From Odontesthes bonariensis (taxonomy: Eukaryota; Chordata; Actinopteri; Atheriniformes; Atherinopsidae): a DNA stretch of 64,000 nucleotides. The stretch spans positions 21,941,209 to 22,005,208 of the forward strand of contig NC_134510.1 in assembly GCF_027942865.1 (NCBI RefSeq), read 5' to 3'. The position numbers and the translations under genes are program-made. The notes under the pieces are model-generated. The model saw nothing but the letters and a program-made list of their open reading frames with translations, did no database searches and was not told the DNA's origin. The stretch's first letter is position 1. Every line of letters starts with the position of its first letter. Positions 1 to 64,000 of this stretch are shown here, piece after piece.

Positions 1-506
1 GAGCCACTCGAAGCTGAATACTGTTCGTGGGAAAATATGTTTCCTTTATGTCTTTCCGTTATAACGGTTACCTCATAGTTGATAGTGACAGAAATCACAA
101 TCCACACACTAATAATACTCTTCAGTGTCATAAAGACAACAGAATATGTTGGAAGTACAGAGAGAAATGTTACCAAAAAAGCTTTACAAACCCAAATATC
201 AGATGAGTGCCTCTCTGTGTCATGTGATCAAGAGAGAAAACACTAATAAAACACTTTATCAATGCATCTTGAAATATACTTATGACATAATCAATATGCC
301 GTGTGCAACAGTGCAGAACATGTAACATATTCCAGCAAACTAAGCCACTGTGCGGTTTAAAGATGGAGCACGAGTGCAGTGGCTCAATGACAAAACTACT
401 ACGTACAGCTTAAACTGGTTTATTCCAATACTGCTAAACTGGAGTGTCACAGAAGGTTCACGTTGTACCTTAAGAGAGGTGACCTTCCTGAGTGGCATTT
501 TCATAC
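1..506. other. plekha8 intron, partial
   Basis: No exon, RNA or mobile element was recognised here. It lies just downstream, in plekha8 orientation, of the last visible plekha8 exon, so it is read as intron. The GLTP-domain exons expected next are not in it. Confidence 0.5.
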
Positions 507-3500
507 CTGTGACTCATTGTGCTGAAGAAAGTTTCCACCTGCTCTGTGTCTTCTGACTCGGTTAATTCTCTGGGAGTCTCAACCTCTTCTCGAGCCTCCT
601 CTTGGTCTAAATCAGCATCCTGTTGGTGCTGGGCAGCATTCGCCTCGCTGTTGTTGTTGTCATACTCTTCACTTTGGTCCACTTTGTGCTTCTGCTCTTG
701 GTTTGCATCCCTTTGATCAGCAGCTTCCTTCCCTTCATCTCCCTCTGCTGGTTGGTGGCCGTGCTCCATCTCGGAGGCGTTCTGGTCAGTGTGTGGAGCA
801 GGATTGACTCGCTCCTTGTCAACTGAGCTGGTGGATGATTCAATGCCTGCGTGATGTTTAAGGGGAAAAAAAGAAGAAATGAAACAGTAGACATGAGCGA
901 TGAATGTAACCAGACAAAAATAACTGAAAAGAAAGTTTTTTTAACCGGCTGTTAAGCTGTTTCAGAGTGCGTTCAGATGTGTTGTGTTTTCCTTGAACTC
1001 GTCTTTGTTCAGATTTTGAGGTTTTGGGCCACATGGAAAAGACTCAAAATTCAATGACAATCCACTACAAAAGGTATTCTAATTCTCCACTATGCACTAA
1101 AGGACAGGTATCTGTATATGTATGTCTTTAACAATACTTAACCATCATCTTTATATTTATACAATATGCATAAGGATCATTCAAACAATACATCCTGATA
1201 GACTTAACAGAACCTGTCCACTTCTGTTCAAATGATCCATGAACAGCAGGCTCCCTATGGGCTCTGTGGTTTTACCTGCAGGATCCAAATACAGTGCATC
1301 CTGCAGGGCATCAGGTGACCGGTCGGGCAACCTGATTTACCTGACAGAGAAGGATCCAGTTCTGGTCTGTCTGGTTCATCTGATCCCTCTGCTCCCGAGT
1401 CAAGGCTCTGGTTGTCTTGTGCAATTGCTTCCCCAGAGGTTTCGGACAAATCTCTCATCCTAGGAGTAAAACATTCGGACAAAAATGTCAAGAGTAAAAT
1501 TCTTCCGGACACATCTCATTTCTGACCGCGTCTGGTCGCTTTTGTGCGATAGTGCCCGTGTGATTCTATTTCTAGTGTGGACATAAAAACAAACGACACA
1601 ACAAGTGTTTCGAAATCAGAAATGATCGCCGCTGAAAAAAAAACAATACAATCGAATAGCATCTATGTCATCTCAACTCTGAACTTAAGGGGCTTTAGGG
1701 GATCCCCACTGGCCTGGAAGTTGCAGCTGAAGATCCTCTAAATAAAATGTGTCCACAACCTTTTGGAAACAATCCCTCATCAACTAAAAATAAATAAATA
1801 AATAAATAAAAAATGGTCCTTTACAAATAGCAAGAAGAATCAAAAAGTGTCAACAGAAAACATTAAACACGATACCTCGAACATCTATTTGACAGTTCTT
1901 AACTACATGATAATGGAAAATAAAAACAACCTACTTTTCTCCAGGGCTCTGGTGTAAATGGTTGACGGGTTTAATCTGCTGGGAAAACAACATTGTGTTG
2001 ATACACTTTAATCATCGAAAACAACGGCAGACTGTTTCCGCCAGCTCCCCTGTTACACTGATCAGTCATAAAGAGTCTGTGAGAGAAATACCTTCTGGGG
2101 TTTGATGGCTGCTACTGGAGGAGTCCCTGGTGGACTGTGTGTTGCCATGTCTGTACTGAAAGTACGATTCGCTATCTGCATGCATTCCTCCAGAGTCTTA
2201 AGGAAGGTAGTGCATGTTGTCTTCACCATGTTACCAGTATCTATGCCAGTCTGAAATGACAAACACATACGTATGCATTTCTTTTTTTCTTTTTTTAAAA
2301 CAGGATGCTAACAAAATCCGATCAAGTCACACGACCAAGAGTTAAAAAAATTAAATTGAATTATATCTGCACACAGTGATAAAACGTTTAGGTAATTGCA
2401 AGTGGGCTACTTTATATTGCCGTTTCACAGTGCCAGCAGCATCTCTTATTTCACGGGCTCATCCCGACCTCAACCTTACCTCTGCTGATGTTTCTCCTAG
2501 CTCATCGTTCTCCTTGATCTTGTTTACTTGCTGGAGAAGAAGGTCACAGTACAATCTGAGCTCCGACATTTTGGTTTTCAGTGCCTCTGTGTTTTCCTGA
2601 AGCTCTGTCACAATGGACACAAAAAGCGAATAAGTTTGAAAAAGTTTTCCCAGGGGTTCTGAAAAGGCTCAGGCAACGTATATACGGGGGTCAACAATTC
2701 AAGCACTTGTGCGAGCTCACCATTTGTGACACATTTGTGTCTCACACTTTAATAACTGACCCACACTTTTATTTCAGACAACACGGTATCTTTTCTCTTC
2801 AGAACAAAGGAAAACTTTTCACATGTATGAGCTGCACAAAGCCATTTATTTTTAAATTTGTGGTTAAAACCCATCGAAGATATGCGAATGTTGCGCTATA
2901 GGAAACATTGTCTGTTTGCTATAACATCCACGTACCCTTTTCTCTCTTGGTTCGGTTGTCTGTAAGGCAAGCTTTGGCTGTTCCCAGTGCCACCAGCCAT
3001 TTCTGCCTCTCTGCTGCATTGATGGCTCTGAGGTAAAAGTACTGCTCTCCTGGTATAGTCAGGTCAACTCGTGTAGAGTCAGATGAGTGAACTACAACAC
3101 AGACCCAAGCAAGAAGGCAGGATTATCAGTACTACATCCCAAAACACAAACGTTAAGCAGCGCACAGGGCAAAGCGAGGTGTGCCTACCTTGGATTTCAC
3201 ACACTGAAATTTTGATGCTGCCCTTGCAGCCTTTCCAGGCATCTTCTTGAGAGTCATAGTACGATAAAGTTCCTCCATCAAGCACAAACCAGCGAGGCTG
3301 CCAACCTGAGAAAAATAAGAGATCAATGATTTAGCATTGTTGTTCTGGAAAAAAAAATTAACATGACGAAATGTCATTCAGCTATATATAAACTTTGAGA
3401 GAGTCAACCCTTATTTACGGTATTTTAGCACCCAACTAATCAGTTGTTAAGTCAGATTACAAGGACAGATGGTGGAAACGAGCTAAAAGGGCTAGTACTT

Positions 3501-3780
3501 ACGTTAAAGCCTTATTCGTATTCGTTAAACGGCTCACTTAGTAAGGTATAAACAATTTTGGTATTCTAAAGTGGTACATAAAGTCGGTCAGTTGAAAGCT
3601 GACAGTTGCTAACGTTAGCTCCCCCATGTTAGTATGACCACCAACTCTATTCAAGTGGGCTGTGACGTTTGCATGCTAGCTAGCTGCCTTAAACCGAGCC
3701 CTGCGACCGAAAACGAGCACCTCCTCAGGCATGAACTTACCACTTATGTAATTGGTCCACTTATACAACATGCCTTCCAT
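507..3780 (-). CDS. plekha8: plekha8 (FAPP2), N-terminal two thirds, 8 exons, runs off the left edge
   Basis: PI4P- and ARF1-binding Golgi adaptor that carries glucosylceramide through a C-terminal GLTP domain. Exons read on the minus strand: 3741-3780, 3189-3305, 2936-3091, 2480-2604, 2092-2250, 1935-1978, 1341-1459 and 507-846, all with GT/AG borders and matching phases; they give about 366 residues. The start MEGMLYKW opens a PH domain (residues 1 to about 95) with the [13 protein letters not shown] phosphoinositide loop and [17 protein letters not shown]. Next come [14 protein letters not shown] and [14 protein letters not shown], then a low-complexity acidic linker rich in Q, E, D and N. 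The last exon ends in FFSTMSHR, the family sequence just before the GLTP domain. PLEKHA3 (FAPP1) has a near-identical PH domain but lacks this extension, so plekha8 is preferred; the neighbour fkbp14 supports that. The GLTP domain itself lies outside the window. Confidence 0.9.
1276..1300 (-). other. possible 25-nt cryptic or alternative plekha8 exon
   Basis: On the minus strand a 25-nt stretch is bordered by a good acceptor (CCCTGCAG) and donor (GTAAAA). One frame reads DALYLDPAG, resembling NSLYLKSAE of human PLEKHA8, and that frame joins the next exon (GIESSTS) correctly. The preceding exon, however, ends in phase 1, and 25 nt is not a multiple of three, so inclusion breaks the frame. Skipping it joins 1341-1459 to 507-846 in frame. 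Confidence 0.3.
1781..1812. repeat. A-rich AAAT microsatellite
   Basis: Short run of tandem AAAT units inside a plekha8 intron. Confidence 0.8.
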
Positions 3781-4261
3781 TGTTTAATTACGCGTTTCTC
3801 CCTTTCATTACTCGTTTGTCATTAGATGTGTTGTACAGCTGATTGCTACGACTCCATCGGGCCCGGAATGTGATTTGCGGAGTAAGCGACAAGCCTGTCA
3901 TTTGAACTACGTAGGTAAAAGTGCGTAAACTTTTTCCGTGAATAGGGCACCGACCAATCATTAGAGAAGCAATCGAGGTTCATCCTGCTTACGTCAGATG
4001 GGTTTAGGTATTTAGGGTGTGATTTCTAATGATTGACAGACAAAAGAACCAATAGGAATGGAGATGATAAATAAAGGTTGGGACTTTTTGATAAATGTAT
4101 CCAATTGTAGCGGTAGGAGGGCAGATAGCCGAACAGTTGACGCATTCGTTGCAGAAGTTTGGCTGCCACGTATGGGATTCCCGTTAAGTATTTAGTGTAG
4201 ACTTTGTAATTCATGGAAGTATTAAAATAATCTATTTTGATATCAAACGAGAGAGTTAGCT
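3781..4261. promoter_or_regulatory. shared plekha8/fkbp14 bidirectional promoter region
   Basis: About 480 bp separate the two divergent start codons, so both promoters and 5' UTRs must lie here. CCAAT motifs are visible near 3954 and 4049. No TATA box was recognised. The head-to-head pairing also exists for human FKBP14/PLEKHA8 and for the paralogous FKBP7/PLEKHA3 pair. Confidence 0.6.
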
Positions 4262-5380
4262 ATGCATATGAAAATGATAGTTTTTGGTCTGTGTTTGATA
4301 ATAACGTCAATGTTTGTTTTTGTCAATGGGAGAAAACTCCCCGAACCCGAGGTGAAAATTGAGGTGATACACAAACCTTTTATGTGCCACCGTAAGTCAA
4401 AATATGGAGATATGCTTCTTGTACATTACGAGGGATTCCTGGAAAGTAATGGCACAATGTTTCAATCCAGGTAAAGGTTTGCACTAGTATCGCATGCATT
4501 GTTGAACAGCGGATTAAACTTCTTTAAAAGGAATCTGATTAGGGTAATAACTAACAAACCATTATTCACAGGGTTTTACAATAGTAAATAATATGCCAGT
4601 AACTGTGTAATTATCCATGCAAACATCAGTATTAATCTGTAATGCTTTCACATGTTCCAGTCACTAATGCCACATATTCATGATCATTTTTCTGTGTTCT
4701 TGACTAAAAACTGATGGATGTTTTGTTTGTTTTTTTGTTGTTGTTTTTTTTACTCTTGGCAGCCGCAAAGACGGGGATAAAAATCCCGTGTGGTTCACTC
4801 TAGGGATCCGAGAGGTGCTCAAGGGTTGGGATAAAGGTCTGCAGAGCATGTGTGCAGGAGAGCGCAGGAAGCTGACTGTCCCTCCATCACTGGGTTATGG
4901 CAAAGAAGGAAGAGGTAGCACTGACTATATAAAACATGTTGGAGAAGGTGTCCGCCATCTTAACATATCTTTATCATGGACATTTTTTGTTTTGCTTTTT
5001 TTACAGGAAAGATCCCGCCTAGCAGCACCCTAATTTTTGACATTGAGCTCATGGAGATCCAAAATGGACCCAGGTCACACGACACTTTCCGGAACATGGA
5101 TCTCAATGATGACTGGAAGCTGTCCAGACAAGAGGTGTGAACGTTTCTTTTTCAATTGCACTTTCTGTTTTAAGAGGATGCAACATGAATTGAATCATAC
5201 TTATTTATGTTCCCTTCTCAGGTGAAAGAGTACTTGAAGAAGGAGTTTGAGAAACATGGCTACTCTCCTAATGACACACATCATGAAGTGATGGTGGATG
5301 ACATCTTCAAAAATGAGGATGAAGATAAGGATGGTTTCATATCTACCCGGGAATTCACTTACCAGCACGACGAGCTCTAA
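4262..5380 (+). CDS. fkbp14: fkbp14, ER peptidyl-prolyl isomerase, complete, 4 exons
   Basis: ER-lumen FK506-binding prolyl isomerase (FKBP22) that helps fold procollagens. Exons 4262-4470, 4763-4914, 5007-5134 and 5222-5380 have GT/AG borders and consistent phases; they sum to 648 nt, 215 residues plus stop (human protein 211). A hydrophobic signal peptide covers residues 1 to about 23. The FKBP domain follows, with PEPEVKIEV, LVHYEGFLE, VWFTLGIREVLKGWD, GERRKLTVPPSLGYGKEG and KIPPSSTLIFDIELMEI. Two EF-hands are at about 152-163 (DLNDDWKLSRQE) and 196-207 (DEDKDGFISTRE, a canonical 12-residue loop). It ends in the ER-retrieval signal HDEL. N-glycosylation sequons lie near N63 and N180. FKBP7 was considered, but the N-terminal and C-terminal sequences fit FKBP14 better. 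Confidence 0.95.
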
Positions 5381-5760
5381 ATGGCTGACTTTTATCAATT
5401 TTTTTAAGTGATTTTTAAAAAAAAACATCTTTCTTTTAGAAATAAGTGATAAGAAGCAAGAAATTGCTGTTTTACAGAAACCTCTTTCAGCAGCTTGTTT
5501 TTTAAACAGTACACATAAACAGCGTTGTCATGCTTTTGGCTGAACGCCAATACCTTTGGACGATTTTTGTACTTTTTTAAAAATCTTTCTATTTAAAATT
5601 GCATCCATAACGTATTTATATTTTCATCACACATGCACTGATATTGTTTCTACGGATTAGGTCACAGTTCTGGATTCTTTGTTAAAGGTAATGACACAAA
5701 TATTTTGGAAATAAACAACATTGTGTGTTAATCTTTAATCATTCTCCATTTAACATCCCT
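5381..5760 (+). other. fkbp14 3' UTR
   Basis: AT-rich sequence after the fkbp14 stop, with an AATAAA signal at 5710-5715. No other gene was seen in it. Confidence 0.65.
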
Positions 5761-8550
5761 ACAACTGATCTTTGTGTTTGCAGTCAGCCTTGTTCAAACT
5801 GGTTCTGCCCTTCTCCATCAGTCACTAGAGGGCACTCTTGTCCTGGACATTTCTTCTACCCTTTCATCTCTTAAATCCTTTTAAACTGCAGACATGCTCA
5901 ACCAGTGCCACCCCTCAGTATTTGACTGACCTATTTTTCAAAATGGGAATATGGTCGCATACAGAATTACTTGTTATCAGAAGTAGATTATATGGAAGTT
6001 GCAGTAATGTGTGTTAACGCGGCATAGTAAGGAGTTGGTCTATTGTGATTACTGGTATGAATGATGATATTCTGCATGTTATTTCACATTTAGATTTATT
6101 TGTCTGTCACTGTAATATCCCTGTAGTGGTATCCAGAATGTGGATTTATCAGTGTCAAAACCATTAAAAAAAAAAATCTATTTTATTCAATATTCAAATA
6201 TTCAAATATATAAAATGCGACCTTGAACTCTATAAATAGGAAACACACCTTATGAGATTGTCACATAACTTAAAAAATCAACAGTAAGGTTGGAGTGGAT
6301 CTTCATCTGACCAAATGCAGCAACTTGTTTTGTGTGTCGAAAGTCATGATAATCCACAGGGTACATTCAGGAATGGGATACGAGTGGGTTCATTTCGTAC
6401 TAAACTGGTTCACAGAATTGTTCCTAAGTATAAGAAAACACTTATCCAAAAGGAAAATTGCAAGGCTGCAATAACATTGCCAGTCACAGGCTATTTAACA
6501 TGTAGCGTAATTGTGGTTTATGGCTCAACTAGCGGACTAGTAATGTTAGGACGGAATCAGCCACGAAGTAGCAACAATAAGCACCCTGTTCTCAAACTTC
6601 AAAGAAGTCTGTCAAAAAAAATGGAAATGCCGTCAGCACTATTCGTAGTCTCCTCTTTTGTTTTGTCCATATAATTTTAAGCATTGTAAGCTTTTAGATG
6701 AGCGTCAGCTGAGCGTATGGTAACGGAAAATCCTGTGCTAAACTGACACTGGAAGTTATTAGATGATGCAGTTGAGACAGAAAAGTGTATAACCTCCTTT
6801 GAGGCTTTAGGTATAAAGTAACAAAGCTAATATCACAGCTGTTCAACTACACAGAGGAGTATGAAAATGACACCATAAGTTTATAAAACTGTATGGATAT
6901 ATATAAAACTTACTGCTTGTTGGAGGCTTACTTTAGTCTCGATCTTATTCTCATCTCATGAATAAATAAAGTGATTTGAGCAGATGATGGTGTCATTATT
7001 CTGCAACTCTCTCGATCTAAAATAACATTCTGATGACAGCTGGAATGCACAAGCGTTATTCTCAGAAACCACAAAGAGATTTCGGAGATACTGGAGCTTT
7101 TAAGTGGAAAGACAGGATGTGACTGTAGTGCAACTTTCTCACAAAGAGCTCCACTGTGGTTCCCCCCCCCCCCGCCCCCCCCTTCAGTTTATCTGGAATT
7201 TGGCTAAATGCCACACCTACAGGTAGAAAGAGATCAGTGGAAGAAGAGCTTTCTAGGTAATACATGAGCTAAAAGAAAGGATTTAAACTCGCATACCAAG
7301 TAATCGTGTGCTGCAGGCTGCGAGGGCTCGAGCTTTTACTTCATCAGAACCACTTCCACAGCTGAGGTAACGCGTTGAAAATCACACTGCATACGCTCAT
7401 GTTCGACATCCTTTAATAAATCATCATTTCTTAAATTACATCTTAAATTGCAACCGTCACAAAAATACACTTTGATAAAATGGATCTGTAGAAAGGGTTC
7501 AATAATCACATTAAAAGAGGTGAGAGAGGAACATGCTTGGCACATTTTTTGTCGCATTGGTGTTTGCAAAGTAAATGAAAAACATCCTGCTGCACCGAGC
7601 AATGTTACTGGCATCAAAAACGAGGAGATGGAGGAGAGGAGGGGGGGCACACAATTATTTTTTTTTTTCCAATAGATCTGATCCCAGATTACAGCATGTA
7701 CGCTGAAATACTGCAACACTGCCAACCAGCATATGTACAGAAGAGGTTTGGACATGTGTTGCAGGACTCAATAAGACTAAATCATTGACCAGAGTTTCAT
7801 CCACCAGTGTGCTCCTCACCTAACACTGAATTCAGTGAAAATGGTAGATCCATAATCTGCTGCTCTGCTGACTCTCCTTTTCTCCCACCAACCGCTGCAG
7901 GCGGCAAGCCCCACTCTCACTAGCAAATATCCTTGTGACAAAAGAATGATGCAGAGTGACAACAAAAAATAAACATCTTTACAAAAAATAAATCTTTACA
8001 CTTGATGAAAAAAGTGCTTCACGAGTGCCCAATTGTCTCATTTCTTTTTTTTTTTCTTTTTAGCACACACAGTAAGTATAGATCATTACATGATCAGATC
8101 TTATCTGCACTGAAAGGACCTAAATGTCGTCATTCCGTTTTTAACCAGAGTTCCCACAATTTGCTCATGTCACGTAGGAGCATTAACATGGCAGATCCGT
8201 TATCACACAGCATTGTAACCGTGACTGAGTCTACACCAGGTAGGAACAGTCTTCAGATTACAGAGAGGCGGAAACAGCACTGTAAATAGTAAAAAATACA
8301 GGACCCCTTCAAAATATAAAAATGATGGTCTTGGCTGAGTATCCAACCCCAAAGCTTACAGTAACAAGACAATATCAACACTAAACCAACATGAAACTAA
8401 AACTGTCATGCGAGAAAAAGGGTCTTTCGAGTTCAGTTTGTTGGCAGACTTTTCAGAGTCTTCATTGGAATCAAGGTGGCTTGAATTTCCTCTTTGACAG
8501 AATAAATAATCGTCCGTCACTTCTGTTACAAGGCTCGTGTGCCTCGGTCC
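5761..8550. other. tail-to-tail intergenic region and chn2 3' UTR
   Basis: Lies between the converging ends of fkbp14 and chn2. It must contain the chn2 3' UTR, but I could not fix its poly(A) site. A 119-codon open frame at 6315-6674 (plus) has no recognisable domain and is probably chance. A C tract interrupted by one G lies at 7162-7182. Confidence 0.5.
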
Positions 8551-11500
8551 TTAGAATAAGACATCTTCATGCTCTATCATAAGCTGCACCACCAGTTTTT
8601 GCTGCCTCATGTCGTTCAGAGTCGTCAAGGCATTCTGCTCCGGCGGCTGCATGAGAGTCGGACCAAAGACGATCCCCAGGTTCTCCGAGTTCATTAGGTT
8701 GTCCTTTTCGAACATTGTCACCCTGTAGGACATAAGGAAACAAGTGCGTAAGGAGAGCGCAATCAGGAAAAATCCGAAAACTGTTGAAATGACCATTACG
8801 GATCGATATTACATAAAAGGAAAAGGTTGAAAACAATCTATAATCTCTTATTTTCAATAAGTATCATGTAAAAGAACTAAAACCTATCATGTCATACCCT
8901 CTCTTGCAGTCACCCTGCAAGATCCTTTCAAATGGATTTCAAGCCTAATTGTATTTTCAAATATATATATATATTCAAAAACATATATTTCAAATCAACT
9001 GCAGAACACACAGATTTCTTTTAATTCCTCTTTAGTATTTGTAAAGAATTTACCCAAAATAAAGCTGATTTGTAAATGAACTAACCTCTTGAGGTGAGCC
9101 ATCAGGTAACGTAAGGTCTCATAGTGTGCCGGAGGAAGCTGCAGCAACCCTTCATGGATGGCCTCCAGTCTGAATTCAGCATTTGGATTTTCTACAAATC
9201 ACATTAGTAAACGTATCAGAGCACTGCAAAGCAGTACCAACACGGTAACGATATAAAAAAAGCCCCGAGAGAGCCTCTTACTTGCAGCTTGAATAAATTT
9301 GGAGTACAAGTCGAACGTAATGACTGGAATAGGGAGGTCTCTCATGTAGAGCTTCAAAGCACCAGCAATTATGTTGATGTCTGCATAGGCAGTGGCACTG
9401 ATGTCAGCCTTCTCACCATCTGTTGCCATACAGCAGAAAAAGTCAAAAGTAAATTGAAATGTTAAATTGTTTAATAAATGAAATAATAATGCTTTCGTGC
9501 GAGCCCCAACATAACAAACTGCCCGACTTTGTGTTGTACTGAAGCTGAAACAAGCTTCTTTTTCAAAACGATAAACCCCGTGACAAGAAATAATTTCAGT
9601 GACAGAGATCCCGAGGCAAAGACATCTGTGATCAACAAACCTCGGTCAAAAGCCAGCCTCACATCCTCGATGTGCTCTGAGAAGCCAGAGACTCTGTAGA
9701 GACCTTCAGATTTCATACCTGCAGAGGAATCGTGGAGGTTGTCAGTGTCTCACAGAAAGTTAATGCCTTTGGTGTAATAAAAGGATTATTTACATTTCAA
9801 CACAAGTCAATGAGCACATTTGAGTCTCACATTTGCTCATTAAACTTTACATTCACTGTAAAAACGGGTGAGGTTTAATGTGTGAACTGTGTCCTACCTC
9901 TCAGTTCTATCTCTCGAATACACATGTCCACCACCATGGGTCGCGGGGCGTTATGAGCTTTCACAAGCGTGGTGAGGTCACAGCTGTACACTTTCTTTAT
10001 CCTGCGCAGGTCCGGCTGGCAGTCGCTGGGAACCAGTTTGGAGCACTGTTTGTGTACATTCAGCCCACAATCTAGCCGAGTCAAAGTGAGATAAACACGA
10101 GGGAGGGAGAGATTAGCCTCCGACTGATGATAACACAATCATCACAGCAGACTTAAGACAGCAGTTGGGAAAAGCTTTCCCAGATAAACTGCACTGGCAG
10201 ACAGCACAGCTGCAGCTAAGCTGTCTCAGTGTGCAGCATCAAAGGTAGATAACGGTGGACATGGCAGCATGGGCGGGGGGGGGGGGGGGGGGGGGGGTTC
10301 TGGTAAGAGATGTGACTGCTTGTTGGCAGCCCCGCTTTGAATAAAGGATTTGAAGGAGCAATTTGTATAGACAGGGGGAGCGTTCTTCGGAAATCATTCA
10401 TCGCAAAGACGTTTTCACTGCCTGAGCAAGGTTCCTGCTGGTCTGCTGACTGGGTTCCTCCTTCGCAGAGAGAGAGAGTGCAGCGGGATACAAGAAAAAA
10501 TAGAGGATGGACAGAGTGTGAGAAAGGAAAGTCTCTCCTGTTTCTCAAAGCACACGAGGTGTCTGATGATATCAGGGATTGCCTCAGGCTTATCAGGATG
10601 GAAAATGTCTCAACAACAAACACTCTGTTTAGGTGGAGAGTAAGACAGTCCACCAGTGTTTTTATCAGTTTGGGGATTGCTTTTGAGCAGTGAACGTAAC
10701 TCATGACAGCATTGACAATGCCCCCAGCTCTAATACATAACCAATCGCTTGGTTCTGCTGCTATATTTGATCAACAATATGTTTGACCTGCATTTCATCA
10801 TGGCTGAGACATTTAATTTCCATTAGGAGTCCAGTGAATAATGAAGCTGCTTTGGCCCTAGTGGTTCTATTCGGATTCTTATTATCATTATCAACAAGAC
10901 CATGAAACATTAAACTTCATGTCCTGGTCACAAAGATGGCATTGTGATGACCAAGATTACATTAACTTATCTTGAAAACAGGAACCACTGGCTCAGGAAA
11001 CTGGAAGAAATTGAATCGTGCTGCTGACTGTTAGATGAGAGTGACGATAAATCAAAAAAGTTGATCATTTTGCAGGGAAATCTGATCCCCTGCTAAATTG
11101 AAACCCTTTTTTCGGACCATTTTTTAAAGGAAAATCAATTCTAACACATTCAGTGGTGAGTTCATGTTGTGGAGTAATATGCAGCGAGTTTTATTTCACG
11201 CTATATCAGTAATAAAGATTTGCTATGATCTGGCAATGCTTTAAGAACATGTTTCTTCTAAGTTACACGGGGCATTTGGTTCTGAGGTGCAGAAATGGAC
11301 TGCGGGCATGATTTTAGAGGCTAATCTTACAGTGTGTGTATTAAAACACAAATCTAAAGTTAAAACGTACAGTCCCTGTGTACAAAAAACAGCCTCAAAT
11401 AAAGCAGCAATACAAAACGGCATCTAAACGAACCCTTGCTTAATGTCAACTTCACATTCTCGACTGGCTGCATGGATTTGTGTGAAGTTGAACTTTTAAA

Positions 11501-14062
11501 ACCTGGGGACTCGATTCATAAAACTGGGTTGCGATTTCATTGAATTGGGCTAAATAAGGTACAACAAACCTAGTTGTCTTAAATTAAAAAAAAAAAAAAA
11601 TCACATTTGAGACTGAAAATTAATAAATAATTGCATTTAAGTCCTTCAATGCTGACATTTTAACACTAATTTTATCCACTAAGATAGTGTCGTGGTAGCT
11701 AGCATTAGCACACTCTGTCAGCTTTCTCCTGGTTCCTGGGCACAGTGCATGATGGGCTATTTTGACTGATGTATTGTATACTACATCAGGTATAAACTAG
11801 TGACAAGACTGGGGTGCACTTTATAGTGAATGAAAAGTTTCAGTTGAAGTTTTAAACAGAGGTACGAAATGGCTGACTCACTATATAGTAAATGACTGGA
11901 CAATTCGAGCACTGCTGGATCATCTTTTCTTGGAATCACAAGGTGCAAGGTTTGAATCTCCAAGTGATCAAGTCCTTTTTGCAACATAATTTAGCAGGTG
12001 TTTTTTCTTCAGGTCGTGATTGAGATCAACAAATGCTAGAAGTTCAAGTGCTTACTAACCACTTTAGTGCTGCTTGTGGCAAAATTTTGCAGATTCTTCT
12101 TCACATAACTTACAGTTTGATGCATCACAAAGCATGCATTTGCTTTCATATCAAAGAGGGTTCAAACAGTGGACAGCAATCATGGCGGTGATTATATAAA
12201 AGTGCTTTTTGAGGTTTTTTTTGATGAGTCACTGATAGGAGGAGGTGGAATTGTTTGTCCACAAATGGTCCACAATTTTATAGCACCTTTTTTTTAACCT
12301 TGTTTAGGTTCTACAAAGTGCTTATAAATGTGTTTCTAAAGACATTAATGCAGCGCTTCTTATCATAGATATGCACTCTATATATGTATGCACTGCTTCT
12401 TCTATAAAATCACACATTGATGAACACATCAGGGGTAATAATGGGGTTCAGTGTGTTGAACCATGAACACTTTGACACGCGGACACACTGGAAATCGAAC
12501 TGCCAACCATCCGGTTGGAACACGATCGCTCTATCAGCCGACCCTCCCCGTTTGTCCCAAATATACCAGGAAAAAGTTTTTTTTTTCAGACAGATTGTGC
12601 AACTGAAACATGCATGACAAGACAGAGTTAGCCACAGATCATACACCATTTCTGTAATCCCATGTGACATGATAATTTCCCGTAATCCATGATATGCAGT
12701 ATTCATGCTGTAGTGTACAGTTACCTGAGCAGCGGACACCCTGTGCGATGAGGCCCCACATGAAGTTGGCACAGTACTCGCACCAGTGTGGCCCTCGAAA
12801 GGTATGTACCTGTGGTTACAGACATATCATGTAAGGCAGTGCCCAATTCAAAGAGCTGGACCTCCCCTTTGATGTACTGGACTGTGATCCCAAACTACAC
12901 AACCCCTCACCAAATGAGAGCATATGTGTATATACAAGGCAGATTAAAGGATTTGCGACAATGTGTCTGGCATCTGTTGCTGGGCAATTGGATACAGGCG
13001 GGCACAAGGAGCGAGCCTGAAAGTCAAAATAACAGATGTACATCCACTCTGCACCATAAGATCACAGATACGATCACAAAAGGAGTCGCAGTTAGGTGCA
13101 CAAGCACACACACACACCTTCACTGGTACTTTGAATAGGTACCAGGGAGCTAATGAGTGAAGAAAGCATGTGGCAGGTGGCGAGGGGAAGTTTTTTTGTT
13201 CGGTTTCAAAGGACGAGGGAACAAAAGCTGGGGTTCATTATAACCTGCCTGTTAGTTGAAACCCAAGAATGTTGAGACACCCAGAGGCAAAGTATCACCA
13301 AATTCTCTTTTGTATGTTTCCAAAACCATAGCTGTGTTTTAGTTTCCAAAGCAGAGGTACCGGTACTCTAAAACAACTTTGGTAACACTCTTGTTTAAAA
13401 AAAAAACAAAAAAAAACATTCAGTAACTTGAAAAAAAAAAAAAGGCTTTAAAATCGATGCTAATCAAAGAGTTCGGCTTTTAACGGATTGTGGTATAGTG
13501 CATCCATTAGTTCCCCTGAGTGCATATGAGTGTCAGCTGGATGTGTTCACATCAACTACAATAGCAGCACACACTGCGGGCTGTGATAGGGCAGACAAAC
13601 ATCAGGCAAACATGTTTCTCTGTATGAATCTGTCTAAAGAATACAAAAATACAGCAAAAGAAAACTACAGTACAAGCTCGACACGTCTTATCTAAAAGAA
13701 AATGTTAAAGTTATAAGAAGATAAATGGAGTTGTGCACAGTTACTCAGCCATCAGTCTTTTGTTTTGATTCTTTCTTCATTCATGTGTGAAACAAAAAGC
13801 TGCTCACCTTGAAGTTGTGGATCTTTTCATAGGAACACAGCTTCTCAGGTGTGTCTTTCAAGGCACTCCGTCGCACCAGAGGAGAGGAGATCTGTGGACA
13901 AGAGGCCAACAGTTTAATAGGCTTCCACAGAAGAGTGCCCTTAGTCCCAAGTTTGACTCCCAAAGCCAAAGCCAGTAGCTCCTGACGCTTCCTCTCGTGT
14001 CTTTTAGCCTTATGGGTAATCATCTCCGCTCCTAAACCAACTCTGTTTTCTTCTGGCTCCAT
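8551..14062 (-). CDS. chn2: chn2 beta1-chimaerin isoform (C1-RhoGAP), internal start
   Basis: A second product of chn2 lacking SH2. The first coding exon is 13808-14062; exons 12725-12809 to 8551-8722 are shared with beta2. Total is 1,008 nt, 335 residues plus stop, close to human beta1 (332). Its private N-terminus contains [16 protein letters not shown] and [14 protein letters not shown], recognisable as the beta1-chimaerin leader, and it reads without a break into ISSPLVRR. The start at 14062 (MEPEENRV) has A at -3 and G at +4 and fits the family's leader length. An in-frame upstream ATG at 14239 would add 59 residues and is less likely. Confidence 0.85.
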
Positions 14063-17000
14063 GCTTGACTGGTTGGGTTCCCAGATACTCTCCAACTCCT
14101 CTTGTGTAAGGTGTGGAGGGGGAACGTGGGTGCTGTGCACCAGACGCTGCCGGCAACAGCCCAGCGCAGTGGCAGCAGCTACGCTCCGCTCCCCTCTGAC
14201 CCAGGAGGGCGACTGATGACAACCAGCACAGGGTTGCATCTGGTCTGAATGCAGTGGCAGCAGTGAGCAAGAAGAGCACGGGAACAGGACCGGTAGTGGG
14301 CGGCCTGAGGGCAGGAGTGTGCCTCAAACAATGCTCCTCTTTCACACGCCCAGAAAGGAAGAGAGAAAGAGAGAGAACAGAGTCCTAGATGGCAGGGGCC
14401 AGGATGTTGAGAGAGAAGTGCTGTCAGGACCGCTTCGCACAGCTCAACAGCTCTCTAAAGCAGGATCAATAGTGCAGACGCCCTCTTTATAACAGAGAGC
14501 ACATTCCCATTAGCACGCTGCCTTCCGGCCACACTCCATTTCACTCAGCCAGAGATAATACTCCATTCCCAGCAGTTTTCAGTCAGCAGAGTCTCCTAAA
14601 CGGGTCACTCGGCTGCTCAAAGACAAACCCAAGATTGTCCGGTCTGACAGAGCTGAGGCTGTGTCGTCGTAATTCAAACAGATCTTGACCTCCAGCTATG
14701 TCGGTCTGCTGGTGGAATTCCCCACACTGCCGTCCAAACTGGATCTTCCAGACACTCTGGCTGCAGACTACTTCTGCCTGTCACAACCAGTTGTCTGGCA
14801 GAACCTGCAGAGCCAGACCATTAACTGAGATTGGGAAGGATTACTACCATAATCCAACACGGGGAATAATCCGGTAGTGCCCAAATCTATGTAAAACCCC
14901 AAAGCAAGCTCCTTTGCGGGTCTGAAGCCATGTAGTTTTTTTGCTAGTGGGGGGCTGTTGCTATGTTCACGCTGGATTAGTACTCCCAGTAAACATCCAC
15001 ACATGGCTTGATGCACTGAAATAAGGCAAAAAAAACTGACAGCAACTGCACGTCATATGACTTGCCAAACAATAAATATACGCAAGATTTCCTATCAACC
15101 AGCATCTTTATTTCACAACAGCTGGAATACGTCACAAAAATAAAGATGAACTGATTAATTAACCGGGGGGAGAAAATTTCATGGCCAGTGAACGCTGGAT
15201 TTATGACAATAAAAAGCTGGAGTACAAGCACAGAGAAAATACCCATAGGGCAAATGCAAGGCTGAGATAAAGCAAAAAGTCTGGCAGCTGAAGGGGTGAT
15301 AAGACGTAGAAACAATGTCAAAAAACGGTGTTGACTTTTTGTGAACCAACTATCTTTCTGTCTGCTCGGCACAAGCAAACTGACTCTACAAGACTGACAG
15401 GACAGGTGAAGATATTTGTCACTGTGGCATTCTTTGACAAGTCCTGCACACAACATACCACACAAATCTCCTCTACAATGTCTGAGAGGACAAATGAGGT
15501 ACAGAGAACTCTGAGATATTTTAGCCTTTAGGAGGGGGGGGGTGTATTCTCTTTGTCTGCTGGCAGATGGCTTCTTGTCTCTTAAAGAAGAGCTTTGGAA
15601 AGAAAGGGACACAAAAGGTAGTCCACACAACAAGCTCTGGCTTCTTTTCAGTAGCTTGGCTCTTTCATTCCAGCAAGGCTTTGTGAGAACACAGCTGAGT
15701 GGACTGAGAGGAGAACGGCACAGTAAGACAACAGTGCACAACTCGAACAAAACAAGTCTAACAACATAACGGACAGAAAAATGGACATACTGTGAGAGCA
15801 GCAGTAAAAGAGAAAAAAAGGGGGAAACTGACACTTTTGTCTGTATTAGCAACACTGGAAATGTATGTCTTTTTCTGTTTTACAACTAAAAGTTAATTCA
15901 TTTTTCATTTTCATGCACCAAACCTCAGGACAGAACAGAAAGCACAGCAATTCTTTTCAAAATCTCCAGGGCCTGCAAGTGGGATTAAACCAGTGTGATG
16001 AGTATCAGGAGCCATGAGGCAGAGGTTTTAGCCACTGTGCAAACTCCTGCTCATGCAAAGAGACTAAAGAGGTTGATCTCGCCAAGCACCACTTTTCACC
16101 TTCTAGGAGCATTTTAATTACACAAGCATTCACAGTCGTGGCATTATATAAGTATCAACCCGACCCTGAGTAAATACGCGAGAATTTAGACTTTACAGTG
16201 GGGCTTCTGTGGCTGTAAGGTCTCAGGGTGTGGCTGTGTAATTGGTAAACACCAAGTTCAAAAAGCGACCACAGATGCGAGCCGAGGGGCCAGGTTCTCT
16301 GCATCTGAGACATGCGATCTCCGAGCTGACAGAAGACAGCTTTTTCTTTTGGAAGTGACGGGCAGGTGACTTTTTCGAACGCAGTCTGCCATTACCGCAG
16401 CTGTCAGTGACAGAGATCCTCAAGTGAAAATCTGGAATGAGGAATAGATGCCGGTTTCAGTCATTTTTTAAAAGATATGATCCACATTTATCTGCCAAAG
16501 GAAGGCTGTTTGAAAAAGAAATCCATAAAACATCAAATGTAGCTGCAAATCCAACACAGAGGAATGTTGTCAATGGCGCACTATTTTTAAGCAAGCAGAG
16601 CTTAGTTTGCATGTCTTAAAGATTCTCTGAAGGCACTAACGGCTTCCTACAGGCAGCATCTGCAGCACTATATTTAAGTCACAATGACTCAACAGGCAAC
16701 TGACTGGCCGATAGCCATAAAATCAATCATTTCTTTAAACCTACGACTGATGATATTAATACTGCATATGATGCTCCTGTTGGCAGAGGCTGTCATCTGT
16801 CTGTCACCGACTGTCACTGCGTGACAAACTACAGGCAGACATTTTGAAGTCAAAAAATCCCCAAAGCAATGAATCAAAGCTGAGAGGTACATCAAGGATA
16901 CAGCTCGTGAAAAAAAAAGAGAGAACCGAGAAAACATGAGCATCTGTTAATGAAAAGAGCTTGCCATGAATCTGTCAGCACTCTGAGAAGACAGGAGCAA

Positions 17001-20000
17001 ACAGCTGAAGATTGCCACCTAGTGGAGGTGCATCTTTTATTCCGGCGACAAAACCGACATTCCTTGTTCCTCAATGATTAATCATTCATAGACTCTAATC
17101 AGACAACAGCTCAGGAGTGCCAAGGAGAGCAATGTAAAATGTGTCTAACTCAAAGTGTCTGACACGGATGACGGGCAGAGCAAAGTCCTAGTCCCCTCGG
17201 TCATCATTACCTTTCAGTATAAGCAGTGAAGCATGGCAGCAGAGAACACACCCAGAGGCTACAGGGACAATGTACGTCTCACTCACAGGACTAAGTGTCC
17301 TCTCAGCAGAACTCGGAAGTAGATCAAAATCAAAGTGTTTATGCGGAGTCAAAATCAAAGTCCCCCGTGAAATAAACATATTGCACTATTAAACATCTGA
17401 TCAATAAAAAAAAAAATTAAAAAAAACTCAGACTTATTGCTGTTTTAGAATGATTGCAGAATGGTTTTTGGTCAAGGACGTACTTTTGTTTTCTCTTTAA
17501 TAAAAAAAACAAACAATGAAGGATTAACTTCAAATTTGGTTTCAAGTAAGAAATTCATGAAAGCATGCAGTATTTTTTAAACAACTTTACTAATGATGAA
17601 CATTACATTATACAAAAGCTTCTCTATTGCAAAGTTGATTTCTCAGGGATGATGACCTACTCACCCAGTTCCATTCACAGTAATGTGCAGCAGCTTACTG
17701 TTTAAAGGTTTTATGTGACAAACTTGCAAATTTGTGCACATTGCTTCAAGGTAGTTGGCAAGTAAGCTATCTAATCTTGCAGATTTTTAAAGATGGATCA
17801 AAGCTACCACAGCATCATGCGTCTCCACATGTAATTAAAGACTGACTCCATGATGCTGAGATCGGGGCTCTGTGGGGGTCTGCACCATCTGCTGCAGGAC
17901 GTCTTCTTCTTGCAGCTGAATATTCCTTATGTTTCTGGCTATATATTTGGGGTTATCATCATGTACTGCACTTGTTTTATGGATATTAATCTAAATATTT
18001 AAGTGCTTAAAAAAAATACAATATCTGGAGACATGAGAAGCTGTTAAACTTACCCTTTCATCCTTCTGGAAGGTCACCCTGCGTGGCTCCGTGCGTCCTC
18101 GGCTTAGTCTGTGCACCATCTTGTCTTTGAGCAACGATGTATAACCAAGATGCTCATAGATGGGGTTGGTGGTCATTTTGGCGATGTACTCCGCTGCCTT
18201 GGTCTCGATGTAAAGAGTAATGAGGGCATCTGTCACCAGGTCATGGACAGACTCAAACCTCTTCTCCCCAACAAAGTGCTTCCCATCATAAAACAATCTG
18301 TAGTTGAGCGTCTGGTGCCCAAACCTGGATCGAGATTTCATGGATATAGCAGTGGAGAGGAGTTAAGAGAGAGATGAGCAGAGTTTGAATTCGTTGAGAA
18401 AAAGTTGGAGACTGAATGAGGGCTGCTGGTATAGTTGAAGTTTCAATGCTTCTGTGCAGCATATTGATGGTGATGGTACCTTAAGGCCAAGGTGTGTGTC
18501 CCAGGCTGTCTTTGGCTCTCCCTGATGAGGTAAGAACCCTCTGAACCTGCCAGCAGCTCATCTGCATAATCTCGAGAGATCAAACCATGAAATCTGAAAA
18601 AAAAAAAAAATGCAGGCATAACTCTTCCTGCAGTGTCACATTATCATAAAACAAAGTTAAGATCCACAAAAAGAAACGCACACCCAAAGAAAAACTATTG
18701 CATCCACCCTCCTTTACATTCATTAATACCTGACAGCAGACAGTAATGATAAACACAAGCATTCACTACAGTAATAATAATTGAAAGGCATATAAATAAT
18801 GACAGTACTTAGGTTACACTCACTCTCTGCCATAGTATTTGGGTCTGCTCTCCATCTGTAAACCAGAGGAAGAAATATTGGCTGTGGCAATGTGATATGA
18901 AAGCTCTATTTAATAGCTTTACAAATTGTTCTTAAAGCCTGTGTGAAAGATAAAGGACTCTGCAGCACAGAACAGATAATCTCCATCTGTGCCCCTGCGT
19001 CTGTTCACAGCTCGCAAACCATAAAGTCAAATCACAGAGTGGAGAGATAAACGAGAGGCAGCGCAGGAAAACAGCAGGCCAGCTGCAAGAAATTAACACT
19101 AAGCGCGTCACACCAAAATCTGTGCAAATGTTGTTAAAGACATGACTAAAAGCATATTTCAACCCCCGAATTTAACAATACACATATAGATATATCTATC
19201 TACCGATAGATATATCGGTAGATAGAAAAAAAATATCAACTTTTTTTCATTATCCAGACCTTCCTTTCATACACCAACAGATCACGGAGTAGAAACAGCT
19301 GAAGCCATACAAACAGATTACTGGCAACTTCACAGGCTTTGTGTACATGCACAGTGATATTCTGACCTTCATCTAAATAATACCATATTCCAGTTGAGGT
19401 AGCTGTAGCAAGGTTATTCCATTCATATTCCCATTTACTTGTCACAGAGCGTTACAACTTCAGTGTTTGTATCCAGCCAAAGTCTTAATCATATCTAATC
19501 ATTTCAACATCCCTCAAAACATGGGGCTCTGGCCAACTCGGGTCTCCCAAAAAGTGTGTCTTGCTTTTACTGCAGCCTTCCTGTGATGCATTCAGCGAAC
19601 TCCACCAGAGCCGGTGATGCCAGATCTCGTGACAGAAAAAAGCAACAAGCCCAAAACATGCAATGGTGTTCTAAAAAAAACAAAGTACAAAGTTGTAATT
19701 AATAGGGTTAATTAATAATAATAATTCATTAAGAAGCAAATCTGGCAACTCGGAAGCCTAGAGCATGCTGTATAAAGCAGCAGTGTGTGTTACAAGATGC
19801 CACGAAAACAGAGTAAGATTGGCATGCTGCACATAGCTCAATTCCATTGTTGCTCAAGTATTTAACCTTATTTGGGAAAATGTGATCAGAAAATGCTGTT
19901 TACAAGGCAGTGTCCGATTAAGAGTAAATTCTTAAACAGGTTAATATTGCTGTGCATGTAAACATAGCCAACAAAGCGCCTGCGACATTATCAGCTGAAA

Positions 20001-23000
20001 AACCAGAGTAAATGTTTTGGAATATAAAACACCAGAATACATTTCTGAGTGAATTTTAGGTGAGAATGAACAATTCGGTCACACTTATTTCCTCGCCGTG
20101 GCAAACCACCCGAGTTTAAACAGCCACTCGTGAGGCGCTTGTGTTCAAAGAAGCAGCCAGTCACTCCCCAACAGGTTGGTACTGATCGGTCTGGCTTGCA
20201 GCTGCCAGATTCAATCGTTTCTCTGTGAATGTTTTCCAGGCTCAAAGAGCAAAATCAGTTTAACTCCAGAGTTAAACTCCAGACACAGTGAGGCAGACTG
20301 GCTTATAAAGGTAAAATAAAAAGAAATAAATGGGCCCTGCAGGTGTTTCAGCACTAGAAATTTGCCAATCCCAGACTCATAATGAAAACACACAGATGAG
20401 ACTTGTGCATTAATTGTGCTGTATGTCAGCAGTATTTTTGGCCTAGTGTTCCATTAGAGTCCACTGTCACACAACCTTTTGTGTCTGTGATTCATGCAGT
20501 CGATTCTAAAGTGTGCAAACCTGTCAGAATAAGTTACCATAGTTAAATGATTACTTTGCTCCTGATAATAGGTTGAATCAAATAATTGGATTTGGTTTAT
20601 CATCCCTCACATGTCTGAAATGGATGTTTCTCAGCTGTGATCTATAACAGCTTTATTGGACTCTGGGTGGTTAAATTCAAAATATGGGAAAATGAGAACA
20701 TATTTTGGCTAAATGAATAATAAAACACGAACACTCTCTAGTCCTCTACAGTAGCCGATTTCCTAAAATTTACAGATGTACTGACCTCCTGAGGACATGT
20801 GATCCTCTTTGGTCTCGGGGCTTCCTGCTGCAGCTGGTACACTGTTAGAGAAACATGCATGTTAATGAAGCTTGTCTGCTCTTCTGAGCTGTAACAGCTC
20901 AGTGCTGCTCAGTGCAAGATGTAGCTGCATGCATATTGCAGGTTTGCCATCCAAAACTAACTAAATGTGGTTTACAGCATCTATATACAGAGCGCTGCTG
21001 AACACGAAACATTGTTTCCATTAAACAGACTTCAGCCTCTGACCAAAGCTCTGAGCGCAAAGGTATTATGGTACAAAAGGAGCCTTTAGCTTATGGATGC
21101 TTATGGATGCCACCTCTCAGGATGCTGCCACTGTGAGAGGTGGCATCTTCCTCGCTGTTGAGTACAGAAATCGCTGCATGAGGCCGAGCTAAGTCCTCAC
21201 CGCAGCAGATTCTCCAGGCAGGGGAAGAAAGACTCCTGACTGTGAATCTTCATCTTATGTCAGGCTGACTTTAGCCAACCTAGCAAGATCTGGACAGCAT
21301 CCATTCCTGTGACACCAACACCTCTAAAAATACCTCAGTGGAGGAACAGAGGAGTCAGATGGGAGACTTCAGAAAAGGAACATTGTTGGGGGATTATAAG
21401 AATTAGAATTTCAATAACAGGAAAAGTTTTAGCTTTAAAAAAAAAAGAAATCAAAAATAGGTAAAAAACTCAATTTCCGGACGAGCACAGCTAGAAGGAT
21501 TTCTGCTGAGCTATGCATCAAATTTACTCTGTGGAGCCCCATCATTTCCTCCCACCTGACAACAACTCTGTATAATGAGGTGGGTGCTTTGAGAACCCTG
21601 TTTTCGCTGAGCCTCTTTGTAGGTAGAAAATCTTGTTTTCCTGGCTGCTGGTAACCTATATTACAGAGAGAACAGGAATCCACGGCTTTGTGTTTGTGTA
21701 GGTGTAAATGTGTAACGTGGGCAAGTGTGTTTGAGATTTTGTCTTTTGTGCACATGTGTGTAGCCAAGACCTAATTTGTCGAAGTATAAAAAAACTGTCG
21801 GCGTAATCTACAGACCACAAATATGTGTGTGCTCTTTTTAAAAGAAGCACACTGAAGGGCAAAATCACGTTAAAACACTGTTAGTATTAAAATGAATTAA
21901 TTACTCACAGTAGGACTTCCATATGGGTGGCTGATAATCATCAGGGTCTGTAAAACACACACAAAAACAGGCTTCTGTCATGAACTCACAGTAGTTTTTA
22001 TAGACTTCTCTAATTAAAAACTCCTCTCTCCTCCCCAGTGGTTTTAATAAGAGCCCTTCATTGGGGTTACTTCACTGCTGTTTATCGCACTGTTATAATT
22101 ATGCATATGACTTCCCGCTGTGCAGCTGCCTCTTGAAATGCACCAATGAAGGCACCTCTAATCAGTACTTCAAGGACAGTCAATATGGTCGTGCACTTGT
22201 TTTCCCAAGCATTGTGTTGCGCACAGCTGATCTCTATTAACCAGCTGCAGGAGCCTGAAAACACAACATCTCCTTGCTGAGATAAGAGCACAATCAAACT
22301 TAAGAGAGGTAAACACAGCAAGCCCCGCATCTGGGGAATGTGGTGGCTGAGTAGGATCATATGAACACTCACGTGGGATTACACGACAGTGGGCTTTTGC
22401 ATTAGCTCAAGATTAGGAGAAAAGGTGACGGAGCGAACGCCCTAGAGCAAGTCATGGTTTACTGTCTTATTCTAATGACTTTTAATAATCTGACAACATA
22501 CTTCCCTCTGACTGTCATAAATGCAGCAATATGTTGTCCTGCCATTCACTTCCTCAACAATCTGCGACTCGTAAGGAATGATGATGACAGAGACTTGTCA
22601 GCACAACCGATTTCTCATTTCAAGGACGTTTTCTCAATGTTTGGTCACAGAGCAACTCAATATAATGAGGGACAGATTTGGAAGTTTTTCCAATTAATAT
22701 ATTTTGCATAATAAACTAGACGTTGTGTTCAGATTTTTTTTTTTTTGCCAGGTTGCTGTTTCAAATGACAAGAATTCAGCCTCAAACTCAAACAATGAGG
22801 TTGCTTTTGCATCCCATAACAAAATTCTATTGATTTAGGGATACCCTTGTAGATGGTGGCACTGTGTTGACCACTGTTGCTTGGCAGAAAGAAGGATGTG
22901 AGTTTAAACATGTCTGACAGATGGAGCCTTTCTTCACAAGGTTTGCATGCTCTCTCTGTGCTTGTGTGGGCTTTTGCTGGGTGCTCTGCTTTCCTTCAAC

Positions 23001-26000
23001 AGTTCACAGCGGCACATGACAGGTTGAGAGGCAGTTGTAAATGCTTAAGTTGTCGCTCTCTTTCCTTGGTAAAAGACTAGCATTATGTCTAGGTTGTACC
23101 CTGTCTGTCAGCTGGTTTGGGATCCAGTCCCCCAACCCCCGCACCCCCCATGACACAACAGGTCACACAACAGGTATGACTCCTGGTTGGATGATTTTAA
23201 TCATTTTTCTTCACACAATTCATCATTTAAAGGTCAAGTGTGAAAGGCGGCTTCTAACGGCGAGGTTACAGATTGACACTAACTCTATACCCCTTCCCAA
23301 GCATGTAGGAGAATCTATGAAGGCTGTGAAAAACATGGGAAAGCTCTCTCTAGACTGTTAGGCCTGCTACGGAAGAAATCTGACACTGGAACAGAGTGGT
23401 TAAAACAGGATCCACTCCTGCTGCAGATAAAGAGCTCATTCTGCCCAGTGAATTCCACTGTGGACTGTGGCTGCATCACGTTACGGCTGCGAAACTACCA
23501 CTAGAGCTGATAGCGGCCACTCAAGACAATGTTTCAATGTTTGTCATTCCTTCGGGCGCTGTGCCGCATGCTTCAGAGGCTTTCTGGAAGTGTTTCTATG
23601 CTTCAAAAAAAAAAAAAAAAAAAATCTTTTACGTAAGCCATGCCAAGCTTAATAAAGGTCTGGGCAGGAATCAGAGGGCAAATGAACTGCATGGAGAATC
23701 CAGTTAGTCCTAGAAATCATTCAGGGACAGGTCAGACAGTGTCTAAAAATGCTAAGTAGGCGATTTGACTAAATATCTGTCTACAATCGTCTGTCACAAA
23801 TTAAGTTCAATCAGTCAGAACAACAAAACATAGCTAATGGAGAGTAGATAAGACCCGCCATCATGTCACACTGCAATCCCATTTGTAGCTGCAGGTATAA
23901 GACACTGATTACACTGACATATTCTGGCCACAGACAGGTAGCGTGGGGCCTGACAAAATAGATTCTTTCAGGACTGATATTTTGCAAAACTCATGGGAAT
24001 CCAACAGTCTCACAAGCTAGCCCCAACACAGGCGCTGGTACGTGGCCAGAAGTCAACCAGACAGAGGATGTTCATCATGGACATGACAAGAGGTTCACCA
24101 TTTAGAAAGCTCAAGATGTTATATGATACCACAGATGCTTTTTTAAAAGACAACACCAGTTTTGGGAGTATGCGGTATACTTGTATTCCTATGGAATAGA
24201 AACGTATGATTTTGCCCAAGCGAATGTCACTTGTGTGGTCTCGGAGACAAATATAGAGCTTCAGAAACAATTCAGATGTGGCCTGAAGCTGTACGGAGAA
24301 CACAAAACCAAACAAACAAAACAAATGTGACAGACCTACGATTGGTGGAGGTAACAAGAAACAACAATCCTTTTTTTCAGATGCTCTCACACTCATGAAA
24401 ACACCTGAAAACACCATGTGTACTAGATTCCATTTCGGCCCATTTCTATTGAATAGTATGTTTTACACACTGGCCACAGCACAACCCTCTGCATGCCAAG
24501 CACAGTGAGACAATAGGGAGAACACTGTCATGCAGCGTCAATCCTGGTGGGCTTCATGTATCACAGGCACATGTAATGCTACATGCAATATGCATAAAAT
24601 AACTGCTTTGATGACACGTTGTTCTGCTTCTATTAAATGCGAAAAACTCATCTCTGCTAAGAATCTCTGCAGAAAGATTTAATGGATAAACAATGAGTCA
24701 TGTTGGTCCAGAGGATACATGTTGCTCACGTAAAGCATTCCTTTGTACTCATCAGCAGCTCAGCGCCACACCTCTCTGGCCAGAGGGTAAGAAATCAAGC
24801 ACAACGACGGGAATTAGTTCATTAAAACCAGTAAGCACATGTTGGCTATGAGCACTGAGGTCCGGATAGTTTCACTGAGACACTCACCACTTATTCAAAT
24901 TGAATCAATCTTAAAACTGCATCATTAAATGCTTGTATTAAAGTTTTATCTTTGACTGTTTAACTGACAGCTTTAGGATCAGGGGACCAGAGCTTTCCCT
25001 CTTGCTGTTCTCTTTGCTCACTGCAGCAGCAGTTTGATTGGAAGCTGCAGCATTAATAAAAGAAAAAAGAAAAACAGCTCATCTTTGCCTCTCATCACAA
25101 AAGCACATCTTCTTTGAAAAGAGCTGGATTCATTACCATTCAATACCATTCAGTTACACAAGATCACAAGCTAAATCACTTGGAAAAAATTATAGAGAGC
25201 AACTCAACCGAGAGGCTCATGTTTTTCGAATAAATGCTGTTGAAAACTGCACAATATCTGCTTCGAATACAACTAAACGGCCTTCAAGGTCTGTTGGCTG
25301 ATGAAAGGCCAAGCTGCCTTGCTTGGATTGAACGCATTGTCCTAAGGCTGAAGCTTTGTCACTGTGTACCGCACTGGCAACAGTCTGGAAGATTTATTTC
25401 ACTGCAGCTTATTTAAAGAATGTGATTTCACCTGGTTGGCTGCCAAATACTCTCTTTCCGATCTAATTCTTATTAATGACAAACGGCATTTCAGTCTAGA
25501 TTTCTGCAGCAGCTTCGGCCACAAAAAGAGAGCTCTTTGGGGTTGCTTCACATACTCACTCTTCCCCTGCTACACACTCGCATATATGTGCACACACGTG
25601 CACATGAGCGCACAGAAATCCAAGGAACTTGAAAAAGAATTTCTAAGTGGTTTGTGTGGCATCTGATGATCATGGAGAATTTAGAATTCTGGGGCAGCCA
25701 GAGGGCTCCCCCCCCCCCCCGAAGAAACAACTATTAATTGTGTTGTCCTCCATTGCTCACCAGTCAGAAGCATTCAATACTATAATTACTGCTGGGTGCT
25801 TGCTTCGGCAACAAAAGAGAATATGTGATGAATAAAGATCAAGCTAGGACTTCTATACCCCTGAGATAGCATCTGCTCTTTCCATGTAGAAAAAGAAAAT
25901 GTAAAACTTCAGCCTGTTCAGAGGTATATTGGGTACATGGTTAACAGCTCAGAAAAAGGCTGATGACAACCCAAGAGCAACAGACACTAACAGAACCAAA

Positions 26001-29000
26001 CAAGACTAAACAATAGCTGATTGCACAATGTTACACTATATTGCCAAAAGTATTCACTCACCCATCCAGATAACAAAATTCAGGTGTTCCAATCACTTCC
26101 ATGGCCACAGGTGTATACATTTAAGCAGCTAGGCATGCAGACCGCTTCTACAAACATTTGTGAAAGAAGGGGTCGCTCTCAGGAGCTCAGTGAATTCCAG
26201 CGTGGTACAGTGATGGGATGCCAACTGTGCAACAAGTCTAGTCATGAAATTTCCTCGCTACTAAATATTCCACAGTCAGCTGTCAGTGGTATTATAACAA
26301 AGTGGAAGCGATTTAGAACGATAGCAACTCAGCCAAGAAGTGGTAGGCCACGTAAAATGACAGACAGGGGTCAGCGGATGCTGGTCAGCAACTTTCTGCA
26401 GATTCAATCACTACAGACCTCCAAACTTCATGTGGCCTTCAGATTAGCTCAAGAACAGTGCGTAGAGAGCTTCATGGAAAGGGATTCCATGGCCGAGCAG
26501 CTGCATCCAAGCTATACATCACAAAGTGCAATGCAAAGCATCGGATGCAGTGGTGTAAAGCACGCCGCCACTGGACTCCATCTGGCAATCTGATGGACGA
26601 GTCTGGGGTTGCCAGGAGAACGATACTTGTCTGTCTGCATTGTGCCAATTGTAAAGTTTGGTGGAGAGGGGGTTATGGTTTGGGGTTGTTTTTCAGGAGC
26701 TGCTCTTGGCCCCTTAGTCCCAGTGAAAGGAACTCTGAAAGCTTCAGCATACCAAGATATTTGGACAATTTCATGCTCCCAACTTTGTGGAAACAGTTTG
26801 GGGACATCCCCTTCCTGTTCCAACATGACTGCGCACCAGTGCACAAAGCAAGATCCATAAAGTCATGGATGAGCCAGTTTGGTGTGGAAGACCTTGACTG
26901 GCCTGCAGAGAGTCCTGACCTCAAAAAAGAATGGGGTGTCACTTAGGTTCATATGCGTGTAAAAGCAGATGAGCGAAAACTTTTGCCAATATATTGTATA
27001 CTAAATGGCTGAAAAAAGTATGATAATATCTTACGAAGATTTGAATGTATTTGCTCCATGCGGATTATGAAACAGTAATTATACAGAATGCAGAGTTGAT
27101 TGTTTCAACAGCAAGTTGCGTAGCTCTCATGTAACTGCATCATGTTTCTAACTTTACAATCCTGGTAATCTAATCTGATTATTTTCAGTTTTACAGATTT
27201 ACACAGCAGGGGGCACGAGTTAATCCTCTAACTATAAAAACATCCATGCCGTCGGTCACAAGTAGTGGCTGCATGTATCCATAAGTTAGTTTGTAGTTGT
27301 CACGATCTGCTACTTATCTATAATATTTTAGGATCATAGTGACAGAAGCAGAATACTTTCTCTGCGTCTCCCAAAAAAAAGACGGTTGTGTCTTAGTCAG
27401 CTACCTGAATATGTGGAGCCAACAAAGGCAGAAAGTTAAATGAAAACGGGTGAAAAATAAAACAGTAAGCAATCAACCAAAAATCCAAAACCACGACCGT
27501 CATTCTTGTTTCTTTAACAAAGCAATGTTGATAATCAACCTGCAGCACCACAAGAAGATAAAAAAATGATGACAAAACCACAGTTGAGAGTGATGTTCAT
27601 CTCTGGTGAGAGAATTCTATTATTTAACTCTGTTTGCTGCTACAGTATCGCTCAAATCTTTGTATATTGAACATTTATCAGTCCACTCAAACGCTTATAG
27701 TCAAAAACACATCCTTTTCGTTCATTTTTAGTCCTTAGCTGTTCTGCCAGCAACGATCCTTCTTTGCAAATCTTTCAATTTTTCAACAATTCTGTTGATA
27801 ATGAAAAAGCCAAAAAGTCTGTGCTGGAATGAACTATTATCTGTAGGACAGAATTTGCCCCTTTTGAATTTGTTCCACGTTACACGCATCCCATTGGTTT
27901 TATTACACTCTATAGAATCTCACTGTTACTCCTGGTTTGGTTAGAAATAGGCATCTGAACAACTTTGTTCGGATCGTGCAATGAAAATCCATTTGAATTT
28001 GAATTGATCGCTCGACTATTGACCGTCTCATTGCATTTATGTCTCACATCAGATTTATTCTCATATACATGACTGGCATAACACACTGAATTTTAACTGT
28101 GCTACATACAGACCGGCCTCGAGCACACACACAAACACACGCAACACACTGTGATGTCAGTTGGATGTAGCGGAGTGGCAGCAGGGATACCATCTGTGTA
28201 TTGCACAGTTTCAAAACAAGAATTTTCACACTGTTGACCGACCAGATGAATGTGTGACAGGTTTGAGGCTGCCTCTCTGAGGTGTGTTTGTGTGCCCCTT
28301 GGTTAGGCATCCTCAGGGAAAAAATGCTGTTAACAGCATTAACTGTTATGATAATAATAATTTGGGAACCTGTTTCTGACACTTCCTTATGTCTGCCACG
28401 GAGAGCATATGGTTTTGCTATCAATCCTGCATTAATGATTAATGACAGGGTACAGTAGACTACCTGGGGGACCAAATTGCCCTCTTATGCAGCAAAACAT
28501 GCAGGTAATTTGTAGGTCGATCAGTGTACATGGAACAAATCCAGTGCCGTGTGATTTACGCTGAAGGGGAAGACAAATAGAAGTAATGAAAGGCTGTAGA
28601 GGTGAAGTGCAGCATTTGCCAGAAATATGTGCTGCACCATGCAGAAAACATGGCTGTAATTCTGCCTTCCTGACCAACTTTGTCATTTAGGGCCTGGAGC
28701 TGACGACATGCTTGCATGGCCGATCCCTGGATTTATTTTCCGAACCTTTATCTCCTGGAGCAGTTTGGCAAAAATGTGTTCTGCTGGTACAGTACGGGCT
28801 TCGATGCTTACTCAAGCCAAGAATGTGCAGGAATGTCTCGATATCTCGACAAATAGCCATAAAAATGACTTAGCGGTGGGAAATGAAGAGATTGCAACAA
28901 TGCATTTCACCAGGATGTATATACATATTTTCAGCTGTGGATTGAGGATGCATTTAAGAGTTTTTAATGCGTACACTGCAATATTTGCACATAAAGTGCT

Positions 29001-30835
29001 CCACTTTTCTTTTCATTACGATAATGTGCAGGAAGTGCATGATGCTTGCCTACAGTCAGGACTCTGTCGGTACTCAGCATCAAAAGCTAACATCGGTGAC
29101 ACTTTGATTACTCACACAGACCAGTTGGATGAACTTTGTTTTCACACTATGCCCCAAATAACAGCCTCAAAAAAAAAAAACATTACAAGATAGACCTCTC
29201 ACTAGAAGCAGCAACACTAAAATCCCCATGGCGGCAGCCAAAACATATGACCTAATATGGAGCAGAGATTTTAGCTGAGATCCATTTTTGAGTCATATGC
29301 CTCATAGACAAGATTATTCAAATGTAGTGTCTGGCTGCCAAAGGGCTCTGCACGAAAATAATAACACCCTTGTGACAACCTCTCCATCCCTGGCAGTAGT
29401 GCAGCTTGTAACCTCTGATAATTATGTTGAGAGGCCGACAGTAATGACAACCCTGCGATGCCACAGAAAGAGAAGACTTTCCTCTTAAAGCAGCAGCGGT
29501 CAAGCGCTGTTCTCTGAAATGTACACATGAGATAATGCTTTGTGAGGCATGTGGTTACCGCAGGCTATATCAGCTTGGAATACCAGCGTCTGTCCCGCCC
29601 ACTGGGCAGCGCTTTGGGAAATGTGACGCTGCTGTGTGGTCTGGTTGGGATGCAGAGACAGTAAGAAAGAAAAACAAACACTGTGTGTGCTATGCAGCTT
29701 ACATAAAGCTTTTCCATGCAATATTACACTTAAATCTTTTGTAGTCGGAAAAAGTCTCTGGACATGTTTTAATGTGAGTTTCCATCAAAGTTCTGTTCCT
29801 GGTTTACTAAGCAGCCCCCCCCCTCCATATGACACACACACACACACCTCTGGTTGCTTCTGCATTAACCAGTGGTGACAGAGTGGAGTTTGAACTTTAA
29901 GCCCTGGTAAACATGAGGAACACACTTTATCAAGTAGAGCAAGGTGTTGCTCTTTTGCTCAGGGTGTATTTAAACAGCCGCTAACCCACTCTTTCCTCCC
30001 ATTCTGAGAAAACTGAACCCCAGTGTGTCCCTCGCTTGTAAAAACGCTTTGTCTGCTAACTGTGCGAAAAGGTAAATGTAGCTGCAGATCACTGAACTAA
30101 ACCGCCTTCTACGCAAAAGGGATTTGGTTGGACTTTTACTGTCACTGCGCCGCGGCATGTTTGAGTTTTTTCACATTGTCAGAAAACATCTCGGCCTGGA
30201 GCTGCATTTTGGAAAATGGGGGCGACTACTATGTGCCAAAAATAATCCTCAAAGCCAGCCAAGTGGAAAGTCAATAAGGGATTTGTGAAAATGATTGGCA
30301 ATCTAACAATAACATCCAAAGCCAGCGTCACACTGACTGCTTCTTGGAACCTTATAATCCTTGAGCACAAAAAGAGGCCTCCTTTACATGTAACATTTCC
30401 ACTGCTGCATCCAGTTATTGCAGACAGAGGCTCCTCCATCATCATTCATCCTAAATCACAACAGTCTGGAAGACACTCTCATGAGAGGCGTGTGTTACTC
30501 AGCACCTATGAGCCAGCTGAGGTCCCTATGAAGATGCTCCATTTTATGGTGCATTTGGTTGTGGTGCACAAGTACAGGGTTTAAATGACCTTTTTTTTCT
30601 CTCTCAAAAGTTTGACTAAAGCCTACTGAAAGCAAGAAAAAAAAATCAAAACACGTGGACAAGCATGATGGTAAACCTGTCAAATTAAACAATAATAACA
30701 ATAATAACCAGGAGCTGTTTACTGATTTTATCATCCTAAATGCAAAGATGCGGTGTCTCCTCTATGTGGGATATGTCAACTCTTACCAGAGGATATAGAT
30801 GAACCTGAGAGGCTGGAGTTACTCGATGCTGCCAT
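8551..30835 (-). CDS. chn2: chn2, beta2-chimaerin (SH2-C1-RhoGAP), complete, 13 coding exons
   Basis: Diacylglycerol-responsive GTPase-activating protein for Rac. Exons on the minus strand: 30787-30835, 21909-21947, 20786-20841, 18824-18855, 18480-18593, 18054-18324, 13808-13891, 12725-12809, 9898-10071, 9641-9718, 9282-9419, 9086-9191 and 8551-8722. They sum to 1,398 nt, 465 residues plus stop (human beta2 is 468), and every junction has GT/AG and matching phase. The start [13 protein letters not shown] matches the family. The SH2 domain begins near residue 60 (FHGLISRD, then [17 protein letters not shown]). The C1 domain is residues 212-261 with the full HNF...HWCEYC...CSDC...HKQC...C zinc pattern. 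The RhoGAP domain runs from about 276 to the end, with the arginine finger in [10 protein letters not shown] (about Arg310) and [18 protein letters not shown] after the SH2, [10 protein letters not shown] and the HEDVLF end favour CHN2 over CHN1. Confidence 0.95.
10072..12724 (-). other. chn2 intron between the two C1-domain exons
   Basis: No exon or recognised element seen. It contains an uninterrupted G run on the plus strand at 10275-10297. Confidence 0.7.
10275..10297. repeat. poly-G tract
   Basis: Twenty-three consecutive G residues on the plus strand inside a chn2 intron. Confidence 0.9.
13808..14062 (-). other. beta1-specific first exon fused to the common exon
   Basis: The 84-nt exon used by beta2 (13808-13891) is the 3' part of the beta1 first exon. 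The beta2 acceptor (GTCCACAG, AG at 13893-13892) lies inside beta1 coding sequence, and its pyrimidine tract encodes part of LLASCPQ. Confidence 0.75.
14485..14491 (-). promoter_or_regulatory. TATA box candidate for the internal beta1 promoter
   Basis: TATAAAG on the minus strand, about 425 nt upstream of the beta1 ATG and inside the intron of the long form. Spacing would allow a 5' UTR of roughly 390 nt. The transcription start was not determined. Confidence 0.45.
14492..18053 (-). other. chn2 intron upstream of the beta1 promoter
   Basis: No exon recognised. It holds the longest open frame of the window (14977-15855, minus, 292 codons), which is rich in Ser, Leu and Cys and has no visible domain; I do not call it a gene. 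Several A and T runs are present. Confidence 0.55.
19196..19225. repeat. short perfect palindrome in a chn2 intron
   Basis: Thirteen-nucleotide arms (CTATCTACCGATA and its complement) flank a GATA loop in an AT-rich intron stretch. Confidence 0.8.
21106..21147. repeat. 14-bp perfect hairpin in a chn2 intron
   Basis: Arms GATGCCACCTCTCA (21106-21119) and its exact complement (21134-21147) are separated by 14 nt. A 10-nt direct repeat (TTATGGATGC) stands just before it. No known RNA was recognised. Confidence 0.75.
21948..30786 (-). other. first chn2 intron (long isoform)
   Basis: About 8.8 kb with no exon recognised. It carries a Tc1-like element (26034-26996), an A tract near 23605-23624, a C tract near 25710 and a CA-rich stretch near 28120. 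Confidence 0.7.
26034..26996 (+). mobile_element. Tc1-like DNA transposon, internally deleted
   Basis: Terminal repeats CACTATATTGCCAAAAGT (left) and its near complement ending CCAATATATTG (right) are flanked by TA at 26032-26033 and 26997-26998. The body encodes a Tc1 transposase: an N-terminal helix-turn-helix region ([31 protein letters not shown]), the GRPRK linker, the first catalytic Asp region (DESGV), [11 protein letters not shown], the second Asp region ([10 protein letters not shown]) and DWPAESPDL. The pieces lie in different frames. Sequence after DESGV and after SPDL, including the final Glu of the DDE triad, is missing, and the element is 963 bp. It is non-autonomous. Confidence 0.9.
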
Positions 30836-31190
30836 CCCAACCAGTTTCACGACCAGTGTCACTCCCGTCTGTCCACGGTGGGCTCACAACAGCTCGTCCC
30901 CGGCGGTGCCTCCATGTCACTCAGCGTGCTTCACCTCTGACGGCTGTGACTGCTGATTATTTCATGTCTGCTTTAAACCCCGAGCCCACCACGCGCCTGT
31001 GAGAATCTGCTGATCGCTGGTTTCCCTCCGCTCACTGTGCGCCTTCAGGGGCTCGCGCTCCCGCAGTCAGACACTGGAGGTTGCCGCCGCTGCTTTGGAT
31101 AAAAGAGAGAGGCGACAGGAACACGCTCCCTGGATCGGTCTCGCTAAACCGTTTCCTCACACTGGACAAAATGTGTGTAGGTTCGTGCCA
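30836..31190 (-). promoter_or_regulatory. chn2 long-isoform 5' UTR and promoter region
   Basis: GC-rich, CpG-containing stretch just upstream of the chn2 ATG at 30835, unlike the AT-rich surroundings. No TATA box was picked out. Confidence 0.5.
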
Positions 31191-32473
31191 CGCACAAATC
31201 AGCTATCATGTGCCACTTTAAGGATTGCAATAAACACACCGCAGCGGAGGCGCGCCTTCTTAAAGTGAAAGTTTGTCAGATAAAATGCAAAGCAAGCTCC
31301 AAACATGCGACTTTTCCTTGGTCTGCAAAATCCCGGGCAGTTACTTTTTCCACGAAACTCATAGTTTAATGATTCATTCAACGACCTGACTGGCTAAACC
31401 GCATGACACCATCTCCAACACTGCATATTTTCATCAGATGCCATGTTATGTCATGTTATGTGCAAACAGCCGGGGGAATTGTTGTGTTTTAGCGCCATCT
31501 GGTGGCTTCTCTCCATGCCACGAGTTCACAGTTTGACTTCAGTGAAGTTAGTTTTAAAGGAGAACTGAGGTATTTTCAACATTAAGCCTCTTTTCTGAGT
31601 CGTCTGCAATGTTTTAGAACCCCCCTCACCGCTTTTTTTATTTTTACTGCTGTCTCCGGTATTTGCCTAATTTTGATTCATCTCAACCTGCTTCAGAATG
31701 GCAAGTCATGTGCATGTCCAAAAAGGTCCGTAAAAGCACCAGAAACGTCCGTTTTCAAAATCATCAACTCACCGGAGTGGTTACTGGTGTGCACTGGTGA
31801 TCCATATCAAATTTCGTTGCGAAAAGTTGCTTCTGTCGACATACATTCGCAAAACACTCCAACATTTCAAGTGCACTCGTATTGCAGACTTTACAGTAAA
31901 CACACGGAGAGGACGACTGCAGCGTGTACCAACTTCCTGTTTTCAAAATAAAATAAAATTTAAAAAATGTGATATTTAAAGCAGAGATGAGCTACTGTGT
32001 ATAAAGTTATTGAAAATTATGAACAGATGTAAAATGTAAAAATAAAAGGTGCATCTCATGCAGCCAGTGTAGTTACTTTATCCCAAACTGATTTGGAGTC
32101 AATTCATCACATGACCTGGAAGCTATTGAGCAAAAATGCTAATATTTACATATAAATATTCATAAAAAATATGAACAGATCAAAAATATAAAAACAGAAC
32201 AGATGTAAACTTTGGGGAAAGAGGGAGAGTTCTGTAAGAATGTGTGGAAGAAGCTATGGGACAGATACGTGAAGGCAAAGAAGATGGCAGAGACTCTCAC
32301 TCTATTGACTGAATTGTCTTGGCTCACGAACTTCGTGAAACACAGAAACACACGAAGCATTTCATCTTCCAGATACTGCAGCAGCATCATTGATGACAGT
32401 GTTCCTGGTCTTGACAGTGGCATTGTTTTCTTTTCGACTTTCTTCGTTGTAGAACACTGTAAAATAATAATTT
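31191..32473. other. intergenic, no gene recognised
   Basis: AT-rich intergenic DNA. The part from about 31560 to 31950 reads like a dispersed fish repeat (GGAGAACTGAGGTATTTTC start) but I cannot name the family. Small open frames here have no recognisable product. Confidence 0.45.
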
Positions 32474-32841
32474 TAAAGCCATAATGTGTAATATTTCACG
32501 TTGTCTATTAACAAATTTGAGTCTTATCATTCACAAGTATTACCTCAATCGTTATTAATTACCTCCATCACAAAAGTGCAGTGTTCTTATATTCTTTATA
32601 TTCAGCATACGAATGTACATAAGAGTGTTACACTCCAATGAATGTCTCCATGTTGCTCCGCCATTTTAAAACTACGGAATTTGTAGAAGGACATGTCATC
32701 AGCTTCGCATTTTCCGTTTCCACATTGGAAACGGAAAATGCGAAGCTGATGACATGTCCTTCTACAAATCCCGTAGTTTTAAAATGGCGGAGCGACATGG
32801 AGACATTCATTGTCCGTGAAATATTACACATTATAGCTTTA
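32474..32841. mobile_element. MITE-like non-autonomous DNA element with internal palindrome
   Basis: Inverted ends of about 27 bp: TAAAGCCATAATGTGTAAT at 32474-32500 and its complement with one change at 32815-32841. It holds a long hairpin (32636-32812) and encodes nothing. The superfamily is uncertain because I could not identify a clear target-site duplication. Confidence 0.65.
32636..32812. repeat. 86-bp-arm inverted repeat (hairpin)
   Basis: Arms 32636-32721 and 32727-32812 are nearly perfect complements around a 5-nt loop (ACATT), with only a few mismatches. Near-identical translations appear on both strands for this reason; neither is a gene. Confidence 0.9.
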
Positions 32842-32881
32842 ATCATTAATACGAAATGAAGGCTTCAAATTGCGGAGATCA

Positions 32882-32889
32882 GCACCGCC
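32882..32889. repeat. hAT target-site duplication, left
   Basis: GCACCGCC, identical to the copy at 33594-33601. Confidence 0.9.
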
Positions 32890-33593
32890 TAGGGTTGCCA
32901 ACTCCTTGAAAAAAAAATAAGGGACACCTCATTGGCAGGAACGGCGGACCCGATTGCCTTCACCCTTCCTGGAGTGGTGATTTTTTTTTTGGCTCTTTTT
33001 TTGTAAGTGAAATGATTTTTTAACAATTTGACTCGAACCTGAATTGAATTAAATGCATATTTTTGAGCGATATAAACACATGGAAAACAAATGTTTAACC
33101 AGAAATGTACTTTATTACAAAATAACAAAATAAACTGAATAAAATAAATATCTTTCTTAAACAGAAATCTGTCTTGAACTTAAAACTATAAATATAAAAC
33201 AATAGATAGACAATAACAAAAGTGCAAACAGACTTGTAAACTTGTAAACATATTTAAAAATAGAACTTATGAACTTAATGCACAACTCAACTCAATGCAA
33301 TTTTGCATGCGCAACTCAACGTACTTGATGAGCGGGATTCCATATTGTCGTACTCCTTTATGAATGTGCTGTCAGCTCATTGGTCACAGAGCAGGAGAGG
33401 GCCAGGGAGCAAGTTTACCTTACATATTCATATAAAGCGCCGTGTTATTAATTTATTCCACTGACATTTGATTTTTTTTTATTCTCACGATAATACGGGA
33501 CAAAGTATGTCCCTTTTCAGCTCAATACGGGACGCGTACATTTGTTTCTAAATACGGGATGATTCCGTTTTTCAAGGGACGGTTGGCACCCTA
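32890..33593. mobile_element. non-autonomous hAT element, 704 bp
   Basis: Starts TAGGGTTGCCAACTCCTTGA and ends with the near complement (TCAAGGGACGGTTGGCACCCTA). It is flanked by an exact 8-bp duplication, GCACCGCC, the hallmark of hAT insertion. The interior is AT-rich with no transposase frame, so it was mobilised in trans. The exact duplication suggests a fairly recent insertion. Confidence 0.9.
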
Positions 33594-33601
33594 GCACCGC
33601 C
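33594..33601. repeat. hAT target-site duplication, right
   Basis: GCACCGCC, identical to 32882-32889. Confidence 0.9.
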
Positions 33602-33879
33602 CCACCGCGACCCGAGTCATGGATTAGAACGGGAGAAAATGAAAAATGATTATGAAAAAAATAAAAAGTACAGTAGGACAAATAGTGACTCACGTGTATT
33701 TCACTGCTCTTCTGACTGAGCCGCTGCATCCTGAATCCGCTCTGTAAAGTTTTTTTCTTCTAAAGCCCGCGGTGCAGGTGTGTTTTTTCGAGAGAGAAAC
33801 TTGAAATTGCAAGAGAATTTGCTCTTAAATTTGGCAAGCTGTTTTACGTAAGTGTACATATTAAACCGCAACGTTATTG

Positions 33880-33997
33880 ACACACAGGTAGAGAAGAAGC
33901 GGAGAGACTGTTTAGCCAATCAGAATGCAGAACACACACAAATCCGTGAAGCAGCGAGACCATGAAAGGTGAACCGCGTTATAGCGAGGGTTCACTG
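33880..33997. mobile_element. right end of a Tigger/mariner-like DNA element
   Basis: The stretch ends GCGTTATAGCGAGGGTTCACTG followed by TA, resembling the terminal repeat of Tigger-like elements (CAGTGAACCCTCGCTATA on the other strand). No matching left end was found in 33602-33880, so the element is truncated or its left boundary is unclear. It abuts the first unit of the tRNA array. Confidence 0.5.
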
Positions 33998-34075
33998 TAA
34001 TTCCTTTTGACTAGTTCACTTTCCTAACATTCGCTGTTTCCCTCTTGACAAACATCCACAATTCATAGTAGTCTT

Positions 34076-34093
34076 TGCCGAAACCCGGGATTG

Positions 34094-34141
<48 letters not shown>

Positions 34142-34147
34142 TTTGGC
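34076..34147 (-). tRNA. tRNA-Phe-like (GAA) copy 1, class A variant
   Basis: First copy of the array. T stem CCTGG/CCGGG is paired but the T loop has lost one base; 5' end GCCAAAA gives one acceptor mismatch. Confidence 0.6.
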
Positions 34148-34399
34148 TACAAAGGGCCAAAATGGCCGTTTTCATTTGGAAAGTGAAACCAGGAACTCGC
34201 TCCGTGGAGCGTAGACGACAAAGCTGGGGAGCCAGATAAAGGCCACAAAATCGTAATAATTGACTGTTGTAGCTGAGGAAGAAGCCTCCTGTGTTTTCAT
34301 TAATCTAGTTTATTTGAGATGATTCCTTTTGACCAGTTCACTTTCCTAACATGAGCTTTGTTTCCCTCTTGACAAACATCCACAATTCATAGTAGTCTT

Positions 34400-34416
34400 T
34401 TCTGAAACCTTGGATT

Positions 34417-34459
<43 letters not shown>

Positions 34460-34472
34460 AAGCTATTTTGGC
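34400..34472 (-). tRNA. tRNA-Phe-like (GAA) copy 2
   Basis: 3' end TTTCAGA spoils the acceptor stem, and the A box has a C-to-T change (TAGCTTAG). Single-member variant. Confidence 0.5.
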
Positions 34473-34728
34473 TACAAAGGGTTAAAATGGCCGTTTACAT
34501 TTGGAAAGTAAAACCAGGAACTCGCTCCGTGGAGTGTAGACGACAAAGCTGGGGAGCCAGATAAAGGCCACAAAAAAAATGCAATAATTGACTGTTGTAG
34601 CTGAGGAAGAAGCCTCCTGTGTTTTCGTTAATGCAGATTTTTTGGAGTTTATGCCTTTTTACCGGTTCACTTTCCTAACATGGGCTGTTGTTCCCTCTTG
34701 ACAAACATCCACAATTCATAGTAGTCTT

Positions 34729-34801
34729 TGCCGAAACACGGGATTGAACCAGAGACCTTCAGATCTTCAGTCTGATGCTCTCCCAACTGAGCTTTTTCGG
34801 C
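34729..34801 (-). tRNA. tRNA-Phe-like (GAA) copy 3, class E
   Basis: Acceptor GCCGAAA/TTTCGGC pairs fully and the anticodon arm pairs. Position 8 is A and the T stem (TCTGG/CCGTG) has one mismatch. Confidence 0.65.
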
Positions 34802-35053
34802 TACAAAGGGCTAAAATGGCCGTTTTCATTTGGAAAGTGAAACCAGGAACTCGCTCCGTGGAGCGTAGACAACAAAGCTGTGGAGCCAGATAAAGGCCAC
34901 AAAATCGCAATAATTGACTGTTGTAGCTGAGGAAGAAGCCTCCTGTGTTTTCATTAATCTAGTTTTTTTGAGATGATTCCTTTTGACCAGTTCACTTTCC
35001 TAACATGGGCTGTGTTTCCCTCTTGACAAACATCCACAATTCATAGTAGTCTT

Positions 35054-35075
35054 TGCTGAAACCTGGGATTGAAAT

Positions 35076-35120
<45 letters not shown>

Positions 35121-35126
35121 TTCGGC
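35054..35126 (-). tRNA. tRNA-Phe-like (GAA) copy 4
   Basis: Only copy with the consensus 5' end GCCGAAATAG, but its T stem (CCTAT) is mispaired and the B box reads ATTTCAATCC. Confidence 0.55.
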
Positions 35127-35377
35127 TACAAAGGGATAAAATGGCCGTTTTCATTTGGAAAATAAAACCAGGAACTCACTCCGTGGAGCGTAGACGACAA
35201 AGCTGTAGAGCCAGATAAAGGCCACAAAAAAATGCAATAATTGACTGTTGTAGCTGAGGAAGAAGCCTCCTGTGTTTTCATTAATCTAGTTTATTTGAGA
35301 TGATTCCTTTTGACCAGTTCAATTTCCTAACATGGTTTGTGTTTCCCTCTAGACAAACATCCACAATACATAGTCTT

Positions 35378-35410
35378 TGCCGAAACCCAGGATTGAACGA
35401 GGGACCTTCT

Positions 35411-35442
<32 letters not shown>

Positions 35443-35450
35443 TTTTCGGC
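35378..35450 (-). tRNA. tRNA-Phe-like (GAA) copy 5, class B
   Basis: Spacer next to its 3' end is 3 bp short (CATAGTCTTT). Confidence 0.5.
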
Positions 35451-35702
35451 TACAAAGGGCTAAAATGGCCGTTTTCATTTGGAAAGTGAAACCAGGAACT
35501 CGCACCGTGGAGCGTAGACGACAAAGCTGGGGAGCCAGATAAAGGCCACAAAATCGCAATAATTGACTGTTGTAGCTGAGGAAGAAGCCTCCTGTGTTTT
35601 CATTAATCTAGGTTTTTCGAGATGATTCCTTTTTGCCAGTTCAATTTCCTAACATGGTTTGTGTTTCCCTCTAGACAAACATCCACAATTCATAGTAGTC
35701 TT

Positions 35703-35735
35703 TGCCGAAACCCAGGATTGAACGAGGGACCTTCT

Positions 35736-35767
<32 letters not shown>

Positions 35768-35775
35768 TTTTCGGC
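35703..35775 (-). tRNA. tRNA-Phe-like (GAA) copy 6, class B
   Basis: Same body as copy 5 with the full-length 3' flank. Confidence 0.5.
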
Positions 35776-36027
35776 TACAAAGGGCTAAAATGGCCGTTTT
35801 CATTTGGAAAGTGAAACCAGGAACTCGCTCCGTGGAGCGTAGACAACAAAGCTGTGGAGCCAGATAAAGGCCACAAAATCGCAATAATTGACTGTTGTAG
35901 CTGAGGAAGAAGCCTCCTGTGTTTTCATTAATCTAGGTTTTTTGAGATGATTCCTTTTGACCAGTTCACTTTCCTAACATGGGCTGTGTTCCCCTCTTGA
36001 CAAACATCCACAATTCATAGTAGTCTT

Positions 36028-36100
36028 TGCTGAAAGCTGGGATTGAACCAGCAACCTTCAAATCTTAAGTCTGACGCTCTACCAACTGAGCTATTTTGGC
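36028..36100 (-). tRNA. tRNA-Phe-bodied copy 7 with UAA anticodon, class G
   Basis: Loop CTTAAGA puts UAA at the anticodon. T stem GCTGG/CCAGC is fully paired with pair 49-65 swapped to G-C; D loop reads GTTGGTAGAGC; acceptor GCCAAAA/TTTCAGC has two mismatches. Confidence 0.65.
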
Positions 36101-36352
36101 TACAAAGGGTTAAAATGGCCGTTTTCATTTGGAAAGTAAAACCAGGAACTTGCTCCGTGGAGCGTAGACGACAAAGCTGTGGAGCCAGATAAAGGCCAGA
36201 AAATCGCAATAATTGACTGTTGTAGCTGAGGAAGAAGCCTCCTGTGTTTTCATTAATCTTGGTTTTTTGAGATGATTCCTTTTGACCAGTTCACTTTACT
36301 AACATGGACTGTGTTTCCCTCTTGACAAACATCCACAATTCATAGTAGTCTT

Positions 36353-36425
36353 TGCTGAAACCTTGGATTGAACCAGGGACCTTCAGATCTTCAGTCTGAT
36401 GCTCTCCCAACTGAGCTATTTGGGC
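36353..36425 (-). tRNA. tRNA-Phe-like (GAA) copy 8, class D3
   Basis: Anticodon arm pairs; T stem CCTGG/CAAGG has one G-A mismatch. Confidence 0.55.
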
Positions 36426-36678
36426 TACAAAAGGCTAAAATGGCAGCTTTCATTTGGAAAGTAAAACCAGGAACTCGCTCCGTGGAGCGTAGACGACAAA
36501 GCTGTGGAGCCAGATAAAGGCCACAAAATCTTAATAATTGACTGTTGTAGCTGAGGAAGAAGCCTCCTGTGTTATCGTTAATGCAGATTTTTTGGAGTTT
36601 ATGCCTTTTTACCGGTTCAATTTCCTAACATGGTTTGTGTTTCCCTCTAGACAAACATCCACAATTCATAGTAGTCTT

Positions 36679-36711
36679 TGCCGAAACCCAGGATTGAACG
36701 AGGGACCTTCT

Positions 36712-36743
<32 letters not shown>

Positions 36744-36751
36744 TTTTCGGC
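36679..36751 (-). tRNA. tRNA-Phe-like (GAA) copy 9, class B
   Basis: Follows a spacer of the GTTATCGTTAATGCAG type seen also before copies 26, 41, 56 and 74. Confidence 0.5.
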
Positions 36752-37003
36752 TACAAAGGGCTAAAATGGCCGTTTTCATTTGGAAAGTGAAACCAGGAAC
36801 TCGCTCCGTGGAGCGTAGACAACAAAGCTGTGGAGCCAGATAAAGGCCACAAAATCGCAATAATTGACTGTTGTAGCTGAGGAAGAAGCCTCCTGTGTTT
36901 TCATCAATCTAGGTTTTTTGAGATGATTCCTTTTGACCAGTTCACTTTCCTAACATGGGCTGTGTTCCCCTCTTGACAAACATCCACAATTCATAGTAGT
37001 CTT

Positions 37004-37076
37004 TGCTGAAAGCTGGGATTGAACCAGCAACCTTCAAATCTTAAGTCTGACGCTCTACCAACTGAGCTATTTTGGC
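37004..37076 (-). tRNA. tRNA-Phe-bodied copy 10 with UAA anticodon, class G
   Basis: Identical in body to copy 7, 976 bp away (three units). Confidence 0.65.
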
Positions 37077-37328
37077 TACAAAGGGTTAAAATGGCCGTTT
37101 TCATTTGGAAAGTAAAACCAGGAACTTGCTCCGTGGAGCGTAGACGACAAAGCTGTGGAGCCAGATAAAGGCCAGAAAATCGCAATAATTGACTGTTGTA
37201 GCTGAGGAAGAAGCCTCCTGTGTTTTCATTAATCTAGGTTTTTTGAGATGATTCCTTTTGACCAGTTCACTTTCCTAACATTGGCTGTGTTTCCCTCTTG
37301 ACAAACATCCACAATTCATAGTAGTCTT

Positions 37329-37349
37329 TGCCGAAACACGGGATTGACA

Positions 37350-37394
<45 letters not shown>

Positions 37395-37400
37395 TTGGGC
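37329..37400 (-). tRNA. tRNA-Phe-like (GAA) copy 11, class A
   Basis: 5' end GCCCAAA; T arm CCTTG/CCGTG with a 6-nt loop. Confidence 0.45.
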
Positions 37401-37649
37401 TACAAAGGGCTAAAATGGCAGCTTTCATTTGGAAAGTAAAACCAGGAACTCGCTCCGTGGAGCGTAGACGACAAAGCTGTGGAGCCAGATAAAGGCCAGA
37501 AAATCGCAATAATTGACTGTTGTAGCTGAGGAAGAAGCCTCCCGTGTTTTCATTAATCTTGGTTTTTTGAGATGATTCCTTTTGAACAATTCACTTTACT
37601 AACATGGACTGTGTTTCCCTCTTGACAAACATCCACAATTCATAGTCTT

Positions 37650-37682
37650 TGCCGAAACCCAGGATTGAACGAGGGACCTTCT

Positions 37683-37714
<32 letters not shown>

Positions 37715-37722
37715 TTTTCGGC
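37650..37722 (-). tRNA. tRNA-Phe-like (GAA) copy 12, class B
   Basis: Seven units from copy 5 and the same short 3' flank. Confidence 0.5.
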
Positions 37723-37974
37723 TACAAAGGGCTAAAATGGCCGTTTTCATTTGGAAAGTGAAACCAGGAACTCGCACCGTGGAGCGTAGACGACAAAGCT
37801 GGGGAGCCAGATAAAGGCCACAAAATCGCAATAATTGACTGTTGTAGCTGAGGAAGAAGCCTCCTGTGTTTTCATTAATCTAGGTTTTTCGAGATGATTC
37901 CTTTTTGCCAGTTCAATTTCCTAACATGGTTTGTGTTTCCCTCTAGACAAACATCCACAATTCATAGTAGTCTT

Positions 37975-38007
37975 TGCCGAAACCCAGGATTGAACGAGGG
38001 ACCTTCT

Positions 38008-38039
<32 letters not shown>

Positions 38040-38047
38040 TTTTCGGC
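37975..38047 (-). tRNA. tRNA-Phe-like (GAA) copy 13, class B
   Basis: Lies 2,272 bp from copy 6 in an otherwise matching unit. Confidence 0.5.
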
Positions 38048-38299
38048 TACAAAGGGCTAAAATGGCCGTTTTCATTTGGAAAGTGAAACCAGGAACTCGC
38101 TCCGTGGAGCGTAGACAACAAAGCTGTGGAGCCAGATAAAGGCCACAAAATCGCAATAATTGACTGTTGTAGCTGAGGAAGAAGCCTCCTGTGTTTTCAT
38201 TGATCTTGGTTTTTTGAGATGATTCCTTTTGACCAGTTCACTTTCCTAACATGGGCTGTGTTCCCCTCTTGACAAACATCCACAATTCATAGTAGTCTT

Positions 38300-38372
38300 T
38301 GCTGAAAGCTGGGATTGCACCAGCAACCTTCAAATCTTAAGTCTGACGCTCTACCAACTGAGCTATTTTGGC
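38300..38372 (-). tRNA. tRNA-Phe-bodied copy 14 with UAA anticodon, class G
   Basis: Like copies 7 and 10 but with a B-box change (GGTGCAATCC). Confidence 0.6.
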
Positions 38373-38624
38373 TACAAAGGGTTAAAATGGCCGTTTTCAT
38401 TTGGAAAGTAAAACCAGGAACTTGCTCCGTGGAGCGTAGACGACAAAGCTGTGGAGCCAGATAAAGGCCAGAAAATCGCAATAATTGACTGTTGTAGCTG
38501 AGGAAGAAGCCTCCTGTGTTTTCATTGATCTTGGTTTTTTGAGATGATTCCTTTTGACCAGTTCACTTTCCTAACATTGGCTGTGTTTCCCTCTTGACAA
38601 ACATCCACAATTCATAGTAGTCTT

Positions 38625-38645
38625 TGCCGAAACACGGGATTGACA

Positions 38646-38690
<45 letters not shown>

Positions 38691-38696
38691 TTGGGC
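38625..38696 (-). tRNA. tRNA-Phe-like (GAA) copy 15, class A
   Basis: 5' end GCCCAAA. Confidence 0.45.
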
Positions 38697-38951
38697 TACA
38701 AAGGGCTAAAATGGCAGCTTTCATTTGGAAAGTAAAACCAGGAACTCGCTCCGTGGAGTGTAGACGACAAAGCTGGGGAGCCAGATAAAGGCCACAAAAA
38801 AAATGCAATAATTGACTGTTGTAGCTGAGGAAGAAGCCTCCTGTGTTTTCATTAATCTAGGTTTTTTGAGATGATTCCTTTTGACTAGTACACTTTCCTA
38901 ACATTGGCTGTGTTTCCCTCTTGACAAACATCCACAATTCATAGTAGTCTT

Positions 38952-38972
38952 TGCCGAAACACGGGATTGACA

Positions 38973-39017
<45 letters not shown>

Positions 39018-39023
39018 TTTGGC
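38952..39023 (-). tRNA. tRNA-Phe-like (GAA) copy 16, class A
   Basis: 5' end GCCAAAA. Confidence 0.45.
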
Positions 39024-39275
39024 TACAAAGGGTTAAAATGGCCGTTTTCATTTGGAAAGTAAAACCAGGAACTCGCTCCGTGGAGCGTAGACGACAAACC
39101 TGTGGAGCCAGATAAAGGCCACAAAATCGCAATAATTGACTGTTGTAGCTGAGGAAGAAGCCTCCTGTGTTTTCATTAATCTAGGTTTTTTGAGATGATT
39201 CCTTTTGACTAGTTCACTTTCCTAACATTGGCTGTGTTTCCCTCTTGACAAACATCCACAATTCATAGTAGTCTT

Positions 39276-39308
39276 TGCTGAAACCTAGGATTGAACCAGG
39301 GCCCTTCT

Positions 39309-39342
<34 letters not shown>

Positions 39343-39348
39343 TTGGGC
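39276..39348 (-). tRNA. tRNA-Phe-like (GAA) copy 17, class D2
   Basis: T stem CCTGG/CTAGG pairs using one G-U; variable region reads GGGC instead of GGTC. Confidence 0.5.
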
Positions 39349-39604
39349 TACAAAGGGCTAAAATGGCAGTTTTCATTTGGAAAGTAAAACCAGGAACTCG
39401 CTCCGTGGCGTGTAGACGACAAAGCTGGGGAGCCAGATAAAGGCCACAAAAAAAATGCAATAATTGACTGTTGTAGCTGAGGAAGAAGCCTCCTGTGTTT
39501 TCGTTAATGCAGATTTTTTGGAGTTTATGCCTTTTTACCGGTTCACTTTCCTAACATGGGCTGTTGTTCCCTCTTGACAAACATCCACAATTCATAGTAG
39601 TCTT

Positions 39605-39677
39605 TGCCGAAACACGGGATTGAACCAGGGACCTTCAGATCTTCAGTCTGATGCTCTCCCAACTGAGCTTTTTCGGC
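39605..39677 (-). tRNA. tRNA-Phe-like (GAA) copy 18, class E
   Basis: Acceptor and anticodon arms pair fully; T stem CCTGG/CCGTG has one mismatch. Among the best-preserved copies. Confidence 0.65.
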
Positions 39678-39929
39678 TACAAAGGGCTAAAATGGCCGTT
39701 TTCATTTGGAAAGTGAAACCAGGAACTCGCTCCGTGGAGCGTACACAACAAAGCTGTGGAGCCAGAAAAAGGCCACAAAATCGTAATAATTGACTGTTGT
39801 AGCTGAGGAAGAAGCCTCCTGTGTTTTCATTAATCTAGTTTTTTTGAGATGATTCCTTTTGACCAGTTCACTTTCCTAACATGGGCTGTGTTTCCCTCTT
39901 GACAAACATCCACAATTCATAGTAGTCTT

Positions 39930-40002
39930 TGCTGAAACCTGGGATTGAACCAGGGACCTTCAGATCTTCAGTCTGATGCTCTCCCAACTGAGCTATTTGG
40001 GC
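39930..40002 (-). tRNA. tRNA-Phe-like (GAA) copy 19, class D1
   Basis: D, anticodon and T arms all pair; only the acceptor (GCCCAAA/TTTCAGC) is mismatched at two positions. Confidence 0.65.
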
Positions 40003-40257
40003 TACAAAGGGCTAAAATGGCAGCTTTCATTTGGAAAGTAAAACCAGGAACTCGCTCCGTGGAGTGTAGACGACAAAGCTGGGGAGCCAGATAAAGGCCA
40101 CAAAAAAAATGCAATAATTGACTGTTGTAGCTGAGGAAGAAGCCTCCTGTGTTTTCATTAATCTAGGTTTTTTGAGATGATTCCTTTTTACCAGTTCACT
40201 TTCCTAACATGGTTTGTGTTTCCCTCTTGACAAACATCCACAATTCATAGTAGTCTT

Positions 40258-40278
40258 TGCCGAAACACGGGATTGACA

Positions 40279-40323
<45 letters not shown>

Positions 40324-40329
40324 TTTGGC
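40258..40329 (-). tRNA. tRNA-Phe-like (GAA) copy 20, class A
   Basis: 5' end GCCAAAA. Confidence 0.45.
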
Positions 40330-40581
40330 TACAAAGGGTTAAAATGGCCGTTTTCATTTGGAAAGTAAAACCAGGAACTCGCTCCGTGGAGCGTAGACGA
40401 CAAACCTGTGGAGCCAGATAAAGGCCACAAAATCGCAATAATTGACTGTTGTAGCTGAGGAAGAAGCCTCCTGTGTTTTCATTAATCTAGGTTTTTTGAG
40501 ATGATTCCTTTTGACTAGTTCACTTTCCTAACATTGGCTGTGTTTCCCTCTTGACAAACATCCACAATTCATAGTAGTCTT

Positions 40582-40602
40582 TGCCGAAACACGGGATTGA
40601 CA

Positions 40603-40647
<45 letters not shown>

Positions 40648-40653
40648 TTGGGC
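40582..40653 (-). tRNA. tRNA-Phe-like (GAA) copy 21, class A
   Basis: 5' end GCCCAAA; last copy before higher-order block 1. Confidence 0.45.
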
Positions 40654-40907
40654 TACAAAGGGCTAAAATGGCCGTTTTCATTTGGAAAGTAAAACCAGGA
40701 ACTCGCTCCGTGGAGCGTAGACGACAAACCTGTGGAGCCAGAAAAAGGCCACAAAAAAATGCAATAATTGACTGTTGTAGCTGAGGAAGAAGCCTCCTGT
40801 GTTTTCATTAATCTAGGTTTTTTGAGATGATTCCTTTTGACCAGTTCACTTTCCTAACATGGGCTGTGTTTCCCTCTTGACAAACATCCACAATTCATAG
40901 TAGTCTT

Positions 40908-40980
40908 TGCTGAAACCTGGGATTGAACCAGGGACCTTCTGATCTTCAGTCTGACGCTCTCCCAAATGAGCTATTTGGGC
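40908..40980 (-). tRNA. tRNA-Phe-like (GAA) copy 22, class D2
   Basis: D loop changed to CATTTGGG. Opens block 1; counterparts are copies 37 and 52. Confidence 0.5.
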
Positions 40981-41236
40981 TAAAAAGGGCTAAAATGGCA
41001 GTTTTCATTTGGAAAGTAAAACCAGGAACTCGCTCCATGGAGTGTAGACGACAAAGCTGGGGAGCCAGATAAAGGCCACAAAAAAAATGCAATAATTGAC
41101 TGTTGTAGCTGAGGAAGAAGCCTCCTGTGTTTTCGTTAATGCAGATTTTTTGGAGTTTATGCCTTTTTACCGGTTCACTTTCCTAACATGGGCTGTTGTT
41201 CCCTCTTGACAAACATCCACAAATCATAGTAGTCTT

Positions 41237-41309
41237 TGCTGAAACCTTGGATTGAACCAGGGACCTTCAGATCTTCAGTCTGATGCTCTCCCAACTGAGC
41301 TATTTGGGC
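41237..41309 (-). tRNA. tRNA-Phe-like (GAA) copy 23, class D3
   Basis: Counterparts: copies 38, 53 and 71. Confidence 0.55.
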
Positions 41310-41561
41310 TACAAAGGGCTAAAATGGCAGTTTTCATTTGGAAAGTAAAACCAGGAACTCGCTCCGTGGAGCGTAGACGACAAACCTGTGGAGCCAGATA
41401 AAGGCCACAAAATCGCAATAATTGACTGTTGTAGCTGAGGAAGAAGCCTCCTGTGTTTTCATTAATCTAGGTTTTTTGAGATGATTCCTTTTGACTAGTT
41501 CACTTTCCTAACATTGGCTGTGTTTCCCTCTTGACAAACATCCACAATTCATAGTAGTCTT

Positions 41562-41582
41562 TGCCGAAACACGGGATTGACA

Positions 41583-41627
<45 letters not shown>

Positions 41628-41633
41628 TTTGGC
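41562..41633 (-). tRNA. tRNA-Phe-like (GAA) copy 24, class A
   Basis: 5' end GCCAAAA; counterparts 39, 54 and 72. Confidence 0.45.
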
Positions 41634-41885
41634 TACAAAGGGTTAAAATGGCCGTTTTCATTTGGAATGTAAAACCAGGAGCTCGCTCCGTGGAGCGTAG
41701 ACGACAAACCTGTGGAGCCAGATAAAGGCCACAAAATCGCAATAATTGACTGTTGTAGCTGAGGAAGAAGCCTCCTGTGTTTTCATTAATCTAGGTTTTT
41801 TGAGATGATTCCTTTTGACCAGTTCACTTTCCTAACATGGGCTGTGTTTCCCTCTTGACAAACATCCACAATTCATAGTAGTCTT

Positions 41886-41958
41886 TGCTGAAAGCTGGGA
41901 TTGAACCAGCAACCTTCAAATCTTAAGTCTGACGCTCTACCAACTGAGCTATTTTGGC
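41886..41958 (-). tRNA. tRNA-Phe-bodied copy 25 with UAA anticodon, class G
   Basis: Same body as copy 7, now embedded in higher-order block 1; counterparts 40, 55 and 73. Confidence 0.65.
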
Positions 41959-42211
41959 TACAAAGGGTTAAAATGGCCGTTTTCATTTGGAAAGTAAAAC
42001 CAGGAACTCGCTCCGTGGAGCGTAGACGACAAACCTGTGGAGCCAGATAAAGGCCACAAAATCTTAATAATTGACTGTTGTAGCTGAGGAAGAAGCCTCC
42101 TGTGTTATCGTTAATGCAGATTTTTTGGAGTTTATGCCTTTTTACCGGTTCAATTTCCTAACATGGTTTGTGTTTCCCTCTAGACAAACATCCACAATTC
42201 ATAGTAGTCTT

Positions 42212-42244
42212 TGCCGAAACCCAGGATTGAACGAGGGACCTTCT

Positions 42245-42276
<32 letters not shown>

Positions 42277-42284
42277 TTTTCGGC
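42212..42284 (-). tRNA. tRNA-Phe-like (GAA) copy 26, class B
   Basis: Counterparts 41, 56 and 74. Confidence 0.5.
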
Positions 42285-42536
42285 TACAAAGGGCTAAAAT
42301 GGCAGCTTTCATTTTGAAACTAAAACCAGGAACTCGCTCCGTGGAGCGTAGACGACAAACCTGTGGAGCCAGATAAAGGCCAGAAAATCGCAATAATTGA
42401 CTGTTGTAGCTGAGGAAGAAGCCTCCTGTGTTTTCATTAATCTTGGTTTTTTGAGATGATTCCTTTTGACCAGTTCACTTTACTAACATGGACTGTGTTT
42501 CCCTCTTGACAAACATCCACAATTCATAGTAGTCTT

Positions 42537-42569
42537 TGCTGAAACCTGGGATTGAACCAGGGACCTTCT

Positions 42570-42603
<34 letters not shown>

Positions 42604-42609
42604 TTGGGC
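42537..42609 (-). tRNA. tRNA-Phe-like (GAA) copy 27, class D2
   Basis: Perfect T arm; counterparts 42, 57 and 75. Confidence 0.55.
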
Positions 42610-42860
42610 TACAAAGGGCTAAAATGGCCGTTTTCATTTGGAAAGTGAAACCAGGAACTCGCTCAGTGGAGTGTAGACGACAAAGCTGTAGAGCCAGAAA
42701 AAGGCCACAAAAAAATGCAATAATTGACTGTTGTAGCTGAGGAAGAAGCCTCCTGTGTTTTCATTAATCTAGTTTATTTGAGATGATTCCTTTTGACCAG
42801 TTCACTGTCCTAACATGGGCTTTGTTTCCCTCTTGACAAACATCCACAATTCATAGTCTT

Positions 42861-42893
42861 TGCCGAAACCCAGGATTGAACGAGGGACCTTCT

Positions 42894-42927
<34 letters not shown>

Positions 42928-42933
42928 TTGGGC
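42861..42933 (-). tRNA. tRNA-Phe-like (GAA) copy 28, class C
   Basis: GCCCAAA/TTTCGGC acceptor with one mismatch; short 3' flank. Counterparts 43, 58 and 76. Confidence 0.5.
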
Positions 42934-43185
42934 TACAAAGGGCTAAAATGGCAGTTTTCATTTGGAAAGTAAAACCAGGAACTCGCTCCGTGGAGTGTAG
43001 ACGACAAAGCTGGGGAGCCAGATAAAGGCCACAAAATCGCAATAATTGACTGTTGTAGCTGAGGAAGAAGCCTCCTGTGTTTTCATCAATCTTGGTTTTT
43101 TGAGATGATTCCTTTTGAACAATTCACTTCCCTAACATGGGCTGTTGTTCCCTCTTGACAAACATCCACAATTCATAGTAGTCTT

Positions 43186-43258
43186 TGCCGAAACACAGGA
43201 TTGAACCAGGGACCTTCAGATCTTCAGCCTGACGCTCTCCCAACTGAGCTACTTGGGC
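43186..43258 (-). tRNA. tRNA-Phe-like (GAA) copy 29, class F
   Basis: GCCCAAG 5' end; anticodon stem TCAGG/TCTGA pairs with a G-U. Counterparts 44, 64 and 82. Confidence 0.55.
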
Positions 43259-43510
43259 TACAAAAGGCTAAAATGGCAGCTTTCATTTGGAAAGTAAAAC
43301 CAGGAACTCGCTCCGTGGAGTGTAGACGACAAAGCTGGGGAGCCAGATAAAGGCCACAAAATCGCAATAATTGACTGTTGTAGCTGAGGAAGAAGCCTCC
43401 TGTGTTTTCATCAATCTTGGTTTTTTGAGATGATTCCTTTTGAACAATTCACTTCCCTAACATGGGCTGTTGTTCCCTCTTGACAAACATCCACAATTCA
43501 TAGTAGTCTT

Positions 43511-43543
43511 TGCCGAAACCCAGGATTGAACGAGGGACCTTCT

Positions 43544-43575
<32 letters not shown>

Positions 43576-43583
43576 TTTTCGGC
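43511..43583 (-). tRNA. tRNA-Phe-like (GAA) copy 30, class B
   Basis: Counterparts 45, 59 and 77. Confidence 0.5.
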
Positions 43584-43835
43584 TACAAAGGGCTAAAATG
43601 GCAGCTTTCATTTTGAAACTAAAACCAGGAACTCGCTCCGTGGAGCGTAGACGACAAAGCTGGGGAGCCAGATAAAGGCCAGAAAATCGCAATAATTGAC
43701 TGTTGTAGCTGAGGAAGAAGCCTCCTGTGTTTTCATTAATCTTGGTTTTTTGAGATGATTCCTTTTGACCAGTTCACTTTACTAACATGGACTGTGTTTC
43801 CCTCTTGACAAACATCCACAATTCATAGTAGTCTT

Positions 43836-43868
43836 TGCTGAAACCTGGGATTGAACCAGGGACCTTCT

Positions 43869-43902
<34 letters not shown>

Positions 43903-43908
43903 TTGGGC
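43836..43908 (-). tRNA. tRNA-Phe-like (GAA) copy 31, class D2
   Basis: 5' flank reads TTTTTAGCCC instead of TTTGTAGCCC; counterparts 46, 60 and 78. Confidence 0.55.
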
Positions 43909-44164
43909 TAAAAAGGGCTAAAATGGCCGTTTTCATTTGGAAAGTAAAACCAGGAACTCGCTCCATGGAGTGTAGACGACAAAGCTGGGGAGCCAGATAA
44001 AGGCCACAAAAAAAATGCAATAATTGACTGTTGTAGCTGAGGAAGAAGCCTCCTGTGTTTTCGTTAATGCAGATTTTTTGGAGTTTATGCCTTTTTACCG
44101 GTTCACTTTCCTAACATGGGCTGTTGTTCCCTCTTGACAAACATCCACAAATCATAGTAGTCTT

Positions 44165-44197
44165 TGCTGAAACCTTGGATTGAACGAGGGACCTTCT

Positions 44198-44231
<34 letters not shown>

Positions 44232-44237
44232 TTGGGC
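44165..44237 (-). tRNA. tRNA-Phe-like (GAA) copy 32, class C with TTTCAGC 3' end
   Basis: T arm CCTCG/CAAGG; looks like a D3/C hybrid. Counterparts 47, 61 and 79. Confidence 0.45.
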
Positions 44238-44489
44238 TACAAAGGGCTAAAATGGCAGCTTTCATTTTGAAACTAAAACCAGGAACTCGCTCCGTGGAGC
44301 GTAGACGACAAACCTGTGGAGCCAGATAAAGGCCAGAAAATCGCAATAATTGACTGTTGTAGCTGAGGAAGAAGCCTCCTGTGTTTTCATTAATCTAGTT
44401 TTTTTGAGATGATTCCTTTTGACCAGTTCACTTTCCTAACATGGGCTGTGTTTCCCTCTTGACAAACATCCACAATTCATAGTAGTCTT

Positions 44490-44562
44490 TGCTGAAACCT
44501 GGGATTGAACCAGGGACCTTCAGATCTTCAGTCTGATGCTCTCCCAACTGAGCTATTTGGGC
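44490..44562 (-). tRNA. tRNA-Phe-like (GAA) copy 33, class D1
   Basis: Same body as copy 19; counterpart 48. Confidence 0.65.
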
Positions 44563-44817
44563 TACAAAGGGCTAAAATGGCAGCTTTCATTTGGAAAGTA
44601 AAACCAGGAACTCGCTCCGTGGAGTGTAGACGACAAAGCTGGGGAGCCAGATAAAGGCCACAAAAAAAATGCAATAATTGACTGTTGTAGCTGAGGAAGA
44701 AGCCTCCTGTGTTTTCATTAATCTAGGTTTTTTGAGATGATTCCTTTTTACCAGTTCACTTTCCTAACATGGTTTGTGTTTCCCTCTTGACAAACATCCA
44801 CAATTCATAGTAGTCTT

Positions 44818-44838
44818 TGCCGAAACACGGGATTGACA

Positions 44839-44883
<45 letters not shown>

Positions 44884-44889
44884 TTTGGC
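44818..44889 (-). tRNA. tRNA-Phe-like (GAA) copy 34, class A
   Basis: 5' end GCCAAAA; counterpart 49. Confidence 0.45.
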
Positions 44890-45141
44890 TACAAAGGGTT
44901 AAAATGGCCGTTTTCATTTGGAAAGTAAAACCAGGAACTCGCTCCGTGGAGCGTAGACGACAAACCTGTGGAGCCAGATAAAGGCCACAAAATCGCAATA
45001 ATTGACTGTTGTAGCTGAGGAAGAAGCCTCCTGTGTTTTCATTAATCTAGGTTTTTTGAGATGATTCCTTTTGACTAGTTCACTTTCCTAACATTGGCTG
45101 TGTTTCCCTCTTGACAAACATCCACAATTCATAGTAGTCTT

Positions 45142-45162
45142 TGCCGAAACACGGGATTGACA

Positions 45163-45207
<45 letters not shown>

Positions 45208-45213
45208 TTGGGC
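45142..45213 (-). tRNA. tRNA-Phe-like (GAA) copy 35, class A
   Basis: 5' end GCCCAAA; counterpart 50. Confidence 0.45.
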
Positions 45214-45462
45214 TACAAAGGGCTAAAATGGCCGTTTTCATTTGGAAAGTAAAACCAGGAACTCGCTCCGTGGAGCGTAGACGACAAACCTGTGGAGCCA
45301 GATAAAGGCCACAAAATCGCAATAATTGACTGTTGTAGCTGAGGAAGAAGCCTCCTGTGTTTTCATTAATCTAGGTTTTTTGAGATGATTCCTTTTGACT
45401 AGTTCACTTTCCTAACATTGGCTGTGTTTCCCTCTTGACAAACATCCACAATTCATAGTCTT

Positions 45463-45495
45463 TGCCGAAACCCAGGATTGAACGAGGGACCTTCT

Positions 45496-45529
<34 letters not shown>

Positions 45530-45535
45530 TTTGGC
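45463..45535 (-). tRNA. tRNA-Phe-like (GAA) copy 36, class C
   Basis: 5' end GCCAAAA joined to a class B-like 3' half; last copy of block 1, counterpart 51. Confidence 0.5.
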
Positions 45536-45789
45536 TACAAAGGGTTAAAATGGCCGTTTTCATTTGGAATGTAAAACCAGGAGCTCGCTCCGTGGAGTGT
45601 AGACGACAAAGCTGTAGAGCCAGAAAAAGGCCACAAAAAAATGCAATAATTGACTGTTGTAGCTGAGGAAGAAGCCTCCTGTGTTTTCATTAATCTAGGT
45701 TTTTTGAGATGATTCCTTTTGACCAGTTCACTTTCCTAACATGGGCTGTGTTTCCCTCTTGACAAACATCCACAATTCATAGTAGTCTT

Positions 45790-45862
45790 TGCTGAAACCT
45801 GGGATTGAACCAGGGACCTTCTGATCTTCAGTCTGACGCTCTCCCAAATGAGCTATTTGGGC
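45790..45862 (-). tRNA. tRNA-Phe-like (GAA) copy 37, class D2
   Basis: Block 2 counterpart of copy 22. Confidence 0.5.
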
Positions 45863-46118
45863 TAAAAAGGGCTAAAATGGCAGTTTTCATTTGGAAAGTA
45901 AAACCAGGAACTCGCTCCATGGAGTGTAGACGACAAAGCTGGGGAGCCAGATAAAGGCCACAAAAAAAATGCAATAATTGACTGTTGTAGCTGAGGAAGA
46001 AGCCTCCTGTGTTTTCGTTAATGCAGATTTTTTGGAGTTTATGCCTTTTTACCGGTTCACTTTCCTAACATGGGCTGTTGTTCCCTCTTGACAAACATCC
46101 ACAAATCATAGTAGTCTT

Positions 46119-46191
46119 TGCTGAAACCTTGGATTGAACCAGGGACCTTCAGATCTTCAGTCTGATGCTCTCCCAACTGAGCTATTTGGGC
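46119..46191 (-). tRNA. tRNA-Phe-like (GAA) copy 38, class D3
   Basis: Block 2 counterpart of copy 23. Confidence 0.55.
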
Positions 46192-46443
46192 TACAAAGGG
46201 CTAAAATGGCAGTTTTCATTTGGAAAGTAAAACCAGGAACTCGCTCCGTGGAGCGTAGACGACAAACCTGTGGAGCCAGATAAAGGCCACAAAATCGCAA
46301 TAATTGACTGTTGTAGCTGAGGAAGAAGCCTCCTGTGTTTTCATTAATCTAGGTTTTTTGAGATGATTCCTTTTGACTAGTTCACTTTCCTAACATTAGC
46401 TGTGTTTCCCTCTTGACAAACATCCACAATTCATAGTAGTCTT

Positions 46444-46464
46444 TGCCGAAACACGGGATTGACA

Positions 46465-46509
<45 letters not shown>

Positions 46510-46515
46510 TTTGGC
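46444..46515 (-). tRNA. tRNA-Phe-like (GAA) copy 39, class A
   Basis: Block 2 counterpart of copy 24. Confidence 0.45.
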
Positions 46516-46767
46516 TACAAAGGGTTAAAATGGCCGTTTTCATTTGGAATGTAAAACCAGGAGCTCGCTCCGTGGAGCGTAGACGACAAACCTGTGGAGC
46601 CAGATAAAGGCCACAAAATCGCAATAATTGACTGTTGTAGCTGAGGAAGAAGCCTCCTGTGTTTTCATTAATCTAGGTTTTTTGAGATGATTCCTTTTGA
46701 CCAGTTCACTTTCCTAACATGGGCTGTGTTTCCCTCTTGACAAACATCCACAATTCATAGTAGTCTT

Positions 46768-46840
46768 TGCTGAAAGCTGGGATTGAACCAGCAACCTTCA
46801 AATCTTAAGTCTGACGCTCTACCAACTGAGCTATTTTGGC
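46768..46840 (-). tRNA. tRNA-Phe-bodied copy 40 with UAA anticodon, class G
   Basis: Block 2 counterpart of copy 25, 4,882 bp away. Confidence 0.65.
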
Positions 46841-47093
46841 TACAAAGGGTTAAAATGGCCGTTTTCATTTGGAAAGTAAAACCAGGAACTCGCTCCGTGG
46901 AGCGTAGACGACAAACCTGTGGAGCCAGATAAAGGCCACAAAATCTTAATAATTGACTGTTGTAGCTGAGGAAGAAGCCTCCTGTGTTATCGTTAATGCA
47001 GATTTTTTGGAGTTTATGCCTTTTTACCGGTTCAATTTCCTAACATGGTTTGTGTTTCCCTCTAGACAAACATCCACTATTCATAGTAGTCTT

Positions 47094-47126
47094 TGCCGAA
47101 ACCCAGGATTGAACGAGGGACCTTCT

Positions 47127-47158
<32 letters not shown>

Positions 47159-47166
47159 TTTTCGGC
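47094..47166 (-). tRNA. tRNA-Phe-like (GAA) copy 41, class B
   Basis: Block 2 counterpart of copy 26; one private change in the spacer (CCACTATTC). Confidence 0.5.
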
Positions 47167-47418
47167 TACAAAGGGCTAAAATGGCAGCTTTCATTTTGAA
47201 ACTAAAACCAGGAACTCGCTCCGTGGAGCGTAGACGACAAACCTGTGGAGCCAGATAAAGGCCAGAAAATCGCAATAATTGACTGTTGTAGCTGAGGAAG
47301 AAGCCTCCTGTGTTTTCATTAATCTTGGTTTTTTGAGATGATTCCTTTTGACCAGTTCACTTTACTAACATGGACTGTGTTTCCCTCTTGACAAACATCC
47401 ACAATTCATAGTAGTCTT

Positions 47419-47451
47419 TGCTGAAACCTGGGATTGAACCAGGGACCTTCT

Positions 47452-47485
<34 letters not shown>

Positions 47486-47491
47486 TTGGGC
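47419..47491 (-). tRNA. tRNA-Phe-like (GAA) copy 42, class D2
   Basis: Block 2 counterpart of copy 27. Confidence 0.55.
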
Positions 47492-47742
47492 TACAAAGGG
47501 CTAAAATGGCCGTTTTCATTTGGAAAGTGAAACCAGGAACTCGCTCAGTGGAGTGTAGACGACAAAGCTGTAGAGCCAGAAAAAGGCCACAAAAAAATGC
47601 AATAATTGACTGTTGTAGCTGAGGAAGAAGCCTCCTGTGTTTTCATTAATCTAGTTTATTTGAGATGATTCCTTTTGACCAGTTCACTGTCCTAACATGG
47701 GCTTTGTTTCCCTCTTGACAAACATCCACAATTCATAGTCTT

Positions 47743-47775
47743 TGCCGAAACCCAGGATTGAACGAGGGACCTTCT

Positions 47776-47809
<34 letters not shown>

Positions 47810-47815
47810 TTGGGC
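47743..47815 (-). tRNA. tRNA-Phe-like (GAA) copy 43, class C
   Basis: Block 2 counterpart of copy 28. Confidence 0.5.
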
Positions 47816-48067
47816 TACAAAGGGCTAAAATGGCAGTTTTCATTTGGAAAGTAAAACCAGGAACTCGCTCCGTGGAGTGTAGACGACAAAGCTGGGGAGC
47901 CAGATAAAGGCCACAAAATCGCAATAATTGACTGTTGTAGCTGAGGAAGAAGCCTCCTGTGTTTTCATCAATCTTGGTTTTTTGAGATGATTCCTTTTGA
48001 ACAATTCACTTCCCTAACATGGGCTGTTGTTCCCTCTTGACAAACATCCACAATTCATAGTAGTCTT

Positions 48068-48140
48068 TGCCGAAACACAGGATTGAACCAGGGACCTTCA
48101 GATCTTCAGCCTGACGCTCTCCCAACTGAGCTACTTGGGC
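48068..48140 (-). tRNA. tRNA-Phe-like (GAA) copy 44, class F
   Basis: Block 2 counterpart of copy 29. Confidence 0.55.
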
Positions 48141-48392
48141 TACAAAAGGCTAAAATGGCAGCTTTCATTTGGAAAGTAAAACCAGGAACTCGCTCCGTGG
48201 AGTGTAGACGACAAAGCTGGGGAGCCAGATAAAGGCCACAAAATCGCAATAATTGACTGTTGTAGCTGAGGAAGAAGCCTCCTGTGTTTTCATCAATCTT
48301 GGTTTTTTGAGATGATTCCTTTTGAACAATTCACTTCCCTAACATGGGCTGTTGTTCCCTCTTGACAAACATCCACAATTCATAGTAGTCTT

Positions 48393-48425
48393 TGCCGAAA
48401 CCCAGGATTGAACGAGGGACCTTCT

Positions 48426-48457
<32 letters not shown>

Positions 48458-48465
48458 TTTTCGGC
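48393..48465 (-). tRNA. tRNA-Phe-like (GAA) copy 45, class B
   Basis: Block 2 counterpart of copy 30. Confidence 0.5.
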
Positions 48466-48717
48466 TACAAAGGGCTAAAATGGCAGCTTTCATTTTGAAA
48501 CTAAAACCAGGAACTCGCTCCGTGGAGCGTAGACGACAAAGCTGGGGAGCCAGATAAAGGCCAGAAAATCGCAATAATTGACTGTTGTAGCTGAGGAAGA
48601 AGCCTCCTGTGTTTTCATTAATCTTGGTTTTTTGAGATGATTCCTTTTGACCAGTTCACTTTACTAACATGGACTGTGTTTCCCTCTTGACAAACATCCA
48701 CAATTCATAGTAGTCTT

Positions 48718-48750
48718 TGCTGAAACCTGGGATTGAACCAGGGACCTTCT

Positions 48751-48784
<34 letters not shown>

Positions 48785-48790
48785 TTGGGC
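48718..48790 (-). tRNA. tRNA-Phe-like (GAA) copy 46, class D2
   Basis: Block 2 counterpart of copy 31. Confidence 0.55.
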
Positions 48791-49046
48791 TAAAAAGGGC
48801 TAAAATGGCCGTTTTCATTTGGAAAGTAAAACCAGGAACTCGCTCCATGGAGTGTAGACGACAAAGCTGGGGAGCCAGATAAAGGCCACAAAAAAAATGC
48901 AATAATTGACTGTTGTAGCTGAGGAAGAAGCCTCCTGTGTTTTCGTTAATGCAGATTTTTTGGAGTTTATGCCTTTTTACCGGTTCACTTTCCTAACATG
49001 GGCTGTTGTTCCCTCTTGACAAACATCCACAAATCATAGTAGTCTT

Positions 49047-49079
49047 TGCTGAAACCTTGGATTGAACGAGGGACCTTCT

Positions 49080-49113
<34 letters not shown>

Positions 49114-49119
49114 TTGGGC
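49047..49119 (-). tRNA. tRNA-Phe-like (GAA) copy 47, class C hybrid
   Basis: Block 2 counterpart of copy 32. Confidence 0.45.
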
Positions 49120-49371
49120 TACAAAGGGCTAAAATGGCAGCTTTCATTTTGAAACTAAAACCAGGAACTCGCTCCGTGGAGCGTAGACGACAAACCTGTG
49201 GAGCCAGATAAAGGCCAGAAAATCGCAATAATTGACTGTTGTAGCTGAGGAAGAAGCCTCCTGTGTTTTCATTAATCTAGTTTTTTTGAGATGATTCCTT
49301 TTGACCAGTTCACTTTCCTAACATGGGCTGTGTTTCCCTCTTGACAAACATCCACAATTCATAGTAGTCTT

Positions 49372-49444
49372 TGCTGAAACCTGGGATTGAACCAGGGACC
49401 TTCAGATCTTCAGTCTGATGCTCTCCCAACTGAGCTATTTGGGC
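49372..49444 (-). tRNA. tRNA-Phe-like (GAA) copy 48, class D1
   Basis: Block 2 counterpart of copy 33; its upstream spacer has GAGCGTAG where block 1 has GAGTGTAG. Confidence 0.65.
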
Positions 49445-49699
49445 TACAAAGGGCTAAAATGGCAGCTTTCATTTGGAAAGTAAAACCAGGAACTCGCTCC
49501 GTGGAGCGTAGACGACAAAGCTGGGGAGCCAGATAAAGGCCACAAAAAAAATGCAATAATTGACTGTTGTAGCTGAGGAAGAAGCCTCCTGTGTTTTCAT
49601 TAATCTAGGTTTTTTGAGATGATTCCTTTTTACCAGTTCACTTTCCTAACATGGTTTGTGTTTCCCTCTTGACAAACATCCACAATTCATAGTAGTCTT

Positions 49700-49720
49700 T
49701 GCCGAAACACGGGATTGACA

Positions 49721-49765
<45 letters not shown>

Positions 49766-49771
49766 TTTGGC
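49700..49771 (-). tRNA. tRNA-Phe-like (GAA) copy 49, class A
   Basis: Block 2 counterpart of copy 34. Confidence 0.45.
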
Positions 49772-50023
49772 TACAAAGGGTTAAAATGGCCGTTTTCATT
49801 TGGAAAGTAAAACCAGGAACTCGCTCCGTGGAGCGTAGACGACAAACCTGTGGAGCCAGATAAAGGCCACAAAATCGCAATAATTGACTGTTGTAGCTGA
49901 GGAAGAAGCCTCCTGTGTTTTCATTAATCTAGGTTTTTTGAGATGATTCCTTTTGACTAGTTCACTTTCCTAACATTGGCTGTGTTTCCCTCTTGACAAA
50001 CATCCACAATTCATAGTAGTCTT

Positions 50024-50044
50024 TGCCGAAACACGGGATTGACA

Positions 50045-50089
<45 letters not shown>

Positions 50090-50095
50090 TTGGGC
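50024..50095 (-). tRNA. tRNA-Phe-like (GAA) copy 50, class A
   Basis: Block 2 counterpart of copy 35. Confidence 0.45.
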
Positions 50096-50344
50096 TACAA
50101 AGGGCTAAAATGGCCGTTTTCATTTGGAAAGTAAAACCAGGAACTCGCTCCGTGGAGCGTAGACGACAAACCTGTGGAGCCAGATAAAGGCCACAAAATC
50201 GCAATAATTGACTGTTGTAGCTGAGGAAGAAGCCTCCTGTGTTTTCATTAATCTAGGTTTTTTGAGATGATTCCTTTTGACTAGTTCACTTTCCTAACAT
50301 TGGCTGTGTTTCCCTCTTGACAAACATCCACAATTCATAGTCTT

Positions 50345-50377
50345 TGCCGAAACCCAGGATTGAACGAGGGACCTTCT

Positions 50378-50411
<34 letters not shown>

Positions 50412-50417
50412 TTTGGC
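50345..50417 (-). tRNA. tRNA-Phe-like (GAA) copy 51, class C
   Basis: Block 2 counterpart of copy 36. Confidence 0.5.
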
Positions 50418-50671
50418 TACAAAGGGTTAAAATGGCCGTTTTCATTTGGAATGTAAAACCAGGAGCTCGCTCCGTGGAGTGTAGACGACAAAGCTGTAGA
50501 GCCAGAAAAAGGCCACAAAAAAATGCAATAATTGACTGTTGTAGCTGAGGAAGAAGCCTCCTGTGTTTTCATTAATCTAGGTTTTTTGAGATGATTCCTT
50601 TTGACCAGTTCACTTTCCTAACATGGGCTGTGTTTCCCTCTTGACAAACATCCACAATTCATAGTAGTCTT

Positions 50672-50744
50672 TGCTGAAACCTGGGATTGAACCAGGGACC
50701 TTCTGATCTTCAGTCTGACGCTCTCCCAAATGAGCTATTTGGGC
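50672..50744 (-). tRNA. tRNA-Phe-like (GAA) copy 52, class D2
   Basis: Third occurrence of the copy 22 type; the 18-unit repeat starts inside it. Confidence 0.5.
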
Positions 50745-51000
50745 TAAAAAGGGCTAAAATGGCAGTTTTCATTTGGAAAGTAAAACCAGGAACTCGCTCC
50801 ATGGAGTGTAGACGACAAAGCTGGGGAGCCAGATAAAGGCCACAAAAAAAATGCAATAATTGACTGTTGTAGCTGAGGAAGAAGCCTCCTGTGTTTTCGT
50901 TAATGCAGATTTTTTGGAGTTTATGCCTTTTTACCGGTTCACTTTCCTAACATGGGCTGTTGTTCCCTCTTGACAAACATCCACAAATCATAGTAGTCTT

Positions 51001-51073
51001 TGCTGAAACCTTGGATTGAACCAGGGACCTTCAGATCTTCAGTCTGATGCTCTCCCAACTGAGCTATTTGGGC
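51001..51073 (-). tRNA. tRNA-Phe-like (GAA) copy 53, class D3
   Basis: Matches 38 (4,882 bp before) and 71 (5,858 bp after). Confidence 0.55.
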
Positions 51074-51325
51074 TACAAAGGGCTAAAATGGCAGTTTTCA
51101 TTTGGAAAGTAAAACCAGGAACTCGCTCCGTGGAGCGTAGACGACAAACCTGTGGAGCCAGATAAAGGCCACAAAATCGCAATAATTGACTGTTGTAGCT
51201 GAGGAAGAAGCCTCCTGTGTTTTCATTAATCTAGGTTTTTTGAGATGATTCCTTTTGACTAGTTCACTTTCCTAACATTGGCTGTGTTTCCCTCTTGACA
51301 AACATCCACAATTCATAGTAGTCTT

Positions 51326-51346
51326 TGCCGAAACACGGGATTGACA

Positions 51347-51391
<45 letters not shown>

Positions 51392-51397
51392 TTTGGC
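51326..51397 (-). tRNA. tRNA-Phe-like (GAA) copy 54, class A
   Basis: Matches 39 and 72. Confidence 0.45.
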
Positions 51398-51649
51398 TAC
51401 AAAGGGTTAAAATGGCCGTTTTCATTTGGAATGTAAAACCAGGAGCTCGCTCCGTGGAGCGTAGACGACAAACCTGTGGAGCCAGATAAAGGCCACAAAA
51501 TCGCAATAATTGACTGTTGTAGCTGAGGAAGAAGCCTCCTGTGTTTTCATTAATCTAGGTTTTTTGAGATGATTCCTTTTGACCAGTTCACTTTCCTAAC
51601 ATGGGCTGTGTTTCCCTCTTGACAAACATCCACAATTCATAGTAGTCTT

Positions 51650-51722
51650 TGCTGAAAGCTGGGATTGAACCAGCAACCTTCAAATCTTAAGTCTGACGCT
51701 CTACCAACTGAGCTATTTTGGC
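51650..51722 (-). tRNA. tRNA-Phe-bodied copy 55 with UAA anticodon, class G
   Basis: Matches 40 and 73. Confidence 0.65.
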
Positions 51723-51975
51723 TACAAAGGGTTAAAATGGCCGTTTTCATTTGGAAAGTAAAACCAGGAACTCGCTCCGTGGAGCGTAGACGACAAACCT
51801 GTGGAGCCAGATAAAGGCCACAAAATCTTAATAATTGACTGTTGTAGCTGAGGAAGAAGCCTCCTGTGTTATCGTTAATGCAGATTTTTTGGAGTTTATG
51901 CCTTTTTACCGGTTCAATTTCCTAACATGGTTTGTGTTTCCCTCTAGACAAACATCCACAATTCATAGTAGTCTT

Positions 51976-52008
51976 TGCCGAAACCCAGGATTGAACGAGG
52001 GACCTTCT

Positions 52009-52040
<32 letters not shown>

Positions 52041-52048
52041 TTTTCGGC
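51976..52048 (-). tRNA. tRNA-Phe-like (GAA) copy 56, class B
   Basis: Matches 41 and 74. Confidence 0.5.
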
Positions 52049-52300
52049 TACAAAGGGCTAAAATGGCAGCTTTCATTTTGAAACTAAAACCAGGAACTCG
52101 CTCCGTGGAGCGTAGACGACAAACCTGTGGAGCCAGATAAAGGCCAGAAAATCGCAATAATTGACTGTTGTAGCTGAGGAAGAAGCCTCCTGTGTTTTCA
52201 TTAATCTTGGTTTTTTGAGATGATTCCTTTTGACCAGTTCACTTTACTAACATGGACTGTGTTTCCCTCTTGACAAACATCCACAATTCATAGTAGTCTT

Positions 52301-52333
52301 TGCTGAAACCTGGGATTGAACCAGGGACCTTCT

Positions 52334-52367
<34 letters not shown>

Positions 52368-52373
52368 TTGGGC
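52301..52373 (-). tRNA. tRNA-Phe-like (GAA) copy 57, class D2
   Basis: Matches 42; template for the 5-unit duplication that gives copy 62. Confidence 0.55.
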
Positions 52374-52624
52374 TACAAAGGGCTAAAATGGCCGTTTTCA
52401 TTTGGAAAGTGAAACCAGGAACTCGCTCAGTGGAGTGTAGACGACAAAGCTGTAGAGCCAGAAAAAGGCCACAAAAAAATGCAATAATTGACTGTTGTAG
52501 CTGAGGAAGAAGCCTCCTGTGTTTTCATTAATCTAGTTTATTTGAGATGATTCCTTTTGACCAGTTCACTGTCCTAACATGGGCTTTGTTTCCCTCTTGA
52601 CAAACATCCACAATTCATAGTCTT

Positions 52625-52657
52625 TGCCGAAACCCAGGATTGAACGAGGGACCTTCT

Positions 52658-52691
<34 letters not shown>

Positions 52692-52697
52692 TTGGGC
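52625..52697 (-). tRNA. tRNA-Phe-like (GAA) copy 58, class C
   Basis: Matches 43 and 76. Confidence 0.5.
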
Positions 52698-52949
52698 TAC
52701 AAAGGGCTAAAATGGCAGTTTTCATTTGGAAAGTAAAACCAGGAACTCGCTCCGTGGAGTGTAGACGACAAAGCTGGGGAGCCAGATAAAGGCCACAAAA
52801 TCGCAATAATTGACTGTTGTAGCTGAGGAAGAAGCCTCCTGTGTTTTCATCAATCTTGGTTTTTTGAGATGATTCCTTTTGAACAATTCACTTCCCTAAC
52901 ATGGGCTGTTGTTCCCTCTTGACAAACATCCACAATTCATAGTAGTCTT

Positions 52950-52982
52950 TGCCGAAACCCAGGATTGAACGAGGGACCTTCT

Positions 52983-53014
<32 letters not shown>

Positions 53015-53022
53015 TTTTCGGC
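52950..53022 (-). tRNA. tRNA-Phe-like (GAA) copy 59, class B
   Basis: Follows copy 58 directly, so the class F unit present in blocks 1 and 2 has been lost here. Confidence 0.5.
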
Positions 53023-53274
53023 TACAAAGGGCTAAAATGGCAGCTTTCATTTTGAAACTAAAACCAGGAACTCGCTCCGTGGAGCGTAGACGACAAAGCT
53101 GGGGAGCCAGATAAAGGCCAGAAAATCGCAATAATTGACTGTTGTAGCTGAGGAAGAAGCCTCCTGTGTTTTCATTAATCTTGGTTTTTTGAGATGATTC
53201 CTTTTGACCAGTTCACTTTACTAACATGGACTGTGTTTCCCTCTTGACAAACATCCACAATTCATAGTAGTCTT

Positions 53275-53307
53275 TGCTGAAACCTGGGATTGAACCAGGG
53301 ACCTTCT

Positions 53308-53341
<34 letters not shown>

Positions 53342-53347
53342 TTGGGC
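53275..53347 (-). tRNA. tRNA-Phe-like (GAA) copy 60, class D2
   Basis: Matches 46 and 78. Confidence 0.55.
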
Positions 53348-53603
53348 TAAAAAGGGCTAAAATGGCCGTTTTCATTTGGAAAGTAAAACCAGGAACTCGC
53401 TCCATGGAGTGTAGACGACAAAGCTGGGGAGCCAGATAAAGGCCACAAAAAAAATGCAATAATTGACTGTTGTAGCTGAGGAAGAAGCCTCCTGTGTTTT
53501 CGTTAATGCAGATTTTTTGGAGTTTATGCCTTTTTACCGGTTCACTTTCCTAACATGGGCTGTTGTTCCCTCTTGACAAACATCCACAAATCATAGTAGT
53601 CTT

Positions 53604-53636
53604 TGCTGAAACCTTGGATTGAACGAGGGACCTTCT

Positions 53637-53670
<34 letters not shown>

Positions 53671-53676
53671 TTGGGC
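53604..53676 (-). tRNA. tRNA-Phe-like (GAA) copy 61, class C hybrid
   Basis: Like copy 47, with AAAGGACTAAAA in the flank; matches 79. Confidence 0.45.
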
Positions 53677-53928
53677 TACAAAGGACTAAAATGGCAGCTT
53701 TCATTTTGAAACTAAAACCAGGAACTCGCTCCGTGGAGCGTAGACGACAAACCTGTGGAGCCAGATAAAGGCCAGAAAATCGCAATAATTGACTGTTGTA
53801 GCTGAGGAAGAAGCCTCCTGTGTTTTCATTAATCTTGGTTTTTTGAGATGATTCCTTTTGACCAGTTCACTTTACTAACATGGACTGTGTTTCCCTCTTG
53901 ACAAACATCCACAATTCATAGTAGTCTT

Positions 53929-53961
53929 TGCTGAAACCTGGGATTGAACCAGGGACCTTCT

Positions 53962-53995
<34 letters not shown>

Positions 53996-54001
53996 TTGGG
54001 C
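53929..54001 (-). tRNA. tRNA-Phe-like (GAA) copy 62, class D2
   Basis: Duplicate of copy 57 at 1,628 bp; matches 80. Confidence 0.55.
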
Positions 54002-54252
54002 TACAAAGGGCTAAAATGGCCGTTTTCATTTGGAAAGTGAAACCAGGAACTCGCTCAGTGGAGTGTAGACGACAAAGCTGTAGAGCCAGAAAAAGGCCAC
54101 AAAAAAATGCAATAATTGACTGTTGTAGCTGAGGAAGAAGCCTCCTGTGTTTTCATTAATCTAGTTTATTTGAGATGATTCCTTTTGACCAGTTCACTGT
54201 CCTAACATGGGCTTTGTTTCCCTCTTGACAAACATCCACAATTCATAGTCTT

Positions 54253-54285
54253 TGCCGAAACCCAGGATTGAACGAGGGACCTTCT

Positions 54286-54319
<34 letters not shown>

Positions 54320-54325
54320 TTGGGC
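54253..54325 (-). tRNA. tRNA-Phe-like (GAA) copy 63, class C
   Basis: Duplicate of copy 58 type; matches 81. Confidence 0.5.
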
Positions 54326-54577
54326 TACAAAGGGCTAAAATGGCAGTTTTCATTTGGAAAGTAAAACCAGGAACTCGCTCCGTGGAGTGTAGACGACAAA
54401 GCTGGGGAGCCAGATAAAGGCCACAAAATCGCAATAATTGACTGTTGTAGCTGAGGAAGAAGCCTCCTGTGTTTTCATCAATCTTGGTTTTTTGAGATGA
54501 TTCCTTTTGAACAATTCACTTCCCTAACATGGGCTGTTGTTCCCTCTTGACAAACATCCACAATTCATAGTAGTCTT

Positions 54578-54650
54578 TGCCGAAACACAGGATTGAACCA
54601 GGGACCTTCAGATCTTCAGCCTGACGCTCTCCCAACTGAGCTACTTGGGC
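54578..54650 (-). tRNA. tRNA-Phe-like (GAA) copy 64, class F
   Basis: Same body as copies 29 and 44; matches 82. Confidence 0.55.
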
Positions 54651-54902
54651 TACAAAAGGCTAAAATGGCAGCTTTCATTTGGAAAGTAAAACCAGGAACT
54701 CGCTCCGTGGAGTGTAGACGACAAAGCTGGGGAGCCAGATAAAGGCCACAAAATCGCAATAATTGACTGTTGTAGCTGAGGAAGAAGCCTCCTGTGTTTT
54801 CATCAATCTTGGTTTTTTGAGATGATTCCTTTTGAACAATTCACTTCCCTAACATGGGCTGTTGTTCCCTCTTGACAAACATCCACAATTCATAGTAGTC
54901 TT

Positions 54903-54935
54903 TGCCGAAACCCAGGATTGAACGAGGGACCTTCT

Positions 54936-54967
<32 letters not shown>

Positions 54968-54975
54968 TTTTCGGC
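54903..54975 (-). tRNA. tRNA-Phe-like (GAA) copy 65, class B
   Basis: Following spacer carries a private GACGGTTGTAG change also seen after copy 83. Confidence 0.5.
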
Positions 54976-55227
54976 TACAAAGGGCTAAAATGGCAGCTTT
55001 CATTTTGAAACTAAAACCAGGAACTCGCTCCGTGGAGCGTAGACGACAAAGCTGGGGAGCCAGATAAAGGCCAGAAAATCGCAATAATTGACGGTTGTAG
55101 CTGAGGAAGAAGCCTCCTGTGTTTTCATTAATCTTGGTTTTTTGAGATGATTCCTTTTGACCAGTTCACTTTACTAACATGGACTGTGTTTCCCTCTTGA
55201 CAAACATCCACAATTCATAGTAGTCTT

Positions 55228-55260
55228 TGCTGAAACCTGGGATTGAACCAGGGACCTTCT

Positions 55261-55294
<34 letters not shown>

Positions 55295-55300
55295 TTGGGC
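55228..55300 (-). tRNA. tRNA-Phe-like (GAA) copy 66, class D2
   Basis: Duplicate of copy 62 at 1,299 bp; matches 84. Confidence 0.55.
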
Positions 55301-55551
55301 TACAAAGGGCTAAAATGGCCGTTTTCATTTGGAAAGTGAAACCAGGAACTCGCTCCGTGGAGTGTAGACGACAAAGCTGTAGAGCCAGAAAAAGGCCACA
55401 AAAAAATGCAATAATTGACTGTTGTAGCTGAGGAAGAAGCCTCCTGTGTTTTCATTAATCTAGTTTATTTGAGATGATTCCTTTTGACCAGTTCACTGTT
55501 CTAACATGGGCTTTGTTTCCCTCTTGACAAACATCCACAATTCATAGTCTT

Positions 55552-55584
55552 TGCCGAAACCCAGGATTGAACGAGGGACCTTCT

Positions 55585-55618
<34 letters not shown>

Positions 55619-55624
55619 TTGGGC
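55552..55624 (-). tRNA. tRNA-Phe-like (GAA) copy 67, class C
   Basis: Duplicate of copy 63 at 1,299 bp; matches 85. Confidence 0.5.
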
Positions 55625-55879
55625 TACAAAGGACTAAAATGGCAGTTTTCATTTGGAAAGTAAAACCAGGAACTCGCTCCGTGGAGTGTAGACGACAAAG
55701 CTGGGGAGCCAGATAAAGGCCACAAAAAAAATGCAATAACTGACTGTTGTAGCTGAGGAAGAAGCCTCCTGTGTTTTCATCAATCTTGGTTTTTTGAGAT
55801 GATTCCTTTTGAACAATTCACTTCCCTAACATGGGCTGTTGTTCCCTCTTGACAAACATCCACAATTCATAGTAGTCTT

Positions 55880-55912
55880 TGCCGAAACCCAGGATTGAAC
55901 GAGGGACCTTCG

Positions 55913-55944
<32 letters not shown>

Positions 55945-55952
55945 TTTTCGGC
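55880..55952 (-). tRNA. tRNA-Phe-like (GAA) copy 68, class B variant
   Basis: Anticodon stem has A-C instead of A-A at 29-41 (TCCGA), as in copy 90. Confidence 0.5.
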
Positions 55953-56204
55953 TACAAAGGGCTAAAATGGCAGCTTTCATTTTGAAACTAAAACCAGGAA
56001 CTCGCTCCGTGGAGCGTAGACGACAAAGCTGTGGAGCCAGATAAAGGCCACAAAATCGCAATAATTGACTGTTGTAGCTGAGGAAGAAGCCTCCTGTGTT
56101 TTCATTAATCTTGGTTTTTTGAGATGATTCCTTTTGACCAGTTCACTTTACTAACATGGACTTTGTTTCCCTCTTGACAAACATCCACAATTCATAGTAG
56201 TCTT

Positions 56205-56277
56205 TGCCGAAACACGGAATTGAACCAGGGACCTTCAGATCTTCAGTCTGATGCTCTCCCAACTGAGCTTTTTCGGC
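56205..56277 (-). tRNA. tRNA-Phe-like (GAA) copy 69, class E
   Basis: T loop TTCAATT; acceptor fully paired; matches 87. Confidence 0.65.
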
Positions 56278-56529
56278 TACAAAGGGCTAAAATGGCCGTT
56301 TTCATTTGGAAAGTAAAACCAGGAACTCGCTCCGTGGAGCGTAGACGACAAAGCTGTGGAGCCAGATAAAGGCCACAAAATCGCAATAATTGACTGTTGT
56401 AGCTGAGGAAGAAGCCTCCTGTGTTTTCATTAATCTAGGTTTTTCGATATGATTCCTTTTTGCCAGTTCAATTTCCTAACATGGTTTGTGTTCCCCTCTA
56501 GAAAAACATCCACAATTCATAGTAGTCTT

Positions 56530-56554
56530 TTCTAAAAGCTGGGATTGAACCAGA

Positions 56555-56587
<33 letters not shown>

Positions 56588-56602
56588 ATGAGCTATTTGG
56601 GC
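56530..56602 (-). tRNA. tRNA-Phe-like (GAA) copy 70, class H
   Basis: 3' end TTTTAGA cannot pair fully with GCCCAAA. A T5 run lies about 23 nt downstream. Hybrid with the copy 52 type in its 5' half. Confidence 0.45.
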
Positions 56603-56858
56603 TAAAAAGGGCTAAAATGGCAGTTTTCATTTGGAAAGTAAAACCAGGAACTCGCTCCATGGAGTGTAGACGACAAAGCTGGGGAGCCAGATAAAGGCCA
56701 CAAAAAAAATGCAATAATTGACTGTTGTAGCTGAGGAAGAAGCCTCCTGTGTTTTCGTTAATGCAGATTTTTTGGAGTTTATGCCTTTTTACCGGTTCAC
56801 TTTCCTAACATGGGCTGTTGTTCCCTCTTGACAAACATCCACAAATCATAGTAGTCTT

Positions 56859-56931
56859 TGCTGAAACCTTGGATTGAACCAGGGACCTTCAGATCTTCAG
56901 TCTGATGCTCTCCCAACTGAGCTATTTGGGC
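56859..56931 (-). tRNA. tRNA-Phe-like (GAA) copy 71, class D3
   Basis: Matches 53 at 5,858 bp. Confidence 0.55.
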
Positions 56932-57183
56932 TACAAAGGGCTAAAATGGCAGTTTTCATTTGGAAAGTAAAACCAGGAACTCGCTCCGTGGAGCGTAGAC
57001 GACAAACCTGTGGAGCCAGATAAAGGCCACAAAATCGCAATAATTGACTGTTGTAGCTGAGGAAGAAGCCTCCTGTGTTTTCATTAATCTAGGTTTTTTG
57101 AGATGATTCCTTTTGACTAGTTCACTTTCCTAACATTGGCTGTGTTTCCCTCTTGACAAACATCCACAATTCATAGTAGTCTT

Positions 57184-57204
57184 TGCCGAAACACGGGATT
57201 GACA

Positions 57205-57249
<45 letters not shown>

Positions 57250-57255
57250 TTTGGC
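57184..57255 (-). tRNA. tRNA-Phe-like (GAA) copy 72, class A
   Basis: Matches 54. Confidence 0.45.
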
Positions 57256-57507
57256 TACAAAGGGTTAAAATGGCCGTTTTCATTTGGAATGTAAAACCAG
57301 GAGCTCGCTCCGTGGAGCGTAGACGACAAACCTGTGGAGCCAGATAAAGGCCACAAAATCGCAATAATTGACTGTTGTAGCTGAGGAAGAAGCCTCCTGT
57401 GTTTTCATTAATCTAGGTTTTTTGAGATGATTCCTTTTGACCAGTTCACTTTCCTAACATGGGCTGTGTTTCCCTCTTGACAAACATCCACAATTCATAG
57501 TAGTCTT

Positions 57508-57580
57508 TGCTGAAAGCTGGGATTGAACCAGCAACCTTCAAATCTTAAGTCTGACGCTCTACCAACTGAGCTATTTTGGC
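57508..57580 (-). tRNA. tRNA-Phe-bodied copy 73 with UAA anticodon, class G
   Basis: Last of the seven UAA copies in the window; matches 55. Confidence 0.65.
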
Positions 57581-57833
57581 TACAAAGGGTTAAAATGGCC
57601 GTTTTCATTTGGAAAGTAAAACCAGGAACTCGCTCCGTGGAGCGTAGACGACAAACCTGTGGAGCCAGATAAAGGCCACAAAATCTTAATAATTGACTGT
57701 TGTAGCTGAGGAAGAAGCCTCCTGTGTTATCGTTAATGCAGATTTTTTGGAGTTTATGCCTTTTTACCGGTTCAATTTCCTAACATGGTTTGTGTTTCCC
57801 TCTAGACAAACATCCACAATTCATAGTAGTCTT

Positions 57834-57866
57834 TGCCGAAACCCAGGATTGAACGAGGGACCTTCT

Positions 57867-57898
<32 letters not shown>

Positions 57899-57906
57899 TT
57901 TTCGGC
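57834..57906 (-). tRNA. tRNA-Phe-like (GAA) copy 74, class B
   Basis: Matches 56. Confidence 0.5.
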
Positions 57907-58158
57907 TACAAAGGGCTAAAATGGCAGCTTTCATTTTGAAACTAAAACCAGGAACTCGCTCCGTGGAGCGTAGACGACAAACCTGTGGAGCCAGATAAAG
58001 GCCAGAAAATCGCAATAATTGACTGTTGTAGCTGAGGAAGAAGCCTCCTGTGTTTTCATTAATCTTGGTTTTTTGAGATGATTCCTTTTGACCAGTTCAC
58101 TTTACTAACATGGACTGTGTTTCCCTCTTGACAAACATCCACAATTCATAGTAGTCTT

Positions 58159-58191
58159 TGCTGAAAGCTGGGATTGAACCAGGGACCTTCT

Positions 58192-58225
<34 letters not shown>

Positions 58226-58231
58226 TTGGGC
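58159..58231 (-). tRNA. tRNA-Phe-like (GAA) copy 75, class D2 variant
   Basis: Matches 57 except that the T stem 3' strand is CCAGC, as in class G, giving one mismatch. Confidence 0.5.
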
Positions 58232-58482
58232 TACAAAGGGCTAAAATGGCCGTTTTCATTTGGAAAGTGAAACCAGGAACTCGCTCAGTGGAGTGTAGAC
58301 GACAAAGCTGTAGAGCCAGAAAAAGGCCACAAAAAAATGCAATAATTGACTGTTGTAGCTGAGGAAGAAGCCTCCTGTGTTTTCATTAATCTAGTTTATT
58401 TGAGATGATTCCTTTTGACCAGTTCACTGTCCTAACATGGGCTTTGTTTCCCTCTTGACAAACATCCACAATTCATAGTCTT

Positions 58483-58515
58483 TGCCGAAACCCAGGATTG
58501 AACGAGGGACCTTCT

Positions 58516-58549
<34 letters not shown>

Positions 58550-58555
58550 TTGGGC
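58483..58555 (-). tRNA. tRNA-Phe-like (GAA) copy 76, class C
   Basis: Matches 58. Confidence 0.5.
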
Positions 58556-58807
58556 TACAAAGGGCTAAAATGGCAGTTTTCATTTGGAAAGTAAAACCAG
58601 GAACTCGCTCCGTGGAGTGTAGACGACAAAGCTGGGGAGCCAGATAAAGGCCACAAAATCGCAATAATTGACTGTTGTAGCTGAGGAAGAAGCCTCCTGT
58701 GTTTTCATCAATCTTGGTTTTTTGAGATGATTCCTTTTGAACAATTCACTTCCCTAACATGGGCTGTTGTTCCCTCTTGACAAACATCCACAATTCATAG
58801 TAGTCTT

Positions 58808-58840
58808 TGCCGAAACCCAGGATTGAACGAGGGACCTTCT

Positions 58841-58872
<32 letters not shown>

Positions 58873-58880
58873 TTTTCGGC
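58808..58880 (-). tRNA. tRNA-Phe-like (GAA) copy 77, class B
   Basis: Matches 59. Confidence 0.5.
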
Positions 58881-59132
58881 TACAAAGGGCTAAAATGGCA
58901 GCTTTCATTTTGAAACTAAAACCAGGAACTCGCTCCGTGGAGCGTAGACGACAAAGCTGGGGAGCCAGATAAAGGCCAGAAAATCGCAATAATTGACTGT
59001 TGTAGCTGAGGAAGAAGCCTCCTGTGTTTTCATTAATCTTGGTTTTTTGAGATGATTCCTTTTGACCAGTTCACTTTACTAACATGGACTGTGTTTCCCT
59101 CTTGACAAACATCCACAATTCATAGTAGTCTT

Positions 59133-59165
59133 TGCTGAAACCTGGGATTGAACCAGGGACCTTCT

Positions 59166-59199
<34 letters not shown>

Positions 59200-59205
59200 T
59201 TGGGC
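59133..59205 (-). tRNA. tRNA-Phe-like (GAA) copy 78, class D2
   Basis: Matches 60. Confidence 0.55.
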
Positions 59206-59461
59206 TAAAAAGGGCTAAAATGGCCGTTTTCATTTGGAAAGTAAAACCAGGAACTCGCTCCATGGAGTGTAGACGACAAAGCTGGGGAGCCAGATAAAGG
59301 CCACAAAAAAAATGCAATAATTGACTGTTGTAGCTGAGGAAGAAGCCTCCTGTGTTTTCGTTAATGCAGATTTTTTGGAGTTTATGCCTTTTTACCGGTT
59401 CACTTTCCTAACATGGGCTGTTGTTCCCTCTTGACAAACATCCACAAATCATAGTAGTCTT

Positions 59462-59494
59462 TGCTGAAACCTTGGATTGAACGAGGGACCTTCT

Positions 59495-59528
<34 letters not shown>

Positions 59529-59534
59529 TTGGGC
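59462..59534 (-). tRNA. tRNA-Phe-like (GAA) copy 79, class C hybrid
   Basis: Matches 61. Confidence 0.45.
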
Positions 59535-59786
59535 TACAAAGGACTAAAATGGCAGCTTTCATTTTGAAACTAAAACCAGGAACTCGCTCCGTGGAGCGTA
59601 GACGACAAACCTGTGGAGCCAGATAAAGGCCAGAAAATCGCAATAATTGACTGTTGTAGCTGAGGAAGAAGCCTCCTGTGTTTTCATTAATCTTGGTTTT
59701 TTGAGATGATTCCTTTTGACCAGTTCACTTTACTAACATGGACTGTGTTTCCCTCTTGACAAACATCCACAATTCATAGTAGTCTT

Positions 59787-59819
59787 TGCTGAAACCTGGG
59801 ATTGAACCAGGGACCTTCT

Positions 59820-59853
<34 letters not shown>

Positions 59854-59859
59854 TTGGGC
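59787..59859 (-). tRNA. tRNA-Phe-like (GAA) copy 80, class D2
   Basis: Matches 62. Confidence 0.55.
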
Positions 59860-60110
59860 TACAAAGGGCTAAAATGGCCGTTTTCATTTGGAAAGTGAAA
59901 CCAGGAACTCGCTCAGTGGAGTGTAGACGACAAAGCTGTAGAGCCAGAAAAAGGCCACAAAAAAATGCAATAATTGACTGTTGTAGCTGAGGAAGAAGCC
60001 TCCTGTGTTTTCATTAATCTAGTTTATTTGAGATGATTCCTTTTGACCAGTTCACTGTCCTAACATGGGCTTTGTTTCCCTCTTGACAAACATCCACAAT
60101 TCATAGTCTT

Positions 60111-60143
60111 TGCCGAAACCCAGGATTGAACGAGGGACCTTCT

Positions 60144-60177
<34 letters not shown>

Positions 60178-60183
60178 TTGGGC
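60111..60183 (-). tRNA. tRNA-Phe-like (GAA) copy 81, class C
   Basis: Matches 63. Confidence 0.5.
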
Positions 60184-60435
60184 TACAAAGGGCTAAAATG
60201 GCAGTTTTCATTTGGAAAGTAAAACCAGGAACTCGCTCCGTGGAGTGTAGACGACAAAGCTGGGGAGCCAGATAAAGGCCACAAAATCGCAATAATTGAC
60301 TGTTGTAGCTGAGGAAGAAGCCTCCTGTGTTTTCATCAATCTTGGTTTTTTGAGATGATTCCTTTTGAACAATTCACTTCCCTAACATGGGCTGTTGTTC
60401 CCTCTTGACAAACATCCACAATTCATAGTAGTCTT

Positions 60436-60508
60436 TGCCGAAACACAGGATTGAACCAGGGACCTTCAGATCTTCAGCCTGACGCTCTCCCAACTGAGCT
60501 ACTTGGGC
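60436..60508 (-). tRNA. tRNA-Phe-like (GAA) copy 82, class F
   Basis: Matches 64. Confidence 0.55.
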
Positions 60509-60760
60509 TACAAAAGGCTAAAATGGCAGCTTTCATTTGGAAAGTAAAACCAGGAACTCGCTCCGTGGAGTGTAGACGACAAAGCTGGGGAGCCAGATAA
60601 AGGCCACAAAATCGCAATAATTGACTGTTGTAGCTGAGGAAGAAGCCTCCTGTGTTTTCATCAATCTTGGTTTTTTGAGATGATTCCTTTTGAACAATTC
60701 ACTTCCCTAACATGGGCTGTTGTTCCCTCTTGACAAACATCCACAATTCATAGTAGTCTT

Positions 60761-60793
60761 TGCCGAAACCCAGGATTGAACGAGGGACCTTCT

Positions 60794-60825
<32 letters not shown>

Positions 60826-60833
60826 TTTTCGGC
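60761..60833 (-). tRNA. tRNA-Phe-like (GAA) copy 83, class B
   Basis: Matches 65, including the GACGGTTGTAG spacer change. Confidence 0.5.
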
Positions 60834-61085
60834 TACAAAGGGCTAAAATGGCAGCTTTCATTTTGAAACTAAAACCAGGAACTCGCTCCGTGGAGCGTAG
60901 ACGACAAAGCTGGGGAGCCAGATAAAGGCCAGAAAATCGCAATAATTGACGGTTGTAGCTGAGGAAGAAGCCTCCTGTGTTTTCATTAATCTTGGTTTTT
61001 TGAGATGATTCCTTTTGACCAGTTCACTTTACTAACATGGACTGTGTTTCCCTCTTGACAAACATCCACAATTCATAGTAGTCTT

Positions 61086-61118
61086 TGCTGAAACCTGGGA
61101 TTGAACCAGGGACCTTCT

Positions 61119-61152
<34 letters not shown>

Positions 61153-61158
61153 TTGGGC
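61086..61158 (-). tRNA. tRNA-Phe-like (GAA) copy 84, class D2
   Basis: Matches 66. Confidence 0.55.
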
Positions 61159-61409
61159 TACAAAGGGCTAAAATGGCCGTTTTCATTTGGAAAGTGAAAC
61201 CAGGAACTCGCTCCGTGGAGTGTAGACGACAAAGCTGTAGAGCCAGAAAAAGGCCACAAAAAAATGCAATAATTGACTGTTGTAGCTGAGGAAGAAGCCT
61301 CCTGTGTTTTCATTAATCTAGTTTATTTGAGATGATTCCTTTTGACCAGTTCACTGTTCTAACATGGGCTTTGTTTCCCTCTTGACAAACATCCACAATT
61401 CATAGTCTT

Positions 61410-61442
61410 TGCCGAAACCCAGGATTGAACGAGGGACCTTCT

Positions 61443-61476
<34 letters not shown>

Positions 61477-61482
61477 TTGGGC
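61410..61482 (-). tRNA. tRNA-Phe-like (GAA) copy 85, class C
   Basis: Matches 67. Confidence 0.5.
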
Positions 61483-61737
61483 TACAAAGGACTAAAATGG
61501 CAGTTTTCATTTGGAAAGTAAAACCAGGAACTCGCTCCGTGGAGTGTAGACGACAAAGCTGGGGAGCCAGATAAAGGCCACAAAAAAAATGCAATAACTG
61601 ACTGTTGTAGCTGAGGAAGAAGCCTCCTGTGTTTTCATCAATCTTGGTTTTTTGAGATGATTCCTTTTGAACAATTCACTTCCCTAACATGGGCTGTTGT
61701 TCCCTCTTGACAAACATCCACAATTCATAGTAGTCTT

Positions 61738-61770
61738 TGCCGAAACCCAGGATTGAACGAGGGACCTTCT

Positions 61771-61802
<32 letters not shown>

Positions 61803-61810
61803 TTTTCGGC
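61738..61810 (-). tRNA. tRNA-Phe-like (GAA) copy 86, class B
   Basis: Corresponds to 68 but with TCAGA in the anticodon stem; its unit carries the GTAGATTAGG variant. Confidence 0.5.
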
Positions 61811-62062
61811 TACAAAGGGCTAAAATGGCAGCTTTCATTTTGAAACTAAAACCAGGAACTCGCTCCGTGGAGCGTAGACGACAAAGCTGTGGAGCCAGAT
61901 AAAGGCCACAAAATCGCAATAATTGACTGTTGTAGATTAGGAAGAAGCCTCCTGTGTTTTCATTAATCTTGGTTTTTTGAGATGATTCCTTTTGACCAGT
62001 TCACTTTACTAACATGGACTTTGTTTCCCTCTTGACAAACATCCACAATTCATAGTAGTCTT

Positions 62063-62135
62063 TGCCGAAACACGGAATTGAACCAGGGACCTTCAGATCT
62101 TCAGTCTGATGCTCTCCCAACTGAGCTTTTTCGGC
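62063..62135 (-). tRNA. tRNA-Phe-like (GAA) copy 87, class E
   Basis: Matches 69. Confidence 0.65.
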
Positions 62136-62387
62136 TACAAAGGGCTAAAATGGCCGTTTTCATTTGGAAAGTAAAACCAGGAACTCGCTCCGTGGAGCGT
62201 AGACGACAAAGCTGTGGAGCCAGATAAAGGCCACAAAATCGCAATAATTGACTGTTGTAGCTGAGGAAGAAGCCTCCTGTGTTTTCATTAATCTAGGTTT
62301 TTCGATATGATTCCTTTTTGCCAGTTCAATTTCCTAACATGGTTTGTGTTCCCCTCTAGAAAAACATCCACAATTCATAGTAGTCTT

Positions 62388-62460
62388 TTCTAAAAGCTGG
62401 GATTGAACCAGAGACCTTCAGATCTTCAGTCTGACGCTCCCCCAACTGAGCTATTTTGGC
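62388..62460 (-). tRNA. tRNA-Phe-like (GAA) copy 88, class H
   Basis: 3' half as copy 70, 5' half GCCAAAA with an unchanged D loop; the 18-unit repeat ends inside it. T5 run about 23 nt downstream. Confidence 0.45.
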
Positions 62461-62715
62461 TACAAAGGGTTAAAATGGCAGCTTTCATTTGGAAAGTGAA
62501 ACCAGGAACTCGCTCCGTGGAGTGTAGACGACAAAGCTGGGGAGCCAGATAAAGGCCACAAAAAAAATGCAATAACTGACTGTTGTAGCTGAGGAAGAAG
62601 CCTCCTGTGTTTTCATCAATCTTGGTTTTTTGAGATGATTCCTTTTGAACAATTCACTTCCCTAACATGGGCTGTTGTTCCCTCTTGACAAACATCCACA
62701 ATTCATAGTAGTCTT

Positions 62716-62748
62716 TGCCGAAACCCAGGATTGAACGAGGGACCTTCT

Positions 62749-62780
<32 letters not shown>

Positions 62781-62788
62781 TTTTCGGC
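62716..62788 (-). tRNA. tRNA-Phe-like (GAA) copy 89, class B
   Basis: Duplicate of copy 86 at 978 bp. Confidence 0.5.
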
Positions 62789-63040
62789 TACAAAGGGCTA
62801 AAATGGCAGCTTTCATTTTGAAACTAAAACCAGGAACTCGCTCCGTGGAGCGTAGACGACAAAGCTGTGGAGCCAGATAAAGGCCACAAAATCGCAATAA
62901 TTGACTGTTGTAGATTAGGAAGAAGCCTCCTGTGTTTTCATCAATCTTGGTTTTTTGAGATGATTCCTTTTGAACAATTCACTTCCCTAACATGGGCTGT
63001 TGTTCCCTCTTGACAAACATCCACAATTCATAGTAGTCTT

Positions 63041-63073
63041 TGCCGAAACCCAGGATTGAACGAGGGACCTTCG

Positions 63074-63105
<32 letters not shown>

Positions 63106-63113
63106 TTTTCGGC
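63041..63113 (-). tRNA. tRNA-Phe-like (GAA) copy 90, class B variant
   Basis: Shares the TCCGA anticodon-stem strand with copy 68. Confidence 0.5.
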
Positions 63114-63365
63114 TACAAAGGGCTAAAATGGCAGCTTTCATTTTGAAACTAAAACCAGGAACTCGCTCCGTGGAGCGTAGACGACAAAGCTGTGGAGCCA
63201 GATAAAGGCCACAAAATCGCAATAATTGACTGTTGTAGCTGAGGAAGAAGCCTCCTGTGTTTTCATTAATCTTGGTTTTTTGAGATGATTCCTTTTGACC
63301 AGTTCACTTTACTAACATGGACTGTGTTTCCCTCTTGACAAACATCCACAATTCATAGTAGTCTT

Positions 63366-63438
63366 TGCCGAAACACGGAATTGAACCAGGGACCTTCAGA
63401 TCTTCAGTCTGATGCTCTCCCAACTGAGCTTTTTCGGC
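63366..63438 (-). tRNA. tRNA-Phe-like (GAA) copy 91, class E
   Basis: Same body as copies 69 and 87. Confidence 0.65.
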
Positions 63439-63690
63439 TACAAAGGGCTAAAATGGCCGTTTTCATTTGGAAAGTAAAACCAGGAACTCGCTCCGTGGAG
63501 CGTAGACGACAAAGCTGTGGAGCCAGATAAAGGCCACAAAATCGCAATAATTGACTGTTGTAGCTGAGGAAGAAGCCTCCTGTGTTTTCATTAATCTAGG
63601 TTTTTCGATATGATTCCTTTTTGCCAGTTCAATTTCCTAACATGGTTTGTGTTCCCCTCTAGAAAAACATCCACAATTCATAGTAGTCTT

Positions 63691-63715
63691 TTCTAAAAGC
63701 TGGGATTGAACCAGA

Positions 63716-63757
<42 letters not shown>

Positions 63758-63763
63758 TTTGGC
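63691..63763 (-). tRNA. tRNA-Phe-like (GAA) copy 92, class H
   Basis: Last complete copy in the window; T5 run about 23 nt downstream. A further unit starts after it and is cut by the window end. Confidence 0.45.
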
Positions 63764-64000
63764 TACAAAGGGTTAAAATGGCAGCTTTCATTTGGAAAGT
63801 GAAACCAGGAACTCGCTCCGTGGAGTGTAGACGACAAAGCTGTAGAGCCAGATAAAGGCCACAAAAAAATGCAATAATTGACTGTTGTAGCTGAGGAAGA
63901 AGCCTCCTGTGTTTTCATTAATCTAGTTTATTTTTGATGATTCCTTTTGACCAGTTCACTGTCCTAACATGGGCTTTGTTTCCCTCTTGACAAACATCCA

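What the first reader, a model, noticed from the sequence alone, without database searches (positions are those of the whole stretch)
34000..64000. A 30-kb satellite-like array of 92 tRNA-Phe-like units
Seen: 92 head-to-tail units of about 325 bp, each with a minus-strand tRNA-Phe(GAA)-like body with recognisable A and B boxes, still running at the window edge. Known: fish genomes have many clustered tRNA genes, but a single-isotype array this long and regular is satellite-like. Inference: a tRNA gene plus its flank was amplified by unequal exchange, and the locus may serve as a tRNA gene cluster, a Pol III/TFIIIC-binding chromatin element, or simply a satellite.
Basis: partly seen in the sequence, partly recalled or inferred. 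Interest (0 to 1): 0.9.

Follow-up and report, generated by a model that had tools for sequence, protein, structure and literature searches.

The report
Decayed tRNA-Phe gene satellite array
A 129-kb block of about 370 head-to-tail copies of a phenylalanine tRNA gene has turned into satellite DNA on this chromosome and no longer looks like working tRNA genes, while sister blocks lie on many other chromosomes and some of them still hold intact copies.

Summary
The array is real: 34000-64000 holds 92 head-to-tail copies of a 325-bp unit, and 92 of 92 carry a minus-strand Rfam tRNA. In the assembly it continues to about 129 kb, with two insertions. Here the tRNA bodies do not behave as genes: 92 of 92 have at least one broken stem pair; outside CpG columns the body varies as much as the spacer (0.051 vs 0.054); 88 of 92 have no T4 terminator for 145 nt. 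Near-identical 15- and 18-unit higher-order repeats point to unequal exchange. The repeat occurs in groups on at least 15 of 24 chromosomes, 14 of them in the central third, each sampled array with its own variants. Other arrays still hold intact bodies (186 exact copies genome-wide, 94 in one C1 array), some with T4 15 nt downstream. My patterns found no conventional dispersed tRNA-Phe gene, while initiator-Met and Lys controls found 5 and 24 ordinary genes. Best reading: a tRNA-Phe gene satellite family; the window's array is a decayed member and the intact arrays probably supply the tRNA. Large tDNA clusters are known in teleosts; the single-isotype, multi-chromosome form and the apparent lack of ordinary genes are the unusual part.

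The parts
34000..64000 (-). tandem array of 92 units of about 325 bp, each with a tRNA-Phe-like body on the minus strand; goes on beyond the window
34076..34147 (-). first tRNA-Phe-like body at the left end of the array
36028..36100 (-). example of the TAA-anticodon variant (7 of 92 units; others at 37004, 38300, 41886, 46768, 51650, 57508), called 'Leu' by ARAGORN but with a Phe-type body
40647..52979 (-). 15-unit higher-order repeat, period 4882 bp, about 2.5 copies; 9 differences in 7300 compared positions, four of them at the left edge
50686..62467 (-). 18-unit higher-order repeat, period 5858 bp, about 2 copies; 4 differences in 5700 compared positions
63691..63763 (-). last complete tRNA-Phe-like body inside the window

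Best explanation
A tRNA-Phe(GAA) gene with about 250 bp of flank was amplified in tandem and came to lie in arrays on many chromosomes, mostly in their middle, where each array changes on its own by unequal exchange like a satellite. The array in the window, on C6, is a decayed member: its tRNA bodies drift without visible constraint, its CpG sites are the fastest-changing as in methylated silent DNA, and most units lack a near Pol III terminator. It is expected to give little or no mature tRNA-Phe, at most read-through Pol III RNA. Some sister arrays, chiefly C1:29.49-29.63 Mb and in part C3:20.82-20.89 Mb, keep intact bodies, some with near terminators, and probably supply the cell's tRNA-Phe. 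Shown: structure, decay, spread and separate homogenisation. Inferred: silence, methylation, order of events, and which arrays are live.
For: Window: 92 of 92 bodies have 1-4 non-standard stem pairs, U8 changed in 24; first T4 146-151 nt downstream in 88 of 92; non-CpG diversity body 0.0506 vs spacer 0.0544, permutation 0.43; CpG columns 0.33 in body and 0.18 in spacer; 207 of 423 body changes at 8 CpG positions. Whole C6 array: 0 of 368 ungapped-scored bodies free of a stem mismatch, 0 exact intact. Unequal exchange. Separate homogenisation: nearest neighbour on the same array for 198 of 202 units. Family: 1505 sites of a spacer word, reversed control 0. Sisters: 186 exact bodies, of the first 100 listed 94 in C1:29489926-29626310; C1 sample 17 of 26 exact, 10 of these with T4 at +15; C3 sample 4 of 17 exact, 3 of these with T4 at +15. 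Between-array consensus divergence body 0.033 vs spacer 0.084, 21 of 21 non-independent pairs of 7 arrays. No conventional dispersed tRNA-Phe by patterns, with Met and Lys controls found.
Against: No expression, methylation or Pol III data. Both full boxes remain in 23 of 92 units, and in the first C6 block 25 of 231 scored bodies have T4 within 30 nt, so some transcription is possible. Within the sampled C1 array the body (0.027) is no less variable than the 60 nt upstream (0.030), and in C3 it exceeds the 60 nt downstream (0.048 vs 0.030), so present selection on the supposed live arrays is not shown. In C24 and C25 the body departs from the C6 consensus as much as or more than the spacer. 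Exact copies in C1 are partly copies of one another by homogenisation.
Confidence: 0.7

Rival explanations
1. The C6 array is a working tRNA-Phe gene cluster, like the large tDNA clusters known in teleosts, with tolerated sequence variants and RNA processing of read-through transcripts.
For: 92 of 92 units pass Rfam's gathering score; 85 of 92 keep GAA; A box in 64 and B-box core in 76 of 92; clusters of fifty and more are in print for teleosts (PMC2888827).
Against: Broken stem pairs in 92 of 92, no intact body among 368 on C6, neutral body, far terminators.
Confidence: 0.1
2. The repeat is a (peri)centromeric satellite whose tRNA parts matter for chromatin (TFIIIC, Pol III or transcription), not for translation.
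For: Groups on 15 of 24 chromosomes, 14 of 15 in the central third at one locus each, P about 2e-6, a test chosen after seeing the places; higher-order repeats and array-specific variants; no other large satellite in the 34 kb left of the array or in the 101 kb right of it.
Against: No array found on 9 chromosomes with the patterns used; two loci on C1, C2, C17 and C29; C29 at 27-30%; initiator-Met genes also lie mid-chromosome on C13, so the position need not mean centromere; no CENP-A data; karyotype unknown.
Confidence: 0.2
3. The unit is a tandemly amplified tRNA-Phe-headed SINE rather than an amplified gene.
For: tRNA head plus unrelated body, T4 far downstream; a few lone pattern sites away from arrays on C15, C16 and C23.
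Against: No unit-like copy in the 34 kb left of the array at E below 0.1; no A-rich tail in the unit consensus; nearly all listed sites lie in groups. Lone sites were not read.
Confidence: 0.05
4. The array length or the higher-order repeats are assembly artefacts.
For: Higher-order copies are nearly identical.
Against: Copies carry scattered differences, 9 of 7300 and 4 of 5700; arrays of the same family recur at many loci with their own variants; no N in the 264 kb of C6 read.
Confidence: 0.05

Closest known systems
Large tDNA clusters of teleost fishes (Bermudez-Santana et al. 2010, PMC2888827; passages seen, section 6 read)
   Same: Very large clusters of tRNA genes and pseudogenes with parallel orientation; [quoted passage not shown]
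   Different: The paper describes mostly mixed-isotype neighbours for zebrafish; here one isotype, a 325-bp satellite unit with higher-order repeats, on many chromosomes, decayed in the window.
tRNA gene arrays of Entamoeba (PMC2652664; abstract and outline seen)
   Same: tRNA genes carried in long tandem arrays.
   Different: In Entamoeba almost all tRNA genes are in arrays of 25 unit types with up to 5 genes each; here one gene per unit, one isotype, and most units in the window are decayed.
Chromosome-specific higher-order-repeat satellites such as human alpha satellite (recalled, no call)
   Same: Monomers of a few hundred bp, higher-order repeats, array-specific variants.
   Different: The monomer is a recognisable tRNA gene; not found on all chromosomes; no centromere protein evidence.
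Tandem tRNA gene repeats of Xenopus (recalled, no call)
   Same: Tandem repeats holding tRNA genes in a vertebrate.
   Different: Recalled as a 3.2-kb unit with several isotypes; here one isotype in 325 bp.

Membership tests
Functional nuclear tRNA-Phe gene (window units) | tRNA recognised by covariance model | tested here: met
   92 of 92 above gathering, 42.2-64.2 bits
Functional nuclear tRNA-Phe gene (window units) | Intact cloverleaf stems | tested here: not met
   92 of 92 have 1-4 non-standard stem pairs
Functional nuclear tRNA-Phe gene (window units) | Internal A and B boxes | tested here: inconclusive
   A box 64 of 92, full B box 32, B core 76, both full 23
Functional nuclear tRNA-Phe gene (window units) | Pol III terminator (T4 or more) close to the 3' end | tested here: not met
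   first T4 at 146-151 nt in 88 of 92, 24 nt in 3, none before the array end in 1
Functional nuclear tRNA-Phe gene (window units) | Purifying selection on the body | tested here: not met
   non-CpG diversity 0.0506 in body, 0.0544 in spacer, permutation 0.43
Functional nuclear tRNA-Phe gene (window units) | Transcription and aminoacylation | not testable with these tools
   no RNA data at hand
Satellite DNA | Long head-to-tail array of similar monomers | tested here: met
   92.2 copies in the window, about 129 kb in all
Satellite DNA | Unequal exchange / higher-order repeats and concerted evolution | tested here: met
   nearest neighbour on the same array 198 of 202
Centromeric satellite | Present at every chromosome's centromere | tested here: inconclusive
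   15 of 24 chromosomes with groups; none found on 9 with exact 22-letter patterns; centromere positions unknown
Centromeric satellite | CENP-A chromatin | not testable with these tools
   no ChIP data
Teleost tDNA cluster | tDNAs within 1000 nt of each other (definition of PMC2888827), in a teleost | tested here: inconclusive
   spacing 321-329 bp meets it; organism unnamed
tRNA-headed SINE | Dispersed copies with tails and target-site duplications | tested here: inconclusive
   no copy in 34 kb to the left, no A-rich tail in the consensus; lone sites on C15, C16, C23 not read

The most novel reading that the evidence does not exclude
In this genome the whole cytosolic tRNA-Phe gene supply lives inside a mid-chromosome, possibly pericentromeric, satellite: one essential tRNA isotype has been captured by satellite evolution, with a few arrays kept live by selection while the rest decay into, or serve as, structural DNA.
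Probability: 0.3. Interest if true: 0.85.

Novelty: new variant of a known kind. Interest (0 to 1): 0.6.

Why it matters
If the intact arrays are the only source of tRNA-Phe, a gene needed for all translation evolves by the rules of satellite DNA. That would give a direct test of how selection keeps live copies among many decaying ones, and of whether tRNA-derived repeats can act as (peri)centromeric DNA. It also shows that counting tRNA hits alone misleads: 92 of 92 units here pass the covariance model although none has an intact cloverleaf.

Tried and rejected
A first idea that the whole family is dead was dropped when C25, C1 and C3 showed intact bodies. A first idea of one array per chromosome as a universal centromere repeat was weakened by double loci and by chromosomes without matches. 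A Tigger-like insertion at the left edge could not be shown: the terminal motif (recalled) has no partner end in the window. Paper searches for tRNA-derived satellites, tRNA arrays in fish or tRNA-linked centromere repeats (listings seen) gave PMC2888827 and PMC2652664 as the relevant ones. One search found the common vertebrate anticodon-arm string in two papers (listing only) and the array's string in none.

Limits. The absence of a conventional tRNA-Phe gene rests on three patterns and one 73-nt search; genes with another T-arm, a T4 further than 13 nt, or in withheld stretches would be missed. C17:19.35 Mb holds one isolated Phe-like body without array spacer, with no T4 seen in the stretch printed after it and a mismatched acceptor pair, so not every Phe-like body lies in an array. 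Chromosome mapping rests on listings cut at 100 places and one complete listing of a single 22-letter pattern; C20, C21, C26 and C28 were covered by that one pattern only. The last unit, cut by the window edge, was left out of the diversity counts. One search dropped unit spacings outside 280-470 bp and bodies with more than 14 differences, which lost all C23 units and many of C25; three of its ten arrays had one unit only and could not score. One search scored bodies without gaps, so bodies with an indel count as heavily mismatched. The central-third test was chosen after seeing the places.
Full report
What is there. The region 34000-64000 is one tandem array of a 325-bp unit, 92.2 copies. 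Rfam finds a tRNA in 92 units, all on the minus strand, at 42.2 to 64.2 bits. The anticodon is GAA in 85 of 92 and TAA in 7 of 92. The window lies at C6:21941209-22005208 of an unnamed 945-Mb assembly. There the array runs over C6:21975208-22103968, about 129 kb in three blocks with two insertions of about 1.6 and 6.4 kb, near 52% of a 42.2-Mb contig.

How it grew. At a 2% cut-off the 91 complete units fall into 28 clusters, and their order shows a 15-unit higher-order repeat of 4882 bp followed by an 18-unit one of 5858 bp. The copies differ at 9 of 7300 and 4 of 5700 positions. This is what recent unequal exchange leaves behind, and the scattered differences speak against a pure assembly artefact.

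Is it a set of tRNA genes? In this array, most likely not. Each of the 92 bodies has 1 to 4 non-standard stem pairs, and U8 is changed in 24. In the whole C6 array none of 368 bodies scored without gaps is free of a stem mismatch, and none is exactly intact. Over all columns the body is more variable than the spacer (0.0925 vs 0.065); the excess comes from CpG columns, and outside them body and spacer are alike (0.0506 vs 0.0544, permutation 0.43). CpG columns vary most (0.33 in the body, 0.18 in the spacer), as expected for methylated DNA (inference). The first T4 on the RNA strand lies 146-151 nt after the tRNA in 88 of 92 units, 24 nt after it in 3, and not before the array end in 1; in the first C6 block 25 of 231 scored bodies have T4 within 30 nt. 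Full A and B boxes are both present in 23 of 92, so some Pol III factor binding is not excluded.

The family elsewhere. A conserved spacer word is found 1505 times in the genome with up to 2 mismatches, and 0 times when read backwards. Groups were located on C1, C2, C3, C6, C7, C12, C16, C17, C19, C22, C23, C24, C25, C27 and C29, with a lone site on C15. These are 15 of 24 chromosome-sized contigs, which sum to 937.5 Mb. Taking one locus per chromosome, 14 of 15 lie in the central third, P about 2e-6 under uniform placement, in a test chosen after seeing the places. C1, C2, C17 and C29 have two loci each. C4, C13, C14, C18, C20, C21, C26 and C28 gave no match, and C15 one lone site, with the one or two exact patterns whose listings covered them. 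For 202 distinct units from ten sampled arrays, 198 have their nearest neighbour on the same array; three of the four misses come from arrays with a single unit. So arrays homogenise separately.

Intact sisters. The exact intact body occurs 186 times genome-wide; of the first 100 listed, 94 lie in C1:29489926-29626310, one in C1 at 24.56 Mb and five in C2. In a 10-kb sample of the large C1 array 17 of 26 bodies are exact and 10 of these have T4 at +15; in an 8-kb sample of C3, 4 of 17 are exact and 3 of these have T4 at +15. Consensus sequences of seven arrays differ less in the body (0.033) than in the spacer (0.084), in 21 of 21 non-independent pairs, which suggests that the body was long held by selection. 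Against this, within the C1 sample the body (0.027) is no less variable than the 60 nt upstream (0.030), and in C3 it exceeds the 60 nt downstream (0.048 vs 0.030); present selection is therefore not shown. In six C25 stretches, 10 of 54 tRNA matches score 69.8 bits or more and 28 are 58 nt long through a 15-nt loss, so intact and broken copies are amplified side by side.

Where are the ordinary tRNA-Phe genes? The usual vertebrate anticodon arm (recalled) occurs with 0-1 mismatch at 5 places only, all with one mismatch and in the C1 array at 24.56-24.58 Mb. No Phe 3' half of the expected sequence with T4 within 13 nt exists in the assembly, nor one with a non-A base at position 74 and T4 within about 25 nt. 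The best matches to the recalled 73-nt sequence were 96% and lay in the C19 array; of 40 places scored out of 57 candidates, 39 were in arrays and one was an isolated body on C17. The same kind of pattern finds 5 initiator-Met genes on C13 and 24 Lys genes on C13, C16 and C22, so ordinary tRNA genes with near terminators are in the assembly. The Lys sites lie at about 58-90% of their contigs, unlike the Phe arrays; the initiator-Met sites lie at about 50-54% of C13 (with lengths), so a mid-chromosome place is not unique to Phe.

Judgement. The window shows a decayed satellite made from tRNA-Phe genes. That teleosts can have very large tDNA clusters is in print (PMC2888827, section 6 read), and arrays holding almost all tRNA genes are in print for Entamoeba (PMC2652664, abstract seen). 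What I did not find in the searches listed is a single-isotype tRNA satellite spread over many chromosomes with no conventional gene seen. Centromere function is possible but untested, and the chromosomes without matches count against a universal role.

Noticed in passing
window 32636-32812: Near-perfect palindrome: 87-nt arms, 98% complementary, 3 nt between them, nested between 28-nt inverted arms at 32473-32500 and 32815-32842.
   Followed up: no
window 33985-33999: A sequence like the end of a Tigger/pogo transposon (recalled) stops exactly where the array starts; no partner end was found in the window.
   Followed up: partly
window 26021-26946: Tc1/Sleeping-Beauty-like transposase remnants in two overlapping plus-strand frames.
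   Followed up: no
window 9199-9645: Minus-strand open frame with a RhoGAP domain match, 6.6e-09; probably an exon of a host gene.
   Followed up: no
window 36028-36100 and six more units: TAA-anticodon variant of the Phe body; it has the highest or near-highest Rfam scores of the array (60.6-64.2 bits) and a 49:65 pair changed on both sides.
   Followed up: partly
G000 C13:20.27-21.88 Mb: All five initiator-Met genes found lie near the middle of C13, in two places, three of them about 0.9 kb apart.
   Followed up: no
G000 C22:20.294-20.303 Mb: The C22 array changes orientation between 20295861 and 20296603.
   Followed up: no
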